Made by a program: the position numbers and the translations under genes
Shown here: piece by piece, positions 1-62,622 of the stretch
Layout: the number at the start of each line of letters is the position of its first letter
Numbering within the stretch: the first letter of the stretch is position 1
The notes under the pieces: model-generated
Databases searched by the model: none
The model's input: the letters and a program-made list of their open reading frames with translations, nothing else
What the model was told of the DNA's origin: nothing
From: an uncultured Roseburia sp.
GTDB taxonomy: Bacteria > Bacillota > Clostridia > Lachnospirales > Lachnospiraceae
Length of the DNA stretch: 62,622 nt
Direction of reading: 5' to 3'
Assembly (NCBI GenBank): GCA_947088345.1
Contig: CAMUGE010000010.1
Location: 1-62,622, forward strand

Positions 1-146
1 CGCGCGCCCCGTGCGCCGCCGCTTTTGCGGCATTCTTCCTCTTCACGGGGCTGTGTCTTTATCGAGTAGAGGTTCTTTTTCCTCTACTCGCCGCGCGCCC
101 CGTGCGCCGCCGCTTTTGCGGCATTCTTCCTCTTCACGGGGCTGTG
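1..146. repeat. Pair of 55-bp direct repeats around a hairpin (REP-like)
   Basis: Positions 1-55 and 92-146 are identical. Each copy is bounded by a 7-bp inverted repeat (CCCCGTG/CACGGGG) and carries an inner GC-rich hairpin (GCCGC...GCGGC). The 36-bp spacer holds a perfect 10-bp stem, CGAGTAGAGG/CCTCTACTCG, with a T-rich loop. No gene is visible here. The repeat-hairpin-repeat layout resembles that at 53105-53346, although the sequences differ. I read it as a non-coding palindromic repeat element; the left edge may cut a longer array. Confidence 0.75.
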
Positions 147-150
147 CATA

Positions 151-181
151 AAAACAGCATCACCCAAACTAAGTGATGCTG
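151..181 (-). terminator. Rho-independent terminator of the left leader-peptide gene
   Basis: Read on the minus strand, CAGCATCAC pairs with GTGATGCTG across a 9-nt loop and is followed by TTTTT. It lies about 100 nt after the stop codon of the 149-residue protein gene and ends that transcript. Confidence 0.8.
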
Positions 182-280
182 TCTTCTTACTTATTTTCGT
201 GTCTTCTCTTGCTTCATGCAATTTTCATCGGCAAACAACATAGTCTCCAAAACAATTCTGTCCCCCAAACAGAACTATTA

Positions 281-730
281 TTAATTACCGTCTGCACCGC
301 CGCCCTGTACGTTAACCGTCTTTGTGCAGGAAATGGTTGCTCCCGTACAGGAAATCCCTTTTGTTGTCGCCTCGTCACCGGTGGAAACCCAAACCTTGTA
401 CGTCATTACATCGCCCGACTTATATGCATTCGCATGTAAAGTGCGCTCGACTGTAACCGTGTTTCCGCTGAATGTACATGGAAATTCGGAACTTGCTTTG
501 GTCAGCGTATTGCTGAATACAAGGTTTACCGTTGAGGCGGAAGAAATGTGCTCGACATCAGATGAATGTACGCATTTTACTTCAAACACATGCGAATCGC
601 CGTTCCAATCCTGTACAGAATAAGCTTCTACCGTCCAACAGTCAGCAGAACCCGCCGTACCGCTTGCAGCATAAATTCCTTCGCTTACACCATGGTTTAC
701 CATTACTACCGGTTTTTCATAACCTCTCAT
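281..730 (-). CDS. Small protein with YEKP/EGIYAASG leader and beta-rich Cys-containing domain
   Basis: This 149-residue protein belongs to no family I can name. Residues 1-25 start MRGYEKPVV and end SEGIYAASG. The same pattern opens the otherwise unrelated protein at 24588-24944, so I read it as a leader or recognition segment. It is not a Sec signal, because it has no basic-hydrophobic core. The remainder is Thr/Ser/Val-rich with alternating hydrophobic residues and five Cys. It looks like a beta-sandwich, loosely like a carbohydrate-binding or Ig-like fold, but that is inference. It has its own likely promoter, an AGGGGG ribosome site eight bases before ATG, and its own terminator. It stands at the far end of the polysaccharide locus, about 24 kb from the PqqD-type proteins that may recognise the leader. 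A role as a processed surface protein is a hypothesis. Confidence 0.7.
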   Translation of the reverse strand: MRGYEKPVVMVNHGVSEGIYAASGTAGSADCWTVEAYSVQDWNGDSHVFEVKCVHSSDVEHISSASTVNLVFSNTLTKASSEFPCTFSGNTVTVERTLHANAYKSGDVMTYKVWVSTGDEATTKGISCTGATISCTKTVNVQGGGADGN

Positions 731-778
731 TTTGAATACCCCCTATCGCATCTAAGAAAACCTGCCTTTTCTATTAAT

Positions 779-807
779 AAAATAGCACAAACAGCGGCAT
801 TAGTAAA
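779..807 (-). promoter_or_regulatory. Likely SigA promoter of the left leader-peptide gene
   Basis: On the minus strand, TTTACT (-35) is followed by a 17-nt spacer and TATTTT (-10), about 49 nt before the ATG at 730. Each box matches consensus at four of six positions. The flanking 731-840 stretch is AT-rich and separates this gene from the glycoside hydrolase upstream. Confidence 0.45.
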
Positions 808-840
808 GAAAATATAAAAATTTTTTTACTTTTTTTTCCA

Positions 841-2496
841 TTACATCTGCGCAAACATTTCTTTCACTATATCGAAAGCCATTTTCGGTCTGCGGTATTC
901 ATCCACAATGCCCTTATTGTTATGACACTTTGCCCGCGCCGCAAACCATTCTTCCTCCGTCACTTTACAATCTGCAAACTGCCAGATAAATATCCCGGCA
1001 AGCCTTTCGTCTTTTTGATACACTTCGAGATTTTCCTGAATAATATCCGCCTGCCGCTCCTCGCTCCACTTGCATCTGCCTCTGTCGTGGTAACCGTAAA
1101 TAGCGCCCGCGCCAAATTCACTGATTATAACAGGTTTTCCTTTTCCATGTGTCGCCGCAATCCAGTCCATCTCCTTTTTATGGCCCTCCGCAACGCTCAC
1201 ATTCTCATACCACCCGGAATACATATTCACAGAAACAATGTCAGGCAGATCCAGGCAGATATCCGCAAAATGACGGCAGGTAGCCGAGGTAGCCGGCCTT
1301 GCGCCATCAAGCGCACGAACCTGTTCATACTGTTTTTCGTAAATCTCTCTGCCCCCGGGCGTCTCGCTGGCGCATTCATTTAAAATGCCCCAAATAACAA
1401 TAGACGGATGATTGTAATGGCACTCAATCATCTCACGAATGCAATCCTCGCTCTGCCGGTCAAAATTAGGATTCTGCATCTGTTTTAGACCAAATCCTCT
1501 GGCATGGCTCTCCTCCCAGACACAAATTCCGCGCTCATCGCACAAATCCAAAAACCTTGCGTCATTCGGATAATGACAGGTGCGCACTGCATTGGCGCCG
1601 GCCTGCTGCATCAGATCCATATCCTGAACCATCAGCGAAAACGGAACTGCGCTTCCGATTGTCCCGTAATCCTCATGACGATTAAATCCTTTTAAAAATA
1701 CAGGATTTCCGTTTATGCAAAGTTTGGAGCCTGAAATTTGAATTTCCCGAAATCCAACGCGTTCTATCAGGTCATCTTTCAAAATATTACTCTCGTCATA
1801 GAGCAAAAGCTCCAACTCATAAAGGTTCGGCTGTACGGGATTCCAGGGTAAAATCCCCTCATATTCCGATTCAAAAACAATGTCTGTGCACTCGCCCGGC
1901 CCGATGGAAAAACTCTTTTTCTGGCTGATACCGGCAAGACTTTTTTCTATCGCAGCATGATACTCCCAATCTCCAATGTTTTCGACCCATGCCGTAACCT
2001 GCGCCATCCATTTCCCGTCCTTTCGCTTCGACAGAAAATGTACGTTTTTCAGATAGAGATCACCGATTTCTTCCATTACTACCGGACGTATGATTCCGCC
2101 GTAAGTATAATAATCATTTGGCGTGTGAAGCGCAGAGTGCTCCCCGAATGAATTGTCAACTCTGACCCGGATATCATGTTTTCCCGGCGAAACATTGGAT
2201 GCAATACAGGAAAACGGCGTAAACGCGTTATAGTGGTGCGCAAGCGGCTCTCCGTCAAAGAAAACGTCCGCCGTATGGCTTACTCCGCCAAATTCAAGCC
2301 GGATATTCGTCCTTTTGTCTATAAATACCTTTTTTTCATAAACGCCGGCGCCGCGGTAAGTCAGAAGATCCGGATGCTGCTCCCAGCACCCCGGAACGGG
2401 CAGTGAATATACTTTACCGCCGTCTTTCTCAAATTTCCAGATCCCGTCCAGCTCCGTTGCGCGCCTCACTCTGTGCTGTTCAAATAAACGTATCAT
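841..2496 (-). CDS. Glycoside hydrolase family 2 (beta-galactosidase/beta-glucuronidase type)
   Basis: At 551 residues this is a compact GH2 enzyme. An N-terminal jelly-roll sugar-binding domain (about 10-145) is followed by an Ig-like domain (about 150-255) and a TIM barrel (about 256-551). The family hallmarks are visible: FNRHED near 271-276, the acid/base Glu374 in ILNECASE, and the nucleophile Glu460 in ISEFGAG. It has no signal peptide, so it probably acts in the cytoplasm on imported sugars or on locus intermediates. The substrate cannot be told from the sequence; the size and NECAS motif fit beta-glucuronidase-like members better than long beta-galactosidases. It is the second gene of a pair, 17 nt after the nucleotidyltransferase gene. 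A link to turnover of the polymer made upstream is inferred. Confidence 0.88.
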   Translation of the reverse strand: MIRLFEQHRVRRATELDGIWKFEKDGGKVYSLPVPGCWEQHPDLLTYRGAGVYEKKVFIDKRTNIRLEFGGVSHTADVFFDGEPLAHHYNAFTPFSCIASNVSPGKHDIRVRVDNSFGEHSALHTPNDYYTYGGIIRPVVMEEIGDLYLKNVHFLSKRKDGKWMAQVTAWVENIGDWEYHAAIEKSLAGISQKKSFSIGPGECTDIVFESEYEGILPWNPVQPNLYELELLLYDESNILKDDLIERVGFREIQISGSKLCINGNPVFLKGFNRHEDYGTIGSAVPFSLMVQDMDLMQQAGANAVRTCHYPNDARFLDLCDERGICVWEESHARGFGLKQMQNPNFDRQSEDCIREMIECHYNHPSIVIWGILNECASETPGGREIYEKQYEQVRALDGARPATSATCRHFADICLDLPDIVSVNMYSGWYENVSVAEGHKKEMDWIAATHGKGKPVIISEFGAGAIYGYHDRGRCKWSEERQADIIQENLEVYQKDERLAGIFIWQFADCKVTEEEWFAARAKCHNNKGIVDEYRRPKMAFDIVKEMFAQM

Positions 2497-2513
2497 CGTT
2501 CTCTCCTTTCTTT

Positions 2514-3704
2514 TCAGTCAAACAAATTCATTTTTCGAATCAGGCGGCTGCGCTTCCCGGCCTCTTTTAACACATCACGCCCCCGCACACCGCGCAGAGC
2601 ATGATTATTATGATAAAACCGAATCAGCGTAGCAGCCCACAAAACGGGCCAGCACAAAAACACACGTCCCGCATTTGGGTAATTTAAATGCATCTGATGA
2701 TGGAACTCCCTGACATAAGCAAAAATTCCGGTTCCCCGCATCGCAACCATCCTGTGCTGGCCGTCATGACCAAACTCTCCCGCGGCAAACACCTCCTCCA
2801 TAAAAAGCGTGATCTCCTCCTGCGGCACATATCCGCACTTTTGCAGAAACAGCACGCGCTCTGCGGGCAGTCCGAGATCGCGCACACAGGCCGCAGTCAG
2901 AACGGCAACAAATCTTTCCGTCCCGCTCTCTTTTATCAGACGTAAAAAAGTCTCTTTTTCTCTCTCAGACACATCCCGATTCCAAAACACAACCCAGTCG
3001 CATAAAAATTTCAATCCAAACCCGGCTCGAAGAAAGTGCTGGAGCATGTGCAGCACCAGATAAAACGCATGATACGCGTCTGTCGGTCGCATCACCGAAA
3101 TTCCCCAGGACAGATCTGTCTGCGTATGTCTCCCAAACTCTTTTTGAAATTCATCTAAAAAACGGTTGGCCTTTTTGCTCTCAAAGGGTTCCGCAAGAGA
3201 ACAGTGCAGTTCCACCACAATCCCCTCCGCATTGGAAAGCTCCGTGTGATGAAGCGCCGTCTGCGTTCCGCATACAGCAAACCCCTCGCTCTTTAACAGC
3301 TCTACAGCCCGTTCAAACTCTGCTAAATCAGCGATCCAAAGGTCCACGTCGCCCGCTTTTCGCAGTTCCGGCGTCGGGTAGAAAGCTGCCGTAGCCACGC
3401 CTTTTAACACAAGCGAACGGATGCCGTTCTTTTGCAATAATCCGGTGATGTATTTCGTCAGCAACAGCAGCCTGTAATTGGAGCGCACCGTAATCACCGC
3501 CGCCTGCGCAAGCTGCTGCAGCCGGCTTTTTGACAGACCCTCCGACTCCTCCACGGCTTCATAGAGCAGCGACAGTACGGCATGTTGTTTCGCTGTCCGC
3601 ACAATCAGATCAAAATCAGCGGCGCCCTCCTGCCATACGAACTTTTTCCCGCACAGCGCAGCGCGCAGCCAGCTAAGTAAAACATTTTGCGTATGATCCA
3701 ACAT
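2514..3704 (-). CDS. Nucleotidyltransferase-fold protein (NTP_transf_5 type)
   Basis: This 396-residue protein has the core of the NTP_transf_5 nucleotidyltransferase family. The motif SLVLKGVATAAFYP is followed by LRKAGDVDLWI, which carries the metal-binding DxD pair, at about residues 110-140. Such proteins recur beside lasso-peptide, PqqD and HprK-like genes, but their reaction is mostly undetermined. An in-frame start lies 35 codons upstream, but the ATG at 3704 has GGAG six bases ahead and begins the conserved region (MLDHTQN), so I use it. The extra upstream codons would run through two strong hairpins. It shares a minus-strand run with the flippase before it and the GH2 after it. With the PqqD proteins at 22-24.5 kb it may modify a leader peptide or a surface product; that is inference. 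Confidence 0.75.
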   Translation of the reverse strand: MLDHTQNVLLSWLRAALCGKKFVWQEGAADFDLIVRTAKQHAVLSLLYEAVEESEGLSKSRLQQLAQAAVITVRSNYRLLLLTKYITGLLQKNGIRSLVLKGVATAAFYPTPELRKAGDVDLWIADLAEFERAVELLKSEGFAVCGTQTALHHTELSNAEGIVVELHCSLAEPFESKKANRFLDEFQKEFGRHTQTDLSWGISVMRPTDAYHAFYLVLHMLQHFLRAGFGLKFLCDWVVFWNRDVSEREKETFLRLIKESGTERFVAVLTAACVRDLGLPAERVLFLQKCGYVPQEEITLFMEEVFAAGEFGHDGQHRMVAMRGTGIFAYVREFHHQMHLNYPNAGRVFLCWPVLWAATLIRFYHNNHALRGVRGRDVLKEAGKRSRLIRKMNLFD

Positions 3705-3745
3705 AAAAATCTCCATTCCGAGAACGTTTATGTTCGAGGAACCGC

Positions 3746-3854
3746 AGGAGAAATCTGCGAATGCAGTTTCTCCTGTCGGATCAGGGCTTATTTGTGACGT
3801 TCCCGGCACAAATAGCCGTGTGATAAAATCAGCTATCGAGCTGATTTTTCACAC
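3746..3854 (-). promoter_or_regulatory. Three consecutive hairpins between flippase and nucleotidyltransferase genes
   Basis: Right after the flippase stop codon (minus strand) comes a 16-bp stem with one bulge: GTGTGA plus AAAATCAGCT pairing with AGCTGATTTT plus TCACAC (3818-3854). Next is a stem of 11 pairs at 3785-3817 (ATTTGTG/CACAAAT core). The third, at 3746-3774, pairs AGGAGAAA and CTGC with GCAG and TTTCTCCT. None has a classic external T-run. The row could terminate, stabilise or attenuate, and it sets apart expression of the two genes downstream. Confidence 0.6.
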
Positions 3855-5389
3855 TACTTCCTCTTCCACAATGACTTTAACCTGCCGGATAAAAAACGAA
3901 ATTCTTTCGTCTTTCCATAGACCAGCAAAAACACAAGATTAGGTACAAACAGACAGATCAGCAGGCGGCCAAACAGTATCTGCCACATACTTTCCAAAAC
4001 CAATACGCTGCGGCATATAAAATCGGTCAGATACCAGACTGCGCCCGCCACCGCCATATACACAAAATAGCGCGCAAAATAACCGGTACAGGGACATGCA
4101 AACCCATGTTTATAGAGTATATACGGTTCAACCCAAAGCGACGTAAGCGCCATACTGAGCAGTGTGCCCGCAAAGACGCCGACAGTACCCAGACATTGCA
4201 CGAGCAGCAGAGAGACAGCCAGATTAAGCAGCGCCTCCACAATCGCCTTGTACCGGTCATACCAGAACAGACCCATGGAATCCCGGAATGTCAGCGATGC
4301 ATTGCGCATTCCGTTCATATAAAAGTTTACGCAAAGTACAAAGACCACCACATCTGAAAAAAGATACTGCTTCCCGAAGCTGATCTCAATAAACGGATTG
4401 ATTACTTCGTAAAGGCAGATCACCGCAAACCCATACATCCACTGCCCAATAAAAAAAACGGCTTCAAACACTTCTTTCATATGACCGTTTTTCTGCACCG
4501 CACCCAGGTTTCCGACGCTTGCCGTAATCCCCTGATAAACCTGATTTAGCAGCTGGCGAACAGAACCGATCAGCAGATAATAATTGGAATAGCTGCCTAC
4601 GCTGACAATCCCGACAAACGCGGATAACACCAGATTGTCCGTATTATTGACAATCACTGTCCCGACCTTGTGCATCAGCATGGCTCTGATATCGGAAAAT
4701 ATTTTTTTCTGCTCCAAATGCGCCAGCTTAGGCGCATTTTTCTCCTTAAGATACGGATAAAGCCGGTTCGCATGAACGGAAATGCAAAGATTGCACAACA
4801 CAGTCGTCGCAATATTGATCACCAAAAACAGAATAAAATCATGCCGGACAACCAGCACAACGATCTGCAGCACATCCTGAATCACCCACGACATCGTCTG
4901 ATAGAAAATGCCGATATACAAAAGCTGATGTGCGTCCATCAGCGTTTTTTTATAGATCAGAAGATAGGAACATATCGCATTTGTCAGATACAGACAGTAA
5001 ATCAAAGTCAGATGCTCTACGCTCTCATAATCTTTAATAAACAAATCAAGAAACGGAATCAGCGCGCAGCCCAGAATCGCAACTACCACGGCAACTGCAT
5101 AATAAAATTTCCGAAAAAGCCGCATCAGAGACTTTTGTTTTTCTATGTCGTTACAGGCGATCGGCTTATAGAGAGCGAACGTAATTGCTGTGCCGACTCC
5201 CATCTCCGAGAGCGAGAGAACCTGAATAATATCCAGAAACAGGCCGTTAACTCCCACATAGCTTTCACTTAACGTATGTGTAAATACAACGCGCAGCAGA
5301 TATCCCATAATAATCGCACTTAAGCGGGAAATCAGGGCAACTGTTGTATTTCGCGCGGAGTATTCTGTCCTTGTTCTTGCTTCTTTCAT
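3854..5389 (-). CDS. Polysaccharide flippase (Wzx/MATE-like)
   Basis: This 511-residue protein has about 12-14 hydrophobic helices. It opens with the typical repeat-unit flippase start (ARNTTVALISRLSAIIMGYL) and has a small polar patch between helices 6 and 7. Proteins of this type move lipid-linked oligosaccharides across the cytoplasmic membrane. The gene begins in an ATGA overlap with the stop of the Stealth gene upstream, so the two are translationally coupled. It is the second integral exporter in the locus after PelG. The locus may therefore make two polymers: one Pel-like and synthase-driven, and one assembled on a lipid carrier and decorated by the Stealth enzyme. Confidence 0.85.
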   Translation of the reverse strand: MKEARTRTEYSARNTTVALISRLSAIIMGYLLRVVFTHTLSESYVGVNGLFLDIIQVLSLSEMGVGTAITFALYKPIACNDIEKQKSLMRLFRKFYYAVAVVVAILGCALIPFLDLFIKDYESVEHLTLIYCLYLTNAICSYLLIYKKTLMDAHQLLYIGIFYQTMSWVIQDVLQIVVLVVRHDFILFLVINIATTVLCNLCISVHANRLYPYLKEKNAPKLAHLEQKKIFSDIRAMLMHKVGTVIVNNTDNLVLSAFVGIVSVGSYSNYYLLIGSVRQLLNQVYQGITASVGNLGAVQKNGHMKEVFEAVFFIGQWMYGFAVICLYEVINPFIEISFGKQYLFSDVVVFVLCVNFYMNGMRNASLTFRDSMGLFWYDRYKAIVEALLNLAVSLLLVQCLGTVGVFAGTLLSMALTSLWVEPYILYKHGFACPCTGYFARYFVYMAVAGAVWYLTDFICRSVLVLESMWQILFGRLLICLFVPNLVFLLVYGKTKEFRFLSGRLKSLWKRK

Positions 5390-6435
5390 ATTCCATGGCC
5401 TTTCTCAAATGAAGACTGTTCAGGAAAAATTTTCTCGAACGCACCTTTAATCTGCCCTTTTGCATACGCAAAATCAATCGGGTTGTTTGCGTCGTTGATA
5501 CAGATGATGTTTGCTCTCTGCCTCAAAATCGTATCAATCAGCTTTGGATTATCACTTTCCACATCAAAATAGCGAAAATGCCTGGTAATATTTTTTGCCT
5601 TAAACCTGCCGGTCAGCTTCTGCCACTCCCGGATCAGATACTGGTTGACATCCGCCTCGCTTCGAAATCGGTGGCTGCATGTCGTATCTAGAAGCTCCCC
5701 CTCTTTCTCCCAAAGCAGTTCAAATGCGCTCTTTAGAAACGGAGACGGGCCGTGCACCGTATAAAATCCTGTAAAAAGCGGAAATGTCAGCTCCAGAATG
5801 TTGTAGAAAAAATAAAGCGGCGGGTACCCCGGCTTTAAATAATTGCCAATCTGTCCTTTTACATTATCCCGCTTGGTAAAATATTTCGAAAGCACAATCG
5901 AATTATTCAGAAAAATATGCGACATCACCGGATTGTCGGGATTTGCGACAACCGGCTGAAACGCCAGCATATCGCAGGGCAGACCGCCCTCAAAAAAATC
6001 TCTTTCCGCCACCGCTTTGAGCAGAAAAATATCGTCGTTAAAATAGACGAACCGCTCAGACAGACCGCTGATTTTATGCATATGCCATTCTATGGTGTGC
6101 GAATTGAATGTCGGCAGATACTTCTCCGGAATATATTCTTCATGGCGCACAATATGAAGCTTGGGATGTGATGTAAGAAGCCACTCCGGCAGATGTCCCC
6201 ATGTGACAAAGTGAATTTTCCTCACCCATGGAGCATACTTTTCCACACCGCGAAACCAGTATTTTAAATTATCCCAGTCGCGGTAGCGCTCGTCCGAATC
6301 ATCGTTTTCGGCTCGTCTTAAAGCAGAAGCTCCGGCCGGATACATCTCTTTTCCATAACGATTCTTTTCTGCCTGCCATGCGGCGTCGCCGCCGTCCACC
6401 CAGGTTATCACAAAATCTATGCTCTCTCCTCGCAA
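5386..6435 (-). CDS. Stealth-family sugar-phosphate transferase
   Basis: This 349-residue protein carries the ordered conserved regions of Stealth proteins: CR1 (IDFVITWVDGGD, residues 6-17), CR2 (RDWDNLKYWFRGVE with APWVRKIHFVTWG, about 52-80), and CR3 (FNSHTIEWHMHKISGLSE then RFVYFNDDIFL, about 110-140). Family members move hexose-1-phosphate units onto capsule or exopolysaccharide, forming phosphodiester links, as in GlcNAc-1-phosphotransferase. The start is TTG at 6435 with GGGAGAGG four bases ahead; no ATG precedes the conserved IDFVITW block. The gene is divergent from the DUF4832 lipoprotein at 6516 across an 80-bp gap and coupled to the flippase by a 4-bp overlap. It probably adds phosphosugar side groups or builds a phosphodiester backbone on the polymer the flippase exports. 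Confidence 0.9.
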   Translation of the reverse strand: MRGESIDFVITWVDGGDAAWQAEKNRYGKEMYPAGASALRRAENDDSDERYRDWDNLKYWFRGVEKYAPWVRKIHFVTWGHLPEWLLTSHPKLHIVRHEEYIPEKYLPTFNSHTIEWHMHKISGLSERFVYFNDDIFLLKAVAERDFFEGGLPCDMLAFQPVVANPDNPVMSHIFLNNSIVLSKYFTKRDNVKGQIGNYLKPGYPPLYFFYNILELTFPLFTGFYTVHGPSPFLKSAFELLWEKEGELLDTTCSHRFRSEADVNQYLIREWQKLTGRFKAKNITRHFRYFDVESDNPKLIDTILRQRANIICINDANNPIDFAYAKGQIKGAFEKIFPEQSSFEKGHGI

Positions 6436-6515
6436 ATTACCTCTCCCAAACCTTTCCTTTTTGTGCTACAATAATACCAGTCTGCTCAAATCAATTAAAA
6501 AAACAGAGGAACCTT

Positions 6516-7943
6516 ATGAAAAAAAAATCGATCCTGCTCTGCAGCCTCATTGCTCTGCTGCTCGCCGCCGGCTGTTTAAGCGCATACCGGATTTATACGC
6601 TCTATTACTTTCAGACAGATTACCGCCCGGCCGAATTTTCGGCGTCGGACAAAACTCTGCAAAATCCATGGCGCGGCTGGTATCAAATCTATGGCTACGC
6701 GCTCTCCGACACGGCGCCGCCCGATCCGCAAACGATACAAAAAACGATACGCCGCGACGAGAACGAACTTGTCCTGCTGCAGATCAACCTGCGCGAATAT
6801 GCCGGCTCCGATCTCAGCAAAACAGCGCTTGCCCAGCTTGATTCACTTCTGCGAACATGGAAAGCTTCCGGCAAACAGCTGATTCTGCGCTTTTTATACG
6901 ACTGGAACGGTCAGGCAAAAGAATCGGAACCAAAAGAAATCGAAACCGTCATGCGGCATATGGAACAGACCGCGGAAATCGTAAACCGTTACAAAGACTG
7001 CGTGTGGCTGATACAGGGCATTTATGTCGGAAACAACGGCGAAATGAACAACTCAGCCTTTATGTCACAGGAAAATATGTGTGAACTCGCCGCATATCTC
7101 GACTCTGTGATTGACAGCGACATCTTCCTTTCCGTTCGCACGCCCGCGCACTGGCGTGCCGTCGCCGGGACGTTCCTGCCGTTGGAGAGCGATCTTGCAT
7201 TTTCAGGCAGAGGCGCCGCGCGAATCGGCCTTTACAATGACGGAATGCTCGGTTCCGCCAATGACCTGGGTACTTACGGCGATACCCCGCTTGACGCTGC
7301 CGCGGATTTTCATGCAAAAGGCACGCGGAAAGAAGAACTCCTTTTTCAAAACAGCCTTTGCGCTTACGTACCAAACGGCGGCGAAGTTGTCGTCGACAAT
7401 CCATACAATGATTTCTCAAATGCACTTTCGGATCTGAAAACAATGCACGTCGCCTACTTAAACAGCGGCTATGACAAAGCCGTCCTTGATAAGTGGCGTG
7501 GCTCCGTATTTGAGAACGACGACTGCTTTTACGGCACGGACGGTTATACCTACATCGGGGAACATCTCGGCTATCGCTATGCGCTGAACTCGTGCACATT
7601 TACATTTGATCCGTTTTCCCCTGATCCGGGCACACTTACGCTCTCGGTCGAAAACACCGGATTTGCCTCCTGCTTTCGCCCGCTCGTCTCTGAATTTACA
7701 ATTGTAAACGAAAACGGCTCTGTCGCAGACACCATCGCGGCGTCAGATGATGCGCGCTTCTGGGGCGGCGGGCAGACTGCGTCTCTTTCTGTTACGCTTG
7801 ATATACGCACTTATAAAACCGGAACATTTCGAATCTACTATCGCCTGACCGACACCGCGCTAAACCGCGAGATCGAATTGGCCAATCGGGAGACGCCCAC
7901 AAAATACGGCTATTTTCTGGGAGAGCTGACCGTCACAAAGTAA
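6516..7943 (+). CDS. DUF4874/DUF4832 glycoside-hydrolase-like protein, membrane-anchored
   Basis: This 475-residue protein begins with a basic-hydrophobic segment ending LLAAGC, a plausible lipobox at Cys20, so it is secreted and probably a lipoprotein. The DUF4874 hallmark NPWRGWYQIYGY lies near 51-62. Further conserved motifs, shared with its paralogue at 7991-9277, include GIYVGNNGEM, SVRTPAHWR and YNDGMLGS...LGTYG; the C-terminal beta domain matches DUF4832. This domain pair resembles TIM-barrel glycosidases, but no activity is established that I know of. Start: ATG at 6516 with AGAGGA five bases ahead; the longer open frame upstream runs into the divergent Stealth gene. It is the only plus-strand gene among those of the polymer core and may act on the polymer outside the membrane. 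Confidence 0.82.
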   Translation: MKKKSILLCSLIALLLAAGCLSAYRIYTLYYFQTDYRPAEFSASDKTLQNPWRGWYQIYGYALSDTAPPDPQTIQKTIRRDENELVLLQINLREYAGSDLSKTALAQLDSLLRTWKASGKQLILRFLYDWNGQAKESEPKEIETVMRHMEQTAEIVNRYKDCVWLIQGIYVGNNGEMNNSAFMSQENMCELAAYLDSVIDSDIFLSVRTPAHWRAVAGTFLPLESDLAFSGRGAARIGLYNDGMLGSANDLGTYGDTPLDAAADFHAKGTRKEELLFQNSLCAYVPNGGEVVVDNPYNDFSNALSDLKTMHVAYLNSGYDKAVLDKWRGSVFENDDCFYGTDGYTYIGEHLGYRYALNSCTFTFDPFSPDPGTLTLSVENTGFASCFRPLVSEFTIVNENGSVADTIAASDDARFWGGGQTASLSVTLDIRTYKTGTFRIYYRLTDTALNREIELANRETPTKYGYFLGELTVTK

Positions 7944-7953
7944 TCACCCCGTT

Positions 7954-7987
7954 ATACGCAGCGGCAGATTGATCTGACGCTGCGTAT
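7954..7987. terminator. Hairpin between convergent DUF4832 genes
   Basis: A perfect 10-bp stem (ATACGCAGCG/CGCTGCGTAT) with a 14-nt loop sits in the 47-bp gap between the two convergent DUF4832 genes. There is no T-run on either side. A bidirectional terminator is likely by position but not certain. Confidence 0.5.
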
Positions 7988-7990
7988 CAG

Positions 7991-9277
7991 TCAGCCGGCA
8001 GACACCGTACCAAGCGCTACGTCTTCACCGTCCGATACATTGGCAAACAGGATTCGGCGTCGATCCCGCTTTCTCCTTAATCTTAACATGACAGCATACT
8101 CCCCATCCGGCAGGATCATCTCTGTCTCCAGTGTCTGTCCGCCCGCCAGTCCCTTAAGATCATACGGCAGCAGTATTGTCTCCTCCGCACGCCCGCGACG
8201 CAGACAAATCAGCAGCTCCGTCTCCTCCTTGATCGAGGTAAACCCGGTATTCTCAATGCAGACACGAAGTTTTGCCTCGCGCCTCCCCGTCAGTTCTGCT
8301 TTTGTCACAAGAAAACGGTATCCAAGATGAGCGCCGATATAATCAAACATGGTTTTCCCGTCCCAGACGCCCGCATCCCGCCATATTGTCTCACGCCACC
8401 TGTTCAGGCGCAGCGGATCATGAATACGATTTAAATAACAGACGTTCGTGCGCCGCATCCGTTCCACTGTCTCTTCCGGCGAAAATTCATGTATTGCAGC
8501 GGACGAACTTGTTTCTCTGACTGCCTCACCGCCATAGGGCAGAGACGCCCCGATCATTCCTGTAAAGTCAATCTCTTCCTCAGCACACCACGCAGCGCTC
8601 CAACCGGCGTCTTTCCGGCTCACTGTTCCGTAAGTGCCGAGATTGCTGTCCGACCCGAACATCCCGTCGTCAAACAGCCCGACCTGAAATGGTGTTTCCC
8701 CCTCCCTGTGCAGCAGGCGCCACTGCCTGGGCGTGCGCACCGCAAACGGAATCTCATCTGAAAGCGCCTCGCGCCACACGGGAAATAGCTTTCGAATACG
8801 GGCGTCCGACAAAAATTTGGAATCGTGCATCTCCCCCCAACTGCCGAGAAGCATCCCCTGTACCATCATCACGCAGTCTGAAAACTTCCGTATTACCGCC
8901 CCAATCTGACGCATATGTTCTGTCACCGTATCAAAAAATTCCGGCTCGGCTTCCATGCCGCGTCCCGCTCTGTCGTATGTAATACGAAAGATCATCTCCT
9001 TTTCATGTTCCTGAAAAAACGTTAAGATCGCAGACAGCCGGCCAAGCGCATCATCCGGAATATTCGTCTCGCGAAAGGCGCCGATGTCAGCAAACACCAG
9101 CACGATCGTATCTTCCTCTGCGAGACTCCAGTATAATTCATCAAAATCCGGCTGCACATCAAGTGAAAAGGTATGGATCTGGTACCACCCGCGCGACGGA
9201 TTGCACAAAGCCCCTGTCCCCTCCTCAAGTTGATTCGGATAAAACTTCACCCTGTTTTTTTTATGAATAAAGCTCAT
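7991..9277 (-). CDS. DUF4874/DUF4832 protein, cytoplasmic paralogue
   Basis: This 428-residue protein is a clear paralogue of the gene at 6516-7943, with the same landmarks in the same order: NPSRGWYQIHTF (about 28-39), QGMLLGSWGEMHDS, FAVRTPRQWR, LFDDGMFGSDSNLGTYG, then GAHLGYRF and NTGFTS in the C-terminal beta domain. Unlike the neighbour it has no signal or anchor and should stay inside the cell. The gene overlaps the end of the GT2 gene by 17 bp, which marks it as the last cistron of the Pel-like operon. Having one inside and one outside copy suggests a related substrate on both sides of the membrane, perhaps as trimming or quality-control enzymes. No function is proven. Confidence 0.8.
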   Translation of the reverse strand: MSFIHKKNRVKFYPNQLEEGTGALCNPSRGWYQIHTFSLDVQPDFDELYWSLAEEDTIVLVFADIGAFRETNIPDDALGRLSAILTFFQEHEKEMIFRITYDRAGRGMEAEPEFFDTVTEHMRQIGAVIRKFSDCVMMVQGMLLGSWGEMHDSKFLSDARIRKLFPVWREALSDEIPFAVRTPRQWRLLHREGETPFQVGLFDDGMFGSDSNLGTYGTVSRKDAGWSAAWCAEEEIDFTGMIGASLPYGGEAVRETSSSAAIHEFSPEETVERMRRTNVCYLNRIHDPLRLNRWRETIWRDAGVWDGKTMFDYIGAHLGYRFLVTKAELTGRREAKLRVCIENTGFTSIKEETELLICLRRGRAEETILLPYDLKGLAGGQTLETEMILPDGEYAVMLRLRRKRDRRRILFANVSDGEDVALGTVSAG

Positions 9278-10049
9278 TTGACAATTTTTCCTCTGTCTCC
9301 AATTTTAATATCCTGATACGGAACACAACCGCAAATATGCTAAAACACATCCGAAACATATACACAATGGGCTTTAATCCCGAGTGCATACTGACGCCGT
9401 CCGTCCTTGGATGCATCACGGCCGGAATTTCCCGAATCTGAAACCCCAGCAGCAGCATCTGCATAATCATATTTGCATCCGGATATTTATCGTCAAAATG
9501 CCCGTACTGCGAATAGTAGAGCACCGTCCTGCGGTTTAATCCCTGCAGGCCCGTTGTCGGGTCCAAAATGTAACGCTTTGTCACAATGCGTATCATAAAG
9601 CGGAACAGCCGATAGGCAAAAATCTTTGCGGCGGACGTCGGATATCCGACGCTTTTTTTCATAAAACGCGATCCGAGCACGATATCGGGCAATCGTCCGC
9701 TCTCGTCCGCCCGTTTCAGTTCCTCATAGATTGCAGGGATATTGCAGACATCATGCTGCCCGTCCGCATCCATCTGTATCACATATTTATAATCGCGGCG
9801 TATCGCATATTTATAGCCAAGCTGCAGGGCGCTGCCATATCCAAGATTAAACACATGCGTCACAAGCGTATGATTACGCCCCTTTACAATCCAGTTTGTC
9901 GCATCCTTCGACGCGTCATTCATTACAAGCACATCCGCAATTTTGCGTATCTCGGGCTGTTCCAACTTTTCCAGTACTTTCGTGATATTTTTCTCCTCAT
10001 TGTATGCCGGTATGATAATCAGCACATCCTTTTGCCCTTTTCCCCTCAT
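9261..10049 (-). CDS. Glycosyltransferase family 2 (DPM1/DPG-synthase type)
   Basis: This 262-residue protein is a GT-A inverting transferase: VLIIIPAYNEEKN at the start, VMNDASKD, the metal-binding DADGQHD, and GSRF. It ends without long hydrophobic helices. The type resembles polyprenyl-phosphate mannosyl/glucosyl synthases, which load a sugar onto undecaprenyl phosphate. A frame open to 10139 starts at TTG in a 4-bp overlap with the GT4 gene, but its first 30 codons are Arg-rich and unlike the family. The ATG at 10049 has GGGGGAG eight bases ahead and begins just before the conserved strand. The DUF2304 gene two genes upstream is a usual partner, so the pair may supply a lipid-linked sugar for polymer decoration. 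Confidence 0.88.
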   Translation of the reverse strand: MRGKGQKDVLIIIPAYNEEKNITKVLEKLEQPEIRKIADVLVMNDASKDATNWIVKGRNHTLVTHVFNLGYGSALQLGYKYAIRRDYKYVIQMDADGQHDVCNIPAIYEELKRADESGRLPDIVLGSRFMKKSVGYPTSAAKIFAYRLFRFMIRIVTKRYILDPTTGLQGLNRRTVLYYSQYGHFDDKYPDANMIMQMLLLGFQIREIPAVMHPRTDGVSMHSGLKPIVYMFRMCFSIFAVVFRIRILKLETEEKLSNELYS

Positions 10050-10135
10050 ACAATTCACTCCCCCAGTATCTAAGTATGAAAAAACACTTTCGCCGCAGCG
10101 TCTGCGCACTCGCCGCGCTGCGCGTACACGCGCTT

Positions 10136-11341
10136 TCAAGTCAATAATTTCAGCAGCATCTGCAATTCGTCAGGATGAAATACCTGTCTTTTTCCCGCAG
10201 CGTCCCCCAGCCGCTTTCTTTTTTCCGCATCCGCAATCAACTCGGCAGCCGCCTGATAGATTCCGTCGGCTGAGAGCGGACAGAGAATACCGTCCTCGCC
10301 TGCCGCGACCTGTTCTCTGTTGCCCGGACAATCCGACGCGATAATCGGACAGCACATACACTGCGCCTCCTGTATGGCAATGCTCTTTCCCTCAAAACGC
10401 GTCGCATGGATATAAATATCGCACTGTCTGTAATACGGATACGGGTTGTCCACAGCGCCGCACAATATAAATTCCCGCTCCAGCGAGAGCTCCCTGATCT
10501 GTCTTGTCAGGCGTTCCCGCTCCTCGCCCTCGCCGAGTACGTACCAGCGCGCGTCGATCCCGGCATCTTTTAATTTTTTCATCGCGCAGACGGCAATATC
10601 ATATGCTTTCTGACGCGTAAGTCGTCCGACTGTAAGAATCCTGATCCCATCGTACTGATCCGAAAAACCGCCCGCCTTTTTTGCATACTCGAAAATGCGC
10701 GCACGATCTATCATATTGTGAAATACTTTCGTCTTATTGCTCCACTGCGGATACACGGATATAAAATCGTCGCGCACCTCGTCCGAAACCGCAAAAATAC
10801 GATCAAACGCCGCATAGCAGTCCAGATCGAGTTTTTTGGTATATCCCGCATCGGTATAACTGATATGGATAAACGCCGCTTTTTTTTTCGCATTGACGTG
10901 ATCCGCCGTAAAATACGCCGCACCCCCTTCCAGATATGCGACCGCAAGATCATATTGCTCCGACAAAATCTCTCCGCCGTCAGAGATCATCCGCCATAAC
11001 AGTTTATCCGGCAATATCCTCCCTCTCTTTGCCATATCGACTGCATTTTTCAAAATATAAACTGATTTTCTTATCCATTTGCCATGGCGGAAAAAACTGC
11101 GCAGTACCGTTTTCTTCAGGCAGCGCCGTCCCTCCTTTGACAATACGGACGTATCGCTGTACGAGCGGTTCAGTACTGTTACCTCCCCCGGCAGATCCCG
11201 TCTCATCTCACCCTGTCCTAAAACCACATAAACTGAAATTTCAACCGGTTCCTGCAATAGAACCCGCAGCAGCGCCAGCAGCGCCGTCTCCGCCCCGGCC
11301 CGGCTGAGCGTATTGATCACAAAAAGAACTTTCTTTTTCAT
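10136..11341 (-). CDS. Glycosyltransferase family 4
   Basis: This 401-residue GT-B enzyme starts VLFVINTLSRAGAETALL, the acceptor-side loop of GT4 proteins. In the second half are ILTVGRLTRQKAYDIAV and the donor-binding E-x7-E pattern in FEGKSIAIQEAQCM. It should act in the cytoplasm, transferring a sugar from a nucleotide donor; the donor and acceptor are unknown. Its start overlaps the DUF2304 stop by 4 bp, and its stop overlaps a possible upstream start of the GT2 gene, so the run is tightly coupled. It is a second GT4 in the operon beside PelF and may add a side chain or work in the second, flippase-dependent pathway. Confidence 0.88.
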   Translation of the reverse strand: MKKKVLFVINTLSRAGAETALLALLRVLLQEPVEISVYVVLGQGEMRRDLPGEVTVLNRSYSDTSVLSKEGRRCLKKTVLRSFFRHGKWIRKSVYILKNAVDMAKRGRILPDKLLWRMISDGGEILSEQYDLAVAYLEGGAAYFTADHVNAKKKAAFIHISYTDAGYTKKLDLDCYAAFDRIFAVSDEVRDDFISVYPQWSNKTKVFHNMIDRARIFEYAKKAGGFSDQYDGIRILTVGRLTRQKAYDIAVCAMKKLKDAGIDARWYVLGEGEERERLTRQIRELSLEREFILCGAVDNPYPYYRQCDIYIHATRFEGKSIAIQEAQCMCCPIIASDCPGNREQVAAGEDGILCPLSADGIYQAAAELIADAEKRKRLGDAAGKRQVFHPDELQMLLKLLT

Positions 11342-11721
11342 AGGTCTGCTTCCCTTAATCTGTCCTTTATTTTACGCATCATTTCAAGCAGCGTCTCATT
11401 CTCCTGATTCAACAGCGACACATGCATTGCAAGCTCCTGGTTTTTTCGCAGCAGCTGCGAAACGGCGCAGCTTAAATAGAATACGCTGAATATAATCGAA
11501 AAACTGATCAGAAGAAACGCCGGAACCGCTTCACTGGGTATATATCTGCTCCAGGCGGAAAGACCCGGCAGACTGCCAAGGAAAATTAAAATCAGTGCAA
11601 ACCCGCCCCAGCACAGCCCGATTCCAACCGTGATTTTCTGATAGACATAGGAGAGGAAATCAACAGTCAGCAGCAAAATCCCTTCCAATACTGTTATGAC
11701 ACACAAAATCATCGCCGTCAT
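11338..11721 (-). CDS. DUF2304 membrane protein
   Basis: This 127-residue protein has three hydrophobic helices (about 1-20, 28-50, 62-85) followed by a charged coiled-coil tail with NQENETLLEMM. Length, helix number, and the LGSLPGL segment after helix 2 fit the DUF2304 family, which is usually encoded beside GT2 polyprenyl-sugar synthases. It probably helps anchor or handle the lipid-linked sugar of the GT2 encoded two genes on. It overlaps both the PelG stop and the GT4 start by 4 bp. Confidence 0.7.
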   Translation of the reverse strand: MTAMILCVITVLEGILLLTVDFLSYVYQKITVGIGLCWGGFALILIFLGSLPGLSAWSRYIPSEAVPAFLLISFSIIFSVFYLSCAVSQLLRKNQELAMHVSLLNQENETLLEMMRKIKDRLREADL

Positions 11722-13193
11722 CGTTGTTTCCCCATCCTTTCCTCTCTCCTCTGTTCCCGCACATCGTACACTTTCGACGGAAGCGCCCCGCCCTTTTTCG
11801 ACTGTAACAATGTTCCACTGCAGAAAATATGCACGTCAAGGTGACGCTCCACCCAGCGCAGTCTGAAATAAGCGACGCTCCACCCCAGGATGGAACCTGC
11901 GACAACACCGATCCCATACCACTTTACCGATAACTGCGCAGCAATCATACTGCCAAAAAGCGTGACCGAAAAAAAGACAACCGCGGTCCAGAGCGCGCCG
12001 GACAGATCATTGTAATAATATAAAAAGATAATGGCCGAGTACATTAAGAACAGAATAAAATATCCGACTGCAAGACACGGATAAATCTGCATGACAAGAC
12101 CGGAAAACCCATACTGCGGCAGTATCACCACACAGGCCAGAAACAGCGCAACCGATATGATAAACTGGATACGAGCCAGATTCATCAGCTCCGATGAGAG
12201 CGAAGAAAACATCCGGTTCTGCGCGTTCCGTATATCAAGGCCCCTGCCGCCGATCACCGCTTCCGAGTATCCCTTATATTTCTCACGAAAATGCATCTCC
12301 AGCCTTGAAATCAAAATGACAGTCGCGGAAATATTGGTAAACATGGCGATGCAGCTGGCCATATCATAGGACGGAGCGCAGACAAAGCTGTCTGCGACAA
12401 TCATTTTCAGATCTGTTGTCCAGAATACAAAATTATGCACATAGAGCCCCACAATATAAAGCGTATTTATCAACACAAGCTTCCAAAATTTTTTATAATA
12501 GGCAAGCACAGGACGGTATCTGCCGCTGTTCTTCTTAAAATACCGCTTGACAATTGCAATCTCTTCACATGCGATCAGAAGAAAACCTGCCGCAAGCGCC
12601 GATAACATGGCGTCGGTTACCGGAAAAGAAAAGACATGTACAAGTAAAAGCGAGATGACAAACGCAGCCGCCATACCGACCAGAAAAAATGCGGATATTT
12701 TTTTATAATCCTTACAGATCGAAAGATACAGCATTGCGTAAAATACCAGCACCAACGCGATATATCCGCAGAATCCGGTAAATACGTACAATATCCCCAA
12801 ATGCCCCACGACCACTTCCCGGATGCAAAACGGAACGCCCAACAGACAGCTGAACATAATATTCATAAAAAGTCCGAGATAAAAGCACGGCAGAATATCC
12901 TCATAGCGCTCCTCATAGATCACATCCGACATATATCTTGAAAGCACCGCATTAAACGGCGCCGTGGTGACAAGCGAGAATATGAAAATATAGAGCACTG
13001 TACAGGAAAACAATTCCCGCGGCGCATATGCCATCTCCGAAAGTCCAAGTACGCTGCCCATCAGAATGATCGCTCCGATTACAAGAAACATCGGCGCTAC
13101 CGTCACAACAGTACTGTACCCGAATCCGATCAGCGCGGAAACAAGCGTATTTTTTTCAAATATCTGATTTAGTTTTACACCAATCCCAGCCAT
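11718..13193 (-). CDS. pelG: PelG-like exopolysaccharide transporter
   Basis: This 491-residue protein has about 12 transmembrane helices and the PelG signature start: GVKLNQIFEKNTLVSALIGF and then VAPMFLVIGAIILMG. PelG is a MATE/Wzx-superfamily membrane protein that works with PelF to move Pel polymer across the cytoplasmic membrane. The open frame runs to 13274, but the ATG at 13193 follows GAGG with good spacing and begins at the conserved start, while the upstream codons are Arg-rich. It lies 43 bp after pelF, the order seen in Pel operons, and overlaps DUF2304 by 4 bp. The call rests on family pattern and neighbours. Confidence 0.85.
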   Translation of the reverse strand: MAGIGVKLNQIFEKNTLVSALIGFGYSTVVTVAPMFLVIGAIILMGSVLGLSEMAYAPRELFSCTVLYIFIFSLVTTAPFNAVLSRYMSDVIYEERYEDILPCFYLGLFMNIMFSCLLGVPFCIREVVVGHLGILYVFTGFCGYIALVLVFYAMLYLSICKDYKKISAFFLVGMAAAFVISLLLVHVFSFPVTDAMLSALAAGFLLIACEEIAIVKRYFKKNSGRYRPVLAYYKKFWKLVLINTLYIVGLYVHNFVFWTTDLKMIVADSFVCAPSYDMASCIAMFTNISATVILISRLEMHFREKYKGYSEAVIGGRGLDIRNAQNRMFSSLSSELMNLARIQFIISVALFLACVVILPQYGFSGLVMQIYPCLAVGYFILFLMYSAIIFLYYYNDLSGALWTAVVFFSVTLFGSMIAAQLSVKWYGIGVVAGSILGWSVAYFRLRWVERHLDVHIFCSGTLLQSKKGGALPSKVYDVREQRREERMGKQR

Positions 13194-13236
13194 AATAATC
13201 CTCATTTCTGCAACATAGCCGAAAACAATGAACCGT

Positions 13237-14688
13237 CTACGATGAAACCCAGTTTCGCGCCAGCCCATCCTCAAAATCCGTATAAATCTTGTCGTAAGTC
13301 TTTTTCATATCCGAAATCTTATATTTTGACATCACACGCCTGTAACCATTCTCTCCAAAACGCATACGCCGCTCCGAATTGTTCGCAAGCTCTAAAATCG
13401 CATGTGAAATTTCCTCGATATTCATAATATGCGTCAGAATCCCGGCTTCCCCAAACCCGTCTCCCTCCCCGTAGATCAGTCCGCGGCAGTTGCCGACATC
13501 TGTTGCTATAACCGGCTTTTTTGCCGCATAGCTCTCTAAGATTGTCAGCGGCTGCCCCTCGCTGATACTCGTTAAGATTGTCATGTCCATACGCCCGAGA
13601 TATTCTCTGACATTTATCCTGCCGGTAAACACAATATCCCTGATATGCATCGTATCGACAAGATCAAAGCATTCCTGCGCATACTCCTCGTCCTCGTCAT
13701 ACGGCCCCATAATCCACAGCTTTATCTTTGGCTGTCTCGCTTTCGCATAACCAAATGCCTGGATCATCGTCTTTACGTCTTTAATCGGCGTCACGCGCAG
13801 TACCGCGCCGATATTAATAAAGTTTTCATCCTCCGGCTGTTTTGGTGTCAGCACATCAAACCCCTCTATATTAATGCCGTTAGGCGTTACCATCGTCTTC
13901 TCCTCCGGACAGCCCAGCTCAATCTGCAGTTCCCTTGCATGTTCATAAAGACTTGTGACAATATCCGCCCTGTCGTAGGCTAATTTTGACATTTTGCGGA
14001 ATTGCTCAATCCAGATATTTTTGTAAATGCCTTTGACCCATTTCGCCTTGATAAGCTCTTCCTCACGCTCCCTTGTATAAATCCCGTGTTCGGAAATCAA
14101 AAGTCTGCTGCCATGCCTGTAATGCGCCATGCTTCCAAGCACGCCCGCATATCCGGTCGCCACGCAATGATACAGGTCCGCTTTGGGCACATCCATTCGA
14201 AGCGTGTGAAACAACGGCAGATAAATGGAGCGCATGGTCCATAAAAAATCAGAAAAGACTACCTGACTGTAATTTAAATTATAGCAGTCTGATATAATCC
14301 GAAAAAAATCCTCGCCCATCAGCAGTTCATTTAAAGAAAGATCTTTTCGTAAGAAAAATTTAAACAGCGTGCGCCAGTCGATATCCTGATTTAAAACAAG
14401 GCTGCGCATTGCCTGAAATTCTTTCTCATTCAGGCGCAGCCGCTTTTTATCCTTTTTGCCGTATACCCAGTCGTCATCCTCCAGATACAGCTCGTGCACT
14501 TCCGTAAGATTTTGAGGAAGCTCATAGACAAATTTCCCACGGTATGATCGGTTTGCCACAATCGACAACAGGACAAACTCCGTATCCGGAAATGATTTCA
14601 TCAGGCTGTGAATCCAGCTGGAAACACCGCCGACCACATATGGATAACATCCCTCTGCCACAACGCAGATTTTCAAATAACCCGACAT
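13237..14688 (-). CDS. pelF: PelF-like GT4 glycosyltransferase
   Basis: This 483-residue GT-B enzyme opens with ICVVAEGCYPYVVGGVSSWI, which is characteristic of PelF. It carries the GT4 donor-site block TSISEGQPLTILESYA with the paired Glu residues, and ISEHGIYTRERE in the first half. In Pel systems PelF uses UDP-activated amino sugars (GalNAc/GlcNAc) to polymerise the chain in the cytoplasm. It is followed at once by pelG and preceded by the DUF2194 gene. Length fits PelF (about 480-510), and nothing looks broken. It is the strongest single marker that this locus is Pel-like. Confidence 0.9.
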   Translation of the reverse strand: MSGYLKICVVAEGCYPYVVGGVSSWIHSLMKSFPDTEFVLLSIVANRSYRGKFVYELPQNLTEVHELYLEDDDWVYGKKDKKRLRLNEKEFQAMRSLVLNQDIDWRTLFKFFLRKDLSLNELLMGEDFFRIISDCYNLNYSQVVFSDFLWTMRSIYLPLFHTLRMDVPKADLYHCVATGYAGVLGSMAHYRHGSRLLISEHGIYTREREEELIKAKWVKGIYKNIWIEQFRKMSKLAYDRADIVTSLYEHARELQIELGCPEEKTMVTPNGINIEGFDVLTPKQPEDENFINIGAVLRVTPIKDVKTMIQAFGYAKARQPKIKLWIMGPYDEDEEYAQECFDLVDTMHIRDIVFTGRINVREYLGRMDMTILTSISEGQPLTILESYAAKKPVIATDVGNCRGLIYGEGDGFGEAGILTHIMNIEEISHAILELANNSERRMRFGENGYRRVMSKYKISDMKKTYDKIYTDFEDGLARNWVSS

Positions 14689-14712
14689 GTATGCAAAACA
14701 CCTATCCCCTCA

Positions 14713-16533
14713 TCAGTCAAAACGAATACGACTCGTCTTTTCCATTTTCAGTACAACCTCACTCTCGATTGCGCCAATCAGATACGCATCTTCCTCCAGC
14801 TTTTCAAACGTCGCCCCCTGGGTCTCCGTAATCTCCTCGCCGTGCGTCCTTATGATAAACCAGGCTTCGCCGTCAAAATTGCTGATATTTAAATATATAT
14901 TGTCCGCTTCCCTCTTCTGCGAATAATTGAGCGCCAGAAACTTTCGAATCCTTGCGTCGCTCTCTGCAAGCGTCGTCCCGTCAAACTTTTCGCACACATT
15001 CCAGTAGGTATTTGTGTAGCTCGCGAATTTCTCCGAAAGCTTCTCCCATGTCTCCTCTTTTCCTCTCGGCCAGGCAACCGTGTCTCCGTCGAGAATAATA
15101 CTCGAATACCCCAGCGCGCTTGCCACACTGTTTAACCGGAAATCCTCCCGAAACGTATGGCTGAACCCGTTGTTAACACTGCTCTGCATCAGCACATTGG
15201 AATCAAGGTAAGAAAACAGGTCTGCACGCTCGTCAAAATCAGTATAGACTGCCCTTACATCCGAAAACGCATCCATAGAAAGCGCCCCCCTTAATTCCTC
15301 TTCACTCATATTTCCCTGATACAGCGAAAGGAGCGCATAATTTTCTATTACATCCTGATAAAATTCCGTATCGGACAAAAGTTTCTGCCGCAGGTCCACA
15401 TCCTCTCTGTAACTGCCGGACGCACCTGCCTCCGCGCTCTGTTCCCGTATCAGCTTCATATAATAGACAAGCAGCTCCTCCTCCGGTTCCTCACTGTCCA
15501 CATAATTTGTCTGCGGCTCAATCATGCAGGTCATCTTCATCGAATTTTTCTGTGCGACAGCAATCAGACCCGGCCATACGACATCCCGGCAAACCGGTTT
15601 TAACAGCTGACTGTATCGCTTCATCATCTCGGCTTCATTCTCGGAAGCAAGTATCGGAAAATTAACAACGACTAAATTTTTTGCATTTACCACCGGATAA
15701 ATATCATAGTCTTTCAACTCTGCCATCATTGCTTCCAAAATCCCGATCCCCGTATTATCCGACAAAAAGTCTCCGTTCACCGCAAAAACCTGCGCGTTTC
15801 CGGAGCCGTTGCGCCATATAATTGCAGGCAGCGTCTCGTTCTTCAGGCCGTTTAATTCCGCTTCCATTCTCGCAGCCATATAAGTCCTTGTGCCGGAGGA
15901 AACCCAGTACCACGGCATCTCAAGCAAAAAATCCTGTCGTTTTTCGTCCACGCCTTCCTCAAGTTTATACTCTTTCTGCCCTCCCAGCAGGAACCCGTCC
16001 ATCAGACGTATTCCCTCGGTTTTCGCACTTTTTGACATTACCGTGTGAATCCCGAGCAGACTTTTTAACTTATTGTTACCGTCTATAACTTCCGGCGCAG
16101 GCAAATTGCAAAATACAAGTGAAATTCCGAGATCGACAAATTCCATCAGTTTATCCATATCCGCATCCACATCAAAATAATTGGCGTCAATCAAAAGAGC
16201 CTCGGGCAGCCGGTTCTCATCGGGCTGATAAAATTTTACGGAACGAAATACCTCCAGATACCGTTTTGTGTAAAGGCACCACTGTTTTACCACATTGCCA
16301 ACGCCCCCGTCGCTGCGGTAACCGATATAGACAATATAGCGTTTGTTCAAATCGGCGTCTACCGTACGCGCCCGGTACACACTTCTCTTGTCCAGTTCTG
16401 TTTTTGTCTGCTCTTCATATTTGTTTACATCATAATAATTCCACCTGTCCTTTGCGACCTCCGGAATCTGAAACATAAAAAAGACAACAATCATAATCAG
16501 TGTGATCGTAAAAAAATTTCTGCGGGATACCAT
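14713..16533 (-). CDS. Membrane-anchored DUF2194-type protein (PelA position)
   Basis: This 606-residue protein has one N-terminal signal anchor (residues about 7-25, FFTITLIMIVVFFMF) and a large extracytoplasmic part. The middle resembles DUF2194/polysaccharide-deacetylase-like proteins, with strands such as NLVVVNFPILASENEAEMM and LDGDTVAWPRGKEETW. I cannot point to a full deacetylase metal triad. It sits where Gram-positive Pel operons carry the PelA deacetylase/hydrolase, between the PelE-like and PelF genes, so a role in modifying the exported polymer is plausible by position. The ATG at 16533 is chosen because GGGGG lies seven bases ahead; a TTG two codons earlier is too close to that site. 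The next gene starts 25 bp on. Confidence 0.65.
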   Translation of the reverse strand: MVSRRNFFTITLIMIVVFFMFQIPEVAKDRWNYYDVNKYEEQTKTELDKRSVYRARTVDADLNKRYIVYIGYRSDGGVGNVVKQWCLYTKRYLEVFRSVKFYQPDENRLPEALLIDANYFDVDADMDKLMEFVDLGISLVFCNLPAPEVIDGNNKLKSLLGIHTVMSKSAKTEGIRLMDGFLLGGQKEYKLEEGVDEKRQDFLLEMPWYWVSSGTRTYMAARMEAELNGLKNETLPAIIWRNGSGNAQVFAVNGDFLSDNTGIGILEAMMAELKDYDIYPVVNAKNLVVVNFPILASENEAEMMKRYSQLLKPVCRDVVWPGLIAVAQKNSMKMTCMIEPQTNYVDSEEPEEELLVYYMKLIREQSAEAGASGSYREDVDLRQKLLSDTEFYQDVIENYALLSLYQGNMSEEELRGALSMDAFSDVRAVYTDFDERADLFSYLDSNVLMQSSVNNGFSHTFREDFRLNSVASALGYSSIILDGDTVAWPRGKEETWEKLSEKFASYTNTYWNVCEKFDGTTLAESDARIRKFLALNYSQKREADNIYLNISNFDGEAWFIIRTHGEEITETQGATFEKLEEDAYLIGAIESEVVLKMEKTSRIRFD

Positions 16534-16560
16534 TGCCAAACCCCCAATTTCTGAAGCGCT

Positions 16561-19053
16561 CTACTCGTCTATTCCAATCGGTTCTCTCGACAGATTATAG
16601 CCATAATCAATCGCCAGATTAAACAGACTGTACATCTCCTGCTCTAACACATAACAGACAAAATCATCTGTCTCATAATAGACCTGCATCTCGTTCGGGT
16701 ACATTCTCATAAAGGAGCGCGCCCAGTAATACATACGCGACATCTCAATCCAACGGTTTTCCCCCTGATACATGGTAATTCCGCTGCCAGACGGAAGCGG
16801 TCTCCTTGCTCCGTCCTTAGATACCCGCTGCCCGCTGTTCTCATACGGTACAGAATAATCAATCGGAATCTTCTCGATGAAAAAATAGACCCGCGGCGTC
16901 GGAATCGTGATCGAACCATATGCGCCCGACCGCTCCATTTCTTTTAAAAAAGTATGCAGCTCGTAATGATAACCGTAATCTTCGCCCATGCGCAGTTCAT
17001 CATTTGCCGAACAGATCGTCCATTCAAAATCATTGTTATCATGCAAAATATTCGTAAAACACGTAATTGCGGCGTTAGTCTGCAAAGCCGGGTAATCCGG
17101 CGCCCCCTTTAAAAGTCCTGCCATTCCGATCGAAATACAGACACAGGGAACCAAAAGCAGCGAGGCAAAATGCAGCGGCCATTTCTTTTGAAACCACCCG
17201 AAAAACAGCGAAAGAACCGCATCAATGCAAAGGCTCCATGCCATCACAATCACATACGCATAAAAAATGCAGGCTCGAATCGCATCCATAAGCGACGGCA
17301 GCCCCGCGCGCGACGCGCCGAACAGCACAGACATCAGCGCCAGAAAGACCGCTGTCGACATAAGTCTTGCCGCATAATCCGTCTGCTTTAACACAAAAAA
17401 CACAATGGCAAGAACCGGCAGCAGCAGAATTACGGCAGGAACGGCCAGACGAAACAAAAAGTAGTTATCCGGAATCAGGTAGGTGCACATTGCGTCCCAC
17501 AAAGCCCCCGGCAGCTTTTTAACAATACGTATCAACCGCACCGGCAGCGGATCTTTTTTGGGCGGCGCATACACCGCCTCATAACGCTGCCCTTCTGCGC
17601 CGGATAAACTCTCTGCGCCGGGTGCGGATTGCATGCCGCCGGTCACTTCTGCCGATACGCCGGACAGCTTATCCCCCTGGACGCCCGCACCGGACGGCGC
17701 GGCGGCAGACACGCGAACTATCCCGCCGCCTGCACGGAAACGTCCCATATCCCCTGTGCTGTACGTCCCGGCATATAGACCGCCAATTTTTTCCAGGGAG
17801 CCAAAACTGTCAGAAATTTCCGTATTCTCCGTCTCCGTAGACTGCGTAAACTCCTCTGTCTGCACTTCCTGTTTATTATTTTTCCCGGTAATTACGTTTA
17901 AGCCCCAGCCCAGCGACCCCTGCAGCGGCGTGCCCATTGCGAATGCAACGCCCATCGGCAGAACGGCCACAAAAACGGAAATGATCCCGGCCAGCATAAC
18001 TTTCCCAAACGCCGCTTTGCGAAACAGCCGAAATCCATATCCAAACGCAATACCAAGACAAAACAGCCCCGCAATCATTGTATTATAAAAATGTACTGCG
18101 ATCGTCATTCCAAAACTCATTGCAAAACAGGCCAGATACCACAGATTCTCTTTTGGTTTCTTCTCTCTCCGTTCAAAAAAAGCATACAGAAACCAGATCG
18201 ACGGCAAAATAAAAATCATGCCAAATTCCTGCGGAAGCGAACTGTAATAGCGCATAAATGTGTGAATACCAAAAAATGAAGCCGCCGTATAGAGGAAAAG
18301 TCCGATGTATCCTGCATATTTTGATCTGCAGCAGCTTTTGATAAAAGCCAGAAGCATATCATGTATGACAATTGTCTGAACAAGCCAGAACACGCGCAGA
18401 AGCACATAAGTCGGTATCCCGAACACCGTGCGAAGAAAATATATAATACAGTGAAACCCCATCGGGTAAATTCCTGCGACGAAAATTTCATTTTTCACCA
18501 TATAGTTGATCCAGTAATGGTGCACCGGAATGTCCGACATGCCAAAACCATAATTCCGCACCAGATTGACGCCATACACATACAGCAAAATAACAGTCAG
18601 CGCCGTTACCAGCAAAACGTCAAAAAAATTACGGCGAATGCGCACTCCAAAGGCGCGAATGCAGCGTTTTGCCGCATCATGGACAGTCATCCTGATATGG
18701 TGCAAAAACAGACGCAGCCCAAGCTGTCCGCCAGCAAGTTTTTCAAACGTATGTACCGCCTCTTTTACGGCGCGTACCGGATGTTTTCTGCCGAGCAGAA
18801 TATATGCCGCCCCAAACAAAACCGCCGCAAACAATGTTAACGTATACCGGTTCGAAATACGCAAAAGCTGCAGCAGATAGACAAGATTCATCACAAAGAA
18901 ATTCCCGGTAACCTGATATGTCATAAAGCGAACCGAAAACCGCATCGTCTTTATCTTCGGATACAGCAGCATCGCCGGCATCAAAAAGGTTATAACAAGA
19001 TATGCAAGTAAAGTTTCCAGAAACCGCATCACGGTAAATACTTCCATTGACAC
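16561..19053 (-). CDS. Large polytopic membrane protein, GT-C-like, function unknown
   Basis: This is an approximately 830-residue protein with about 14 hydrophobic helices. Between the two membrane halves (about 390-510) lies a low-complexity insert rich in Ser, Thr, Gly and Ala. A long C-terminal region outside the membrane carries YYWARSFMRMYP. The early loops contain YGFGMSDIPVHHYWINYMV and an Asp in the place typical of GT-C glycosyltransferases that use polyprenyl-phosphate sugars. I do not recognise a named family. It lies between PelE-like and DUF2194 genes, a place where classical Pel operons have none. The start is uncertain: TTG 19074, ATG 19059, GTG 19053 and ATG 19047 are all in frame. 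GTG at 19053 has GGGAGG eight bases ahead and is used. Confidence 0.6.
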   Translation of the reverse strand: MSMEVFTVMRFLETLLAYLVITFLMPAMLLYPKIKTMRFSVRFMTYQVTGNFFVMNLVYLLQLLRISNRYTLTLFAAVLFGAAYILLGRKHPVRAVKEAVHTFEKLAGGQLGLRLFLHHIRMTVHDAAKRCIRAFGVRIRRNFFDVLLVTALTVILLYVYGVNLVRNYGFGMSDIPVHHYWINYMVKNEIFVAGIYPMGFHCIIYFLRTVFGIPTYVLLRVFWLVQTIVIHDMLLAFIKSCCRSKYAGYIGLFLYTAASFFGIHTFMRYYSSLPQEFGMIFILPSIWFLYAFFERREKKPKENLWYLACFAMSFGMTIAVHFYNTMIAGLFCLGIAFGYGFRLFRKAAFGKVMLAGIISVFVAVLPMGVAFAMGTPLQGSLGWGLNVITGKNNKQEVQTEEFTQSTETENTEISDSFGSLEKIGGLYAGTYSTGDMGRFRAGGGIVRVSAAAPSGAGVQGDKLSGVSAEVTGGMQSAPGAESLSGAEGQRYEAVYAPPKKDPLPVRLIRIVKKLPGALWDAMCTYLIPDNYFLFRLAVPAVILLLPVLAIVFFVLKQTDYAARLMSTAVFLALMSVLFGASRAGLPSLMDAIRACIFYAYVIVMAWSLCIDAVLSLFFGWFQKKWPLHFASLLLVPCVCISIGMAGLLKGAPDYPALQTNAAITCFTNILHDNNDFEWTICSANDELRMGEDYGYHYELHTFLKEMERSGAYGSITIPTPRVYFFIEKIPIDYSVPYENSGQRVSKDGARRPLPSGSGITMYQGENRWIEMSRMYYWARSFMRMYPNEMQVYYETDDFVCYVLEQEMYSLFNLAIDYGYNLSREPIGIDE

Positions 19054-19096
19054 TGCCATCACCTCCCAGGTCAAAATTAAAAGATCCTTTTATACT

Positions 19097-20047
19097 TCAG
19101 CCGAATGTGCGAATCAGCTCTAATGTCTCCCTGTCAATGATCACGCTGGACTGTTTCAGCTCGTCCATTGCCGCAAAAAACTTTTCTTTGTCCTGCGTTG
19201 TAAAATACAATTTTAATTTACACGTATAACTCGATAATTCGTCTGGATACTGTGCCGCAGCGCGCGTACACCAGACCTCCATCCGCTCAAAATCCCGTAT
19301 ATCCAAAAGACGCATACAAATCCAGTTGTAATATTCGCTGGTCATCTGATGCGCCGCCTTTCGATACAGCGTCTCGCCCGTACTGACAAACAACTCCACC
19401 ATATTTTTCTGTTCCATCTCGGTAAACACCTTTTGTTCCAGCACATTATTCATATAAGGGAACAAAAAATGTTCACACTCCGTCTCGTCTTCCTCTTCCG
19501 TTTCAATCTGATTGATCATCTTTTGGACACTGGCGCGGAAATTGTTCAGCTCATCCTGCAGGACGGATGCGGCATAATGCGATGTTTCCGAGTCCGGACT
19601 GTTAAGCGCAAGCGAAATAGATGCAAGTGAATTCTGGATATCGCCGCGGATAATATTCAGCATCAGATTCCTTAAACTCGCCTTATCGCTCACCGCAATC
19701 GCCTCCTCAAGCGGCGCAATATTCCGCTCCCGCTCCTCGTCCGCACGGTCATGCGTCTTGACGCGTTCCTTGCTGAAAATGACATCCTCAAGATCCACAT
19801 CCTGCCGGAACACAAATAAAAACAACAGATGCCCCACAAAAAAAAACAAAGGGCCTACGACCGGGCAAAACAGCATCACAGAAAATTTAATGAGATATGC
19901 AAGTTTGCCGTCCTTTTGAAACGCCTCCTGCGCATCCGCTTCCTGCTTCTTCTGCTTTGCATAATGCAGCAGTCCAAACACAAGATATAAAATGGCAGCC
20001 AGCGTATTGCAAAGCAGAATAAGAACAAAAATCAGTTCTCTCGTCAT
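19097..20047 (-). CDS. pelE: PelE-like membrane/TPR protein
   Basis: This 316-residue protein has two N-terminal transmembrane helices (about 5-27 and 50-80) followed by a soluble helical region of about 200 residues (for example FHLRKAAHQM-type pairs, YNWICMRLLDIRD, WCTRAAAQYP) that looks like TPR-type repeats. That plan, two helices plus TPRs, matches PelE, which sits in the inner-membrane Pel complex with PelD, PelF and PelG. The gene overlaps the PelD-like gene by 4 bp (ATGA), as pelD and pelE do elsewhere. Sequence identity is likely low, so the call rests on architecture and position. Confidence 0.65.
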   Translation of the reverse strand: MTRELIFVLILLCNTLAAILYLVFGLLHYAKQKKQEADAQEAFQKDGKLAYLIKFSVMLFCPVVGPLFFFVGHLLFLFVFRQDVDLEDVIFSKERVKTHDRADEERERNIAPLEEAIAVSDKASLRNLMLNIIRGDIQNSLASISLALNSPDSETSHYAASVLQDELNNFRASVQKMINQIETEEEDETECEHFLFPYMNNVLEQKVFTEMEQKNMVELFVSTGETLYRKAAHQMTSEYYNWICMRLLDIRDFERMEVWCTRAAAQYPDELSSYTCKLKLYFTTQDKEKFFAAMDELKQSSVIIDRETLELIRTFG

Positions 20048-22242
20048 ATGGCCACATCCTCCTGTATTCGGCTCTCATATCCGGTATTGCGAAAACGTTT
20101 GATTACAAAATCGGCGTCTTCCGCATTTGTATTTGACAGGAGCGCATACAGATTACCGTCCGCCATTGTGCCGATATAATCCGTCTGGCGCATCAGTTTA
20201 GCCAGCGCGTTACCTGCATCCTCCAGGTTATGTTCCCCCAGATCAACCGCGAGAATCGTACACTCGGTCAGTCCTTTGTTTCTCGCTCCAAGATATGCCT
20301 TTACTAACGATTCAAACGCCTCTGTCCCAAGAATTTTTGTGCCGCCCAGATAGCGTTCATTTTCAAGCGCAGCCAGATAACGGTTCGCCCGCAGAACCGC
20401 ATTCTGAATCAGATAACCGATGACAACAAGCATGTTCGCCTGTCCGAGCGTCATGCGTTCCCATGGAATCCCCCATACCATCAAAATCAGCTCCATCTCG
20501 TCCTCCGCATAGATGGCGTCGGCCATCAGAGGATATTTTGCATCCATATTCCGGTTGATATAGACTCGTTTTTCTTTGAGCGGCTGATACATATCTTCCA
20601 TTTTGGTATACTCAATCGAATTTCCAAGTTCCCTTGCTTTTTTCGAGGTTGCCGAAAACAGTCTCGCATACGAACGGTTTGCCACCGTGTAGATTGCCAC
20701 GTCTTTACTGTCAATCAGCTTTGCCAGAATCTGCGCCGCGTAAAAGAGCACTTCGGAAGGCTCATACTGGTCAAGACTCGACGTGATCTCATAGATCTTT
20801 CCAAAACTGTCATTCTGGTTGACCAACTGTACCTCCAGCATGTTTTTGATACGCACATTGCTGGTGTTGATATCCTCGATATCGTCCAGCTGATGTTCCA
20901 TATACTGCACTTCGCCTTTATTTTCGCCGTGTATTGTGCGCAGGCGGTCTTTCATATAGCCTACCACAAGTCCCAGTATAAAAAGCTGTGCAATCCAGAC
21001 ATATGTATTATAATCAAGCAGAACGTCAAGTCCGCTCCTTGTGTACATCTGACGAAAACAGTAGCCCGCCACTGCCAGCACAGCCGAAAAGGTTGCCTGC
21101 TGCTGGCCATATAAAATAGCAAACAGCAGCACATAGAGCAGATAAAAATCAAGGTTTGCAAAGTATCTGCTCCCGACAGCTCTGTTATTTAACATAAAAA
21201 ACGGAATAAAACAGATCAGATTTTCAAGAAACGGAATCATTGCTCCCCGAATCACACGAAAGCTCTGCTTTAAGTCCCGCGTCTTGTTCTTCCTGACTTC
21301 CTCCAGTTTTACAAATCTGCCGCTGTGCTTTTTGATGTAGCGCACAATCTTTACGGCGACTTCATCCTCATGATGAAAAATCGTAAGTCCAAACTCATCC
21401 GCGAAACGTCTGGCCGATAAAATGACCCGCGACGCAGTTCCAACCGTATTATCCACAACAGAAACGTCTGCTCCCATCTCGCCCGCAATAATTTTAGCAA
21501 GTCTGCTCTCATCCGTCTCCTCTCCGGAGGAGATATGGTAGAGCGTTTCCTGTAACGATGGCGCGCGCACCGTTTTGTAGATCGCCTCCACTGCATCATC
21601 TGCATACAGCAGTGAAAAAATTTTATTTGCGTTCGCCTGTATAGAACCGGTACGAATCGCCTCGATACACATCTTCGCACAGGGATTGCCCTCAATCGCA
21701 GATACATTGTCTGCCTGCTCTTTGTTCGGGATCATATACAGATGATCCATGCGAAGAACAACTGTATCCACTCCCATCGTGTGTTTGTAATTACGGCAGA
21801 TCTCCTCCCCCTGTGCGATGGAGATCCCGCGGAAACTAAACACAGACGTCTCCTGCGTCTCGTCTATATCATTCGGGTATGACTGTGTGTAAACCTCCTG
21901 GGAAGAAAGATAGATAAAACGCCCCTTTTTCTGCATGGAGAATGAGGTCAGCACATTCTGCAGAGCCGTCTGATAGCGCACCGATTCTTTCCTTGCATCA
22001 GACCAGTTAAAATTTGAATCATATGCGCCCAGAAAAATTGTGATATCAGGCCTTACACTGTCAAAGATCTCTTTCAGGCAATCGCTCTCATACGGAAATC
22101 GGTATCGCTCATATGCATTTTTATAAACGCCGATCTGATATTTGGAACCGGTCAGCACATAGGAGTGATGCCCCTCTTTGTTTAGTTTTATCAGCAATGA
22201 CCTCATCAGCTCATTGTCACCGCCAACCAGCAATACTTCCAT
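20044..22242 (-). CDS. pelD: PelD-like c-di-GMP receptor fused to a degenerate SDR epimerase domain
   Basis: This 732-residue protein has four parts. Residues 1-305 have the fold pattern of an extended short-chain dehydrogenase (NDP-sugar epimerase) but lack a clean GxxGxxG loop and the catalytic Tyr-x3-Lys. About 330-430 holds four transmembrane helices. About 470-610 fits a GAF domain. The last 120 residues form a degenerate GGDEF domain: GGDEF is replaced by ADGNL (694-698), while RQTD (685-688) keeps the RxxD inhibitory-site motif at the canonical five-residue distance. That is the PelD arrangement: no cyclase activity but c-di-GMP binding that switches on polymer synthesis. The SDR part may be a fossil of a fused UDP-sugar epimerase such as PelX. 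It is coupled to pelE by 4 bp. Confidence 0.82.
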   Translation of the reverse strand: MEVLLVGGDNELMRSLLIKLNKEGHHSYVLTGSKYQIGVYKNAYERYRFPYESDCLKEIFDSVRPDITIFLGAYDSNFNWSDARKESVRYQTALQNVLTSFSMQKKGRFIYLSSQEVYTQSYPNDIDETQETSVFSFRGISIAQGEEICRNYKHTMGVDTVVLRMDHLYMIPNKEQADNVSAIEGNPCAKMCIEAIRTGSIQANANKIFSLLYADDAVEAIYKTVRAPSLQETLYHISSGEETDESRLAKIIAGEMGADVSVVDNTVGTASRVILSARRFADEFGLTIFHHEDEVAVKIVRYIKKHSGRFVKLEEVRKNKTRDLKQSFRVIRGAMIPFLENLICFIPFFMLNNRAVGSRYFANLDFYLLYVLLFAILYGQQQATFSAVLAVAGYCFRQMYTRSGLDVLLDYNTYVWIAQLFILGLVVGYMKDRLRTIHGENKGEVQYMEHQLDDIEDINTSNVRIKNMLEVQLVNQNDSFGKIYEITSSLDQYEPSEVLFYAAQILAKLIDSKDVAIYTVANRSYARLFSATSKKARELGNSIEYTKMEDMYQPLKEKRVYINRNMDAKYPLMADAIYAEDEMELILMVWGIPWERMTLGQANMLVVIGYLIQNAVLRANRYLAALENERYLGGTKILGTEAFESLVKAYLGARNKGLTECTILAVDLGEHNLEDAGNALAKLMRQTDYIGTMADGNLYALLSNTNAEDADFVIKRFRNTGYESRIQEDVAI

Positions 22243-22278
22243 AATTACCCCGTTCCGCCGCCCTGCGGCTGTTTCTCT

Positions 22279-22557
22279 TTACTCTGAAATATCCGAAAAC
22301 GCGCTATCTATTCCCGCTTCTTTAAGACTTTCCAGAAACGAAATAGTATCCGCTCTCGCCTCGTCAAATACGATCCCATATTCTCTGCTTAATTCTGCCG
22401 CAGCTTCCGTCACGCCGCTTCCTGTGCAAATCAGTCTCCACAAAAGCGCGCCGCTTTCATTTAATTCCAGCGGACGCCTGTAATCTTTTCCGTCCTGCGC
22501 AAGGTCTAATAACCAGTAGCTCCCGGCCGCTTTGCGAAGCGTATAGTCTGATTTCAT
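22279..22557 (-). CDS. PqqD-like small protein (RRE fold)
   Basis: This 92-residue protein has the PqqD pattern: beta-rich start (YTLRKAAGSYWLLD), RPLELNESGALLWRLI (about 38-53), then helices EAAAELSREYG and ISFLESLKEAGI. PqqD-family domains are RiPP recognition elements that bind leader peptides and present them to enzymes. The start is moved to the ATG at 22557, with GGGAG six bases ahead. It lies between the S26 peptidase and the PelD-like gene, with 36 bp to the latter, so it is co-transcribed with the polymer operon. The LNESG core matches that of the PqqD domain fused to the HprK-like protein at 23404. Probable partners are the two EGIYxASG proteins; this is inference. Confidence 0.85.
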   Translation of the reverse strand: MKSDYTLRKAAGSYWLLDLAQDGKDYRRPLELNESGALLWRLICTGSGVTEAAAELSREYGIVFDEARADTISFLESLKEAGIDSAFSDISE

Positions 22558-22618
22558 GCCAATCTCCCATTCCCGCATCTTTTACCTGTCCGCAGCGTTA
22601 CCGCCCGATACCCGCATT

Positions 22619-23107
22619 TTACTGATCCGGCGTCTGCTTTGCGCGTTTTATCCTTTCTTTAAAAAAATGAACCGTTATCGCTATCTTATGGCGCAGCGGC
22701 CGCACCAAAAGCCAAAGCGACGCATACGCGCGATACGGCAGATCTTTTGTGGAACAATACCTGCCGCGTCTGATAAAGCCGACCATTCTTCCCCGCAGCT
22801 GATCGCCTCTAAGCGGGCCTTCCACCCTGGTCTGGTTGTCGCCGACCATATAATAGCCGTCTTTCCTCACGTGAAAAACGCGGTGCAGCACTAAGATCCC
22901 GGCGTCCCGCCGATACAAAACGACGTCGCCGCGCAAAACGGGCTTCTCCCCTGCGCGCTGTCTTTCCCCGTTTAAAACACAAAGCGGCTCTATGATAACA
23001 CTGTCCCTGCCTGGAACAAGCATCGGATACATACTGTATCCCTCCGGCATAACACAGATTGTGTTACCCTCTCTCAACAATTGTTCAATACCGGTTTTTG
23101 TTTCCAT
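22619..23107 (-). CDS. S26-family signal-peptidase-like protease, Ser-His type, no clear membrane anchor
   Basis: This 162-residue protein has the S26 boxes: PEGYSMYPML (box B, Ser25 as nucleophile), LRGDVVLY, and LHRVFHVRKDGYYMVGDNQ, where His75 takes the place of the Lys base of bacterial type I signal peptidases. The Ser-His arrangement is that of the ER/SipW type. Unlike those it has no evident transmembrane helix at either end, only a weakly amphipathic basic C-terminus, so it may work in the cytoplasm or at the inner face. It heads the minus-strand operon that continues into pqqD-like and pelD-like genes. It is a candidate for leader removal from the EGIYxASG proteins. Start: ATG at 23107 with a weak AGAAAGAA site; a GTG at 23143 is an alternative. 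Confidence 0.8.
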   Translation of the reverse strand: METKTGIEQLLREGNTICVMPEGYSMYPMLVPGRDSVIIEPLCVLNGERQRAGEKPVLRGDVVLYRRDAGILVLHRVFHVRKDGYYMVGDNQTRVEGPLRGDQLRGRMVGFIRRGRYCSTKDLPYRAYASLWLLVRPLRHKIAITVHFFKERIKRAKQTPDQ

Positions 23108-23150
23108 ATCGTTTCTTTCTCTGTGAACCACACTTTTAGACACTCTGAAT

Positions 23151-23187
23151 TTATTATAGCATTTCTATTGCCAAAATGCTATAATAA
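23151..23187. promoter_or_regulatory. Perfect inverted repeat with mirrored extended -10 boxes (divergent promoter/operator)
   Basis: TTATTATAGCATTT (23151-23164) and its exact complement AAATGCTATAATAA (23174-23187) flank a 9-nt centre. Each arm contains TGCTATAAT, an extended -10 sequence, so identical boxes point outward to the S26 operon (minus) and the PqqD-HprK gene (plus). No strong -35 pairs with either box. The symmetry suggests a shared regulator site or paired activator-dependent promoters. Confidence 0.6.
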
Positions 23188-23403
23188 CATCACATTCCGA
23201 CCAGATTTTGTAACAGAAAAGTTGCTGTTCACACAGGTCTGTGCAAGAACTGCGCTGACCGTACGCAAGTGGTTCCGGAATGGGCAGCCCACATTCACAA
23301 TGTGAAATTCAATTGGATTATTACATGCAATTGAGAGCACAGGGAACGCAGAAAGCAGTAACAGGCAAAGCCATCCATGCTTTCCGTACAGAAAGGAGCT
23401 TTC
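23188..23403 (+). other. 216-bp leader ahead of the PqqD-HprK gene
   Basis: Between the divergent promoter and the ATG at 23404 there is a non-coding leader. I see CAATTGGATTATTACATGCAATTG, an imperfect palindrome near 23310-23333, but no riboswitch I recognise and no terminator. The ribosome site is AAAGGAG. Confidence 0.35.
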
Positions 23404-24564
23404 ATGTTAAAATTAAATGACGGTTATATATTCAGGAAGATCAACGGTATTCCCTATCTCTTTCCATACGGACAAAATATCGCTGACTTTCGCCGCAGCA
23501 TTCGTTTAAACGAGTCCGGAACCATTCTCTACCGTGCAATCGCGGACGGTGCAGACGAACAGGATCTCCTCCTGGCATTGTCCTCTCATTATCAGGCCAG
23601 AGATTCTGATCTGCCCGCCCTGAAAGGGGATATCGATCTGTTCCTCTCGCAGCTTGCGGCAGCAGATGTACTCTCACGTACGGATCATACTGCCGCCGAT
23701 TGTATGCCGGACTGCTATCTTCGGGTCGGAACACTTACCATTGCCTATTGCGGTCCAAAGGAACTTCTCTATGCGCCCCTTTTGGATTTCCTCTGTCAAT
23801 CCTGTGAACCGGATCTTACCTTTCGGGTTATAAATGCCGCTCCTGCCACAAAAGAAACGGCCAAAATACTGGTCCGGACAGAGGAGCTCACCATCTTAAA
23901 AAATGAAACTGCCTACATACTTCTGTACCCGAAACGCTATGGCATTCTGGAAGCCCGCATCTCCCTGGACGGGACATCGGCTCATTTTTTCTGCGCGATG
24001 CCGTTTGACACCGAACATGCCGAAAAATTATTCCACGCCTTTCGGTTTGCTTTCCTGATCCATGCGCAGCAGAAAGGATTTTTTGCGCTGCACTCGGCGT
24101 CCATCTTCTATCGGGAGAAAGCATGGCTGTTTTGCGCCCCTTCCGGCGTCGGCAAATCTACCCACACAGAACTGTGGCGCCGCCTGTATCATTCCCGCAT
24201 ATTAAATGGCGATTTAAATTTAGTCGGATTTTCAAACAACCAGGAGCCCGTTGTCTGCGGCATTCCCTGGTGCGGGACCTCCGGACTATATACCACCGAA
24301 AACATACCGCTGGGCGGCATCGTATTTTTAAAACAATCAGGCAGCGATCAGGTTCTTACACGAACCACAGAAGACGCCATACTGCACACAATCTGGCGCA
24401 CAATTTCCCCCTCCTGGACAGAAGAAATGCTTCGCCTGACAATCGCATCTGCAGAAAAACTAAGCAAAGCCGTTCCTTTCTTTCATCTGCAATGTACAAA
24501 AGAACCGTCAGCCGTTTACCTGATCAAAGAACAGATTGACGCCTTTTTAGAGCAAAAAAATTGA
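23404..24564 (+). CDS. PqqD domain fused to HprK/PEPCK-like P-loop kinase
   Basis: This 386-residue protein has a PqqD-like domain at about 1-95 (SIRLNESGTILYRAI, 32-46) followed by an HPr-kinase-like domain with the P-loop APSGVGKSTHTELW (245-258), then ILNGDLNLVGF where the usual DD pair of the kinase is GD, and CGIPWCGTSGL. HprK-like proteins accompany lasso and other RiPP clusters, where one phosphorylates a precursor peptide. Here the recognition domain is built in, so it may bind the EGIYxASG leader and phosphorylate the protein; that is inference. Start: ATG at 23404 with AGGAG five bases ahead; an in-frame start nine codons earlier lacks a site. It is divergent from the S26/PqqD operon and ends in a terminator shared with the second leader-type gene. 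Confidence 0.82.
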   Translation: MLKLNDGYIFRKINGIPYLFPYGQNIADFRRSIRLNESGTILYRAIADGADEQDLLLALSSHYQARDSDLPALKGDIDLFLSQLAAADVLSRTDHTAADCMPDCYLRVGTLTIAYCGPKELLYAPLLDFLCQSCEPDLTFRVINAAPATKETAKILVRTEELTILKNETAYILLYPKRYGILEARISLDGTSAHFFCAMPFDTEHAEKLFHAFRFAFLIHAQQKGFFALHSASIFYREKAWLFCAPSGVGKSTHTELWRRLYHSRILNGDLNLVGFSNNQEPVVCGIPWCGTSGLYTTENIPLGGIVFLKQSGSDQVLTRTTEDAILHTIWRTISPSWTEEMLRLTIASAEKLSKAVPFFHLQCTKEPSAVYLIKEQIDAFLEQKN

Positions 24565-24589
24565 GACACAACAGTGTCTCAATTTTTTT
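24553..24589. terminator. Bidirectional rho-independent terminator
   Basis: An 11-bp stem, AATTGAGACAC/GTGTCTCAATT, with a 4-nt loop is flanked by seven A on the left and seven T on the right, so it works in both directions. It overlaps the stop codons of the converging PqqD-HprK gene and the leader-type gene at 24588. Confidence 0.9.
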
Positions 24590-24944
24590 ACATATTCCAA
24601 TCCGTTACGGTATCATCCGGCCCGTATCCTTTTTTCTCCCAACTTGGTTTGCGGTTTCCGTCATCCACATGATAGCTGTCCGCATTTCCGGAATCAATAT
24701 AATGTGTCAGCAATCCACAGCCGTTCGCTGTGTTGGCCGGACATCCCAGACATCCAAACTGCTGTCTGTATCCTCTTGTCCCTCCTGCCCAATCCGAGTA
24801 ATCCGGCGCCTGCCATTCACCGTTCATATATTTACTGTCGCATTTTAAGCCGTCATTATCACCCTCTGACGCTCCGCTTGCCATATAAATACCCTCTGCT
24901 GCTCCGGCAGCAAACAAAACATGTGGCCGTTCATATGCTTTCAT
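24588..24944 (-). CDS. Small Cys/Gly/Trp-rich protein with YERP/EGIYMASG leader
   Basis: This 118-residue protein begins MKAYERPHV and reaches AEGIYMASG by residue 24, the same leader pattern as the 149-residue protein at 281-730. After the leader the two share no visible similarity. This one is Asp/Gly/Trp/Tyr-rich with four Cys in a CLGC...GC region (KCDSKY, GCLGCPAN, NGCGLL). There is no hydrophobic signal core. The start is the ATG at 24944 with GGAG six bases ahead; an ATG eight codons upstream has no better site. It converges on the PqqD-HprK gene with a shared terminator and has a strong promoter of its own. I read it as a probable substrate of the PqqD/S26/HprK module, not an enzyme; the fate of the mature part is unknown. 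Confidence 0.72.
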   Translation of the reverse strand: MKAYERPHVLFAAGAAEGIYMASGASEGDNDGLKCDSKYMNGEWQAPDYSDWAGGTRGYRQQFGCLGCPANTANGCGLLTHYIDSGNADSYHVDDGNRKPSWEKKGYGPDDTVTDWNM

Positions 24945-25006
24945 TTCGTTCTCCTCTCCTTGTTCCAAAAAACGCAGCCCATCGCTGTCTGTACTTTACC
25001 ATATTA

Positions 25007-25035
25007 ATTTTATCATATTTCGTCGGACAGATCAA
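25007..25035 (-). promoter_or_regulatory. Promoter of the right leader-type gene
   Basis: On the minus strand: TTGATC (-35), 17 nt, TAAAAT (-10) preceded by TGA, an extended -10. It lies about 60 nt before the ATG at 24944 and after the SpoIIID gene, so the leader gene is transcribed on its own. Confidence 0.65.
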
Positions 25036-25082
25036 TTCATCCAAAAGTACTACGCTGTGCAGAAACAGCAGTTCAGGCTTTT

Positions 25083-25346
25083 CTATTTTGCATAACTTTT
25101 TTCCCGCAAATATTTGTCCTTTGTCGCCATACCGCCGCGTATATGCCGCTCGGATTTGTTTACATCTAAAACTTTGCGCACCTGCGCTGCCAATGCCGGA
25201 CTGACCAGAGCAAGCCTTTCTGTGCAGTCTTTATGTACTGTGGATTTTGAGATTCCAAAATGTTTTGCCGCCTGACGTACCGTCGTATTATTGTCAATAA
25301 TATACCTGGCGATTTCCATGGCTCTTTCTTCGATATAACCTTTCAC
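25083..25346 (-). CDS. spoIIID: Sporulation transcription factor SpoIIID
   Basis: This 87-residue protein fits SpoIIID in length and motif: IEERAMEIARYIIDN, the helix-turn-helix VRQAAKHFGISKSTVHKD (about 24-41), and RGGMATKDKY with a basic tail. SpoIIID controls mother-cell genes after SigE during sporulation, so the host forms endospores or descends from a spore former. The start is GTG at 25346. Its ribosome site AGGGGA is part of the 3' arm of a perfect 10-bp stem (25352-25391), so access to it may depend on folding. Confidence 0.93.
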   Translation of the reverse strand: MKGYIEERAMEIARYIIDNNTTVRQAAKHFGISKSTVHKDCTERLALVSPALAAQVRKVLDVNKSERHIRGGMATKDKYLREKSYAK

Positions 25347-25351
25347 AAAAA

Positions 25352-25391
25352 TTCCCCTGCAATACTTGTTTGTATAGTGTATGCAGGGGAA
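25352..25391 (-). promoter_or_regulatory. Stem-loop covering the spoIIID ribosome site, also likely chemoreceptor terminator
   Basis: On the minus strand TTCCCCTGCA pairs perfectly with TGCAGGGGAA, with an inner ATAC/GTAT pairing, then TTTTTGTG. The T-run makes it a good terminator for the chemoreceptor gene, while the 3' arm holds the AGGGGA ribosome site of spoIIID and the last GTG is its start. Confidence 0.65.
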
Positions 25392-25446
25392 CTTCTCTTC
25401 ATGACTTTGGATTCTATGATATCGAAACTGTCAAAACATTCCTCTC

Positions 25447-27147
25447 TTATTCGTCCATTAAAACAAACTGCCCTACGAGATCATCCAGAGTAATTGCCTG
25501 CGCGGAAAGCTCCTGACTTGTCGCAGACGATTCTTCTGCCGCAGCCGAGTTATTCTGTACCACTTCCGAAATCTGACTGACGCCCTGTTCTACCTGGCGC
25601 ATCGTCGTGCTCTGGTCGCTGATAATAATGCTAAGCTGTTTGGAAACATCTGCAATCTGCTTAATTCCGCCTACTACCGTCTCAATCGAACCGGATGCGC
25701 TTTCTACCGCACGGTTTCCTCCTTCGATCTCCTGTAACGATCCCTCGATCAGCTCTCTTGTATCCACAGCCGCTTTTGCACTCTGCTCCGCAAGCTGACG
25801 GATCTGATCTGCTACAACTGCAAAACCGCGTCCCGCCTCGCCTGCTCTGGCTGCCTCGATGGATGCATTGAGAGACAGCAGATTTGTCTGCGATGCAATC
25901 GACTCAATTTCAGAAATAATATTGCCGATCTTTGTGGACGTATCGTCAATTTTTCGCATCGCTTCAACTACCGTATTCATACCTTCCAGGCTGTTGTCCG
26001 CTTCATCCGCATATTTCTGCGCCTGTTCATAAGACTTCTCGGAATTTTCTGCGCTCTTCTCCATCGCCTCCGTAATATTTACGATCATAGCCTGCAGTTC
26101 TTCCACTGCACCCGCCTGATCGGTTGCTCCCTCCGCAAGGCTCTGCGCAGATTCCGAAAGATTCGTCGCGCCTGCGGACACCTGGTTGGAAGCCTCTCCG
26201 ATAGAGCGTATCGTCTCCGCCATCTGGTTGCGCAGCCCTCTCATTGCAACAATTAACCGGTCAAACTCTCCGGTATACTGATCCTGCATATTAGATGAAA
26301 CCGCATAATTTCCGTTAGCCATCTCACCCATAAGATAACTGATATCGTTGATAATCAGATTCAACTTGCCTGACATATCTTTTGCCTCTTTGATGATATC
26401 GGAAACCTCATCATCCGAGGACAGCGTCGGGTACGGTGTGGAAAAGTCTCCTGCAGACAATAATTTCAGCCGCTCGCCCAACTCCTCCAATGGCTTCGCA
26501 ATTCTTCCGGCAATATTTTTGCCAAGTTTTGTGGAAACAATCATTGCCGCCACAATCACTGCGCCAATCACTGCCATCAGGATCACGGTCAAAATTTTCA
26601 ATGTAGTCGAAAGCGCATTTCCCTCATGCACTTTTACATCCAGAAGCTCCTCCAGCTGCTGATAGATATTTTCATACATAGGACCAAGCTCTTGCAGCGC
26701 AATCTCCTGTGCCTCTATGCAGAGTTGTCTGTCCGTCGTCGCGCCGACTGCCAAAATTTTCTCGTCCAGTTCCCAGTAGGCATCCAGTTCCGACGCAATC
26801 GCATCATATGTATTCCTGCCGTCCTCCGAGACAATCGTATTCTCTATATCGGCAAAATATTGTTCAAACATCTTCCTGTTCTCTTCATGCTGCGCTACCA
26901 CTTTTGCAATCGCGTCCGCATTATCATATCCGATTGCGGCACGCAGCGACGATCTGGAATCCGCAAATGTAAACAGCGCTTTTCCGATATCTCCCTGTGC
27001 AAAACCGAAATTAACAAGCGCATAAGAATACCTGGCGGCTACCACAATCATTGCAATCAGTCCGACAATGGCCGCAACTGCGGAAATCCCCGCCACCATC
27101 ACAAACGATTTGGTCAGCCTTTTTTCAATCCTTTCGTTATTAAACAT
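25447..27147 (-). CDS. Methyl-accepting chemotaxis protein
   Basis: This 566-residue receptor has a transmembrane helix near 20-45, a four-helix extracellular sensor domain (about 45-185), a second transmembrane helix (about 195-220), a HAMP region, and a cytoplasmic signalling rod whose tip reads [20 protein letters not shown] and [18 protein letters not shown]. It signals to CheA/CheW; the ligand is unknown. Start: ATG at 27147 with AGGAGG seven bases ahead. No flagellar or che genes lie in the window. Its position next to the hybrid kinase/regulator pair may be chance; it has its own promoter. Confidence 0.93.
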
Positions 27148-27328
27148 TCTCTTTCCTCCTTGTTTTTTGGATCTGATCTTCTGGTACATCCTTAATCAAT
27201 GGAATTGGTGCATTGTGACTGACTGAACTCATTACTCTATCCGATAATTATGTACCAAAATACAGCTTTCCAAAGCAATGAAGAACGGCAATGTATCATT
27301 TCATTCTCTTAAGCATACCAACAAATTT

Positions 27329-27357
27329 ATTATAACCATTATGTGCAAAATATACAA
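27329..27357 (-). promoter_or_regulatory. SigA promoter of the chemoreceptor gene
   Basis: On the minus strand: TTGTAT (-35), 17 nt, TATAAT (-10), in the 258-bp gap between the response regulator stop and the chemoreceptor ATG. The transcript would have a leader of about 175 nt. Confidence 0.65.
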
Positions 27358-27405
27358 GATTTTTTATAGATACATAGCAAATTTTGTCTATCACAGCATT
27401 TTTTC

Positions 27406-28185
27406 CTACGCATCGGCATTTAATATTTTTTCAATTTCGGCCAGCAGTTTATCTTTCACCGGCGGCTTCAAAAAATATCCGGCCGGGTTTAACTTTAATA
27501 CCGCCTCAATATTGGCACGGTCGTTGATTGCCGTCAAAAAGACAACCGGGATGCTCTTCATCTCCTCGTCCGCACGTATCATTTCAAGTGTCATCTTTCC
27601 GTCGCAGACCGGCATTTCATAGTCGAGCAGGATCAGATCAGGCCGCCTTTTGCCGATGGACGTCATCGCCTGTGCGCCCGAAACAGCCAGAGCCACTTCA
27701 TAAGATTCTTCCAGCATAGCTTTCATTGTACGAAGCGCCGTTCCATTATCATCGACAACCAAAATGCGTTTTTTTCCGGAAGTTTCTTTTTTCTCCCTGA
27801 CAGCCTCGCGTTCAACTTCATTTTTGTCAAGGCCAAGCTTTCTGCAAACCGCATCCATAATCACTGTATTTTCTACCGGCCTTATCAGGTTTTCAAACTG
27901 GCCGTTCTCATAATATTTAAAAAAACTACTGCTCTCCTCTTTCGTCCCGATAGTCAAAACCGGAATCTGTTCGTATTTATCGCTTAACATAAAAAAGATA
28001 GAAGTGTCGATATCATATGCGCCGATCAAACTGATCAGGACAAGATCCGGATTTACAATTTTAAGCATCCCCTCCGCAACACCGGCATTTTCCGAGCATA
28101 GCTGTACATGAAAATACTGCGACAGAAATTGATTTGTCTCATTTACCACAGTGTTAAGTTTTCCAATCAATAAAATTTTTTTCAT
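27406..28185 (-). CDS. Response regulator with one degenerate and one intact receiver domain
   Basis: This 259-residue protein is two receiver domains and no output domain. The first (1-120) has lost the acidic pocket (LLIGKLN where DD is expected) and the phospho-acceptor (DLVLISLIG with Ser instead of Asp). The second (about 138-259) is intact: ILVVDDNG, LILLDYEMP with the acceptor Asp, FLTAI, and FLKPP. It starts 10 bp after the hybrid kinase gene on the same strand and is most likely its partner through the kinase's HPt domain. With no DNA-binding part it would act by protein contact. Confidence 0.88.
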   Translation of the reverse strand: MKKILLIGKLNTVVNETNQFLSQYFHVQLCSENAGVAEGMLKIVNPDLVLISLIGAYDIDTSIFFMLSDKYEQIPVLTIGTKEESSSFFKYYENGQFENLIRPVENTVIMDAVCRKLGLDKNEVEREAVREKKETSGKKRILVVDDNGTALRTMKAMLEESYEVALAVSGAQAMTSIGKRRPDLILLDYEMPVCDGKMTLEMIRADEEMKSIPVVFLTAINDRANIEAVLKLNPAGYFLKPPVKDKLLAEIEKILNADA

Positions 28186-28195
28186 CTCTTCCTCC

Positions 28196-31100
28196 TTATC
28201 CGACTGCCATTTGCCCTGTCAGATGAAGCAGCGCCTCTGCAAGACGCTCTGTCTCGTCCGAATCCAGATTTGTTACAGCGTCCGCTATTTTTCGAATATA
28301 CGGTTCCATCTCGTCCGGATAATCATATTCTTTCAGCTGACCGGCCAGCTGGTCCGCTCTGTCTATATCCATCTCCTGCATACTAAGGCGCAGCATTTCG
28401 ACAAGTGCCTGTATCAGAGAATAATCCGTTACTTTTTTTCCGGCGGCTCCGATTCCAAACACACCCTTTAATTTCTGTTCATAACTGCGCCATTCCTCCA
28501 AAAACGGTATTGTCATGGACAAAATCACTTCGAATTTTGCGTCGCGCGCCGCATATTCCAATATTTTTGCAACACCGGACAGCGGCGCAATCCCCACCGT
28601 CGCCGCCAGGCTCTTCATCGCATGTACCTGGATACGGTACTGTTCAAGCTGTCCCGGTTCATTGATCTGTATGTAGGACTGGTTCAGCCGTTCGGCTGCG
28701 GAACCGATCTGATCGTAAAACGCTTTGACTGTAAATTCCAGCAATTCGGGGTCCGGCAGGTGCATCCATGCATACTGCCAGTCCATCCCGTCCACCTGCG
28801 GAAGTCCCTCCAGAAAATCGTCTGCACTCTGCGCCGTCTCCCGCGCTAAAGACGCGCTCTGCGGAGCCTCTGTCTTGTCTGCTTCCAGCAAAAGCTCCTC
28901 CGGCAGCATCTTTTTGATCATTGATTCCAGCTTTTCCGGCATAATGGGTTTGGACAAAAAATCGTCAAACCCTTCCTCCAGATATTTCTCTTTCGCTCCG
29001 GAAACCGCATTGGCAGTGAGCACCACAACCGGCGTATCTTTACAGGGGAAATCAGAAAAATCCCTGATATGATGCAGCGTCTCCACCCCGTCCATCTCCG
29101 GCATCATATGATCCAGTAAAATCAGATCAAAATGTTCCTTTTGCACAAAATCCAGACATTCCGCTCCCCCCTGCGCATCCGTCACCTGAATCTGCGTTTC
29201 CCGAAGCAGATTGCGCAATACCTTACGGTTGACCGCATTATCGTCCACAACCAGAATCTTTGCATCCGGAGCGCAAAATTTTGAACTGTAGTTATAATTT
29301 TCTGCAATCTGCTGTACCCTGGACTCGAAATCCCCGATCGGTGTATCGTCAGTAATCCGTTGTTCCAGCTCAAAATAAAACCTGGACCCTTTGCCGTATA
29401 CGCTCTCTGCCTTAAGCTTGCTGCCAAGCAGCGCAAGCAGCTGAATCGTGATGCTCATGCCAAGCCCGGTTCCTTCAATGTTTCGGTTTCGATCCTCCTC
29501 AATACGCTCAAACTCTGCGGAAAGTTTCGGCAGATCCTCTTCCCGGATACCAATCCCCGTATCCTCGACCTCAAAATAAAGCAGCGCATTCTCATTGTTT
29601 TTTCTGCACTTCACACGCAGCCAGACCGTCCCCTCATGCGTATATTTTACTGCGTTAGTCAGAATATTTGTCAAAACCTGCCGGATTCTCACATCATCTC
29701 CAAACAGGCGCGACGGAATCTGCTGATCCACTTCCACTTTCAGACAGAGTTCTTTCTCTTTTGCTCTCTGGGACGCCATATTCACCAGATCATGAATCAG
29801 GCTGCTGATATCATAATCCACCGGTACAATCTCCATTTTACCGGACTCGATCTTGGAAAAATCAAGAATATCGTTAATCAGTGACAACAGTGTCTGGCCC
29901 GCCATATAGATGTCCATCGCATATTCTTTGATATTCTGTTCCTTTGATTCCCGAAGAATCATCTCGTCCATGCCGAGCACGGCATTGATCGGCGTGCGGA
30001 TCTCATGCGACATATGCGCCAGAAATCTCCCTTTCGCCTCGTTAGCCGCCAGAGCCTCCTGCCTGGCAGCTTCCGCGTCCTGTTTCGCCTGTGCCAGCTG
30101 TATATTCTGCTGTTCGGCCGCCTTAACTTTCTCGGCAAGAAGATCCGCATTTTTCTCCGCGCTTGCACGGTACTCCTTTGAAATCTGAAGCGTATGCATA
30201 AACGCCATCATAACGGAAAACACAACCATGCTGTACTGCCCTGCCGTATTGCCGCGCACAGTAGAAAAAGCCGTATTCAAAATCACATTTGCAATCCCGC
30301 CCGCAAGCAGTACCAGCATAGATAAGACAGCCAGCAGCGTTCGATACCCCCTGTTTGTATAATCATACTGTACCAGGCTTATCAGTGCGGCCACACAGAC
30401 CGCGCCGACTGCGGCTGCAGATATATTTAACATATCTTCCAGATCACGCACGCCAATCTGGTGCAGCGCTATCTGAAAAACGCCGTTAAGTATTACAACC
30501 CACAGCAGCACGGTAAAACGGCGCGGGTAAATGGTATGAAAATTTTTTTCAAAATAAAGCGTCAGAAAAAGCGGCAGCAGAAGCACAAGATATTCCTGCA
30601 TCTCATATGCTTCCTGCACATTGTAAAAGATATTTAATGTATCCGTTCCGATAAAACAATATATTCCGGCCGTAACGCCGGTAAGTCCCAAAAACACTTC
30701 GCCGCGTGCCGGCTGGCCTGTATAAGCTCGTATCAGAGCAAGTACAAACATAATAATTGCCGTCAGAAGAATCAGCAGACAGCATCCGATATCGGCAATA
30801 TTGTTCCCGACCACCCCGATCACTACCATATCCCGCGTCTCTATTTTGATATCCCCGATTGACACAGCCGCATTTTGCTTTATAGGAGTCAGCAAAATAC
30901 TCATTTCCCCGTTTTCAAATACATTCGGCACATCAATAAAGTTATCATAACTTTCTAAAGTGCGCAGCGATTCCTCGTCCGGCTTGTATTGATAAATTTC
31001 CTCCCCGTCCAAAATCACTGTCACCTGCGCATTGCAGGTAGCAAAACTCATAGTCAGCCCCGCATACTCTTCCGGCAGCGTATTGATAAAAGCAGTCACC

Positions 31101-31387
31101 CTGCCGGCATCCTCTGTCTGCGTATACGGCAGTTCCGAAATTCTTCCCGCTCCGCTCTCCAATGCAGCATAAATCCGCCCGCTTAGATCCGCTGTATCTT
31201 CCCGGCCGCTGCCTGCGGCTTGTGTGCCGTCCAGTGAAACGACCGTCCAATTCTCGTTATAATAATACTCAAACTGATCCGGCAGCAGAGAAATGTCCCC
31301 TTCCGCCTGAAATTGAATCAGCGCAATCACCATAAAAACAAGTATCAGTAAGACAGAAATACCGGCCAGCTTTCGTAAATGCTTCAT
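28196..31387 (-). CDS. Hybrid sensor histidine kinase (7TM, HisKA-HATPase-REC-HPt)
   Basis: At 1063 residues this is a full phosphorelay chain in one protein. A signal-like helix (6-25) and an extracellular beta domain (about 30-190) precede about seven transmembrane helices (about 195-400) and a coiled coil. HisKA follows with FLAHMSHEIRTPINAVLGM, then HATPase boxes NAVKYTHEG, VEDTGIGI and GTGLGMSI, a receiver with ILVVDDNAVNRK and LILLDHMMPEMDG, and a C-terminal HPt with VHAMKSLAATVG. The 7TM-plus-beta layout resembles 7TMR-DISM sensors, which often bind carbohydrates. Phosphate would pass to the double-receiver protein encoded 10 bp downstream. It could control the adjacent polymer locus, but nothing in the sequence proves that. 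Confidence 0.93.
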   Translation of the reverse strand: MKHLRKLAGISVLLILVFMVIALIQFQAEGDISLLPDQFEYYYNENWTVVSLDGTQAAGSGREDTADLSGRIYAALESGAGRISELPYTQTEDAGRVTAFINTLPEEYAGLTMSFATCNAQVTVILDGEEIYQYKPDEESLRTLESYDNFIDVPNVFENGEMSILLTPIKQNAAVSIGDIKIETRDMVVIGVVGNNIADIGCCLLILLTAIIMFVLALIRAYTGQPARGEVFLGLTGVTAGIYCFIGTDTLNIFYNVQEAYEMQEYLVLLLPLFLTLYFEKNFHTIYPRRFTVLLWVVILNGVFQIALHQIGVRDLEDMLNISAAAVGAVCVAALISLVQYDYTNRGYRTLLAVLSMLVLLAGGIANVILNTAFSTVRGNTAGQYSMVVFSVMMAFMHTLQISKEYRASAEKNADLLAEKVKAAEQQNIQLAQAKQDAEAARQEALAANEAKGRFLAHMSHEIRTPINAVLGMDEMILRESKEQNIKEYAMDIYMAGQTLLSLINDILDFSKIESGKMEIVPVDYDISSLIHDLVNMASQRAKEKELCLKVEVDQQIPSRLFGDDVRIRQVLTNILTNAVKYTHEGTVWLRVKCRKNNENALLYFEVEDTGIGIREEDLPKLSAEFERIEEDRNRNIEGTGLGMSITIQLLALLGSKLKAESVYGKGSRFYFELEQRITDDTPIGDFESRVQQIAENYNYSSKFCAPDAKILVVDDNAVNRKVLRNLLRETQIQVTDAQGGAECLDFVQKEHFDLILLDHMMPEMDGVETLHHIRDFSDFPCKDTPVVVLTANAVSGAKEKYLEEGFDDFLSKPIMPEKLESMIKKMLPEELLLEADKTEAPQSASLARETAQSADDFLEGLPQVDGMDWQYAWMHLPDPELLEFTVKAFYDQIGSAAERLNQSYIQINEPGQLEQYRIQVHAMKSLAATVGIAPLSGVAKILEYAARDAKFEVILSMTIPFLEEWRSYEQKLKGVFGIGAAGKKVTDYSLIQALVEMLRLSMQEMDIDRADQLAGQLKEYDYPDEMEPYIRKIADAVTNLDSDETERLAEALLHLTGQMAVG

Positions 31388-31465
31388 CTTTGCATCTCCC
31401 CCATTTTAGCACAATTTTTCGAATACCTCAAGCTCCCCTAACGCTGCTTTCCTCTGCGGCGCTGC

Positions 31466-34400
31466 TCAGAAAACAAGCTCCTGCTGCTCCATTACCTCGA
31501 TCTGCGCCGCAAGCACTGTCTCCTCCTGCGAACCGCGCATATGCTCCGCTTTCAGATACTGCATATCATTTCTTAAATTTGCGGCAATCAGCGTGAGCAC
31601 ATAGATATTGTCAAACCGGTTGTAGATGGAATCGCCGCCAAGACCAGATAAGCAGATCAGCTGTGTGTTGGTCTTTTTTGCCATATCCATCAGCGGCTTC
31701 AACAGGTGCGCAGCATTTGTCTGTGCAAACGGATTGTCCATCAGCAGAACTTTTCCTTCGTTTCGGTCTGCAAAAATATCCGTCTCGTCTTTTCTTATAT
31801 AATAGAGCAGTGCCGAGAGAATAACAAACGCTGAGAGGAACCCCTCGCCGCCCGAATTGCGCGCCACATCCGCCCAGGTAATGGGATACTCCCTCGCTTC
31901 CTCAATCTTATACAGGCGGATTCGCACGTTTCCAATCCCGACGACTGCGTCATAGAGGCTTTTTGTTGTAAGCTTTGTCCCGAGATATTCAAGCACCGGC
32001 TGATTCTCCTCCAGCATCGCAATTCCCCTTGCCGTAATATCATCCAGTTCGTCAAACAGACGCTGCCGGTAAAACGGTTCGTTCTCTTCCCAGTCCGGCA
32101 GTTCAAGTTTTAGCATTTTTACCGGCCGTTCCCGGATGGTAATGGTGGAATTGCGGTCGATCCTGTTTAAATTTTCGTGTACTTCTTTCAGGTAATCGCC
32201 GATTAACTCAACAATCTTCTCTTTCTCTTTTTCCACAAGTGAAATATCGACGAGCAGTTTTTCCATTAAACTGCGGTAAGAGATAAGCGTTACGTTTAGC
32301 TGGCGCAAAACAAGCTCCGCATCGTCGGTTAACAAAAGCATCGCCTCTATCGGCTTTCGGTAAAAATTTTCTGAAAATTCCTCTGCGCGCACAATCTCAT
32401 TTAGCACGCGCTCCAGACCCGATCGCATCTGCCGCTTTTGCTCCAGATAAAAATGATAATCCCGGATCAAAATCCCCTTTTGTTTCGTCAGCTGCGCGCC
32501 TGTCAATACGGAAACATCAAATTCCCATTCGATCTGTTCTCTGCAGATAAAATCCTCGTATTCCGCAAGCGCAGTCAGGTTTGTCTCCATTCCCTGTATC
32601 TTCGTTAAAATCTGTTTTTGCTCTTCTTTCGCCTCGTTTCTCTCATACTCAATCTTTTTCATGGCATCTGCGTAATCTATCGTCTGAATTTCAGCTTTTT
32701 TCACCGGCTCTTCCTGTTCGCAGCGCTCACGCATCTGTGCGTATTTCGCTTCCCGCTGCTGCTTTAAAAGCGCGCACTGTATCTCCTGCTCATGAATCAT
32801 TCTCTCTTTCTGCGCAATCTTTCGATCCTGATCTTCCAGCAGAACTTCCTGATGCGCTTCCTCTTTCCGGCTGTAGCGAACGCCGTCTGTCTCTCCCCCG
32901 GACAGTCCGTACTTATCCAGCAGTCTGTTGTATTCCTCCTGTGCCTTTGCCAGACGTTTTTGCGCGGCAAATACACGCAGCTCCAGTTCTTTTTGTTCCG
33001 CGCCGATTCCGCCTGTAATGGCATCATATCGTGCTTCTGCTTCCTGCACGCCAAAACCGGTAAGCACACCCCCGCTATTTCTCTCGTTTTCTGCCTGCGC
33101 CGCCTCGCTCCCGCTGCCGGAATACTCATTTTTCTTCCCCGAAATTACATCTGCATCCGCCGCATACTGCAAAAAACGCATCTGCTTTTTCTCACAGTCT
33201 TCCACAGCCCGCTCCAACAGGGACCGCATGTTTTGCGCCGTCACAAGTTCCTGCCGAAGTTTCTGTATTTTTTCAAAGGTTAGCTTCTGAAGATTTAAGA
33301 CGCGCTCTTTCTCCTTTTTATTTTTTTCCAACAGCCGTCTGTTTTCCTGATAAACTTCATATCCGTCCATAAACTCCGAGAAATCAGAAATACGCCTGTT
33401 CTGATAAGAAAGCTCCTGCTCCTTTTTGGCAAAAACCTGTTCTTTCCGGATGCGGGAATTTTCGAGCGTCTCCAGTTCCTCGCGCATTCTAAGAAGCCCC
33501 TGCTCCGACGCCATAAATCTTTGATTTAAGTTCTCCCGCGCTTCTTTCGCGGCTTCATAATCTCGCCCTGAGACTTTCTGATTTCTGATCTTCTCGCGTT
33601 TCTCAATATACTCTGCGTATTCCTGCTTCCTGCGCAAAATGGCCGCATCAAGTTTTCTGATCCGATCCGCTTTTTCGTCGAGCATATTCTTTAGCTTCTC
33701 CTCGTCCAGCAGATTATCGTTAAACCAGACATAAAAACTAAAACCGGAAAATGAACGCACCGCGCCCTCTTTCTGCTGGCGCCCACTCCCCTCCAGTTCT
33801 TCACGCACGATTATCGGCACCGGCGACGACGTATAAATACGCTCGTCCAACGAGGAAAGCCTCTTTAGCTCCCGGCGTGATAAGATCAGCGAGTACGGCA
33901 GAAACGGATGCCTTGCGACAAGTTCCCTGTTCTTTTCCGCCGTATAACGATTTTTCCCAAGCCACTCCATTCCGTATACAAACTGAATGCCGGCCTCCGA
34001 GAGAAGATTTAAAAACTCGTCCGAAAGTTCAAGCACCCGGCCCTGTGCCAGCCGTCTGTACGACTTGTCCGCCTCGTCCCATTCTTTTTCCAGTCCGCGC
34101 CGCATTCGTTCTGTCTCTGCCAACTTTTGCTCTGCCTGGGACAATATCTTTTCGGTATCAAACAAATCCTCCTCTTTGATATTATAATAATGTAAAATCA
34201 CGCGGCGCTCGGCTAATTCCGCTTCAAACGAAGCAATCTGCGCCGCGTTTTCTCTCTGCTTTGACTCCAGGCGTATCTGATCCGCCATCTCATCTTCCGT
34301 TTTGCGCTGCAGACTTTTTGCCTGGGCCTTATACTGTTCTATTTCTTTCTTAAGATCAGCTTTCTCATGCTCTGTGCTGCTTTTTTCTTTTTCGTATTCC

Positions 34401-35950
34401 GACTGTCGGATCTGCAGTTCTCCGGGTTCATATTCACCAAGAATATTGCGGCAGAAACTTTCGCTGTATGTCCTGTTAAATTTCCCCTCCATATCGTCAA
34501 ACTGCCTGACTTTCGCGCCAAGCGCGCCGGCGCGTTCCGAATATTTTTTATCCTGTTCGCGCAGCTCCTCCAGCTTTATTTCCTCCTCAGACTGTCTTAG
34601 CTCCATGTTGTCAATCAATTTGACGCAGTCCTTACGTTCCCGCTCTTTCGCGGCGAGAAGCGCAGTATAATATTGTTTTAACTGCGCGCCGAGCCGATTG
34701 CGCTCCGGCTCAAGGTCTTCTTCCTTTTTTTTGCACAGCAGAAAGCGTTCCTGCTCAAGCTTTGCGTCCTCTTCACACTCGACCGCCTCTTCGCGCTGTT
34801 TCGCACAGATCAGGCGATGCAGCGTCTGTGCAATCTTCTCCCTGCCATAATTCAAATCATCGCGCTCAATCTTTAACATATCCAGGTTGCTGCCGCAAAA
34901 ACGCTCCTCATCCGCAATCCGGTGAATTTCTTTAGAAATCTTTTCATATTCCAGATACTTTAACTGTTCTGTCAGCCTTACGACCCTTTCATCCGCCAAA
35001 GCGGCATTTTGCTTCTCCTGTTCACAGGCGCGGTGAAGCTTTGACAGAAAGTCTGCAATACGCGATTCCTGGCGCGCCGCCTGACCCGCGGCGTCGCGAT
35101 ACGCTATGGCGCCGGACTGTATCCGCTCTGCTTCCTGCTCAAATGCACGAATCCTGTCTCTGCGCTCAATTTTTGACTGGTTGTCTTTATACTGCCCGAT
35201 ATATTTCTCCGAGATATTCTGAAATTCGCGCATACGGTTTCTGTCGCGGTTCAGCTTATTTTCTACCGTATCCAAAAACCATTTTTCAAGCAGTCCCCTC
35301 TCGTCTCTGCAGTCGGCAAACAAATCAGAGAGCCCGGACTCTCTTAAATTAACCTTTTTAATAATCGTCTCCCACTCTTTGTAATGAATCTGATATTCGG
35401 CCAGCTTTTCAAAATACTGTCTGGACTGCGCCGGAGAGCTCATATCATAAGAAAAGAACGGAATGCTCCGTTCCCGCTTATATGTCTCAAACAGCTGTTT
35501 ACAGGCATGGAACCCTTTAAGCGTCACATTTTTTTTCGTCTTCTCCACGACCGGAAGACGATGGATATCCTGTTCGCAATGTCCTTTATACTCCGCGATA
35601 AACTGCACCACCTCAAGATCATCGGCGCGCTCCTCTGAAATCTCCTGACTTTTGCGCACCATCATACCGGTCAGCACATAACCCGCCCCCTGGTCAAGTT
35701 TCCACTCCACAAGAATAAATGTAGGCTTTGCGGATGTAAAGTAACTGGCGAACGGACGATCTTTTGCATTCCGGTAATGTTTGTGCACAAACGGCGCCAT
35801 GATCATCTGTGCCAGAACTGATTTGCCGCCTCCGTTGCGCAGTGAGAAAAGCGTGCTCTCCCCTCCAAGTGAAAACGTCTCGTCGCTGATGCGTATTGCG
35901 TTGTTATTATAATTTAGATTAATCAGGCGAATCGCATTGATTTTACTCAT
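31466..35950 (-). CDS. jetC: Wadjet JetC, SMC/MukB-like ATPase
   Basis: This 1494-residue motor has an N-terminal P-loop (SLRNGGGKSVLAQ, about 36-48), long coiled coils with a hinge-like break in the middle, a C-terminal signature NSGGEGFLSAFVILSALL, and Walker B KVLLMDNPFAQTNA. This is the JetC/MukB-like subunit of Wadjet, which extrudes DNA loops and lets JetD cut small circular DNA, protecting against plasmids. The start is the ATG at 35950 with GGAGGGGAGA just ahead, eight codons inside the longest frame. It overlaps the jetB stop by 8 bp and is last in the operon. Confidence 0.93.
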   Translation of the reverse strand: MSKINAIRLINLNYNNNAIRISDETFSLGGESTLFSLRNGGGKSVLAQMIMAPFVHKHYRNAKDRPFASYFTSAKPTFILVEWKLDQGAGYVLTGMMVRKSQEISEERADDLEVVQFIAEYKGHCEQDIHRLPVVEKTKKNVTLKGFHACKQLFETYKRERSIPFFSYDMSSPAQSRQYFEKLAEYQIHYKEWETIIKKVNLRESGLSDLFADCRDERGLLEKWFLDTVENKLNRDRNRMREFQNISEKYIGQYKDNQSKIERRDRIRAFEQEAERIQSGAIAYRDAAGQAARQESRIADFLSKLHRACEQEKQNAALADERVVRLTEQLKYLEYEKISKEIHRIADEERFCGSNLDMLKIERDDLNYGREKIAQTLHRLICAKQREEAVECEEDAKLEQERFLLCKKKEEDLEPERNRLGAQLKQYYTALLAAKERERKDCVKLIDNMELRQSEEEIKLEELREQDKKYSERAGALGAKVRQFDDMEGKFNRTYSESFCRNILGEYEPGELQIRQSEYEKEKSSTEHEKADLKKEIEQYKAQAKSLQRKTEDEMADQIRLESKQRENAAQIASFEAELAERRVILHYYNIKEEDLFDTEKILSQAEQKLAETERMRRGLEKEWDEADKSYRRLAQGRVLELSDEFLNLLSEAGIQFVYGMEWLGKNRYTAEKNRELVARHPFLPYSLILSRRELKRLSSLDERIYTSSPVPIIVREELEGSGRQQKEGAVRSFSGFSFYVWFNDNLLDEEKLKNMLDEKADRIRKLDAAILRRKQEYAEYIEKREKIRNQKVSGRDYEAAKEARENLNQRFMASEQGLLRMREELETLENSRIRKEQVFAKKEQELSYQNRRISDFSEFMDGYEVYQENRRLLEKNKKEKERVLNLQKLTFEKIQKLRQELVTAQNMRSLLERAVEDCEKKQMRFLQYAADADVISGKKNEYSGSGSEAAQAENERNSGGVLTGFGVQEAEARYDAITGGIGAEQKELELRVFAAQKRLAKAQEEYNRLLDKYGLSGGETDGVRYSRKEEAHQEVLLEDQDRKIAQKERMIHEQEIQCALLKQQREAKYAQMRERCEQEEPVKKAEIQTIDYADAMKKIEYERNEAKEEQKQILTKIQGMETNLTALAEYEDFICREQIEWEFDVSVLTGAQLTKQKGILIRDYHFYLEQKRQMRSGLERVLNEIVRAEEFSENFYRKPIEAMLLLTDDAELVLRQLNVTLISYRSLMEKLLVDISLVEKEKEKIVELIGDYLKEVHENLNRIDRNSTITIRERPVKMLKLELPDWEENEPFYRQRLFDELDDITARGIAMLEENQPVLEYLGTKLTTKSLYDAVVGIGNVRIRLYKIEEAREYPITWADVARNSGGEGFLSAFVILSALLYYIRKDETDIFADRNEGKVLLMDNPFAQTNAAHLLKPLMDMAKKTNTQLICLSGLGGDSIYNRFDNIYVLTLIAANLRNDMQYLKAEHMRGSQEETVLAAQIEVMEQQELVF

Positions 35951-36671
35951 TCTCCCCTCCCTCCCCGGCTGCATTCAGCACACGTTTGACACGCAGAAAA
36001 TGATTCTGGTTTAACAGGTTCCAGTCCATAAAATTGTCCAGCTTCTTTGTTGTTTTTATCATTTCGTCTTCCTCGACATATTCGATCAGTCCCTGCTTTT
36101 GCAGAAAATTTAAAATATGATGCAAAAATCCTTCTTTCGTTGTCTTCGCACGCGATCCCTTTTCGTCCGACCGAAGCGCCTCATACGCCTGCGCCATATC
36201 GGCCCATGCAATCCCAGCCGATTCCTCTTCCTCCTCTCCGAATCGTTTTGTCCCCTCCTTTAACCGGGCAGAAATACAGTTTTGCAGCTCTCCCACACGC
36301 ATATAATCCCGTATCCTGCTGGTTGCTCCCTGTCCGTCAAAAAATTCCACCAGAATGGTTAATATTACAAACTGTGACAGGTAATAATCCCGATCTACCC
36401 CGTTTGACTTGCATAAAAGCTGTTTTAGCTGCGCTTTGGAAAAACCAAGAAATGTATTGTCCTCCTCCGGAATCAGGTAGATGACATTCCCGTAACGCTC
36501 AATCGCACATCCCGATAGTTCGCCCTGAGATTTAACCAGATTCTGTATACGCTCATTCTCCGCATAGGAGCGGTAAAGACGTTCCGAAACCTCCTCCGCA
36601 AGCTCATGATGTTCCAGAAGATAGTAAAAAATTTCCTGCCCTGTGCGGATTTCTTCTATTTCATATGCCAT
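35943..36671 (-). CDS. jetB: Wadjet JetB, MukE-like subunit (DUF4194 type)
   Basis: This 242-residue, mostly helical protein has winged-helix features, including FVILTILVEFFDGQGATSRI and FLHHILNFLQKQGLIEYVE. Size and position between the jetA-like and jetC-like genes fit JetB, the kleisin-associated MukE-like part that links JetA to JetC. It overlaps jetA by 11 bp upstream and jetC by 8 bp downstream. Seen alone it would be hard to name; the operon makes the call secure. Confidence 0.88.
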   Translation of the reverse strand: MAYEIEEIRTGQEIFYYLLEHHELAEEVSERLYRSYAENERIQNLVKSQGELSGCAIERYGNVIYLIPEEDNTFLGFSKAQLKQLLCKSNGVDRDYYLSQFVILTILVEFFDGQGATSRIRDYMRVGELQNCISARLKEGTKRFGEEEEESAGIAWADMAQAYEALRSDEKGSRAKTTKEGFLHHILNFLQKQGLIEYVEEDEMIKTTKKLDNFMDWNLLNQNHFLRVKRVLNAAGEGGENE

Positions 36672-38289
36672 TTTCCGCCCCTTTCTGCTTTACGCGAATC
36701 AATACGTTGGAGCAACGGATACTCTTTTTTGCGCCTGTCTCGTCCTCCACCTGATCAAATACGATTGTCTTGCCGTCTTCCATCCGATAAACTTCAACTG
36801 CAAAAATTTCCGGCCGCATTTCCTCCGAAATGAACAGCAGCATTTCGTTTAAATGGAACGCGCCGGACAATTCGCTGATATAATTTTTGCGTTCTTCTTT
36901 TAAGGTCTGAATATCAATTTCTTTTCCCTTAATAAGTTCAACCATGATTTCTTTAAAAATCTGGACATTGGGAATCAACGCCTCCGTCTCATCCGCCCCG
37001 ATCTGCTCCCGTATCTCCTCCAGCGAAATCTCGTTGTTTTCTGCAGACGCTGCCATACCAAGCAGAAATCGCAGACTGGATTCGTATTTGGCCAGTTTCT
37101 CTGCCTGACGCCGTTCCTCCCTGGCCATCCAGGCCTCGTCGCCGAACTCCATCTGCTCCTCCTCTTCCTCCTCCGCTTTTCTGCGGATTGGCTTTTGCAG
37201 TTCCAGGCATTTATTCAGATTTAAAATTTTCTCCGGCGTATTGGTAAACAGCGGCCGCAAAAAAATATCGAGGCTTCCAAGCGCGTCCGGGCGCTCCAGT
37301 ATTTTTTCATATAATTCGTTGCGCAGCGAAAATCTTCGGATGAAAGACATCTGCGAAAGCTGCTCCAGTTCTTTTGTGTATAATGACTTTAAATCAAAAT
37401 GGCTGTTTAGAATCTTTTGATGCTCGTCAATCGTTCTGTTTAAATAATTTTCTATGATAGTCAGATTTTTGAGTGTCTCCTCTTCTTTCTGATCGAGTCT
37501 GCGCACTGAAAAATCAATCTCCTCAAGCTCTCTTTGCCTTGTCATGACAAGTTCTCTGTAATTTTGAAATTTCTGTTTTGTATCTCCGATCGTATCCAGA
37601 TTTTCGACCAGTACCGATTCATATTCCGCGACCGAATAGCTTAACGCGTTCCTGCGGATGCGGCTCATCGCTTCCTGCGTTTTCTGGAGCTGGATGCGCA
37701 TCAGGTTAAAAACATTTTTAATATCGTCTACAGCTTTATCATAACTTTGCTTTTCCAAATGCATTTTAAAAATCATTTCATGTATGGTAAGCTTCATGTT
37801 GTTTTCAATTTCTAACGTGGATAACAGCAAATTGTAGCCGTCTTCGGTCAGATAATAGGAGGTGCGCCGCAGTTCGGAATCCACGTACACGATCCTGTTT
37901 GCCACATAGCTGACATGCATAATCTGGTATGCGCGCTGTTCAAAGTCAAACCCGTCAAAATACATCGCCTTTCCTTCGTTCGAGAGCACAACATTGATTA
38001 AAAAATCGCCCAGCGCGCGACAGTCCTCAAAACTCATATTTTTTTCGAAATAGCGCATATTCAGATTATCAAGATAAGCGCCGATATCGTCGATCGTGCA
38101 GTTTTCTTCTTTCAGCGACTGCTCCATCAGGTAGAGCAGCAGTGTAAAAATAACATTCATCTGCTCATCCGCTTTCAGAAAACCGTACTGTTTCCAGATC
38201 GCTTTTTGACTGCTGTTTGAAATCAACAGCGCATAGCGCCCGACATGCTTCATTCGCTTCGGAAACTGGTTTAGAAAATCATACTGCAT
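36661..38289 (-). CDS. jetA: Wadjet JetA, MukF/kleisin-like subunit (DUF5716 type)
   Basis: This 542-residue protein starts MQYDFLNQFPKRMKHVGRYA, has an N-terminal winged-helix region and helical bundle, a middle coiled coil (about 190-320), an acidic linker (EEEEEQMEFGDE) and a C-terminal winged-helix-like end. That is the layout of JetA, the kleisin-like bridge of the Wadjet complex. The ATG at 38289 has GGGAG six bases ahead and lies inside the end of jetD (11-bp overlap). Confidence 0.88.
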   Translation of the reverse strand: MQYDFLNQFPKRMKHVGRYALLISNSSQKAIWKQYGFLKADEQMNVIFTLLLYLMEQSLKEENCTIDDIGAYLDNLNMRYFEKNMSFEDCRALGDFLINVVLSNEGKAMYFDGFDFEQRAYQIMHVSYVANRIVYVDSELRRTSYYLTEDGYNLLLSTLEIENNMKLTIHEMIFKMHLEKQSYDKAVDDIKNVFNLMRIQLQKTQEAMSRIRRNALSYSVAEYESVLVENLDTIGDTKQKFQNYRELVMTRQRELEEIDFSVRRLDQKEEETLKNLTIIENYLNRTIDEHQKILNSHFDLKSLYTKELEQLSQMSFIRRFSLRNELYEKILERPDALGSLDIFLRPLFTNTPEKILNLNKCLELQKPIRRKAEEEEEEQMEFGDEAWMAREERRQAEKLAKYESSLRFLLGMAASAENNEISLEEIREQIGADETEALIPNVQIFKEIMVELIKGKEIDIQTLKEERKNYISELSGAFHLNEMLLFISEEMRPEIFAVEVYRMEDGKTIVFDQVEDETGAKKSIRCSNVLIRVKQKGAENGI

Positions 38290-39286
38290 TGTCGTCTCCC
38301 ATAAAATCTGTATATGTTAAAATCTCCTGCGGCACATATTTACCCATCGTAAGGATCTTTTGCATTTCCGCCTGATCTTCCTTTGTGAAATAGGAAAAAA
38401 AATGACCGGAAAGACTGCGATTCTGACAATCGCTTGTATCCGGCAGCTCTGCATACCCACGCCGCCCTGCTTTCCTCGTCATATTGCGGTAAGCCTGCAC
38501 AAACGGCGCTATTTCATGCGTCCCGCCAAACGATGCCGCCAGATGCTCATAGATCCCGATCCCCTCATAGTCCAGATCGCCAAAATACAAAATCCGGTTC
38601 TCCGCAGCATTGATATGCGGCTCAACGCTAAAGCTAAAATCCTCAAAGGATCGATAGATCCCTTTTCCGGCCCCATAAATTAAAGACGCGATTTTTTCGC
38701 CGAATATGTGCTTTGTCCCGTCAATTAAGCTTTTTCGCATACTGTAAAAAGTATCTTTATTTTCTAATATCAGAACCGTCTGCGGCGTCCCCTTATCGGC
38801 GGAATAATAGGCAAGCGGCTCGGTCGTATGGTAGACATGAAGCTGCTCCAACGAAACGCCGCAATGAGAGAGAATTTTTCTGCCCTGCTCCCGCTGCAGA
38901 AACTTCTCCCGCCCGAATATCTGAAAACTCCGCTCGTTTATGGATGCGTACTCCAAAACGTCGTCCTGCGTATCCAGAAAATACTGATTTAAAAGCTTTA
39001 CCCATCTTTCTTCCTGCAGATACACCTTAGGATGATTCAGGTAATAATCGGTACAGATCGCCGGAACCATGGCAAATTTAAGTTCCTGCTCCTGACGGCT
39101 GTAATCGGGCTGCTGCTCATTTATCCAGTAACTGGTGTGAAGCGCCGGCGTTTTGCCGTTGAGCAAAGAAGTCTTTACCGGCTTTAATTCATTCTTTTCA
39201 ATCCGACTAAGAATATAACGGTATTGGTCGGCATAGGCTTCTTTTTTACTTTCTTTCAGCAGCTGTTCCAGTGAGATGCGTTTCAT
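38279..39286 (-). CDS. jetD: Wadjet JetD, TOPRIM-type nuclease subunit (DUF3322/DUF2220)
   Basis: This 335-residue protein has an N-terminal helical part and a C-terminal TOPRIM-like core: LILENKDTFYSM supplies the conserved Glu and ILYFGDLDYEGIGIYEHLA the DxD pair that binds metal. JetD is the endonuclease that cuts DNA captured by JetABC. It is the first gene here, giving the order D-A-B-C. The start is the ATG at 39286, where GGAGG lies eight bases ahead; an ATG five codons earlier overlaps that site. Confidence 0.9.
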   Translation of the reverse strand: MKRISLEQLLKESKKEAYADQYRYILSRIEKNELKPVKTSLLNGKTPALHTSYWINEQQPDYSRQEQELKFAMVPAICTDYYLNHPKVYLQEERWVKLLNQYFLDTQDDVLEYASINERSFQIFGREKFLQREQGRKILSHCGVSLEQLHVYHTTEPLAYYSADKGTPQTVLILENKDTFYSMRKSLIDGTKHIFGEKIASLIYGAGKGIYRSFEDFSFSVEPHINAAENRILYFGDLDYEGIGIYEHLAASFGGTHEIAPFVQAYRNMTRKAGRRGYAELPDTSDCQNRSLSGHFFSYFTKEDQAEMQKILTMGKYVPQEILTYTDFMGDDNAV

Positions 39287-39382
39287 TTGAGAGGCCTCCA
39301 TGCCATTTTAACAAAATATTCCACTTCATTATAACACTATTTTAATAAATTGAATACTTTAATTTCTTAAAATAAGACCGTT

Positions 39383-39988
39383 TCACTCCTGTTCCCACGC
39401 CCTCGCCTTATCAAAAAAAGTGCTCTTTGGCATCCCGCAGGCTTTCGCCGCCTGTCTGAGCGAGATTTCTTTGTCCTGCCAGCTTTTCCGAACCTCCGAA
39501 AAATTATCCGGCATCCCGGCTGTCGGCCGTCCAAAGTGTACGCCTCTGGCTTTCGCCGCCGCTATGCCTTCCGCCTGCCTCTGTCTGATATTCATACGCT
39601 CATTTTCCGCCACATAGCTTAACAGCGCAAGCACGATATCGCTGATAAGCGTTCCGAGCAGATTCTTCTCTTTCCTTGTATCCAGAATCGGCATATCAAT
39701 CACTATCAGATCGGCGCCCTTTTCTTTTGTAATTATTCTCCACTGTTCATTCAGATCCGTATAATTGCGCCCCAGGCGGTCAATCGACTTGACAACCAAC
39801 ACTGAATTTCCGTCCAGCTGTTTTAGCATTTTTTTGTACTGCGGCCTGTCAAAATCTTTTCCGGACTGCTTGTCCATATAAATTTGCTGCGACGGCACTC
39901 CCATCTGCAATAATGCAATACGCTGTCTGTCCTCATTTTGTTCCCTTGTAGATACCCTGATGTATCCGTACATTTTTTGTTTTTCCAC
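39383..39988 (-). CDS. Small serine recombinase / resolvase
   Basis: This 201-residue protein is of the resolvase/invertase type: YGYIRVSTREQNEDRQ with catalytic Ser13, then DKQSGKDFDRPQ, VLVVKSIDRLGRNY, and a C-terminal Hin-like helix-turn-helix ISLRQAAKACGMPKSTFFDK. The start is GTG at 39988 behind GGAGGG. It lies just upstream of the Wadjet operon on the same strand but 96 bp away, so it may be the remnant or motor of a small mobile unit that brought the defence genes. No attachment sites were identified. Confidence 0.9.
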   Translation of the reverse strand: MEKQKMYGYIRVSTREQNEDRQRIALLQMGVPSQQIYMDKQSGKDFDRPQYKKMLKQLDGNSVLVVKSIDRLGRNYTDLNEQWRIITKEKGADLIVIDMPILDTRKEKNLLGTLISDIVLALLSYVAENERMNIRQRQAEGIAAAKARGVHFGRPTAGMPDNFSEVRKSWQDKEISLRQAAKACGMPKSTFFDKARAWEQE

Positions 39989-40289
39989 TGTTACCCTCCA
40001 TATCCGGCACGTTGTTTATTTCTCCATTATGATAGCAGGGTCATAAGGTCATGAACATCGTGCCTGCAAAAACGCGCATGACTGCGGAACCCGCAGAACA
40101 CCGAAAAGAAGTTATTTTCCGCAGAATACCGGGCGGATTTTGATGCCTTTTCGGGAGCAAAAAGCGCCGGCAGTCCGTAAATATAGTTCAAAAATCGCTG
40201 ATTGCCGGTTATGAAGAATCATGATATAATTCATATCAAAAATAGCAGGAAGACACGTCTGATCAAAATCACAGGAGGAAATCATTCAA
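39989..40289. other. Intergenic region with a plus-strand promoter
   Basis: This 301-bp divergent gap holds the resolvase ribosome site at one end and a strong promoter for the HD gene at the other. CTGCGGAACCCGCAG near 40093-40107 is a short palindrome. No gene or RNA is evident in the rest. Confidence 0.5.
40202..40230 (+). promoter_or_regulatory. SigA promoter of the HD-domain gene
   Basis: TTGCCG (-35), 17 nt, TATAAT (-10) with TGA before it (extended -10), about 60 nt before the ATG at 40290, which has AGGAGG nine bases ahead. Confidence 0.75.
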
Positions 40290-40877
40290 ATGGACGAGCG
40301 CTTAAAAAAACAGTTAGACTTTGCTCTGGAAATAGACAAAGAGAAAAATATATTCCGCCAAACCCACCTGTCGGGCCACGGAAGAAATGAAAACGACGCA
40401 GAACACGCATGGCATATGGCTGTCATGGCTTATCTGCTGCGGGAATATTCCAACGAAAAAGTTGACATTGCAAAAGTCATGCTGATGTGCCTGATCCACG
40501 ATATTGTAGAAATCGAGGCCGGAGACACATACGCCTATGATGAACAAAACAAAAAGACACAGAAAGCCAGAGAAGACGCCGCAAAAGAAAAAATATATTC
40601 TCTGCTGCCCGATGATCAGAAACAGGAACTGATCGAACTGTTTGACGAATTTGAAGCCTACCGGACTCCCGAGTCAAAATTTGCACACGCAATGGATAAC
40701 CTGCAGCCTCTTTTGCTGAACAACAGCAACAACGGCAGCGACTGGCGGGAGCATCGGGTAACATCCGGCCAGGTCTATGAACGTCAGCGAAAAACAAAGG
40801 CAGGTTCCGAACAATTATTTCAAGTAATTGATGAGATAATCCAAAATAACATCAAAAAGGGCAGCCTGCTTCCCTGA
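40290..40877 (+). CDS. HD-domain hydrolase (YfbR/YfdR-like)
   Basis: This 195-residue HD-superfamily phosphohydrolase has metal ligands in AEHAWHMAVMAYLL (His39, His42 region) and LIHDIVEIEAGD (His70-Asp71), with a later Asp in HAMDNLQPLLL. Short HD proteins of this length hydrolyse nucleoside monophosphates or related small nucleotides. It stands alone behind a good promoter. The substrate is inferred from family size only. Confidence 0.88.
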   Translation: MDERLKKQLDFALEIDKEKNIFRQTHLSGHGRNENDAEHAWHMAVMAYLLREYSNEKVDIAKVMLMCLIHDIVEIEAGDTYAYDEQNKKTQKAREDAAKEKIYSLLPDDQKQELIELFDEFEAYRTPESKFAHAMDNLQPLLLNNSNNGSDWREHRVTSGQVYERQRKTKAGSEQLFQVIDEIIQNNIKKGSLLP

Positions 40878-40992
40878 AAACATTTACAGCAGAAAAAGTC
40901 CATTTCACATCATATTGGTTGATACTTTCTGACAGTCTGCCGAAACATGCTTCGTAGAACAGAAAACAGGAACATTCAGAAAGGAGAACAAC

Positions 40993-41784
40993 ATGATGAT
41001 GTCAATTGGCAGCATAGGCGGAATGGGCGCCGCTATGCCTGCAGGCAACGGCGGGCTTTGCGGACAGAATGATTCCGTCAGCAAAAATATTGAAAACCAG
41101 ATCGCAAACGCACAGAAAAAACTGCAGGAGCTCTCTTCCAGCAGCGAACTGACGCCGGAAGAAAAAATGAAAAAAAGGCAGGAAATCCAACAGGAAATCA
41201 CAAGCCTGACACAGCAGCTGCGCCAACACCAGATCGAGCAGCGCAAAAAACTGCAGGAGCAGACGTCTTCCGCAGACAAATCAGCGTACAATTCCCCCAA
41301 AACGGCAAATGCTTCCGACAAAAATACGGGGCTGTCCATGTCCCGGTCAGATATGCAGGCCGTTCTCGCCGCGGACTCTACGATAAAGCAGGCGGATGTA
41401 TCAGGCAATACTGCAGCGCAGCTTGAGAGAAAAGGCGCCGTACTGAAATCAGAGATCAAAACGGATGCAAGCAGAGGGGCCGACACCTCCAAAAAAGAAG
41501 CGGAACTCGCCTCCCTGAATGAACGCGCACAGGCGGCAGGCAGGTCACAAATCTCCGCTCTCGCTGACGCAAACAAAGAGCTGACAGCAGCTTCTGCTGA
41601 AAAGGAAACAAAAACAAATCATACAGAAAAAGAAGACGAAAGAAAAGAAGCAGAAAACAAATCCGGCGAGGCAGCTGACACTGCCGAAAAAAACGACGAT
41701 ACACAGACTGCTGCCGTGAAAGGACAGGAAACAACCGACGCTTCTCAACGAACCGCATACGTACCTGTCGATATTTATCTGTAA
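40993..41784 (+). CDS. FlxA-like coiled-coil protein
   Basis: This 263-residue protein has a Gly/Met-rich start, a coiled coil of about 65 residues (NIENQIANAQKKLQELS to RQHQIEQRKKLQEQ), and a long disordered tail rich in Ala, Lys, Glu and Thr. The coiled-coil part looks like the FlxA-like family seen in many gut Clostridia, of unknown role. There is no signal peptide. Three consecutive ATG codons open the gene, with GGAG six bases before the first. It ends in a strong hairpin terminator. Confidence 0.6.
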   Translation: MMMSIGSIGGMGAAMPAGNGGLCGQNDSVSKNIENQIANAQKKLQELSSSSELTPEEKMKKRQEIQQEITSLTQQLRQHQIEQRKKLQEQTSSADKSAYNSPKTANASDKNTGLSMSRSDMQAVLAADSTIKQADVSGNTAAQLERKGAVLKSEIKTDASRGADTSKKEAELASLNERAQAAGRSQISALADANKELTAASAEKETKTNHTEKEDERKEAENKSGEAADTAEKNDDTQTAAVKGQETTDASQRTAYVPVDIYL

Positions 41785-41846
41785 TCAAACGGGCAGGCAC
41801 GCTTCCATAAACTTTTGCACTTCAGAAAAAAATCTCTATCCTATCA

Positions 41847-41875
41847 CAAAGAATCCGGCAGAGCCGGATTCTTTG
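41847..41875 (+). terminator. Terminator hairpin after the FlxA-like gene
   Basis: Perfect 13-bp inverted repeat CAAAGAATCCGGC/GCCGGATTCTTTG with a 3-nt AGA loop, 63 nt after the stop codon. It carries only a short T stretch. Confidence 0.65.
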
Positions 41876-41947
41876 CCTGCAGCGGACTGCTTCTGCAGCA
41901 TAATTTCTCTTTGCCTGCAGCGGACTGCTTCTGCAGCATAATTTCTC
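41872..41947. repeat. Two perfect tandem copies of a 38-bp unit plus a partial third
   Basis: Copies at 41872-41909 and 41910-41947 are identical; a third begins TTTGCC at 41948 and then diverges. Each unit contains CTGCAG...CTGCAG, which can fold. The array starts inside the terminator stem and lies between convergent genes. Confidence 0.8.
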
Positions 41948-42004
41948 TTTGCCGCAGTCCCGCTACCTTACCCATGCCATATGAGATCACAGCCCATATA
42001 CCCG

Positions 42005-43153
42005 CTACACTTTCCATTTACTCTCCGAAACCTTTCTTGCAAAAAGCCGCTTTTTGATAAACTCCCGAAACAGCGTATAGAGCACAGAACACAGCGGAAT
42101 AAACAGCAGGATTCCGATAAATCCAAACAGATTGCCGCCGACTGTCACTGCCGCCAGCACCCAGATGGAGGGCAGTCCAACTGAATTGCCGACAACATGC
42201 GGATAAATTAAGTTTTCTTCAATCTGCTGCAGCACAAAAAACAGAATAATAAACCAAACTGCCTGCATCGGATCTACCATTACGATCAAAAAGATTCCGA
42301 CTGCACAGCCGATAAATGCTCCAACAACAGGCACAAGCGCCGTGATTGCGATCACAATTCCATTTAACATTGCATAGGGAAGCCCGAATATACTCATTGT
42401 AACCACAAACATGGTTCCAAGAATCACTGCCTCTAAACATTGTCCGGAGAGAAAACTCGAAAAAATCTGGTTGGACAGCGACGCTACGGAAATTATTTTT
42501 TCTGTCGCTTTTTCCGGGAGTATCGCATACATTACCTGCTTCGCCTGGGACGCCAGCTTCTCTTTCTGAAAAATAACATAGACAGAAAATGTAAAACTGA
42601 TCACAAACATCGTGACACCGCTGATCACGCCGGAAAAAAATCCTACGCCGGAATCTAAAAGCCCTGATGCGGCAGTCTGGACAAAAGCGACGATCGACGA
42701 TGAGACCGCCGACCAGTTGATATTCAGGTCCTCAATCGCCGGCTGCAGCGCAGGCCACTGTTCCGCCAGATCCTCAACCCAGTATTGTGCCGACGAAAAC
42801 GCTTTCGGAATCTGGGCCACAAGTGTAGCCGCCGTATTCCCAAGTTCCGGAATTACCACAACGAGAGAAAGTACAAAGATGCCGATTACTGCAAGAAGCG
42901 TCAAAATGTATGCTACCGGTCTTTTTAGTTTTTCCAGTTTCTTATTTTTCGGAAACAGGAACTTTTCGATTCTTTTCATTGGAACATTGAGTATAAAGGC
43001 AATTGATCCGCCGATCAGAAACGGCATGAGCAATGCGATCAGGAAATTAATAAAGTTTAAAATTACATCAAAATGCTCCAATCCGCAATACAGTAAAATT
43101 CCGATCACCAGTATCTGGATCAGATGTTTTTTGGTCTGTTTTGATATCTCCAT
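42005..43153 (-). CDS. AI-2E family transporter
   Basis: This 382-residue membrane protein has about eight helices with the family pattern: FLIGGSIAFILNVPMKRIEKFLFP at the start, a large loop (about 125-190), and the conserved end region PVVGAFIGCAVGIFLI...QQIEENLIYPHVVGNSVGLP. The family includes TqsA-like exporters and Na+/H+ antiporters, so the substrate is unknown. Start: ATG at 43153 with GGAGG five bases ahead, seven codons inside the longest frame. It is divergent from the GH5 gene. Confidence 0.9.
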   Translation of the reverse strand: MEISKQTKKHLIQILVIGILLYCGLEHFDVILNFINFLIALLMPFLIGGSIAFILNVPMKRIEKFLFPKNKKLEKLKRPVAYILTLLAVIGIFVLSLVVVIPELGNTAATLVAQIPKAFSSAQYWVEDLAEQWPALQPAIEDLNINWSAVSSSIVAFVQTAASGLLDSGVGFFSGVISGVTMFVISFTFSVYVIFQKEKLASQAKQVMYAILPEKATEKIISVASLSNQIFSSFLSGQCLEAVILGTMFVVTMSIFGLPYAMLNGIVIAITALVPVVGAFIGCAVGIFLIVMVDPMQAVWFIILFFVLQQIEENLIYPHVVGNSVGLPSIWVLAAVTVGGNLFGFIGILLFIPLCSVLYTLFREFIKKRLFARKVSESKWKV

Positions 43154-43172
43154 AGGCGCCTCCTTTTTTTCC

Positions 43173-43201
43173 ATTATATCGGTCAGACATTAGAATTGCA
43201 A
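43173..43201 (-). promoter_or_regulatory. Promoter of the AI-2E family gene, with flanking inverted repeat
   Basis: On the minus strand: TTGCAA (-35), 17 nt, TATAAT (-10). The -35 lies in AATTGCAAG (43194-43202), repeated inverted as CTTGCAATT at 43235-43243 on the side of the divergent GH5 gene. Confidence 0.6.
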
Positions 43202-43334
43202 GCCATAAAAATCAGAACCAATGTTCGCAAAGCACTTGCAATTGTCTTTGTATTATGATACCCTCAACTGAGAACATTTCCTAAATAAAACAGGAAACAA
43301 AGAGATTATCACACAATCTGGGGGAACATACACG

Positions 43335-44546
43335 ATGCGTCTGCGCAATAAAATATTTTTCACCATTCTGCTGCTGTTTACAGCGGTATCACTCTGCAGC
43401 TGCCGGAGCGCGCAGACCGCGCCGTCTGAAGACACGGACTTAATTCCATCAGAACAGCCTGCCGAAGATCAGGCAAACGGCTCTGCCCCTGCTGCGAATC
43501 CATCCGTTTCCGCCGCTTCCGATACAGTGCAATCCGATACCGAAACTAAAACACAGGACGGCTCTTTCGACTCATCAACGACCGGCGATCAAAAGCCTTT
43601 GGAGCAGTCCGACGCTGACGCATCCGCTGCGCAGCCTGCCGCTCCCTCTATATCCGGACGCCTGCATGTAGAAAATGCAAAACTCTGCGGAGAAGACGGC
43701 CGCCCGGTGCAGCTTCGGGGCATCAGTACACACGGACTGGCATGGTTCCCCGAATATGTAAACGAAGCATGTTTTGCACAGCTTCACAGCGAATGGGGAA
43801 TGAATGTAATACGTCTCGCCCTGTACACTGCCGAATACGGCGGATACTGTAACGGCGGGGACAAGGAATCTCTAAAAAAACTGATACGCGACGGCGTCTC
43901 CTTTGCGCAGTCGCAGGACATGTATGTCGTGATCGACTGGCATATCCTCTCGGATTCCAACCCCAATCAATCTCTTAACGAAGCCAAAACGTTTTTCGGA
44001 GATATGTCGAAAGAATTTGCCGCTTCCGACCATGTGATCTACGAAATCTGCAACGAGCCAAACAGCGGGACCAGCTGGGACGAAATTAAAAGCTATGCCA
44101 ATGAAGTCATCCCTGTCATTCGTACAAACAGCCCCGGCGCCGTTATCATTGTCGGCACGCCGAACTGGTCGCAAAATGTTGACGATGCGGCAAAAGACCC
44201 GATCACCGGTTACGATAACCTCATGTATGCCTTTCACTTTTATGCGGCATCACACAAAGACGACATGCGAAGTAAACTGGAATCTGCAATAAATGCAAAT
44301 CTCCCTGTCATTGTTACAGAATATGGTATCTGTGACGCAAGCGGAAACGGCTCCATTGATATACCGCAGGCCGACACATGGATCTCTCTTCTGGACCAAT
44401 ATGGGATAAGCTACATTGCGTGGAACCTGTCAAACAAAGAGGAAACTTCCGCACTACTTAAAAGCAGCTGTAAAAAAACAAACGGATTTACTGCCGATGA
44501 CCTCAGCAGTTTCGGAGAATGGCTTTATCAGACGATGACTGACTGA
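43335..44546 (+). CDS. GH5 endo-beta-glucanase lipoprotein
   Basis: This 403-residue secreted cellulase-type enzyme has a lipobox LCSC (Cys23) after a basic-hydrophobic signal. An acidic Ser/Ala/Thr-rich linker (about 24-105) leads to a GH5 barrel. Conserved points include QLRGISTHGLAWFPEY (about 126-141), the acid/base Glu241 in YEICNEPN, HFYA near 301, and the nucleophile Glu329 in VTEYGICDASGNG. This matches the GH5_2 endoglucanase pattern, acting on beta-1,4-glucans at the cell surface. The ATG at 43335 follows GGGGG. It stands alone with a hairpin after the stop. Confidence 0.9.
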   Translation: MRLRNKIFFTILLLFTAVSLCSCRSAQTAPSEDTDLIPSEQPAEDQANGSAPAANPSVSAASDTVQSDTETKTQDGSFDSSTTGDQKPLEQSDADASAAQPAAPSISGRLHVENAKLCGEDGRPVQLRGISTHGLAWFPEYVNEACFAQLHSEWGMNVIRLALYTAEYGGYCNGGDKESLKKLIRDGVSFAQSQDMYVVIDWHILSDSNPNQSLNEAKTFFGDMSKEFAASDHVIYEICNEPNSGTSWDEIKSYANEVIPVIRTNSPGAVIIVGTPNWSQNVDDAAKDPITGYDNLMYAFHFYAASHKDDMRSKLESAINANLPVIVTEYGICDASGNGSIDIPQADTWISLLDQYGISYIAWNLSNKEETSALLKSSCKKTNGFTADDLSSFGEWLYQTMTD

Positions 44547-44557
44547 CGAATAAAGCA

Positions 44558-44583
44558 TCTGTGAAAAATAAATTTTTCACAGA
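44558..44583. terminator. Hairpin after the GH5 gene
   Basis: TCTGTGAAAAAT pairs with ATTTTTCACAGA around a very short loop, beginning 12 nt after the GH5 stop. The T stretch is inside the stem. It is a likely terminator. Confidence 0.55.
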
Positions 44584-44658
44584 CAAATGTATTTGTCCTG
44601 CGAATATTGTGCCTGCGGCCCAAATATCGCAGGCTGTGAGAAAGGCATGGTTATTTCT

Positions 44659-45270
44659 ATGAATAAAATCAACCGCGACGATATGCTGGAACTGACAAGA
44701 CGCATGACTCTAAAACGAAATTGTTTTAGCCGAATCGCCGGAGCATATCTGGACCGAGACGGCTTCCTGGACGGAACTTTTAACCGACATTTTCTGAAAC
44801 TTTCTGACAAAGACCGGCAGCGCTATCTCGAAATTGCAAAAGCCATTCCGTTTTCGGAAACAAACATAAATTTAAAAGAACATTTTTTCAAAACAGAAGA
44901 TCAAAAACCCGGAAGTATCTGGCAGATGCTCTCGGCTATCAAAGAGAGCGAACTAAAAAATGACGCCATGCTTGACATCTTTTATGAACTGTTTGCCGAA
45001 CAATACAAATCGGACAGCGACTATGGGATCTACCTGTTTTACGGCAGCTATGACATACCGCTGAAATCCAGCGATGGAGAAAGTCTTTGGGAATCAGAGG
45101 AGGTATATCGCTTTCTGATCTGTGCGGTCTGCCCGGTAAACAAAGATTATGAGCCGGACAGCCCGCAGTATGGATTCCTGTTCCCCGTTCTCAAAGACCG
45201 AAGCAGCGACTCTGACAGAATCAATATTTTCTGGGCGGACACGGCAAAAGAACGGACGCTGCTATTTTAG
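44659..45270 (+). CDS. DUF4317 protein, short form
   Basis: This 203-residue protein resembles the N-terminal half of DUF4317 proteins: MNKINRDDMLELTRRMT, SRIAGAYLDRDG, and YLEIAKAIPFSETNINLKEH, then YLFYGSYDIPLKSSDGE and FLICAVCPVNKDYEP. From memory, DUF4317 proteins usually run about 380-430 residues. This one stops after FWADTAKERTLLF, 24 bp before the convergent gene, so it may be C-terminally truncated. Starts at 44647 and 44659 are both possible; the later one matches the family opening. Confidence 0.6.
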   Translation: MNKINRDDMLELTRRMTLKRNCFSRIAGAYLDRDGFLDGTFNRHFLKLSDKDRQRYLEIAKAIPFSETNINLKEHFFKTEDQKPGSIWQMLSAIKESELKNDAMLDIFYELFAEQYKSDSDYGIYLFYGSYDIPLKSSDGESLWESEEVYRFLICAVCPVNKDYEPDSPQYGFLFPVLKDRSSDSDRINIFWADTAKERTLLF

Positions 45271-45294
45271 GACAATCCGCATGCTGCGGCCGCT

Positions 45295-46560
45295 CTATCT
45301 GTTAACGCTAAATTTCTCAAACTGGCGATCCGGCCCGCCGCAGACCGGACAGCGTTCTTTTTTCTCTTCCTCTGTCATAATATGCCCGCAGATCGGACAG
45401 ACATAAAGCGTCTCTTTCTCAAACGCTTCCGGGTCTGCGGCCTGTTTTAATAGTTTCTCATGTTCTTTTTCCGCTCCTGCCGCGGCCGCATATGCCTGCG
45501 CAGCGAGAGGATATTCATTTGCAGCAGCATATTCTTTCAACATTTTGTAGAGATATTCGTGTTCAAACCGCTCCCCCGGAATAAACGTCTGTACTGATTT
45601 CAGAAAAGGATCCGGACAGTCCACAATCGAATAAAAATTTCTCGCATGATAATATTCCGATGCTGCAAGGGCACGAAAAAGATTCGATACCCGCTCCAGG
45701 CCTCTGCGTTCTGCACGATCTGCAAACATCATATACTGAAAATGCGCCGTAAGCTCCCCGGACACCGCCTCTTTTAGTTTCTGTTCCAGGACAGCGTCAT
45801 TTCGTTCACGACCGTAACACTCCTCCGCAAGATCTTTAATCTGATATTTTAACTTCCTGTTTTCCACATAAAACCGCACAATATGGTGCTCCACATCACA
45901 GGCGCGAATCTCTTTGGAAACATCCTCAATCATAGCGCCTCCCCCTCCGGTGCAGATCAGTGTGATACCATCCACTTCATCAACAAAACGCGAATGTACA
46001 TGGCCGCAGAGCAGATATCTGACTTTCTCTTTCCATGGAGCATATACTTCTTTTAACCTTAAAAATTCTTCTTCCGATACACAGTTTAAGATAAAGTGAT
46101 TCGGAACAGGAATATGAAACGCTACGATAACCTGATCCACCTCGTCCATTGAGAGTATCTCGCGCAGAAGCGATAGCCCCTCCTGCTCAAATGTGCGCGC
46201 CGCATTGTCAAGCACGACAACAGCAAAATCCTCGGTCACGATCGCATAATTTTTCCGTCCGAAATATTCGCAATAAGCCCCCGTATCATGGTTGCCGCGC
46301 AGCGTATACACATCATTCCCTGCAAGCGACTCTGTAATCTTTGCTATCGCACTGTAATAATTGTTCGTTCCGGTTGGAACAAGATCGCCCACAATCAGCG
46401 TGATATCCTCTCTGCTGCTCTCCTCCAGCGCCCCGGCATAGACTTTCATATTATATGTGCCAAGCCCCTCGCATCCGGGATCGCCGATCACACCGACTGT
46501 GCGTATTCCCGCAAGCCGGATAACCGGCTCTGTTACTTTCACTATTTTTTTATTTTGCAT
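45295..46560 (-). CDS. Metallophosphoesterase-rubrerythrin fusion
   Basis: This 421-residue protein is two enzymes in one. Residues 1-255 are a calcineurin-like phosphoesterase: GDPGC, VGDLVPTG (Asp59), RGNHD (88-92), AFHIPVP, and CGHVHSRF. Residues about 268-421 are a rubrerythrin: diiron ligands in SGELTAHFQY, SEYYHARNF, ERFEHEYLY and AEKEHEKLL, then a rubredoxin-like end with two CPxCG knuckles. Rubrerythrins reduce peroxide in anaerobes. The phosphatase substrate is unknown. Start: ATG at 46560 with AGGGG nine bases ahead; the extra upstream frame crosses the divergent promoter. It faces away from the terD pair. Confidence 0.88.
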   Translation of the reverse strand: MQNKKIVKVTEPVIRLAGIRTVGVIGDPGCEGLGTYNMKVYAGALEESSREDITLIVGDLVPTGTNNYYSAIAKITESLAGNDVYTLRGNHDTGAYCEYFGRKNYAIVTEDFAVVVLDNAARTFEQEGLSLLREILSMDEVDQVIVAFHIPVPNHFILNCVSEEEFLRLKEVYAPWKEKVRYLLCGHVHSRFVDEVDGITLICTGGGGAMIEDVSKEIRACDVEHHIVRFYVENRKLKYQIKDLAEECYGRERNDAVLEQKLKEAVSGELTAHFQYMMFADRAERRGLERVSNLFRALAASEYYHARNFYSIVDCPDPFLKSVQTFIPGERFEHEYLYKMLKEYAAANEYPLAAQAYAAAAGAEKEHEKLLKQAADPEAFEKETLYVCPICGHIMTEEEKKERCPVCGGPDRQFEKFSVNR

Positions 46561-46663
46561 ATTGTTAATCCCCTTTTCCCGCCATGTCTTTTCTGACTGT
46601 CTCTTTAGTATAACGATTCCCGACAGAAGCCGCAAGCATAAAAATTTTCTGGCTATTAAAGTG

Positions 46664-46692
46664 TTTACGTATAAAAACTGATATAGTATAAT
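46664..46692 (+). promoter_or_regulatory. SigA promoter of the terD pair
   Basis: TTTACG (-35), 17 nt, TATAAT (-10), about 61 nt before the first terD start. The divergent phosphoesterase gene begins at 46560. Confidence 0.65.
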
Positions 46693-46752
46693 AGATACGT
46701 GCATACGGCAGGCAAAAAACTGCCGAAACTAAAATACAGGAGGAACAAAATT

Positions 46753-47334
46753 ATGCCGATCAGTTTAAAAAAAGGCCAAAAAGTAAGTCTTACCAAAGAT
46801 AACCCCGGCCTGACACGTGTTGTTGTCGGTTTGGGCTGGGATGTAAATCAGTTTGATACCGGCGGTGATTTCGATCTGGACGCAGCTGCATTTCTGCTGA
46901 CGAGCTCCGGCAGAGTCGCAAAATCAGAGGATTTTGTCTATTACGGAAATCTCTCCCACCCGTCGGGGGCCGTTACGCACCAGGGCGATAACCTTACCGG
47001 GGTTGGCGACGGCGATGATGAACAGATTATCATTGACCTGTCCAAAATGCCTTCCGAAATTGAAAAGGTTGCCTTTACCGTTACCATCTATGAAGCAGAA
47101 ACGCGCCGCCAGAACTTTGGCCAGGTCAGCAATGCATTTATCCGCATTTACAACGATGTAAACGGCGAAGAACTGCTGCGCTATGATCTGGGAGAGGACT
47201 TCTCCATTGAAACGGCAGCGGTATTCGGCGAACTGTATAAAAACGGAAACGAATGGAAATTTAACGCGATCGGCAGCGGATATCAGGGAGGACTGGCCGC
47301 ATTGTGCGCAAACTTCGGCGTAGATGTAGAGTAG
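46753..47334 (+). CDS. terD: TerD-family stress protein
   Basis: This 193-residue protein is a typical Ter[61 protein letters not shown] and the calcium-site segment [12 protein letters not shown]. TerD proteins bind calcium and are linked to tellurite, oxidative and phage stress. The ATG at 46753 has AGGAGG nine bases ahead. It forms an operon with the next gene 13 bp away. The rest of a ter operon (terB, terC, terE) is not here. Confidence 0.92.
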
Positions 47335-47347
47335 GAGGAAATCTGCA

Positions 47348-47950
47348 ATGGCAATTAATCTGCAAAAGGGACAAAAAGTAAGTTTGAAAAAAACACAGGC
47401 CTCGGGTTTGGGAGAAATTCTGGTCAATCTAAACTGGAACTCACAGCCGGTTAAAAAAGGCTTTTTCAGCAGTTTATTTGGCGGAAGCGGTATTGACCTG
47501 GATCTTGGATGCCTGTTTGAACTAAAAGACGGCAGAAAGGGCGCCGTACAGGCGCTTGGCAACAGCTTCGGTTCTTACGACCACGCGCCGTATATGATGC
47601 TTGACGGCGATGACCGCACAGGCGCCGCTGCAAACGGGGAAAACTTAAGAATAAACGGCAACCAGATTTCCCAGATCAAACGCGTTCTTGTCTATACCTT
47701 TATCTACGAGGGAGTCGCAAACTGGCAACAGGCAGACGCAACTGTAACCATCAAATATCCGGGCGCAGAAGATCTGATCGTAAAAATGGACAGCTTTAAT
47801 TCAACGGAGAAAATGTGCGGACTTGCGCTTTTGGAAAATATAAACGACGAAACTTTCAGCGTAGAAAAAATCGTGCAGTTTTACTCCGGACATGTCGCAT
47901 TGGATCAGGCGTTTGGCTGGGGCATGAAATGGGCTCCGGGACGTAAATAG
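47348..47950 (+). CDS. TerD-family paralogue with inserted loop
   Basis: This 200-residue protein starts AINLQKGQKVSLKK like the gene before it and keeps DLDLGCLFEL and DGDDRTG, but it carries an insertion FFSSLFGGSG around residue 40 and ends in GHVALDQAFGWGMKWAPG. It fits the more divergent TerD/TerX-like branch. It may form a complex with the first TerD. A strong terminator follows. Confidence 0.85.
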   Translation: MAINLQKGQKVSLKKTQASGLGEILVNLNWNSQPVKKGFFSSLFGGSGIDLDLGCLFELKDGRKGAVQALGNSFGSYDHAPYMMLDGDDRTGAAANGENLRINGNQISQIKRVLVYTFIYEGVANWQQADATVTIKYPGAEDLIVKMDSFNSTEKMCGLALLENINDETFSVEKIVQFYSGHVALDQAFGWGMKWAPGRK

Positions 47951-47974
47951 CGCTGTTTTGATAAGATTGACCCT

Positions 47975-48034
47975 AAAATGCCCCTAAGTGATTGGCGCTC
48001 TGACAGAGACGCCGTCACTTTATGGGCATTTTTT
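47975..48034 (+). terminator. Terminator of the terD pair
   Basis: AAAATGCCCCTAAGTGA pairs with TCACTTTATGGGCATTTT, with an inner GGCG/CGCC pairing in the loop, followed by T residues, 24 nt after the stop codon. Confidence 0.8.
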
Positions 48035-48066
48035 GATTGCACGTACACCCACAGGAGGACACTGCC

Positions 48067-48906
48067 ATGGAATTAAGTCAGATTATGGAAGAAATGAAAC
48101 AAAACCGAATACGCTTTCGAGTCAATGGACGCGCAGCCCAAAAAACAGGCGCCACAAAATTTGGCGGCCTGCCGGATGTGCCCGCAGATTTTCAATGGCC
48201 TTACTACTTCGGGCAGCCCGTATTGTCGGACGAACCTGCCAAAAACCGCCCTTTAAGTTTCCTCGCTCAATTTAACTGCGCCGAACTGGCCGCATATGAT
48301 ACAGACACTCTCCTGCCGCGCACAGGGCTCCTCTCCTTTTTTTACGAGGAAGCGACGGCAGAATGGGGTTTTGACCCCAGTCACAAAGGCTGCTGCCGCG
48401 TCTTTTATTTCGAAGAGACGAAACATTTACAACGCGCCCCTTTCCCAAACGACCTGGAAACCGAATACAGAAACCCTGAAATTGGCATTACGCTGAAAAG
48501 TGAAATTTCATATCCCGACACGCAGGATATCGACTTAAAATATGGCCTGTCAGATGACCAGTATGACGAGTACGAAAATGCCTTCCCACAGGAAGAGTAC
48601 GACGTCCACCAACTTTTAGGATGGCCCCTCATTATTCAAAACAACATGACGACACAATGTGATTTGATCGAAATGGGTCATTCTGTTGGCAGCGGATGGA
48701 GCCATATTCCAGAAAAGGACATCGACAGAGCAAAACAATTTTCCCTTGAAAAATGGCAGCTTCTGCTGCAGCTGGACGAAATAGAGGGAGAAAATGATTT
48801 TTATCTCAGTTTCGGAGACGCAGGCAAACTATACTTTTATATCACAAAAGAAGATTTAAAAAACTGCAATTTTGAAAATGTCTGGCTGATTTACCAGTGT
48901 TACTGA
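48067..48906 (+). CDS. DUF1963 protein (YwqG-like)
   Basis: This 279-residue protein has the DUF1963 marks: KFGGLPDVPADFQWPYY near the start, LSFLAQFNCAEL, GLLSFFYE, LLGWPLIIQN with NNMTTQCDL, then LLLQLDE and FGDAGKLYFYITKEDL at the end. The function of the family is unknown. The ATG at 48067 has AGGAGG eight bases ahead. It is a single gene after the terD terminator. Confidence 0.82.
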   Translation: MELSQIMEEMKQNRIRFRVNGRAAQKTGATKFGGLPDVPADFQWPYYFGQPVLSDEPAKNRPLSFLAQFNCAELAAYDTDTLLPRTGLLSFFYEEATAEWGFDPSHKGCCRVFYFEETKHLQRAPFPNDLETEYRNPEIGITLKSEISYPDTQDIDLKYGLSDDQYDEYENAFPQEEYDVHQLLGWPLIIQNNMTTQCDLIEMGHSVGSGWSHIPEKDIDRAKQFSLEKWQLLLQLDEIEGENDFYLSFGDAGKLYFYITKEDLKNCNFENVWLIYQCY

Positions 48907-49029
48907 TCGGCTGGGATGGCAAGGCAGACATCCGTTTTCGCATGATTGCGCTGCATATTTCCCGTTCAATTACACAAAATACCTCCATAAATATCGCGGA
49001 AAACTCAAGCGACGGTTATGGAGGAAACT

Positions 49030-51099
49030 ATGAAAAACCGATTAAAAAATCAGACCAGCCCTTATCTCTTACAGCATGCCAGCCAGCCGGTAGACTGGTA
49101 TCCCTGGGGAGACGAGGCATTTGCAAAAGCAAAACGCGAAGAGAAACCCATTTTTTTAAGCGTCGGATACAGCACATGCCACTGGTGTCATGTTATGGCG
49201 CATGAGTGCTTTGAAAATGAAAAAATTGCATCCGTCCTGAACAGATATTTTGTCTCCATCAAAGTAGACCGTGAAGAGCGGCCTGACATTGACAGTGTAT
49301 ATATGGCTGTTTGCCAGGCATTTACCGGCAGCGGCGGATGGCCGATGAGCATTTTTATGACAGCGGAACAAAAACCTTTTTTCGCAGGCGCCTATTTCCC
49401 ACCCGAAACTGTACATGGCAGGATGGGTTTCTTTCCGCTGCTGCTGACCGTCGCGGCAAAATGGGAGACGGAACGCGAAAAGCTTTTGGATTCAGCCGAT
49501 TATCTTATATCCTGCCTGCATCAGTCCGATCAGGCAAAAAACCAGACTATTTTAGATCGTCTTCCTGAACTTGCCGCCGAACAGTTTAACGATCAATTTG
49601 ACTCTGCATGCGGCGGATTCGGCCCTGCGCCAAAATTCCCTCTTCCGCACAACCTGATCTTTCTAATGCTGTACGCACTGCAAAACAACAGCAGAAAAAC
49701 CGCAGACCAGGCTCTGTTTACTTTAGAGCGTATGCGGCGGGGCGGCATCTACGACCAGATCGGTTACGGCTTTTCCCGCTATTCGACTGACCGTTATTTT
49801 CTGGTACCGCACTTTGAGAAAATGCTCTATGATAATGCGCTGCTCATTATCTCCTATGCAGCCGCTTACTGCCTGTCAGGCAAAAAAGTGTTTCTGGATA
49901 CGGCACGTGAAACTGCCGAATATGTATGCCGTGAACTCGGAGACAGTCAGGGAGGGTTTTACTCTGCCCAGGATGCGGACAGCGAGGGAGAAGAAGGTAA
50001 ATTCTATGTCTTCCGCAAACAGGAAATTCTTGCCGTATTGGGCGAAAAAAGAGGGAATGCATTTCTTTCCCATTTCGGAATGACAGAAAAAGGCAACTTT
50101 GAGGGTAAAAATATCCCCAACCTTTTAAACGGAAAGGAAATAGACGAAACGTTTGACGCGGAAAGGAAACTGCTTTATACTTACCGAAAATCACGCGCGG
50201 CGCTTCACCTCGACGATAAAATACTGACCGCATGGAACTCTCTGATGATATGCGCTCTGTCCGTGCTCTATCGTGTAACCGGCGAAAACCAATATCTCCT
50301 TAGGGCACAGCAAACACAGCTATTTATCGAATCATACCTCAGCGAACATGCGCAGCTGTATGTCGGATGCAGGAACGGCGTCAGAACGACAAAAGGGTTT
50401 CTTGACGACTATGCCTGTTACACGGCTGCGCTGCTCTGTCTGTATGAAGCGGACGAAGACGCCGGGAGACTGAAACGTGCGGAAGAAATACTTTACGAGA
50501 GCGAGGCACAGTTTGGAGACAATACCGGCGGCTACTTTTTGTACGGCGCCAAAAACGGGACTCTGATCACACGTCCAAAGGAAACGTTTGATGGGGCGCT
50601 GCCCAGCGGAAATTCCGTTATGGCCTATTGTCTCGTACGTCTCTCTCAGCTTGTTCCAGAAGAAGAGCGCCGTGCAGAGTACCGCCGAAAAGCCGAACGC
50701 CAGCTTGCATTCCTCTCTTCGCAGGCCAGACAAAATCCAACCGGATACGGCATGTTCCTGACCGCGCTGCTTTACTACCTCTCGCCGCCGAAAAAAATAA
50801 CTGTCGTAACGACAAAAACAGATTCCAGGGAAAAAATATTGTCCGCGCTTCCTCTTTATGCAGACGTTAAAATCCTGACAGAGGAAACCGGACAATATCA
50901 GTTAAAAAATAATAAAACAACCTATTATATCTGTGAAAATAATACCTGCCGTCTTCCGACTAACGAACCTCCCTGCACAGCAGGACAGGCTACCCTGCGT
51001 CATATGCATTTTGGAAGAGAATCTGTTCCTCTTTCATCAGCGGATACCGGATCAGACAGCTGCCGTCCAGATTTTCCCGGTGCATATCCACCGCAGTAA
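49030..51099 (+). CDS. Thioredoxin-domain DUF255 protein (YyaL-like)
   Basis: This 689-residue protein has an N-terminal thioredoxin-like domain with [16 protein letters not shown] (CxxC at 50-53) and [10 protein letters not shown], then a long (alpha/alpha)-barrel like that of N-acylglucosamine 2-epimerases ([41 protein letters not shown]). The reaction is unknown. The start is the ATG at 49030 with GGAGG five bases ahead. Its last 36 codons are antisense to the end of the bile salt hydrolase gene; the family usually ends near the CENNTCRLP segment, so the tail may be an extension by loss of the native stop. Confidence 0.88.
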
Positions 51100-51979
51100 T
51101 CTGATGATTGTCATAGGAAGTATAGTAGTAAATTCCTTTACAGGTATTGCAGCAGGACGTATATATTGTGACCTCATATTTACCTCCTCCAAGGTCACAG
51201 CATCCTCGCTGCTGCTCCACTGAATTTAAAATATGAAAAAACTGGCTGACGCTCTCCTTTTCTCCCTTTCCTGAAACGGAATTCATTTTTACAAAGGATG
51301 CCCTTATAAACCTCGACTGTGATGAAAGATCGCCCGGCAGGCCGATGCCCCCAAGTCCGCGGCAGTAATTATCAAACACAAGCCCCGGCGCAAACCTGTG
51401 TTCCGGCAGGCCGGCCGATATTCCCATATAATTATTCAGTGAAAAAAGCTGCATATCAAACGGCGGATTATTTGTCAGAACACCGGTCGGATTTTCATAC
51501 ATTTTTATCCCCTCACTCAGCGGTTCCGCCGTAATCGTCCTTTTACCGTCTGAAATGAACCAGTGCAGCTGCGCCGCAGGCAGTTTTTCATGAAAACGAA
51601 TATTCCATAAATTCAGTTTTCCAAGCAGCTGCTCCGCTTCCTCCACAGTAACGCATTGGCCGAGAACCCAGGGAATTAACTCAAACTGCGCAATGTTGTC
51701 TTTCCCATATTCCTTTTCATGATAAACGGCGTTTCCGACAAAATTCAGTCCCGCCATGCCAAGGCCTTTCTCGTTTATGGCATCATAGTATAACGGGTAA
51801 TCATCCGTCACATAAGACATGCCGATCATTGCATAATGCGACCGCATCGTCCCCATCCCGATAAAATGAAACAAATAATTGCGGGGAGTTACCACAACCT
51901 CATCTCCATAGGAAAAATCATTATCCAGCGTACGTCCAAAATACGTATCTTTTGTCGTATAAACTGCTGCGGTACACAT
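50990..51979 (-). CDS. bsh: Choloylglycine hydrolase (bile salt hydrolase family)
   Basis: This 329-residue Ntn-hydrolase becomes active when Met1 is removed to expose Cys2. The start ATG-TGT at 51979 (MCTAA) has GGAGG six bases ahead; an ATG two codons earlier touches that site and would bury the Cys. Other active-site residues are visible: FGRTLDND (Arg16, Asp19), [20 protein letters not shown] (Asn), and [11 protein letters not shown] (Arg). The [16 protein letters not shown] block favours a bile salt hydrolase over penicillin V acylase, though one cannot be sure. It deconjugates taurine- or glycine-linked bile acids and points to a gut habitat. Confidence 0.88.
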
Positions 51980-52118
51980 AAACATCCTCCTTATGCAGCG
52001 ATCCCCTGTGTCTTAGCTTCAATGCGGCTTAGTCCTGTGCAGAGAATCCCTGTTTGTATCGTATATTATATCATATTCCGGCCATTTTATCCATAAAACC
52101 ATATCTGTACGCTTTTCA

Positions 52119-53024
52119 TCATTTACGCATATCTCTCACGACTTCATCCGGAATCTCAAACTCAACGCACCCCATATACATCGGAGCAACATCTCCCTCG
52201 TTAAAACAAATTACGATATTGTTTTTTTCATTCAGGTAAAATGATGTCTCATCTGTGATCGCCTGAAAATTCCATTCCGGCACATCCTTGTTGTCCAGCC
52301 AGTAATACTGATCTTCGTCCTCTTCCATACGCGCTTTCATCTGCTTTTTAATCTCCTCGCTGATCGCCGCAATATAATCCGAACCGTCTGCAAACAGATC
52401 CGCAAGCGCAATACGCTCGCCGGTAGTAAGGTCGATGGTATAATAATAGTCCCACTCTGCGCCGCTGCCTGCCCCCTGATAACAAATCAGTTTCAGTGTA
52501 AAATAATTTTCTCCCGTACTTAGCACCTCAGATGTTACAATAACATCCTGATACCCTTCCTGGTCTTTTGCATTTTCTTCAAATTCGGTCACAATTCGGT
52601 CCGTGATCTCCCTGATTTCCTGGTTGATCTCCTCCGTCGTCTTTTTCAGAGGAGACGTCTGCTCTGTCTCTGTTCCCGCCGCAGCGTCTTCCGGTTTCAG
52701 CTCCGGTACCTTAATATCGGCATTGTGCCGTTCATCCTCATACTTGTAGTCGCGGAAAGTCACAACTTTTACAAGCCCGCCTACAATCGGAAGATTACTC
52801 ATCGCATATGCGATATCCTGTGATGTATTGGGAAGCAATACAAATACTGCTGCCGCAGCTGCTGACGCAATCACCGCTTTTTTTATTGCGGAAGTTCTAT
52901 TCACGCGCTTCTCATTTTTTGCATCCTGTATCCGTTTTTTCATAAGCTCCACCTGCTCTTTCGACATATTTTTCTGTTCATACTCCTGGTTTAACTGTAA
53001 TAAAAGTTCTTTGTCCTTATTCAT
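52119..53024 (-). CDS. rsiV: RsiV-like anti-sigma factor (DUF3298)
   Basis: This 301-residue protein has a short cytoplasmic part (1-47) that would hold the sigma factor, one transmembrane helix (about 48-65), and an outer part with DUF4163-like and DUF3298 domains (YTIDLTTGERIALADLF, AITDETSFYLNEKNNIVICF, FEIPDEVV). That is RsiV, which binds lysozyme and is then cleaved to free SigV. ATG at 53024 is used over a start three codons earlier. It lies downstream of sigV but about 315 bp away, with repeats between. Confidence 0.85.
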   Translation of the reverse strand: MNKDKELLLQLNQEYEQKNMSKEQVELMKKRIQDAKNEKRVNRTSAIKKAVIASAAAAAVFVLLPNTSQDIAYAMSNLPIVGGLVKVVTFRDYKYEDERHNADIKVPELKPEDAAAGTETEQTSPLKKTTEEINQEIREITDRIVTEFEENAKDQEGYQDVIVTSEVLSTGENYFTLKLICYQGAGSGAEWDYYYTIDLTTGERIALADLFADGSDYIAAISEEIKKQMKARMEEDEDQYYWLDNKDVPEWNFQAITDETSFYLNEKNNIVICFNEGDVAPMYMGCVEFEIPDEVVRDMRK

Positions 53025-53104
53025 GCACACCATCCTCTCTGCACCGACTCTCTATTTCTTACGCTAACCCCCATGATTTCGCTTTTCGGAATCTCATATC
53101 CAGA

Positions 53105-53346
53105 GCGTGAAACTTAGTACTTGTTGGCGCGCAAACCTGTTTCGCGTTTTGCACTCTGGCATGAGCCTTACAAGTACTTTTCACGCTATTCCCCATGTCG
53201 CGGCTCTGCCGCGACTCAAATCTGCGCGGAGAATCCCCTGTTTTTGGGGATTCTTTGGCGTGAAACTTAGTACTTGTTGGCGCGCAAACCTGTTTCGCGT
53301 TTTGCACTCTGGCATGAGCCTTACAAGTACTTTTCACGCTATTCCC
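53105..53346. repeat. Two 89-bp perfect direct repeats with hairpins, between sigV and rsiV
   Basis: 53105-53193 and 53258-53346 are identical over 89 bp. Each copy is itself an imperfect inverted repeat (GCGTGAAA...GTACTTGT with ACAAGTAC...TTCACGC), so it can fold end to end. The 64-bp spacer has two more hairpins: GTCGCGGC/GCCGCGAC and GAATCCCC/GGGGATTC followed by TTT. The second copy reaches 8 bp into the sigV stop region. It fills the otherwise empty gap between the two genes. Confidence 0.85.
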
Positions 53347-53839
53347 ACTGCCATGTATCAGATAACTCCAGCTTCAGTTTCTTTAACCCGCGGTAGAGAC
53401 GGCTTTTGACCGTATTGACATTTTCCTCTAAGACTTCCGCGATCTCCTCAAACTTGAGTTCCTCAAAATATTTCAGTTCAATCACAGCCTTATCCTGGGG
53501 GCTAAGCGAATCCAGGGCTTTTTTTAAATCCAAGTTTTCGTACGTATCTTCTTTCGCCGGTTCCATGCCCATCTCTTCAAGCGGAATATTTCCCCTCTCC
53601 TCGTTTAAAAAGCGAAAGATTTCATTTAACATAATGCGGTAGACCCAGGTCGCAGCATAGGACTTCTGTTTTAGAGAGGCGCTGTTTAAAATTGCTTTAT
53701 AGGCGCCGTTTTGCACAATATCGCCTGCATCTGCTTCATTATGTACATAACTGTACGCAAGCCGGTAATAACTGTTATAATTGTTTAGCAGAATCTGTTC
53801 AATCAGGTGTTCATTTTTTTCTTTTCCCGGGAAAAACAT
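53339..53839 (-). CDS. sigV: ECF RNA polymerase sigma factor (SigV-like)
   Basis: This 166-residue sigma-70 factor has region 2 (LAYSYVHNEADAGDIVQNGA, AATWVYRIMLNEIFRF) and region 4 (LSPQDKAVIELKYFEELKFE, NVNTVKSRLYRGLKKL). With the RsiV-like gene downstream it fits the lysozyme-responsive SigV system. The start is uncertain: ATG at 53839 is 11 bases from GGAGG, and a GTG at 53851 is too close to it. Confidence 0.9.
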   Translation of the reverse strand: MFFPGKEKNEHLIEQILLNNYNSYYRLAYSYVHNEADAGDIVQNGAYKAILNSASLKQKSYAATWVYRIMLNEIFRFLNEERGNIPLEEMGMEPAKEDTYENLDLKKALDSLSPQDKAVIELKYFEELKFEEIAEVLEENVNTVKSRLYRGLKKLKLELSDTWQWE

Positions 53840-54088
53840 GATTTGCCACACCTCCTTCTGGGAAACAGCTGCAATGAAACTGCAACGGTTCCGTTCCTTT
53901 GTTATTTTCTATTGATTAGACACTTCATACATGCAAATAGTTTCAAACATTATAAACTTTTTTTATTTTTTTTCAAAATGGGGAGACTTTTATACAGGTA
54001 TATACATCTAATCTATGTAAACAATAGAGATCAAACTTGAATAAGTCTCTGTTGCTATCAATCATTGCTGGCCGGCAGAAAGGACAAT

Positions 54089-54556
54089 ATGAAAAAAGAG
54101 CAGCTTGGAAAGATGATCCTGGCATCCGAAGACACAATGTACCATATCGCAAAAACCCTGCTGTACTGCGACGAGGACTGTGCGGACGCCATTCAGGAGG
54201 CAATTGTAAAAGCATTTGCAAACATACATACATTAAAACAGGACTCCTACGCCAAAACATGGCTGATCCGCATTTTAATCAATGAATGTTATGCGATTAT
54301 GCGAAAAGGAAAACGCATCGTATCCCTGGAAGACTATAAAAGCGAAGAGACGGCGTCATGTGCGGACTATTCAGATCTGTATGAAGCCATAAACAGTCTG
54401 CCGGAACATATCCGTCTCTGCGTCGCCCTCTATTATCTGGAAGGATACAGCGTAAAGGAAACTGCAGCGCTCCTGTCCGTAACCGAGAGCGCTGTGAAAA
54501 ACCGCCTTGCACGCGCAAGAGCGCTGCTGCGCGGAGAGCTGGAACAGAACGCCTGA
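54089..54556 (+). CDS. ECF RNA polymerase sigma factor
   Basis: This 155-residue factor has region 2 (YHIAKTLLYCDEDCADAIQE, KTWLIRILINECY) and region 4 (LPEHIRLCVALYYLEGYSVK, SVTESAVKNRLARARALL). It is a second ECF sigma gene, divergent from sigV across about 250 bp and followed by a membrane protein gene that is probably its anti-sigma factor. The start is the ATG at 54089 with AAAGGA four bases ahead. Confidence 0.92.
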   Translation: MKKEQLGKMILASEDTMYHIAKTLLYCDEDCADAIQEAIVKAFANIHTLKQDSYAKTWLIRILINECYAIMRKGKRIVSLEDYKSEETASCADYSDLYEAINSLPEHIRLCVALYYLEGYSVKETAALLSVTESAVKNRLARARALLRGELEQNA

Positions 54557-54638
54557 TAAATCCAGATTCACTTTGTGTCAACGCGCTGCCTGACGCAAAG
54601 TGCCTGTACGCGAAAGCAGCGCAGAAATGGGGATGACT

Positions 54639-56096
54639 ATGAATTTAGAAAATTTAAAGTATGAATTTCCGCAAATGCCGGAAGAAATGAGAAAGATGGT
54701 GGAACGAGAAGTGAATAAACAGATTAAATCAGAACAGAAAGTAATCACAAAAAAACATAAAACAGCCAAAAGGACTCTTGTCGCATCGGTCGCAGCCGTT
54801 ATGCTGCTTGGAACGACAACTTATGCCGGCATGCACGCCTACCGCCTGTATCAGGAACAGACAGGCGCACACGGCGTTGCGGTTAAAATTTCAGAAAACA
54901 GCGCGGGAACTGACGCTGTGTTGGCCGACACACAAAAAAGCGAGCCGTTGGAAATTCCAAATGTAAAAATGTCGTTAAGCTATCTGCCGGAGGGAATGGT
55001 TGAGACAGACGAGGGTAAATACAGCTATTCGGATGCACTGTATCAGGGCGGCGTTTCTATTGCATTTTACCGGATGGACACAGGCGACGACACCTTTATG
55101 CTGAAACATGATAATGTACTCACAAGTGAAAATATTTCCGTAAACGGACACGATGGGGTCTATCTGGAGTACCCGCATCTGTTTGAAGACGAGATCTCAT
55201 TCAACCGAAAAATTTATGTCGCATATACCGACGTGCACTATGTAATGGAAATGTATGTCGCATCCGACGTAACGAAAGAAGACGCAATTAAGATTGCGGA
55301 GGGACTTACGTTAACGCCAACCGAAGAGACAGAAGATATCGTCAGCGCATGGGACTGGAGCTCTTATCTGGCGTCTACGGAACAGCAAAACCAATCTGTG
55401 GAGCAGGATGCAGAACCCATCGCTGCCTCCAAAGAGGACATGAAGCATACACATGCCATTGGAGAAACCTTTTCCTCAAACAAGCCGGATACAAAAGATC
55501 TTACTCTTCGCGTAGCAGACGTACAGGTTTCAGATGATATCAGTCTGCTGGATCTGTCCGTGGCCGACGATTCACTGAAAGAGGAAGCGGACGAAAACAA
55601 CAAACTGCGCCCTGCAGAAATCCAGTATATCAAAGACGGGAACAGCGATACCCTAAGCGAGGTAATCAAGAGCAGGCAGGTCGCCCAAAAACTTGTCTAT
55701 GTTACGGTGGAATACACAAATACAGGCGATCAGGAAATGACCGACGTACTGTTTTTCGGCTCCCTTGCCCGTATCTATGAAGAAAAAGACAATTTTTATA
55801 TCAAAGACTCCCTGCAGTATGAAACGCCGTCCGATGACGACCAGTGGAATACAGCGTTAAACAAAGGACTTTCCTCCTTATGGGAAATGCAGTATTACGA
55901 CGTCTTTGGCGGGGAGCGCCATAACAACTATATCGAACGTCTTGCTCCCAATGAAACTGCAACAGTGCATATGGGCTGGATTGTAACGGAAGAAGAACTG
56001 GATCAGCTGTATCTGAATCTTGACACTTACGGCGGCATGGAATTTTCTGACAGCTCCCTGCAAATGGGTTTTGTTGATCTTCGTCAGCCAAACTGA
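54639..56096 (+). CDS. Probable anti-sigma factor with large extracellular part
   Basis: This 485-residue protein has a short charged cytoplasmic N-terminus (FPQMPEEMRKMVEREVNKQI) and one transmembrane helix (about 45-65, TLVASVAAVMLLGTT). The outer part contains a DUF4367-like domain (LSYLPEGM, VNGHDGVYLEYPH) and a C-terminal domain like DUF4352/DUF5067 (QKLVYVTVEYTNTGDQEM, NETATVHMGWIVTEEE). Its position 82 bp after the ECF sigma gene makes it the likely partner that holds the sigma at the membrane. The signal it senses is unknown. ATG at 54639 has GGGGA five bases ahead. Confidence 0.72.
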   Translation: MNLENLKYEFPQMPEEMRKMVEREVNKQIKSEQKVITKKHKTAKRTLVASVAAVMLLGTTTYAGMHAYRLYQEQTGAHGVAVKISENSAGTDAVLADTQKSEPLEIPNVKMSLSYLPEGMVETDEGKYSYSDALYQGGVSIAFYRMDTGDDTFMLKHDNVLTSENISVNGHDGVYLEYPHLFEDEISFNRKIYVAYTDVHYVMEMYVASDVTKEDAIKIAEGLTLTPTEETEDIVSAWDWSSYLASTEQQNQSVEQDAEPIAASKEDMKHTHAIGETFSSNKPDTKDLTLRVADVQVSDDISLLDLSVADDSLKEEADENNKLRPAEIQYIKDGNSDTLSEVIKSRQVAQKLVYVTVEYTNTGDQEMTDVLFFGSLARIYEEKDNFYIKDSLQYETPSDDDQWNTALNKGLSSLWEMQYYDVFGGERHNNYIERLAPNETATVHMGWIVTEEELDQLYLNLDTYGGMEFSDSSLQMGFVDLRQPN

Positions 56097-56127
56097 TCAC
56101 CGTTAACTTTATGAAACAAAAAAATAC

Positions 56128-56156
56128 TTGACCTGTCGTAGTAATTATGATATAAC
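56128..56156 (+). promoter_or_regulatory. Promoter of the padR gene, with palindrome
   Basis: TTGACC (-35), 17 nt, TATAAC (-10). The spacer and -10 form GTAGT...ACTAC, an inverted repeat that could be the PadR operator, giving autoregulation. Confidence 0.6.
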
Positions 56157-56200
56157 TACTTCATCAGACGTAATACTTCTGATGGAGTAGTTTTTATTTT
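56155..56200 (+). terminator. Strong hairpin with T-run between anti-sigma and padR genes
   Basis: ACTACTTCATCAGA pairs with TCTGATGGAGTAGT (13 of 14 Watson-Crick plus one G-U), followed by TTTTATTTT. It is a terminator for the upstream gene and starts inside the padR -10 box, so it could also attenuate padR transcription. Confidence 0.75.
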
Positions 56201-56224
56201 GAAAAGGAAAGCCGGGGTGATCAG

Positions 56225-56551
56225 TTGATTGGCAGTGATGTCATGCGTGGATACAACGACCTTATGATTTTATCTCTGTTGGCACAGGAGGATTCCTACG
56301 GATATGAGATCTCCAAAAAGATCAGAAAAAAATCAGACGGCGCCTACACAATGAAAGAAACCACTCTGTATTCGGCATTTACACGCCTGGAAAAAACAGG
56401 CTGTATCGAATCTTATTCCGGAACAGAGACAAACGGAAAACAGCGCACTTATTACAGGATTACAGATACCGGACGCAGTCTGTTCCAACAAAAGTGCACG
56501 GAGTGGAATCTGGTAAAAAAAATTGTCGACCACTTTATCCACAGCGGATGA
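56225..56551 (+). CDS. PadR-family transcriptional regulator
   Basis: This 108-residue winged-helix repressor has the PadR pattern: LMILSLLAQEDSYGYEISKKI, TTLYSAFTRLEKTGCIES and QRTYYRITDTGRSLFQ. The start is TTG at 56225 behind GGGGTGA; an ATG six codons on is the alternative. PadR genes of this kind pair with a HAAS-domain membrane protein gene, which follows at 56924 after an unusual 372-bp gap. Confidence 0.9.
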   Translation: MIGSDVMRGYNDLMILSLLAQEDSYGYEISKKIRKKSDGAYTMKETTLYSAFTRLEKTGCIESYSGTETNGKQRTYYRITDTGRSLFQQKCTEWNLVKKIVDHFIHSG

Positions 56552-56574
56552 ACAACAATATCTGCATTAACAGG

Positions 56575-56800
56575 CCAAACCTCGCGCAATGAGCATGCAC
56601 CCAGTCAGCCTTTCCTGCCGGAGCAACAGCTGGGGATGAAAATTCTGTGTCAGAGGAATGCACCGTATGAGCCAGGCTGAATGCTGTCGAAGCAGTCTCG
56701 GATAAAGCCGGCTGAAAGGGGAACAGCAGTGCTTTCGGACATCAGACTCTACCTGATATCATACCACAGGCTCTGCCTGTATTAAAATGTAACTGATGGC
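56575..56800 (+). ncRNA. Possible structured RNA or degraded group II intron fragment
   Basis: The gap between padR and the HAAS gene has no coding sequence. From about 56575 to 56770 it is GC-richer and full of short paired motifs (AGCCAGGCTGAATGCTGT, AAAGCCGGCTGAAAGGGG, GGGGAACAGCAGTGC, CTCTACCTGATATC). These recall domain I of group II introns (a GGGAACAG-type segment followed by a GGA...TACCT segment). No intron-encoded protein and no clear domain V are present. I cannot fold or align it here, so this is a pointer only. Confidence 0.3.
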
Positions 56801-56861
56801 TGTATAGATGGGAATCGGGATGAGGGGAATCCCTCTTAGTTGTCCTTACCATTTATACATA

Positions 56862-56904
56862 AAAAAGAATAAGTCTGCAAGCTGTTTTTCCTGCTTACAA
56901 ACTT
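56862..56904 (+). promoter_or_regulatory. Hairpin just upstream of the HAAS gene
   Basis: AATAAGT..GCAAGC pairs with GCTT.CA.ACTTATT around a T-rich loop. It ends about 14 nt before the GAGGGGG ribosome site of the gene at 56924. It may be a terminator of the preceding RNA or an attenuator. Confidence 0.4.
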
Positions 56905-56923
56905 ATTTACGAGGGGGATTATT

Positions 56924-57940
56924 ATGGAAGTTATCACATCGTATCTGGAAAATTTATTTCTGAACCTGCCAAAAACACCTGAGGTGCTGCGGGCAAAGGA
57001 AGAACTGGCACACATGATGGAGGATAAGTATAATGAGCTGATTACAGCAGGCAAAAAACACAATGAAGCCATAGGCATCGTAATTTCCGAATTTGGAGAT
57101 TTGGAGGAGCTTGCGGACGAACTTGGACTCGGTGCGCTCTACCGAGGACCAAAACAGGCCGCGCCTTTTTCCATCGACGAGTCAAAAGAAAACAACAAAC
57201 GGGTCGTCGACTTAAAAACGGCAGAGGAATACCTGTTTTATACCCGCTCTGTCTCAAAATGGATTGCCGCAGGGGTTATGCTCTGTATCTGCAGTCCTGT
57301 CTTTCTTTTGATCTGTGCAGGAATTGATGAACAGTTCATGCATTTAAGCGATTTTACAATGATTGCCGCAGGTGTGATACCGCTTCTTCTTATGATTGCA
57401 GGCGCGGTTTTTCTTTTTATTTACTTCGGTTCCAGGCTGGAGCAATATGACTATTTAAAAAAGGAATTGTTTGTACTTACGCCTGACGCAGATCAAAAAC
57501 TACAACAACTCGAAGACGAGATACGCCCAAAATCCACGATCGGCATTGCAATAGGTGTCGTACTCTGCATCACATCTGTCATACCGACTCTGATTGTATC
57601 CTGCAGTTCCTGGGGCGACGCCTACGCTGTTCTCTCAGTCGTTTATTTGCTGCTTTTAATCAGTATTGCCGTCGCGTGCTTTATTATATGCGGCATGCCG
57701 CTTGAATGCATTAAAATACTGCGCCAAAAGGAAAAATATGAAGCATCGCGAAAAAAAGGCCGTAAAATCATCGACTCAATTGCCGGGATCTATTGGCTTC
57801 TTGTCACTGCCGTCTATCTCTTCTGGAGTTTCACCTCTACGAGCTGGGGACATACCTGGATCATCTGGCCGGTAGCCGGCGTTGCCTTTGGAGCGATCGC
57901 CATCGCTTGTCAGGCAGTCGAAAAGTGCAGAGAACTATAA
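56924..57940 (+). CDS. HAAS-domain (permease prefix) membrane protein
   Basis: This 338-residue protein starts with a cytoplasmic HAAS/DUF1700-like helical domain (about 1-75: YLENLFLNLPKTPEVLRAKE, AIGIVISEFGDLEELADELG) and then has about six transmembrane helices in three hairpins (about 115-170, 210-265, 290-330). Such proteins are partners or targets of PadR repressors; the HAAS domain is thought to contact the regulator or sense cell stress. ATG at 56924 with GAGGGGG. It ends in a strong terminator. Confidence 0.82.
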   Translation: MEVITSYLENLFLNLPKTPEVLRAKEELAHMMEDKYNELITAGKKHNEAIGIVISEFGDLEELADELGLGALYRGPKQAAPFSIDESKENNKRVVDLKTAEEYLFYTRSVSKWIAAGVMLCICSPVFLLICAGIDEQFMHLSDFTMIAAGVIPLLLMIAGAVFLFIYFGSRLEQYDYLKKELFVLTPDADQKLQQLEDEIRPKSTIGIAIGVVLCITSVIPTLIVSCSSWGDAYAVLSVVYLLLLISIAVACFIICGMPLECIKILRQKEKYEASRKKGRKIIDSIAGIYWLLVTAVYLFWSFTSTSWGHTWIIWPVAGVAFGAIAIACQAVEKCREL

Positions 57941-57941
57941 A

Positions 57942-57985
57942 AAACGAGGGGCAGTCTCGTCACCGAAACCGCCCCTCGTTTTTTT
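57942..57985 (+). terminator. Terminator of the HAAS gene
   Basis: AAACGAGGGGC pairs with GCCCCTCGTTT, followed by TTTTTT. The 3' arm lies inside the last codons of the convergent DUF3021 gene. Confidence 0.85.
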
Positions 57986-58391
57986 TTCGAATCACTTCAT
58001 TCATCTGATCCGCCGTGACCATGTCCATCACAACGCCAAAAAATACAACAATCAGATAAACCAGTGCAACGATCAGGAAAAATATAACCCCTTCCCATAA
58101 AAATTCATGATACAACCCCAGATACCTGCCGGCGAGAAGCAAGACTGTCTCCAGCAGGCAAAAATGCAGCCCGCATCTCCCTGCCATCTGTTTTCCGGTC
58201 AGATCTTCCTTTGAGTAAAATACAAGCAGCGGCAGATCGCCCAATACAGAAAAAAAGAACATTTTGATAAAATAATCAATCCCATACATCTCATCCCTGC
58301 AAAAAATCAGGCAGTAGACGACTGTGCCCATGATAGAACCAGTATAAATAATAAAAAAGTGGCGTATCATCATCCGCAGCAATAATTTCAT
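57960..58391 (-). CDS. DUF3021 membrane protein
   Basis: This 143-residue protein has four hydrophobic helices (about 8-30, 38-60, 75-93, 98-122) with the DUF3021 layout. DUF3021 genes usually follow a LytTR regulator gene, as here, and probably restrain or sense for it. ATG at 58391 with GGAG five bases ahead; the upstream frame overlaps the LytTR stop. Confidence 0.8.
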   Translation of the reverse strand: MKLLLRMMIRHFFIIYTGSIMGTVVYCLIFCRDEMYGIDYFIKMFFFSVLGDLPLLVFYSKEDLTGKQMAGRCGLHFCLLETVLLLAGRYLGLYHEFLWEGVIFFLIVALVYLIVVFFGVVMDMVTADQMNEVIRKKNEGRFR

Positions 58392-58435
58392 ATCGTCTCC
58401 ATCCTTTCCCGAATCTCGTTTCCTCCCGCAGCAAA

Positions 58436-58876
58436 TCAAAGCATCCCTAACGCTCTCTTTAAATCCTGCACATACTGTCTTGAGACAACAACTTTCTCCC
58501 CGTTCTTTAGCGTAGCCTCAAACCTCCCGCTAAGCGCAGGCTTTACATATTGTATTTTGTCCGCATTCAGTATCACTGATTTCGACGCACGGAAAAAAGC
58601 TGTACCGCCGCAGATTTCCTCAAATTCATATAATTTCAATTTTGTCTCATACACCCTGTCGTTACCATAGAGAAACGATTTGCTGTCGACTGTCTCAAAG
58701 TAAAAGATATCTCGAAATGCTACACGGTAAATCTCTTTTCCGCAGGATGCCGATATATAACTCTGATGCCTCCTGATCTTATTATACAAATCCAAAATCT
58801 CCTGATTGACCTCGCGGCATCGAATAATTATTTCCTCCTCCTGCGTCACTCCGATTTCCTCAATAGTAATTTTCAA
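58436..58876 (-). CDS. LytTR DNA-binding regulator
   Basis: This 146-residue protein has a short N-terminal dimer-like part (KITIEEIGVTQEEEIIIRCR) and a LytTR domain from about 50 to 146: RVAFRDIFYFETVDSKSFLY, YEFEEICGGTAFFRASKSVI, VSRQYVQDLKRALG. The start is TTG at 58876 with GGAGG five bases ahead, 17 codons inside the longest frame; the upstream codons do not match the family. With the DUF3021 gene 44 bp on it forms a common two-gene unit that regulates itself and export functions. Confidence 0.88.
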   Translation of the reverse strand: MKITIEEIGVTQEEEIIIRCREVNQEILDLYNKIRRHQSYISASCGKEIYRVAFRDIFYFETVDSKSFLYGNDRVYETKLKLYEFEEICGGTAFFRASKSVILNADKIQYVKPALSGRFEATLKNGEKVVVSRQYVQDLKRALGML

Positions 58877-58934
58877 ACTGGCCTCCCATGTCTGATCCAA
58901 GCCGACACAGCGTCTCCCCGGCGGCACGACAAAT

Positions 58935-60965
58935 TTAATCTATGTCTGTCATAATCTCCAATACGCTCTCAAATCCTTTTTCCGCCGCAAGCTGCATAGG
59001 CGTTTCTCCTGCATTGTTAGGGCGTTTATAGTCAGCTCCCTTTTTTATCAGATAACGCGCCGTTCCCTCCGCATATTCCTGCAGAGCATGATGCAGTACG
59101 GTATTCCCCTCGTTATCAGCCAGATTTAGATCCGCCCCTGCACGCAGCAGCTGCTTAATCAGATCTTTGTCCGGATGAAGCATTATAGCAGTCATCCCGT
59201 TGTTGTCTTTATGGTTTACATCCACGCCTCTCTCCAAAAAAACTGTCAAAAGTTCACTGTCTTTATTCAGCATAAACGGAGTTTTCCCATCATTTCTCGC
59301 AACATCTATATTTTTGAGTTCTTTCAGCAGCTCTTTTTTCCGCTCTGTATCCAGCTGACTTCTGTTTTTACTCATAACTACAAAATGAGCCGGCGTCTCA
59401 CCCTCCAGATTTTTCATAGTATCATCTGCGTTGGCTGACATTAACAGCTGTACCACATCCGTATGGCCATAAGCGCAGGCCTCATGAAGCGCTGTTGTAC
59501 CTGCCTGTGCAGGCACATCTTCTGTAAGATTGACATCCACCCCTTTTTCAATCATCTTCTTAAGCATACCAGAATGCCCTTCTTTTGCAGCCTGATGAAT
59601 AGCGGCCACTCCCTGTTCATCTAACTGCTCCATGGATTCCGTCGAAAAGAATCCTGCCGCTTGTTCAAAAAAAAACTCTTCGCCCGCATCCCGCCTGCGG
59701 TCTCTCGCGGCGATCAGATTGGCCGGAGTGCAACCGTGTACCACAGCCTCATCCAGATCCACATTCAGCTCTGCCAGCTTTTGCAGTACTTCTATTGAGT
59801 AACTATGGCTGATACACTCATCCCTCAGACAGATCCGTTCCCCGCGAAAATGGATCGGCAGTGTAAAGTCTACGCCGGCATCGTGAAATGTATCCAGTAC
59901 GCTTGCATACGGATCTGTCAGCAGAGCATTGTGCAAAATATCCGTCACCTCTCCCAGTTCATCGTCATCATCCAAATCAGCCTGCTCCACAAGTTTTTCT
60001 GTCAGATAAAGCGCAATACTTAAGGCGTCTCTGTTATCTCTGGAGACATCACAGAAAACATTGCCTGTTATCTGACTGAGCGGGAACAGATCTATCTCAC
60101 TCTTGTCGGCCGGCGCTGCTCCATGATCTGTCAGCGCGATATACATAGCCTCATTATGAAAGTAAACCGTATGCGAAACAGGTGTAACCCCCTGTTTGTT
60201 TGCCACATTGAGCAGATGCGGACTCCGCTCCATCAGTTTCAGCGCCGCTGTCCTGTGGCTGTTCTTCAAAGCCAGCAGCAATAATGTGTTGCCGTCTTCA
60301 TCCACGTAATCGGTTGCCGCGCCTTTTTCCAAAAATATTTCGGAAAGTTTCCAGGTGTAATCCGAACTGTACTCTCCCGATACCAGACGCGCAAGCGGCG
60401 TCATCCCGTTCTCCGCTTTCTGATTAATATCACAGTTCAGCAGACGGGCAATCCCTGCCCGCTGATCCAAGCTGTGTTCCACGCAGGCAGAAGCAAGCTC
60501 CACCCCCTCAAATCTTGCATATGCCAGAAAATGAAAAGCATTCATACCTCTTTTATCACAGACACTGTCATCAGCCCCATGCTCCAGTAATAGTTTTGCC
60601 ATAGATAAATTTCCGTAAAGACAGGTCAGCAGCAGAGGCGTCAGGCCATTTCCTTTCAGATCCGGCAAATTGACTTCTTCCTCCGTGATTGTTCCATTAC
60701 AGAGCAGCTCTTTTACCACGTCATAGAAATTGTGCCACACCAGAAGATGAAACAGTGTAAGACCGATGCGGCTGACTGGCGCAAGGAGTTCCTCTTTCGC
60801 GCACTCGGCAATACATAACTTTACTTCCTCTATCGTTTGCTGCTCAAATATACTGTATATGTAATAGGAATTTTCATAATCATCCTCCCACCACGGGATA
60901 AATTTGGCCTGGCTGTATCGCTGGCTTGAAGTTACGAGAAGATCTGTCAGTTCTTTTATGTTCAT
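58935..60965 (-). CDS. Long ankyrin-repeat protein
   Basis: This 676-residue protein is built almost wholly of ankyrin repeats, for example GNGLTPLLLTCLYGNLSMAK, GMNAFHFLAYARFEG, TTALHEACAYGHTDVVQLLM, GMTAIMLHPDKDLIKQLL and GNTVLHHALQEYAEGTARYL, with a few longer non-repeat stretches around 280-400. There is no signal peptide or membrane helix, so it is a cytoplasmic binding scaffold; the partner is unknown. Start: ATG at 60965, five bases from GGAGG; the ATG directly before it is too close. It has its own promoter and ends 59 bp before the LytTR start. Confidence 0.85.
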   Translation of the reverse strand: MNIKELTDLLVTSSQRYSQAKFIPWWEDDYENSYYIYSIFEQQTIEEVKLCIAECAKEELLAPVSRIGLTLFHLLVWHNFYDVVKELLCNGTITEEEVNLPDLKGNGLTPLLLTCLYGNLSMAKLLLEHGADDSVCDKRGMNAFHFLAYARFEGVELASACVEHSLDQRAGIARLLNCDINQKAENGMTPLARLVSGEYSSDYTWKLSEIFLEKGAATDYVDEDGNTLLLLALKNSHRTAALKLMERSPHLLNVANKQGVTPVSHTVYFHNEAMYIALTDHGAAPADKSEIDLFPLSQITGNVFCDVSRDNRDALSIALYLTEKLVEQADLDDDDELGEVTDILHNALLTDPYASVLDTFHDAGVDFTLPIHFRGERICLRDECISHSYSIEVLQKLAELNVDLDEAVVHGCTPANLIAARDRRRDAGEEFFFEQAAGFFSTESMEQLDEQGVAAIHQAAKEGHSGMLKKMIEKGVDVNLTEDVPAQAGTTALHEACAYGHTDVVQLLMSANADDTMKNLEGETPAHFVVMSKNRSQLDTERKKELLKELKNIDVARNDGKTPFMLNKDSELLTVFLERGVDVNHKDNNGMTAIMLHPDKDLIKQLLRAGADLNLADNEGNTVLHHALQEYAEGTARYLIKKGADYKRPNNAGETPMQLAAEKGFESVLEIMTDID

Positions 60966-61045
60966 CATTTCCTCCTTGTTTTTCAGGGGGCGAATTATTA
61001 CTTGTCCCTGTTTTGTCCCTGTTTTTTATTTTTGTCTCTTTGAAT

Positions 61046-61074
61046 ATTTTAGCACGCTTTTATACACGGTACAA
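61046..61074 (-). promoter_or_regulatory. Promoter of the ankyrin gene
   Basis: On the minus strand: TTGTAC (-35), 17 nt, TAAAAT (-10) with TGC before it (extended -10), about 80 nt before the start at 60965. Confidence 0.6.
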
Positions 61075-61188
61075 TAGTCAATCAAATCGTTTCGGATCAA
61101 GCATGAAGAACACACAGCTTACCCTCTGGCATTTCCTGACGGAAACATCTGCCAAAACCGCGCCGATTTGGCAAGACCTGGGATTTTG

Positions 61189-61707
61189 TCATTCCTGTAA
61201 ATCAATCTTTATCTCGTAATTATCTTCGATCAGAATATAATTTACATTGTACTTTTGAGCAAGCTCTAAAAACTGTTTATTATGATCTAAAACATTTTCC
61301 ATCGTGCACCAATCGTCATCCACGCGACTTTCTATAACACTCGCATAATTTTTTATGTCGGCAAAATGATTCCTGATATAATTCGCACTCATTATGAGAC
61401 AATAGTATTTGATCTGTTCCAGATACTCCTTTTCAAAGTCTCTTGCCCAATCAAAAGGAATGTAATGTCCTTCCACAATAAGATTCTGCTTGTTCTCAAT
61501 GGCAGTTTTAACCATTTCACGAATCACAGGCCACAGAAAACCTATAAGCTCGTTATCATCTTCAGGTGTAAGTTTCGTATAGCCACTGCGAATGAAGCCC
61601 ATTTTTAAATGGTCTATTGATAAATATGGATATTTATATTGTTCAAGCAGTTTTTGAGCAAGTGCCGTTTTACCTGTGTGAGACGTACCCGTTATCAATA
61701 TAATCAT
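61189..61707 (-). CDS. Small P-loop kinase-like protein
   Basis: This 172-residue protein starts with the Walker A ILITGTSHTGKTALAQKLL and has a YLSIDHLKMGFIRSG segment with an acceptor-type Asp and LIVEGHYIPFDW as Walker B strand. This is the pattern of small nucleoside/antibiotic kinase-like or zeta-like P-loop proteins. The substrate cannot be told. The ATG at 61707 has AGGGAG five bases ahead. It follows the arr gene at 95 bp, so an accessory resistance-type unit is possible but unproven. Confidence 0.75.
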   Translation of the reverse strand: MIILITGTSHTGKTALAQKLLEQYKYPYLSIDHLKMGFIRSGYTKLTPEDDNELIGFLWPVIREMVKTAIENKQNLIVEGHYIPFDWARDFEKEYLEQIKYYCLIMSANYIRNHFADIKNYASVIESRVDDDWCTMENVLDHNKQFLELAQKYNVNYILIEDNYEIKIDLQE

Positions 61708-61802
61708 TTTTTCTCCCTTTTTAAACGTTTCGGTATCTCGCGCTGTTTATCGTTCTGACAAACCGGAAAAGAAACGTTTCTCTTACTGCAATTTCTGTAA
61801 TT

Positions 61803-62216
61803 TCAGTCAATCGCCTTGATCCCATTTTCAGACAGTTTTTTTAGATTTGCAATCATATTATTTAACATTTCAGGCGAATGTCTTTCCCATTTTACAACTT
61901 CCGCAACAATTTTTAACGGTTGTTTCGATCTATATGATTTTGTGGGATTACCTGGAAATTTCTTGTCTGTAAGATTTGGATCATTTTCGTAATCCCCAGT
62001 GGGCTCTACCACAAATATCTTTTCTTTGCCATCCCCTTCTGCTAATTCTGCTCCCCAGACTGCCGCATCCAAAGTCCCTGCAAAATAAACATATTCAGAT
62101 TTTGTATCATCATTATAATTCTTTTTCTTCCCTGTAATTATAAAATCTCCTATTTCCAGATTGGCTTTTGTTCCATGAAAAAAAGACCCACGGCTAAACA
62201 TAATTTTTTCACTCAT
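61803..62216 (-). CDS. arr: Rifampin ADP-ribosyltransferase Arr
   Basis: This 137-residue protein matches Arr along its whole length: FFHGTKANLEIGDFI (His14), YVYFAGTLDAAVWGAELAEG, VVEPTGDYENDPNLTDKKF, FPGNPTKSYRSKQPLKIV and ERHSPEMLNNM. Arr moves ADP-ribose from NAD+ onto the C23 hydroxyl of rifamycins and inactivates them. The start is the ATG at 62216 with GGAGG seven bases ahead. The stretch from 62217 to 62477 holds no other gene that I can support. Confidence 0.92.
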   Translation of the reverse strand: MSEKIMFSRGSFFHGTKANLEIGDFIITGKKKNYNDDTKSEYVYFAGTLDAAVWGAELAEGDGKEKIFVVEPTGDYENDPNLTDKKFPGNPTKSYRSKQPLKIVAEVVKWERHSPEMLNNMIANLKKLSENGIKAID

Positions 62217-62477
62217 CCGTTTTCCTCCTATAAATTTTGATTGTGATTTGATAAATTTCAAGGGAAATATTAGCTGTTATATTTTGTTATTAAAATACCC
62301 GCTAACTCTTGAAAACATGAAGTTTATTGCAGGTGAGCTTTCCCTTATAGTTTCCCTTTTGTTATATCTTCCCATAGGGCGTTACGAACCCTGATAAGGA
62401 AAAAATGAGGGAAACAAAATCACATAAAACATTATAACATAAAATATACGGGAATTAAATCAATCATGAAAATATCT

Positions 62478-62622
62478 TATCCCTGTATGGTTCTATCCGT
62501 CACTTTATAATCTTTGCCTGATTCAGAAACAACAGCCTCATCTCCTGCAAAAACAAACGCGCCAATATCCCGGGAGTTTGACAGTTGAATATTAGATAAA
62601 TACCTTGCAGGTCGCATAAAAC
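62478..62622 (-). CDS. C-terminal part of a gene cut by the right edge
   Basis: Read on the minus strand from 62622, an open frame of 48 codons ends in TAA at 62478. It reads ARYLSNIQLSNSRDIGAF, then VFAGDEAVVSESGKDYKVTD and RTIQG. The composition looks like a real protein. I do not recognise the family. An ATG near 62617 is in frame, so it could also be a very short gene, but no ribosome site can be checked because the window ends. Confidence 0.4.

Follow-up and report, generated by a model that had tools for sequence, protein, structure and literature searches.

A probable LPP-like maturation and export system within one Pel-type locus lineage of Lachnospiraceae

Our analysis suggests that an LPP-like RiPP maturation and export system has probably been integrated into one lineage of Pel-type loci in Lachnospiraceae, with small, partly carbohydrate-binding-like domains as its cargo. 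The window (the whole stretch of 62,622 nucleotides analyzed here, from an uncultured Roseburia sp., contig CAMUGE010000010.1) holds genes for a PqqD protein, a PqqD-HprK fusion, a Ser-His-Asp S26 peptidase and an NTP_transf_5 protein in one locus with PelF, PelG and PelD/E-like genes. This arrangement had been proposed in a first-pass annotation, and Pfam and NF scores and motifs bear it out gene by gene; the ABC exporter, which lies just beyond the contig edge, had been missed. The features of the locus are as follows; alternative upstream starts are possible for some of the genes, and positions are otherwise as first listed.

1..280, no strand: contig edge; its first 55 bp are identical to the last 55 bp of contig C2, the one with the ABC exporter gene
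281..730, minus: leader protein LP1 (149 aa), leader at 659-730 (MRGYEKPVVMVNHGVSEGIYAASG) followed by a beta-sandwich domain (motif; leader profile, E 1.3e-13; model; fold match)
841..2496, minus: GH2 glycoside hydrolase (Pfam), present in genome G032 too
2514..3704, minus (2514-3809 with a longer start): NTP_transf_5 protein, counterpart of LppN/PsmN (PF14907, 137 bits)
3854..5389, minus: polysaccharide flippase-like protein (PF01943, 22.4 bits, below the cut-off of 28.2)
5386..6435, minus: Stealth-type sugar-phosphate transferase (Stealth CR1-CR4)
6228..7943, plus: DUF4874/DUF4832 protein a (start from the ORF list; overlaps the Stealth ORF)
7991..9277, minus: DUF4874/DUF4832 protein b
9261..10139, minus: GT2 glycosyltransferase
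10136..11341, minus: GT4 glycosyltransferase
11338..11721, minus: DUF2304-like protein (25.4 bits against a cut-off of 25.5)
11718..13274, minus: PelG (PF16933, 498 bits)
13237..14688, minus: PelF (NF038011, 372 bits)
14713..16539, minus: DUF2194 protein (PF09960, 89.6 bits), which by position would take the place of PelA
16561..19074, minus: 837-aa protein without a family (no Pfam match), membrane-like by sequence and kept in relatives
19097..20047, minus: PelE-like protein by position and conservation, with no meaningful family match
20044..22242, minus: fusion of an Epimerase domain (42.6 bits) and a PelD-like part (PelD by position; GGDEF only at E 0.034) with an RQTD I-site-like motif
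22279..22578, minus: discrete PqqD RRE, counterpart of LppB (PF05402, 47.7 bits), with a 36-bp gap to the pelD-like gene downstream
22619..23143, minus (alternative ATG start at 23107): S26 Ser-His-Asp leader peptidase, counterpart of LppS
23377..24564, plus (internal ATG at 23404): PqqD RRE fused to an HprK-like kinase, counterpart of LppK (PF05402, 24.4 bits)
24591..24944, minus: leader protein LP2 (118 aa), leader at 24873-24944 followed by a four-Cys CDSxYM...GCLGCPA domain

Gram-positive Pel loci described earlier are not known to have PqqD, Stealth, DUF4832, flippase or a RiPP module, all of which are additional here. PelF, PelG and PelD/E-like genes are common to both (Whitfield 2020, PMC7112168). 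The PelD-like part gave no PelD match by sequence in the PDB; a script pattern for the I-site, which is RQTD in the window, picked up 10 of the 24 homologues, including three of type B. Judging from gene spacing, the discrete PqqD, S26 and pelD-like genes likely form one operon, in agreement with the first-pass annotation.

That annotation knew of no described system of this make-up, a claim that falls because the module matches all six parts of the linear polyphosphorylated peptide (LPP) RiPPs reported by Popov et al. in May 2026 (PMC13381572): an archaeal-type Ser-His-Asp peptidase, a discrete RRE, an HprK-like kinase, an NTP transferase, an ABC exporter and precursors. Experiments on LPPs have demonstrated recognition, cleavage of the S26 type and multiple phosphorylation, and the discrete RRE, LppB, binds the YxxP leader and serves its cleavage (PMC13381572). 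Both the MsbA-like ABC exporter and the NTP transferase of LPP loci are matched here; LPP precursors, of 35 to 200 aa, carry YxxPxVL, as do those studied here; and both systems lack a cyclase and are placed in polysaccharide loci (PMC13381572). There are also differences: here, the kinase carries a fused RRE in addition to the discrete one, NxELAEGVY stands in place of the HQxIxFET of the LPP motif YxxPxVLxHQxIxFETxxS, the LPP cleavage motif FET|xxS is missing, the cargo is about 110 residues long and in some cases CBM2-like, and a Pel-type locus has its RRE gene adjoining pelD and is accompanied by leader genes in trans (PMC13381572). We therefore regard the set as a variant of the LPP system, distinguished by its RRE-fused kinase, its EG(V/I)YxASG leader end and its cargo of about 110 residues. 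The main text of the LPP paper has no word starting with Lachnospir, pel, Clostridi, cellulose or globular (PMC13381572). The paeninodin and pseudomycoidin lasso clusters share the RRE, HprK-like kinase, NTP_transf and exporter, and leaders of the paeninodin type have W at the place of the Y found here (PMC13381572). In contrast to these clusters, lasso cyclase and B2 peptidase are missing here.

The residues on which such a pathway would depend are strongly conserved, although some of the family matches are weak by profile. The S26 peptidase matches archaeal-type signal peptidase I at E 2.3e-5, yet its triad Ser37, His87 and Asp102 is kept in all 73 distinct homologues, and hydropathy finds no membrane segment in 72 of the 73. 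The HprK part matches HprK_rel_A at E 0.0025, yet its motifs GxGKSTH and NGD are kept in 78 of 78 homologues; the PF05402 score of the fused RRE lies just above the Pfam cut-off of 23.4 bits. In the discrete RRE, N40/D77/F81 are kept in 17 of 17, spaced by 37 and 4 as are N33/D70/F74 of LppB, while in the fused RRE the same three leader-binding positions are kept in 73, 72 and 69 of 78. The kinase of genome G025 is matched only from residue 162, so that its RRE part is not seen. This conservation of YxxP-binding residues and of peptidase and kinase motifs is consistent with the leader recognition, cleavage and phosphorylation that the first-pass annotation had suggested. Peptidase, NTP_transf_5, exporter and kinase are all present in each of the nine genus loci compared, where the count for the window genome (G000) rests, for its exporter, on the 55-bp overlap of contig C2 with the window contig. 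That exporter is the terminal gene of C2 (L210:7748-9553, minus strand), and because the end of C2 is the first 55 bp of the window, it can be placed after LP1. None of the four module exporters scanned gave a C39 match, and a C39 double-glycine exporter was rejected on that ground. Likewise, Pfam scans of 20 locus proteins gave no match to a cyclase, B2 peptidase, radical SAM, YcaO or LanM protein, as the first-pass annotation had noted for most of these, and lasso, lanthipeptide and radical-SAM RiPPs were rejected on this basis. Elsewhere, locus L041 of genome G056 is a radical-SAM cluster that has S26, NTP_transf_5 and kinase-like genes of its own, a different set.

LP1 and LP2 share Y.(K/R)P...EGIYxASG, and the 24-residue consensus of the leaders is M-K-x-Y-x-K-P-x-V-L-x-N-x-E-L-A-E-G-V-Y-x-A-S-G. 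Conservation ends directly after the G of ASG, a stop that is partly imposed by selection, since the regular expression of the first census forces EG, S and G. A repeat census from the mature parts alone, with queries still drawn from the regex set, gave 94 distinct ORFs, of which 91 are strict; the other three all retain a Ser, which in two cases is shifted downstream by one place. In the L124 leader, N replaces the last G and the Ser is retained; YxxP is absent from the L107 and G138 leaders and is FxxP in L118 and L120. Hydropathy was measured for 80 of the 81 leaders and showed a Sec-like hydrophobic core in none of them, and a Sec signal peptide was rejected on this ground. A leader-profile search of kinase-matching genomes covered 24 of the 27 (G022, G056 and G096 were left out). 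Some leader genes lie far from the locus among unrelated neighbors, with no common theme in the six scanned: two pseudouridine synthases, a response regulator, a histidine kinase, a flavodoxin and a DUF3990 protein. Leader-bearing proteins were found as predicted; their cargo, of about 110 residues, is a folded domain where a fold can be predicted.

The cargo domains differ among leader proteins, and three of these pass the Pfam cut-off for CBM_2; the product of L076:14059-14469 is an example of CBM_2 cargo. LP1 has no Pfam match, and its profile does not align with that of the CBM_2-scoring cargo (hhalign probability, 3.3%), so that its link to CBM2 is through the predicted fold only; an assignment of LP1 to CBM2 by sequence is unsupported. 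The LP1 model has a mean pLDDT of 76.9, with ten-residue blocks at 73 to 97 over residues 31 to 140, 55 in the last block and values below 50 at residues 9 to 28. Its top PDB fold match in Foldseek is a CBM2 (E 3.2e-4; TM 0.59 over the target; rmsd 5.3), one of only two matches at E 0.001, and adhesin and AP2 mu-homology domains are also among the first 50. LP2 has no recognizable fold, as its model (pLDDT 53.8) is too poor for a fold search, and searching the PDB by sequence with the families of LP1 and LP2 returned chance-level matches only. We know of no case in which a CBM2 binds Pel.

The co-occurrence of PqqD-HprK and PelF exceeds chance. Among 60 genomes of the genus set, PqqD-HprK is found in 14 (including G022 and G056, which are only distant matches), PelF in 21 and both in 13 (Fisher, 4.6e-7; 2.3e-6 without G056), and among 160 genomes from 160 genera of the family, the counts are 14, 27 and 11 (Fisher, 1.1e-7). 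In 10 of these 11 the two genes share a contig, 5 to 19 kb apart, and the leader profile matches exactly 11 of the 160 family genomes, those with both PqqD-HprK and PelF. In the PelF tree (48 labels listed; 46 PelFs recovered, without G028 and G048; 45 used, the partial G017 being dropped), all 22 module-bearing PelFs fall inside a single clade of 27 (support, 97/89), against 0 of 18 outside it, with 5 label changes compared with a shuffled mean of 15.3; the five other PelFs of the clade are from genomes without the module. In 14 distinct loci, a PqqD gene immediately precedes pelD, with gaps of -16 to 36 bp, an arrangement seen in none of the 8 loci from the other pel lineages; the pelD of G056 has no PqqD in front. 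G138 has the kinase, exporter and a leader protein and no PelF. As the set accompanies a single pel lineage on the same contig in 10 genera, the prospect, raised with the first-pass annotation, that it would not be kept with pel genes in relatives was not borne out. Carriers include gut genera, with record titles that name Anaerobutyricum hallii, Blautia luti and Fusicatenibacter saccharivorans.

We propose the following pathway. A cytoplasmic precursor bearing the 24-residue leader would be exported independently of Sec. The fused PqqD domain would grip YxxP so that the kinase reaches the Ser of ASG, counterpart of LPP Ser3, and the discrete PqqD would then present the precursor to the S26 peptidase for a cut within EG|(V)Y..AS, after which the modified Ser would lie close to the new N terminus. 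Alternatively, the cut may fall after ASG, phosphorylation, if any, gating cleavage only, so that an unmodified product leaves by a Sec-independent route. This version, which overlaps our main explanation as a variant of it, such that their odds do not sum to one, is a real but lesser possibility: the stop of conservation at G (given the selection noted above), the fit of A-S-G to a small-x-small site and the preference of LppS for phosphorylated precursor (PMC13381572) speak for it, whereas L124 keeps the Ser without the last G, and the Ser lies at Y+19, beside LPP Ser3 at Y+18, which remains in the core (PMC13381572). In the proposed pathway, the NTP_transf_5 protein may next attach a sugar to the phosphate, as PsmN attaches hexoses to phospho-Ser (PMC9266682), the ABC exporter, in which no C39 peptidase is seen, would carry the product out, and the cargo domains would enter the Pel-type matrix, as linkage, CBM2 likeness and gene order suggest. 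Leader genes elsewhere in the genome would be served in trans. In a bolder and improbable version, the N-terminal Ser of CBM-like proteins would be converted to a phospho-sugar by the kinase and the NTP_transf_5 protein, Stealth perhaps taking part, and this phospho-sugar would either be linked covalently to the Pel-type polymer or prime it, making the leader a general means of forming protein-polysaccharide conjugates in the matrix from genome-wide cargo.

The module could instead make secreted antagonistic or signaling proteins, bacteriocin-like, whose placement in polysaccharide islands reflects only the co-spreading of surface genes. Patchy distribution with conflict-like gain and loss is what the LPP authors describe (PMC13381572), the cargo is variable, and among the 45 named loci exceeding 20 kb, 13 show polysaccharide genes of at most one kind (named loci overlap with the genome sets: L046 is G023, L047 is G042, L057 is G068 and L093 is G160). 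We nevertheless consider this unlikely, given the exact confinement of the leader profile to family genomes with pelF and kinase, the PelF clade membership, the RRE gene adjoining pelD and the CBM2-like cargo. Regulation of Pel synthesis, with PqqD binding the Pel synthase or leader proteins, the kinase gating polymer output and the leader proteins acting as sensors, is very unlikely: PqqD directly before pelD in 14 loci and the c-di-GMP I-site-like RQTD would fit it, but PqqD retains its leader-binding residues, its counterpart LppB works in leader cleavage (PMC13381572), and no role is left for exporter or peptidase.

As to the role of LPPs, their discoverers merely speculate on biofilms (PMC13381572). 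Here, LPP-type machinery is tied genetically to one Pel lineage and part of its cargo resembles carbohydrate-binding domains, which gives such machinery a directly testable function. The leader could act as a tag for both export and phosphorylation. If our explanation is true, RiPP enzymes would serve the sorting or decoration of matrix proteins rather than natural-product synthesis. In PEP-CTERM/exosortase sorting, the tag is C-terminal and the enzyme is in the membrane, whereas here the leader is N-terminal and read by an RRE, and the peptidase looks soluble. The two are alike in that numerous proteins bear a short sorting tag and in co-occurring with EPS loci (Haft 2006, PMC1569441). The system would then be a Gram-positive, N-terminal counterpart to PEP-CTERM sorting in gut genera, and it suggests how such bacteria might dress their slime polysaccharide with proteins.

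All genes that the first-pass annotation had listed for the Pel-like locus were confirmed at 281 to 24,968 of contig C10, which is the entire window, in a genome of 80 contigs.

281 to 24,968: two leader proteins, GH2 hydrolase, NTP_transf_5, flippase-like protein, Stealth protein, two DUF4832 proteins, GT2, GT4, DUF2304-like protein
281 to 24,968, continued: PelG, PelF, DUF2194, 837-aa protein, PelE-like protein, epimerase-PelD-like protein, PqqD, S26 peptidase, PqqD-HprK fusion
281..730, minus strand: leader protein LP1 (149 aa)
24591..24944, minus strand: leader protein LP2 (118 aa)

Curated models give only low scores for the peptidase and the kinase. Ser37, His87 and Asp102 of the S26 peptidase are invariant in 73/73 distinct homologues, 72 of which lack a membrane segment by hydropathy, and the kinase motifs GxGKSTH and NGD are invariant in 78/78 homologues. 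In the genome search, the matched kinase stretch contained one stop codon each in G035, G138 and G174 and two in G096; since the called ORFs of G035 and G138 are still near full length, decay of these two is not shown. In the PelD-like part (20044-22242), an RQTD motif, a putative I-site, lies five residues before a degenerate GGDEF position, and a scripted pattern search was positive in 10 of 24 homologues. Genes for an MCP, a response regulator and a hybrid histidine kinase beside the locus (25447-31387) are kept in G032, and a Wadjet-like JetA3/B3/C3/D3 set (PADLOC), then a resolvase, adjoin the EPS locus at 31466-39988.

Among 60 genomes of the genus, PqqD-HprK was found in 14, PelF in 21 and both in 13. 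The two lie 8-16 kb apart on a single contig in 8 of these 13 and are split over two contigs of 7.6-27 kb in 4; in the last, G056, kinase-like genes occur on separate contigs and are only distantly related. The family set (160 genomes, one per genus, requested completeness at least 90%) gave 14, 27 and 11, respectively. PqqD-HprK and PelF share a contig, at distances of 5.4-18.8 kb, in 10 of the 11 family genomes with both, and are split over two contigs in G077. Leader profile matches (E of 0.001 or better) occurred in exactly these 11 of 160 genomes and, at E 0.001, in none of the three kinase-only genomes, one of which (G138) has a divergent leader protein next to the exporter (TAEGIYAGSG, lacking YxxP). 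In a PelF tree (n=45), all 22 module PelFs fall inside one clade of 27 (support 97/89) and none among the 18 outside it, and the module label needs 5 changes versus a shuffled mean of 15.3. PqqD stands directly before pelD in 14 distinct loci of the module lineage (gaps of -16 to 36 bp; four further rows stop at an edge) and in none of the 8 genus pelD loci of other lineages, nor in G056, which lacks the module. In G081, a 147-aa ORF call intervenes between the two genes.

By profile search, peptidase, NTP_transf_5, exporter and kinase are present in 9/9 genus loci compared, with the window genome's exporter counted via contig C2 and the G025 kinase match beginning only at residue 162. Among 80 named loci, fetched by their kinase, 71 have the exporter, 68 S26, 63 a leader protein and 44 NTP_transf_5. 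Exporter, S26, leader and kinase occur together in 35 of the 45 named loci >20 kb; in 32 of the 45, two or more kinds of polysaccharide gene are present, and over this span the module is therefore usually, not always, seen beside EPS genes. Relatives carry a gene of about 600 aa close to the leader protein; all four examples scanned encode ABC transporters, without a C39 match. In the window's genome, the exporter orthologue, which shares 94% identity with its G032 counterpart, stands at the end of C2, and C2 shares exactly 55 bp with the window start, inside a tandem repeat, so that the exporter follows LP1. This GC-rich repeat (1-150, unit about 93 bp by eye) lies between LP1 and the exporter, at the assembly break.

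A motif search of the window and the 80 named loci, in which E, G, S and the final G are set by the pattern, yielded 81 leader proteins sharing M-K-x-Y-x-K-P-x-V-L-x-N-x-E-L-A-E-G-V-Y-x-A-S-G; in two additional loci, the sequence reads EGVYAYSG and EGVYAQSN. When only mature parts were used for the census, 94 distinct ORFs were recovered: 91 fit the strict motif and 3 have ED or ES replacing EG, all three retaining Ser. Hydropathy detected no Sec core in the leader. Mature parts span 89-147 aa (median 112), leaving out one 48-aa fragment.

In the available text of the report on linear polyphosphorylated peptide (LPP) RiPPs (PMC13381572, May 2026), the parts are a SpI-like peptidase (LppS), an RRE (LppB), an HprK-like kinase (LppK), an NTP transferase (LppN) and an exporter (LppD), to which the window parts correspond one to one. 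LPP precursors carry YxxPxVLxHQxIxFETxxS, and their genes sit in polysaccharide loci; LppS, aided by LppB, cleaves after FET, LppK phosphorylates core Ser3 multiply, and the role of LPP is given there as unknown. LppB Asn33, Asp70 and Phe74 have equally spaced counterparts in the discrete PqqD (17/17); the fused RRE keeps Asn in 73/78, Asp in 72/78 and Phe in 69/78. PDB sequence matches of both RREs are all weak, chiefly to leader-binding lasso RREs. Counted from Tyr, LPP Ser3 lies at Y+18 and the ASG Ser at Y+19, and this proximity suggests the latter as the predicted phosphate acceptor. The window module differs from LPP in that its kinase has an RRE of its own, its leader end is not the same, its RRE gene abuts pelD and its cargo consists of domains. 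In a literature search for this make-up, only the LPP paper was close among the results listed; its supplements may list Lachnospiraceae loci. Two further clusters were seen in G056:

L041: radical-SAM cluster with S26, NTP_transf_5, PqqD, exporter and kinase-like gene
L042: second cluster, exporter/S26/NTP_transf_5/kinase-like
L042:8381-8509: 42-aa precursor-like ORF YETPEMEIVEFETEDVITTSG in this second cluster

Pfam CBM_2 matched 6 of 25 cargo representatives at E up to 1, three of them above the cut-off. LP1 has no sequence match, and its profile does not align with that of the CBM_2 group; the profiles of its family and the largest other cargo group align (95.8%). In a fold search with its model (blocks 31 to 140 at pLDDT 73-97), CBM2 ranked first (best E 3.2e-4; TM over target up to 0.63, to a chitin-binding domain). 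The predicted likeness to CBM2 is moderate, because only two matches, both to one CBM2, reach E 0.001, with an adhesin domain and AP2 mu-homology domains ranked below them. LP2, with four Cys, gave a poor structure model.

Beyond recognition, we infer RRE-guided Ser phosphorylation, S26 cleavage of the leader, for which an alternative cut could fall after ASG, possible sugar addition by NTP_transf_5 on the model of PsmN, as far as the available text of PMC9266682 describes it, and ABC export, after which the cargo would take its place in the matrix.

Leader matches were found in 21 of the 24 genomes searched (from 27 with a kinase match), and several, e.g., G035, G050, G052, G075 and G081, encode leader proteins far away or on a different contig. 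A Cys-rich leader-protein family, CRFGR/CRYGR...CQ.CS (CR.GR...CQ.CS), was seen in six genomes; five members lie far from the fetched module locus or on a different contig, whereas the sixth (L196) lies beside S26 and kinase:

L154:3630-3887
L155:3647-3916
L156:3725-3967
L163:4340-4588
L165:1072-1458
L196:9391-9636

Because leader proteins occur at such distant places and the scanned neighbours of the unlinked genes are unrelated, the leader looks like a sorting tag, with a logic comparable to that of PEP-CTERM in the available text of PMC1569441.
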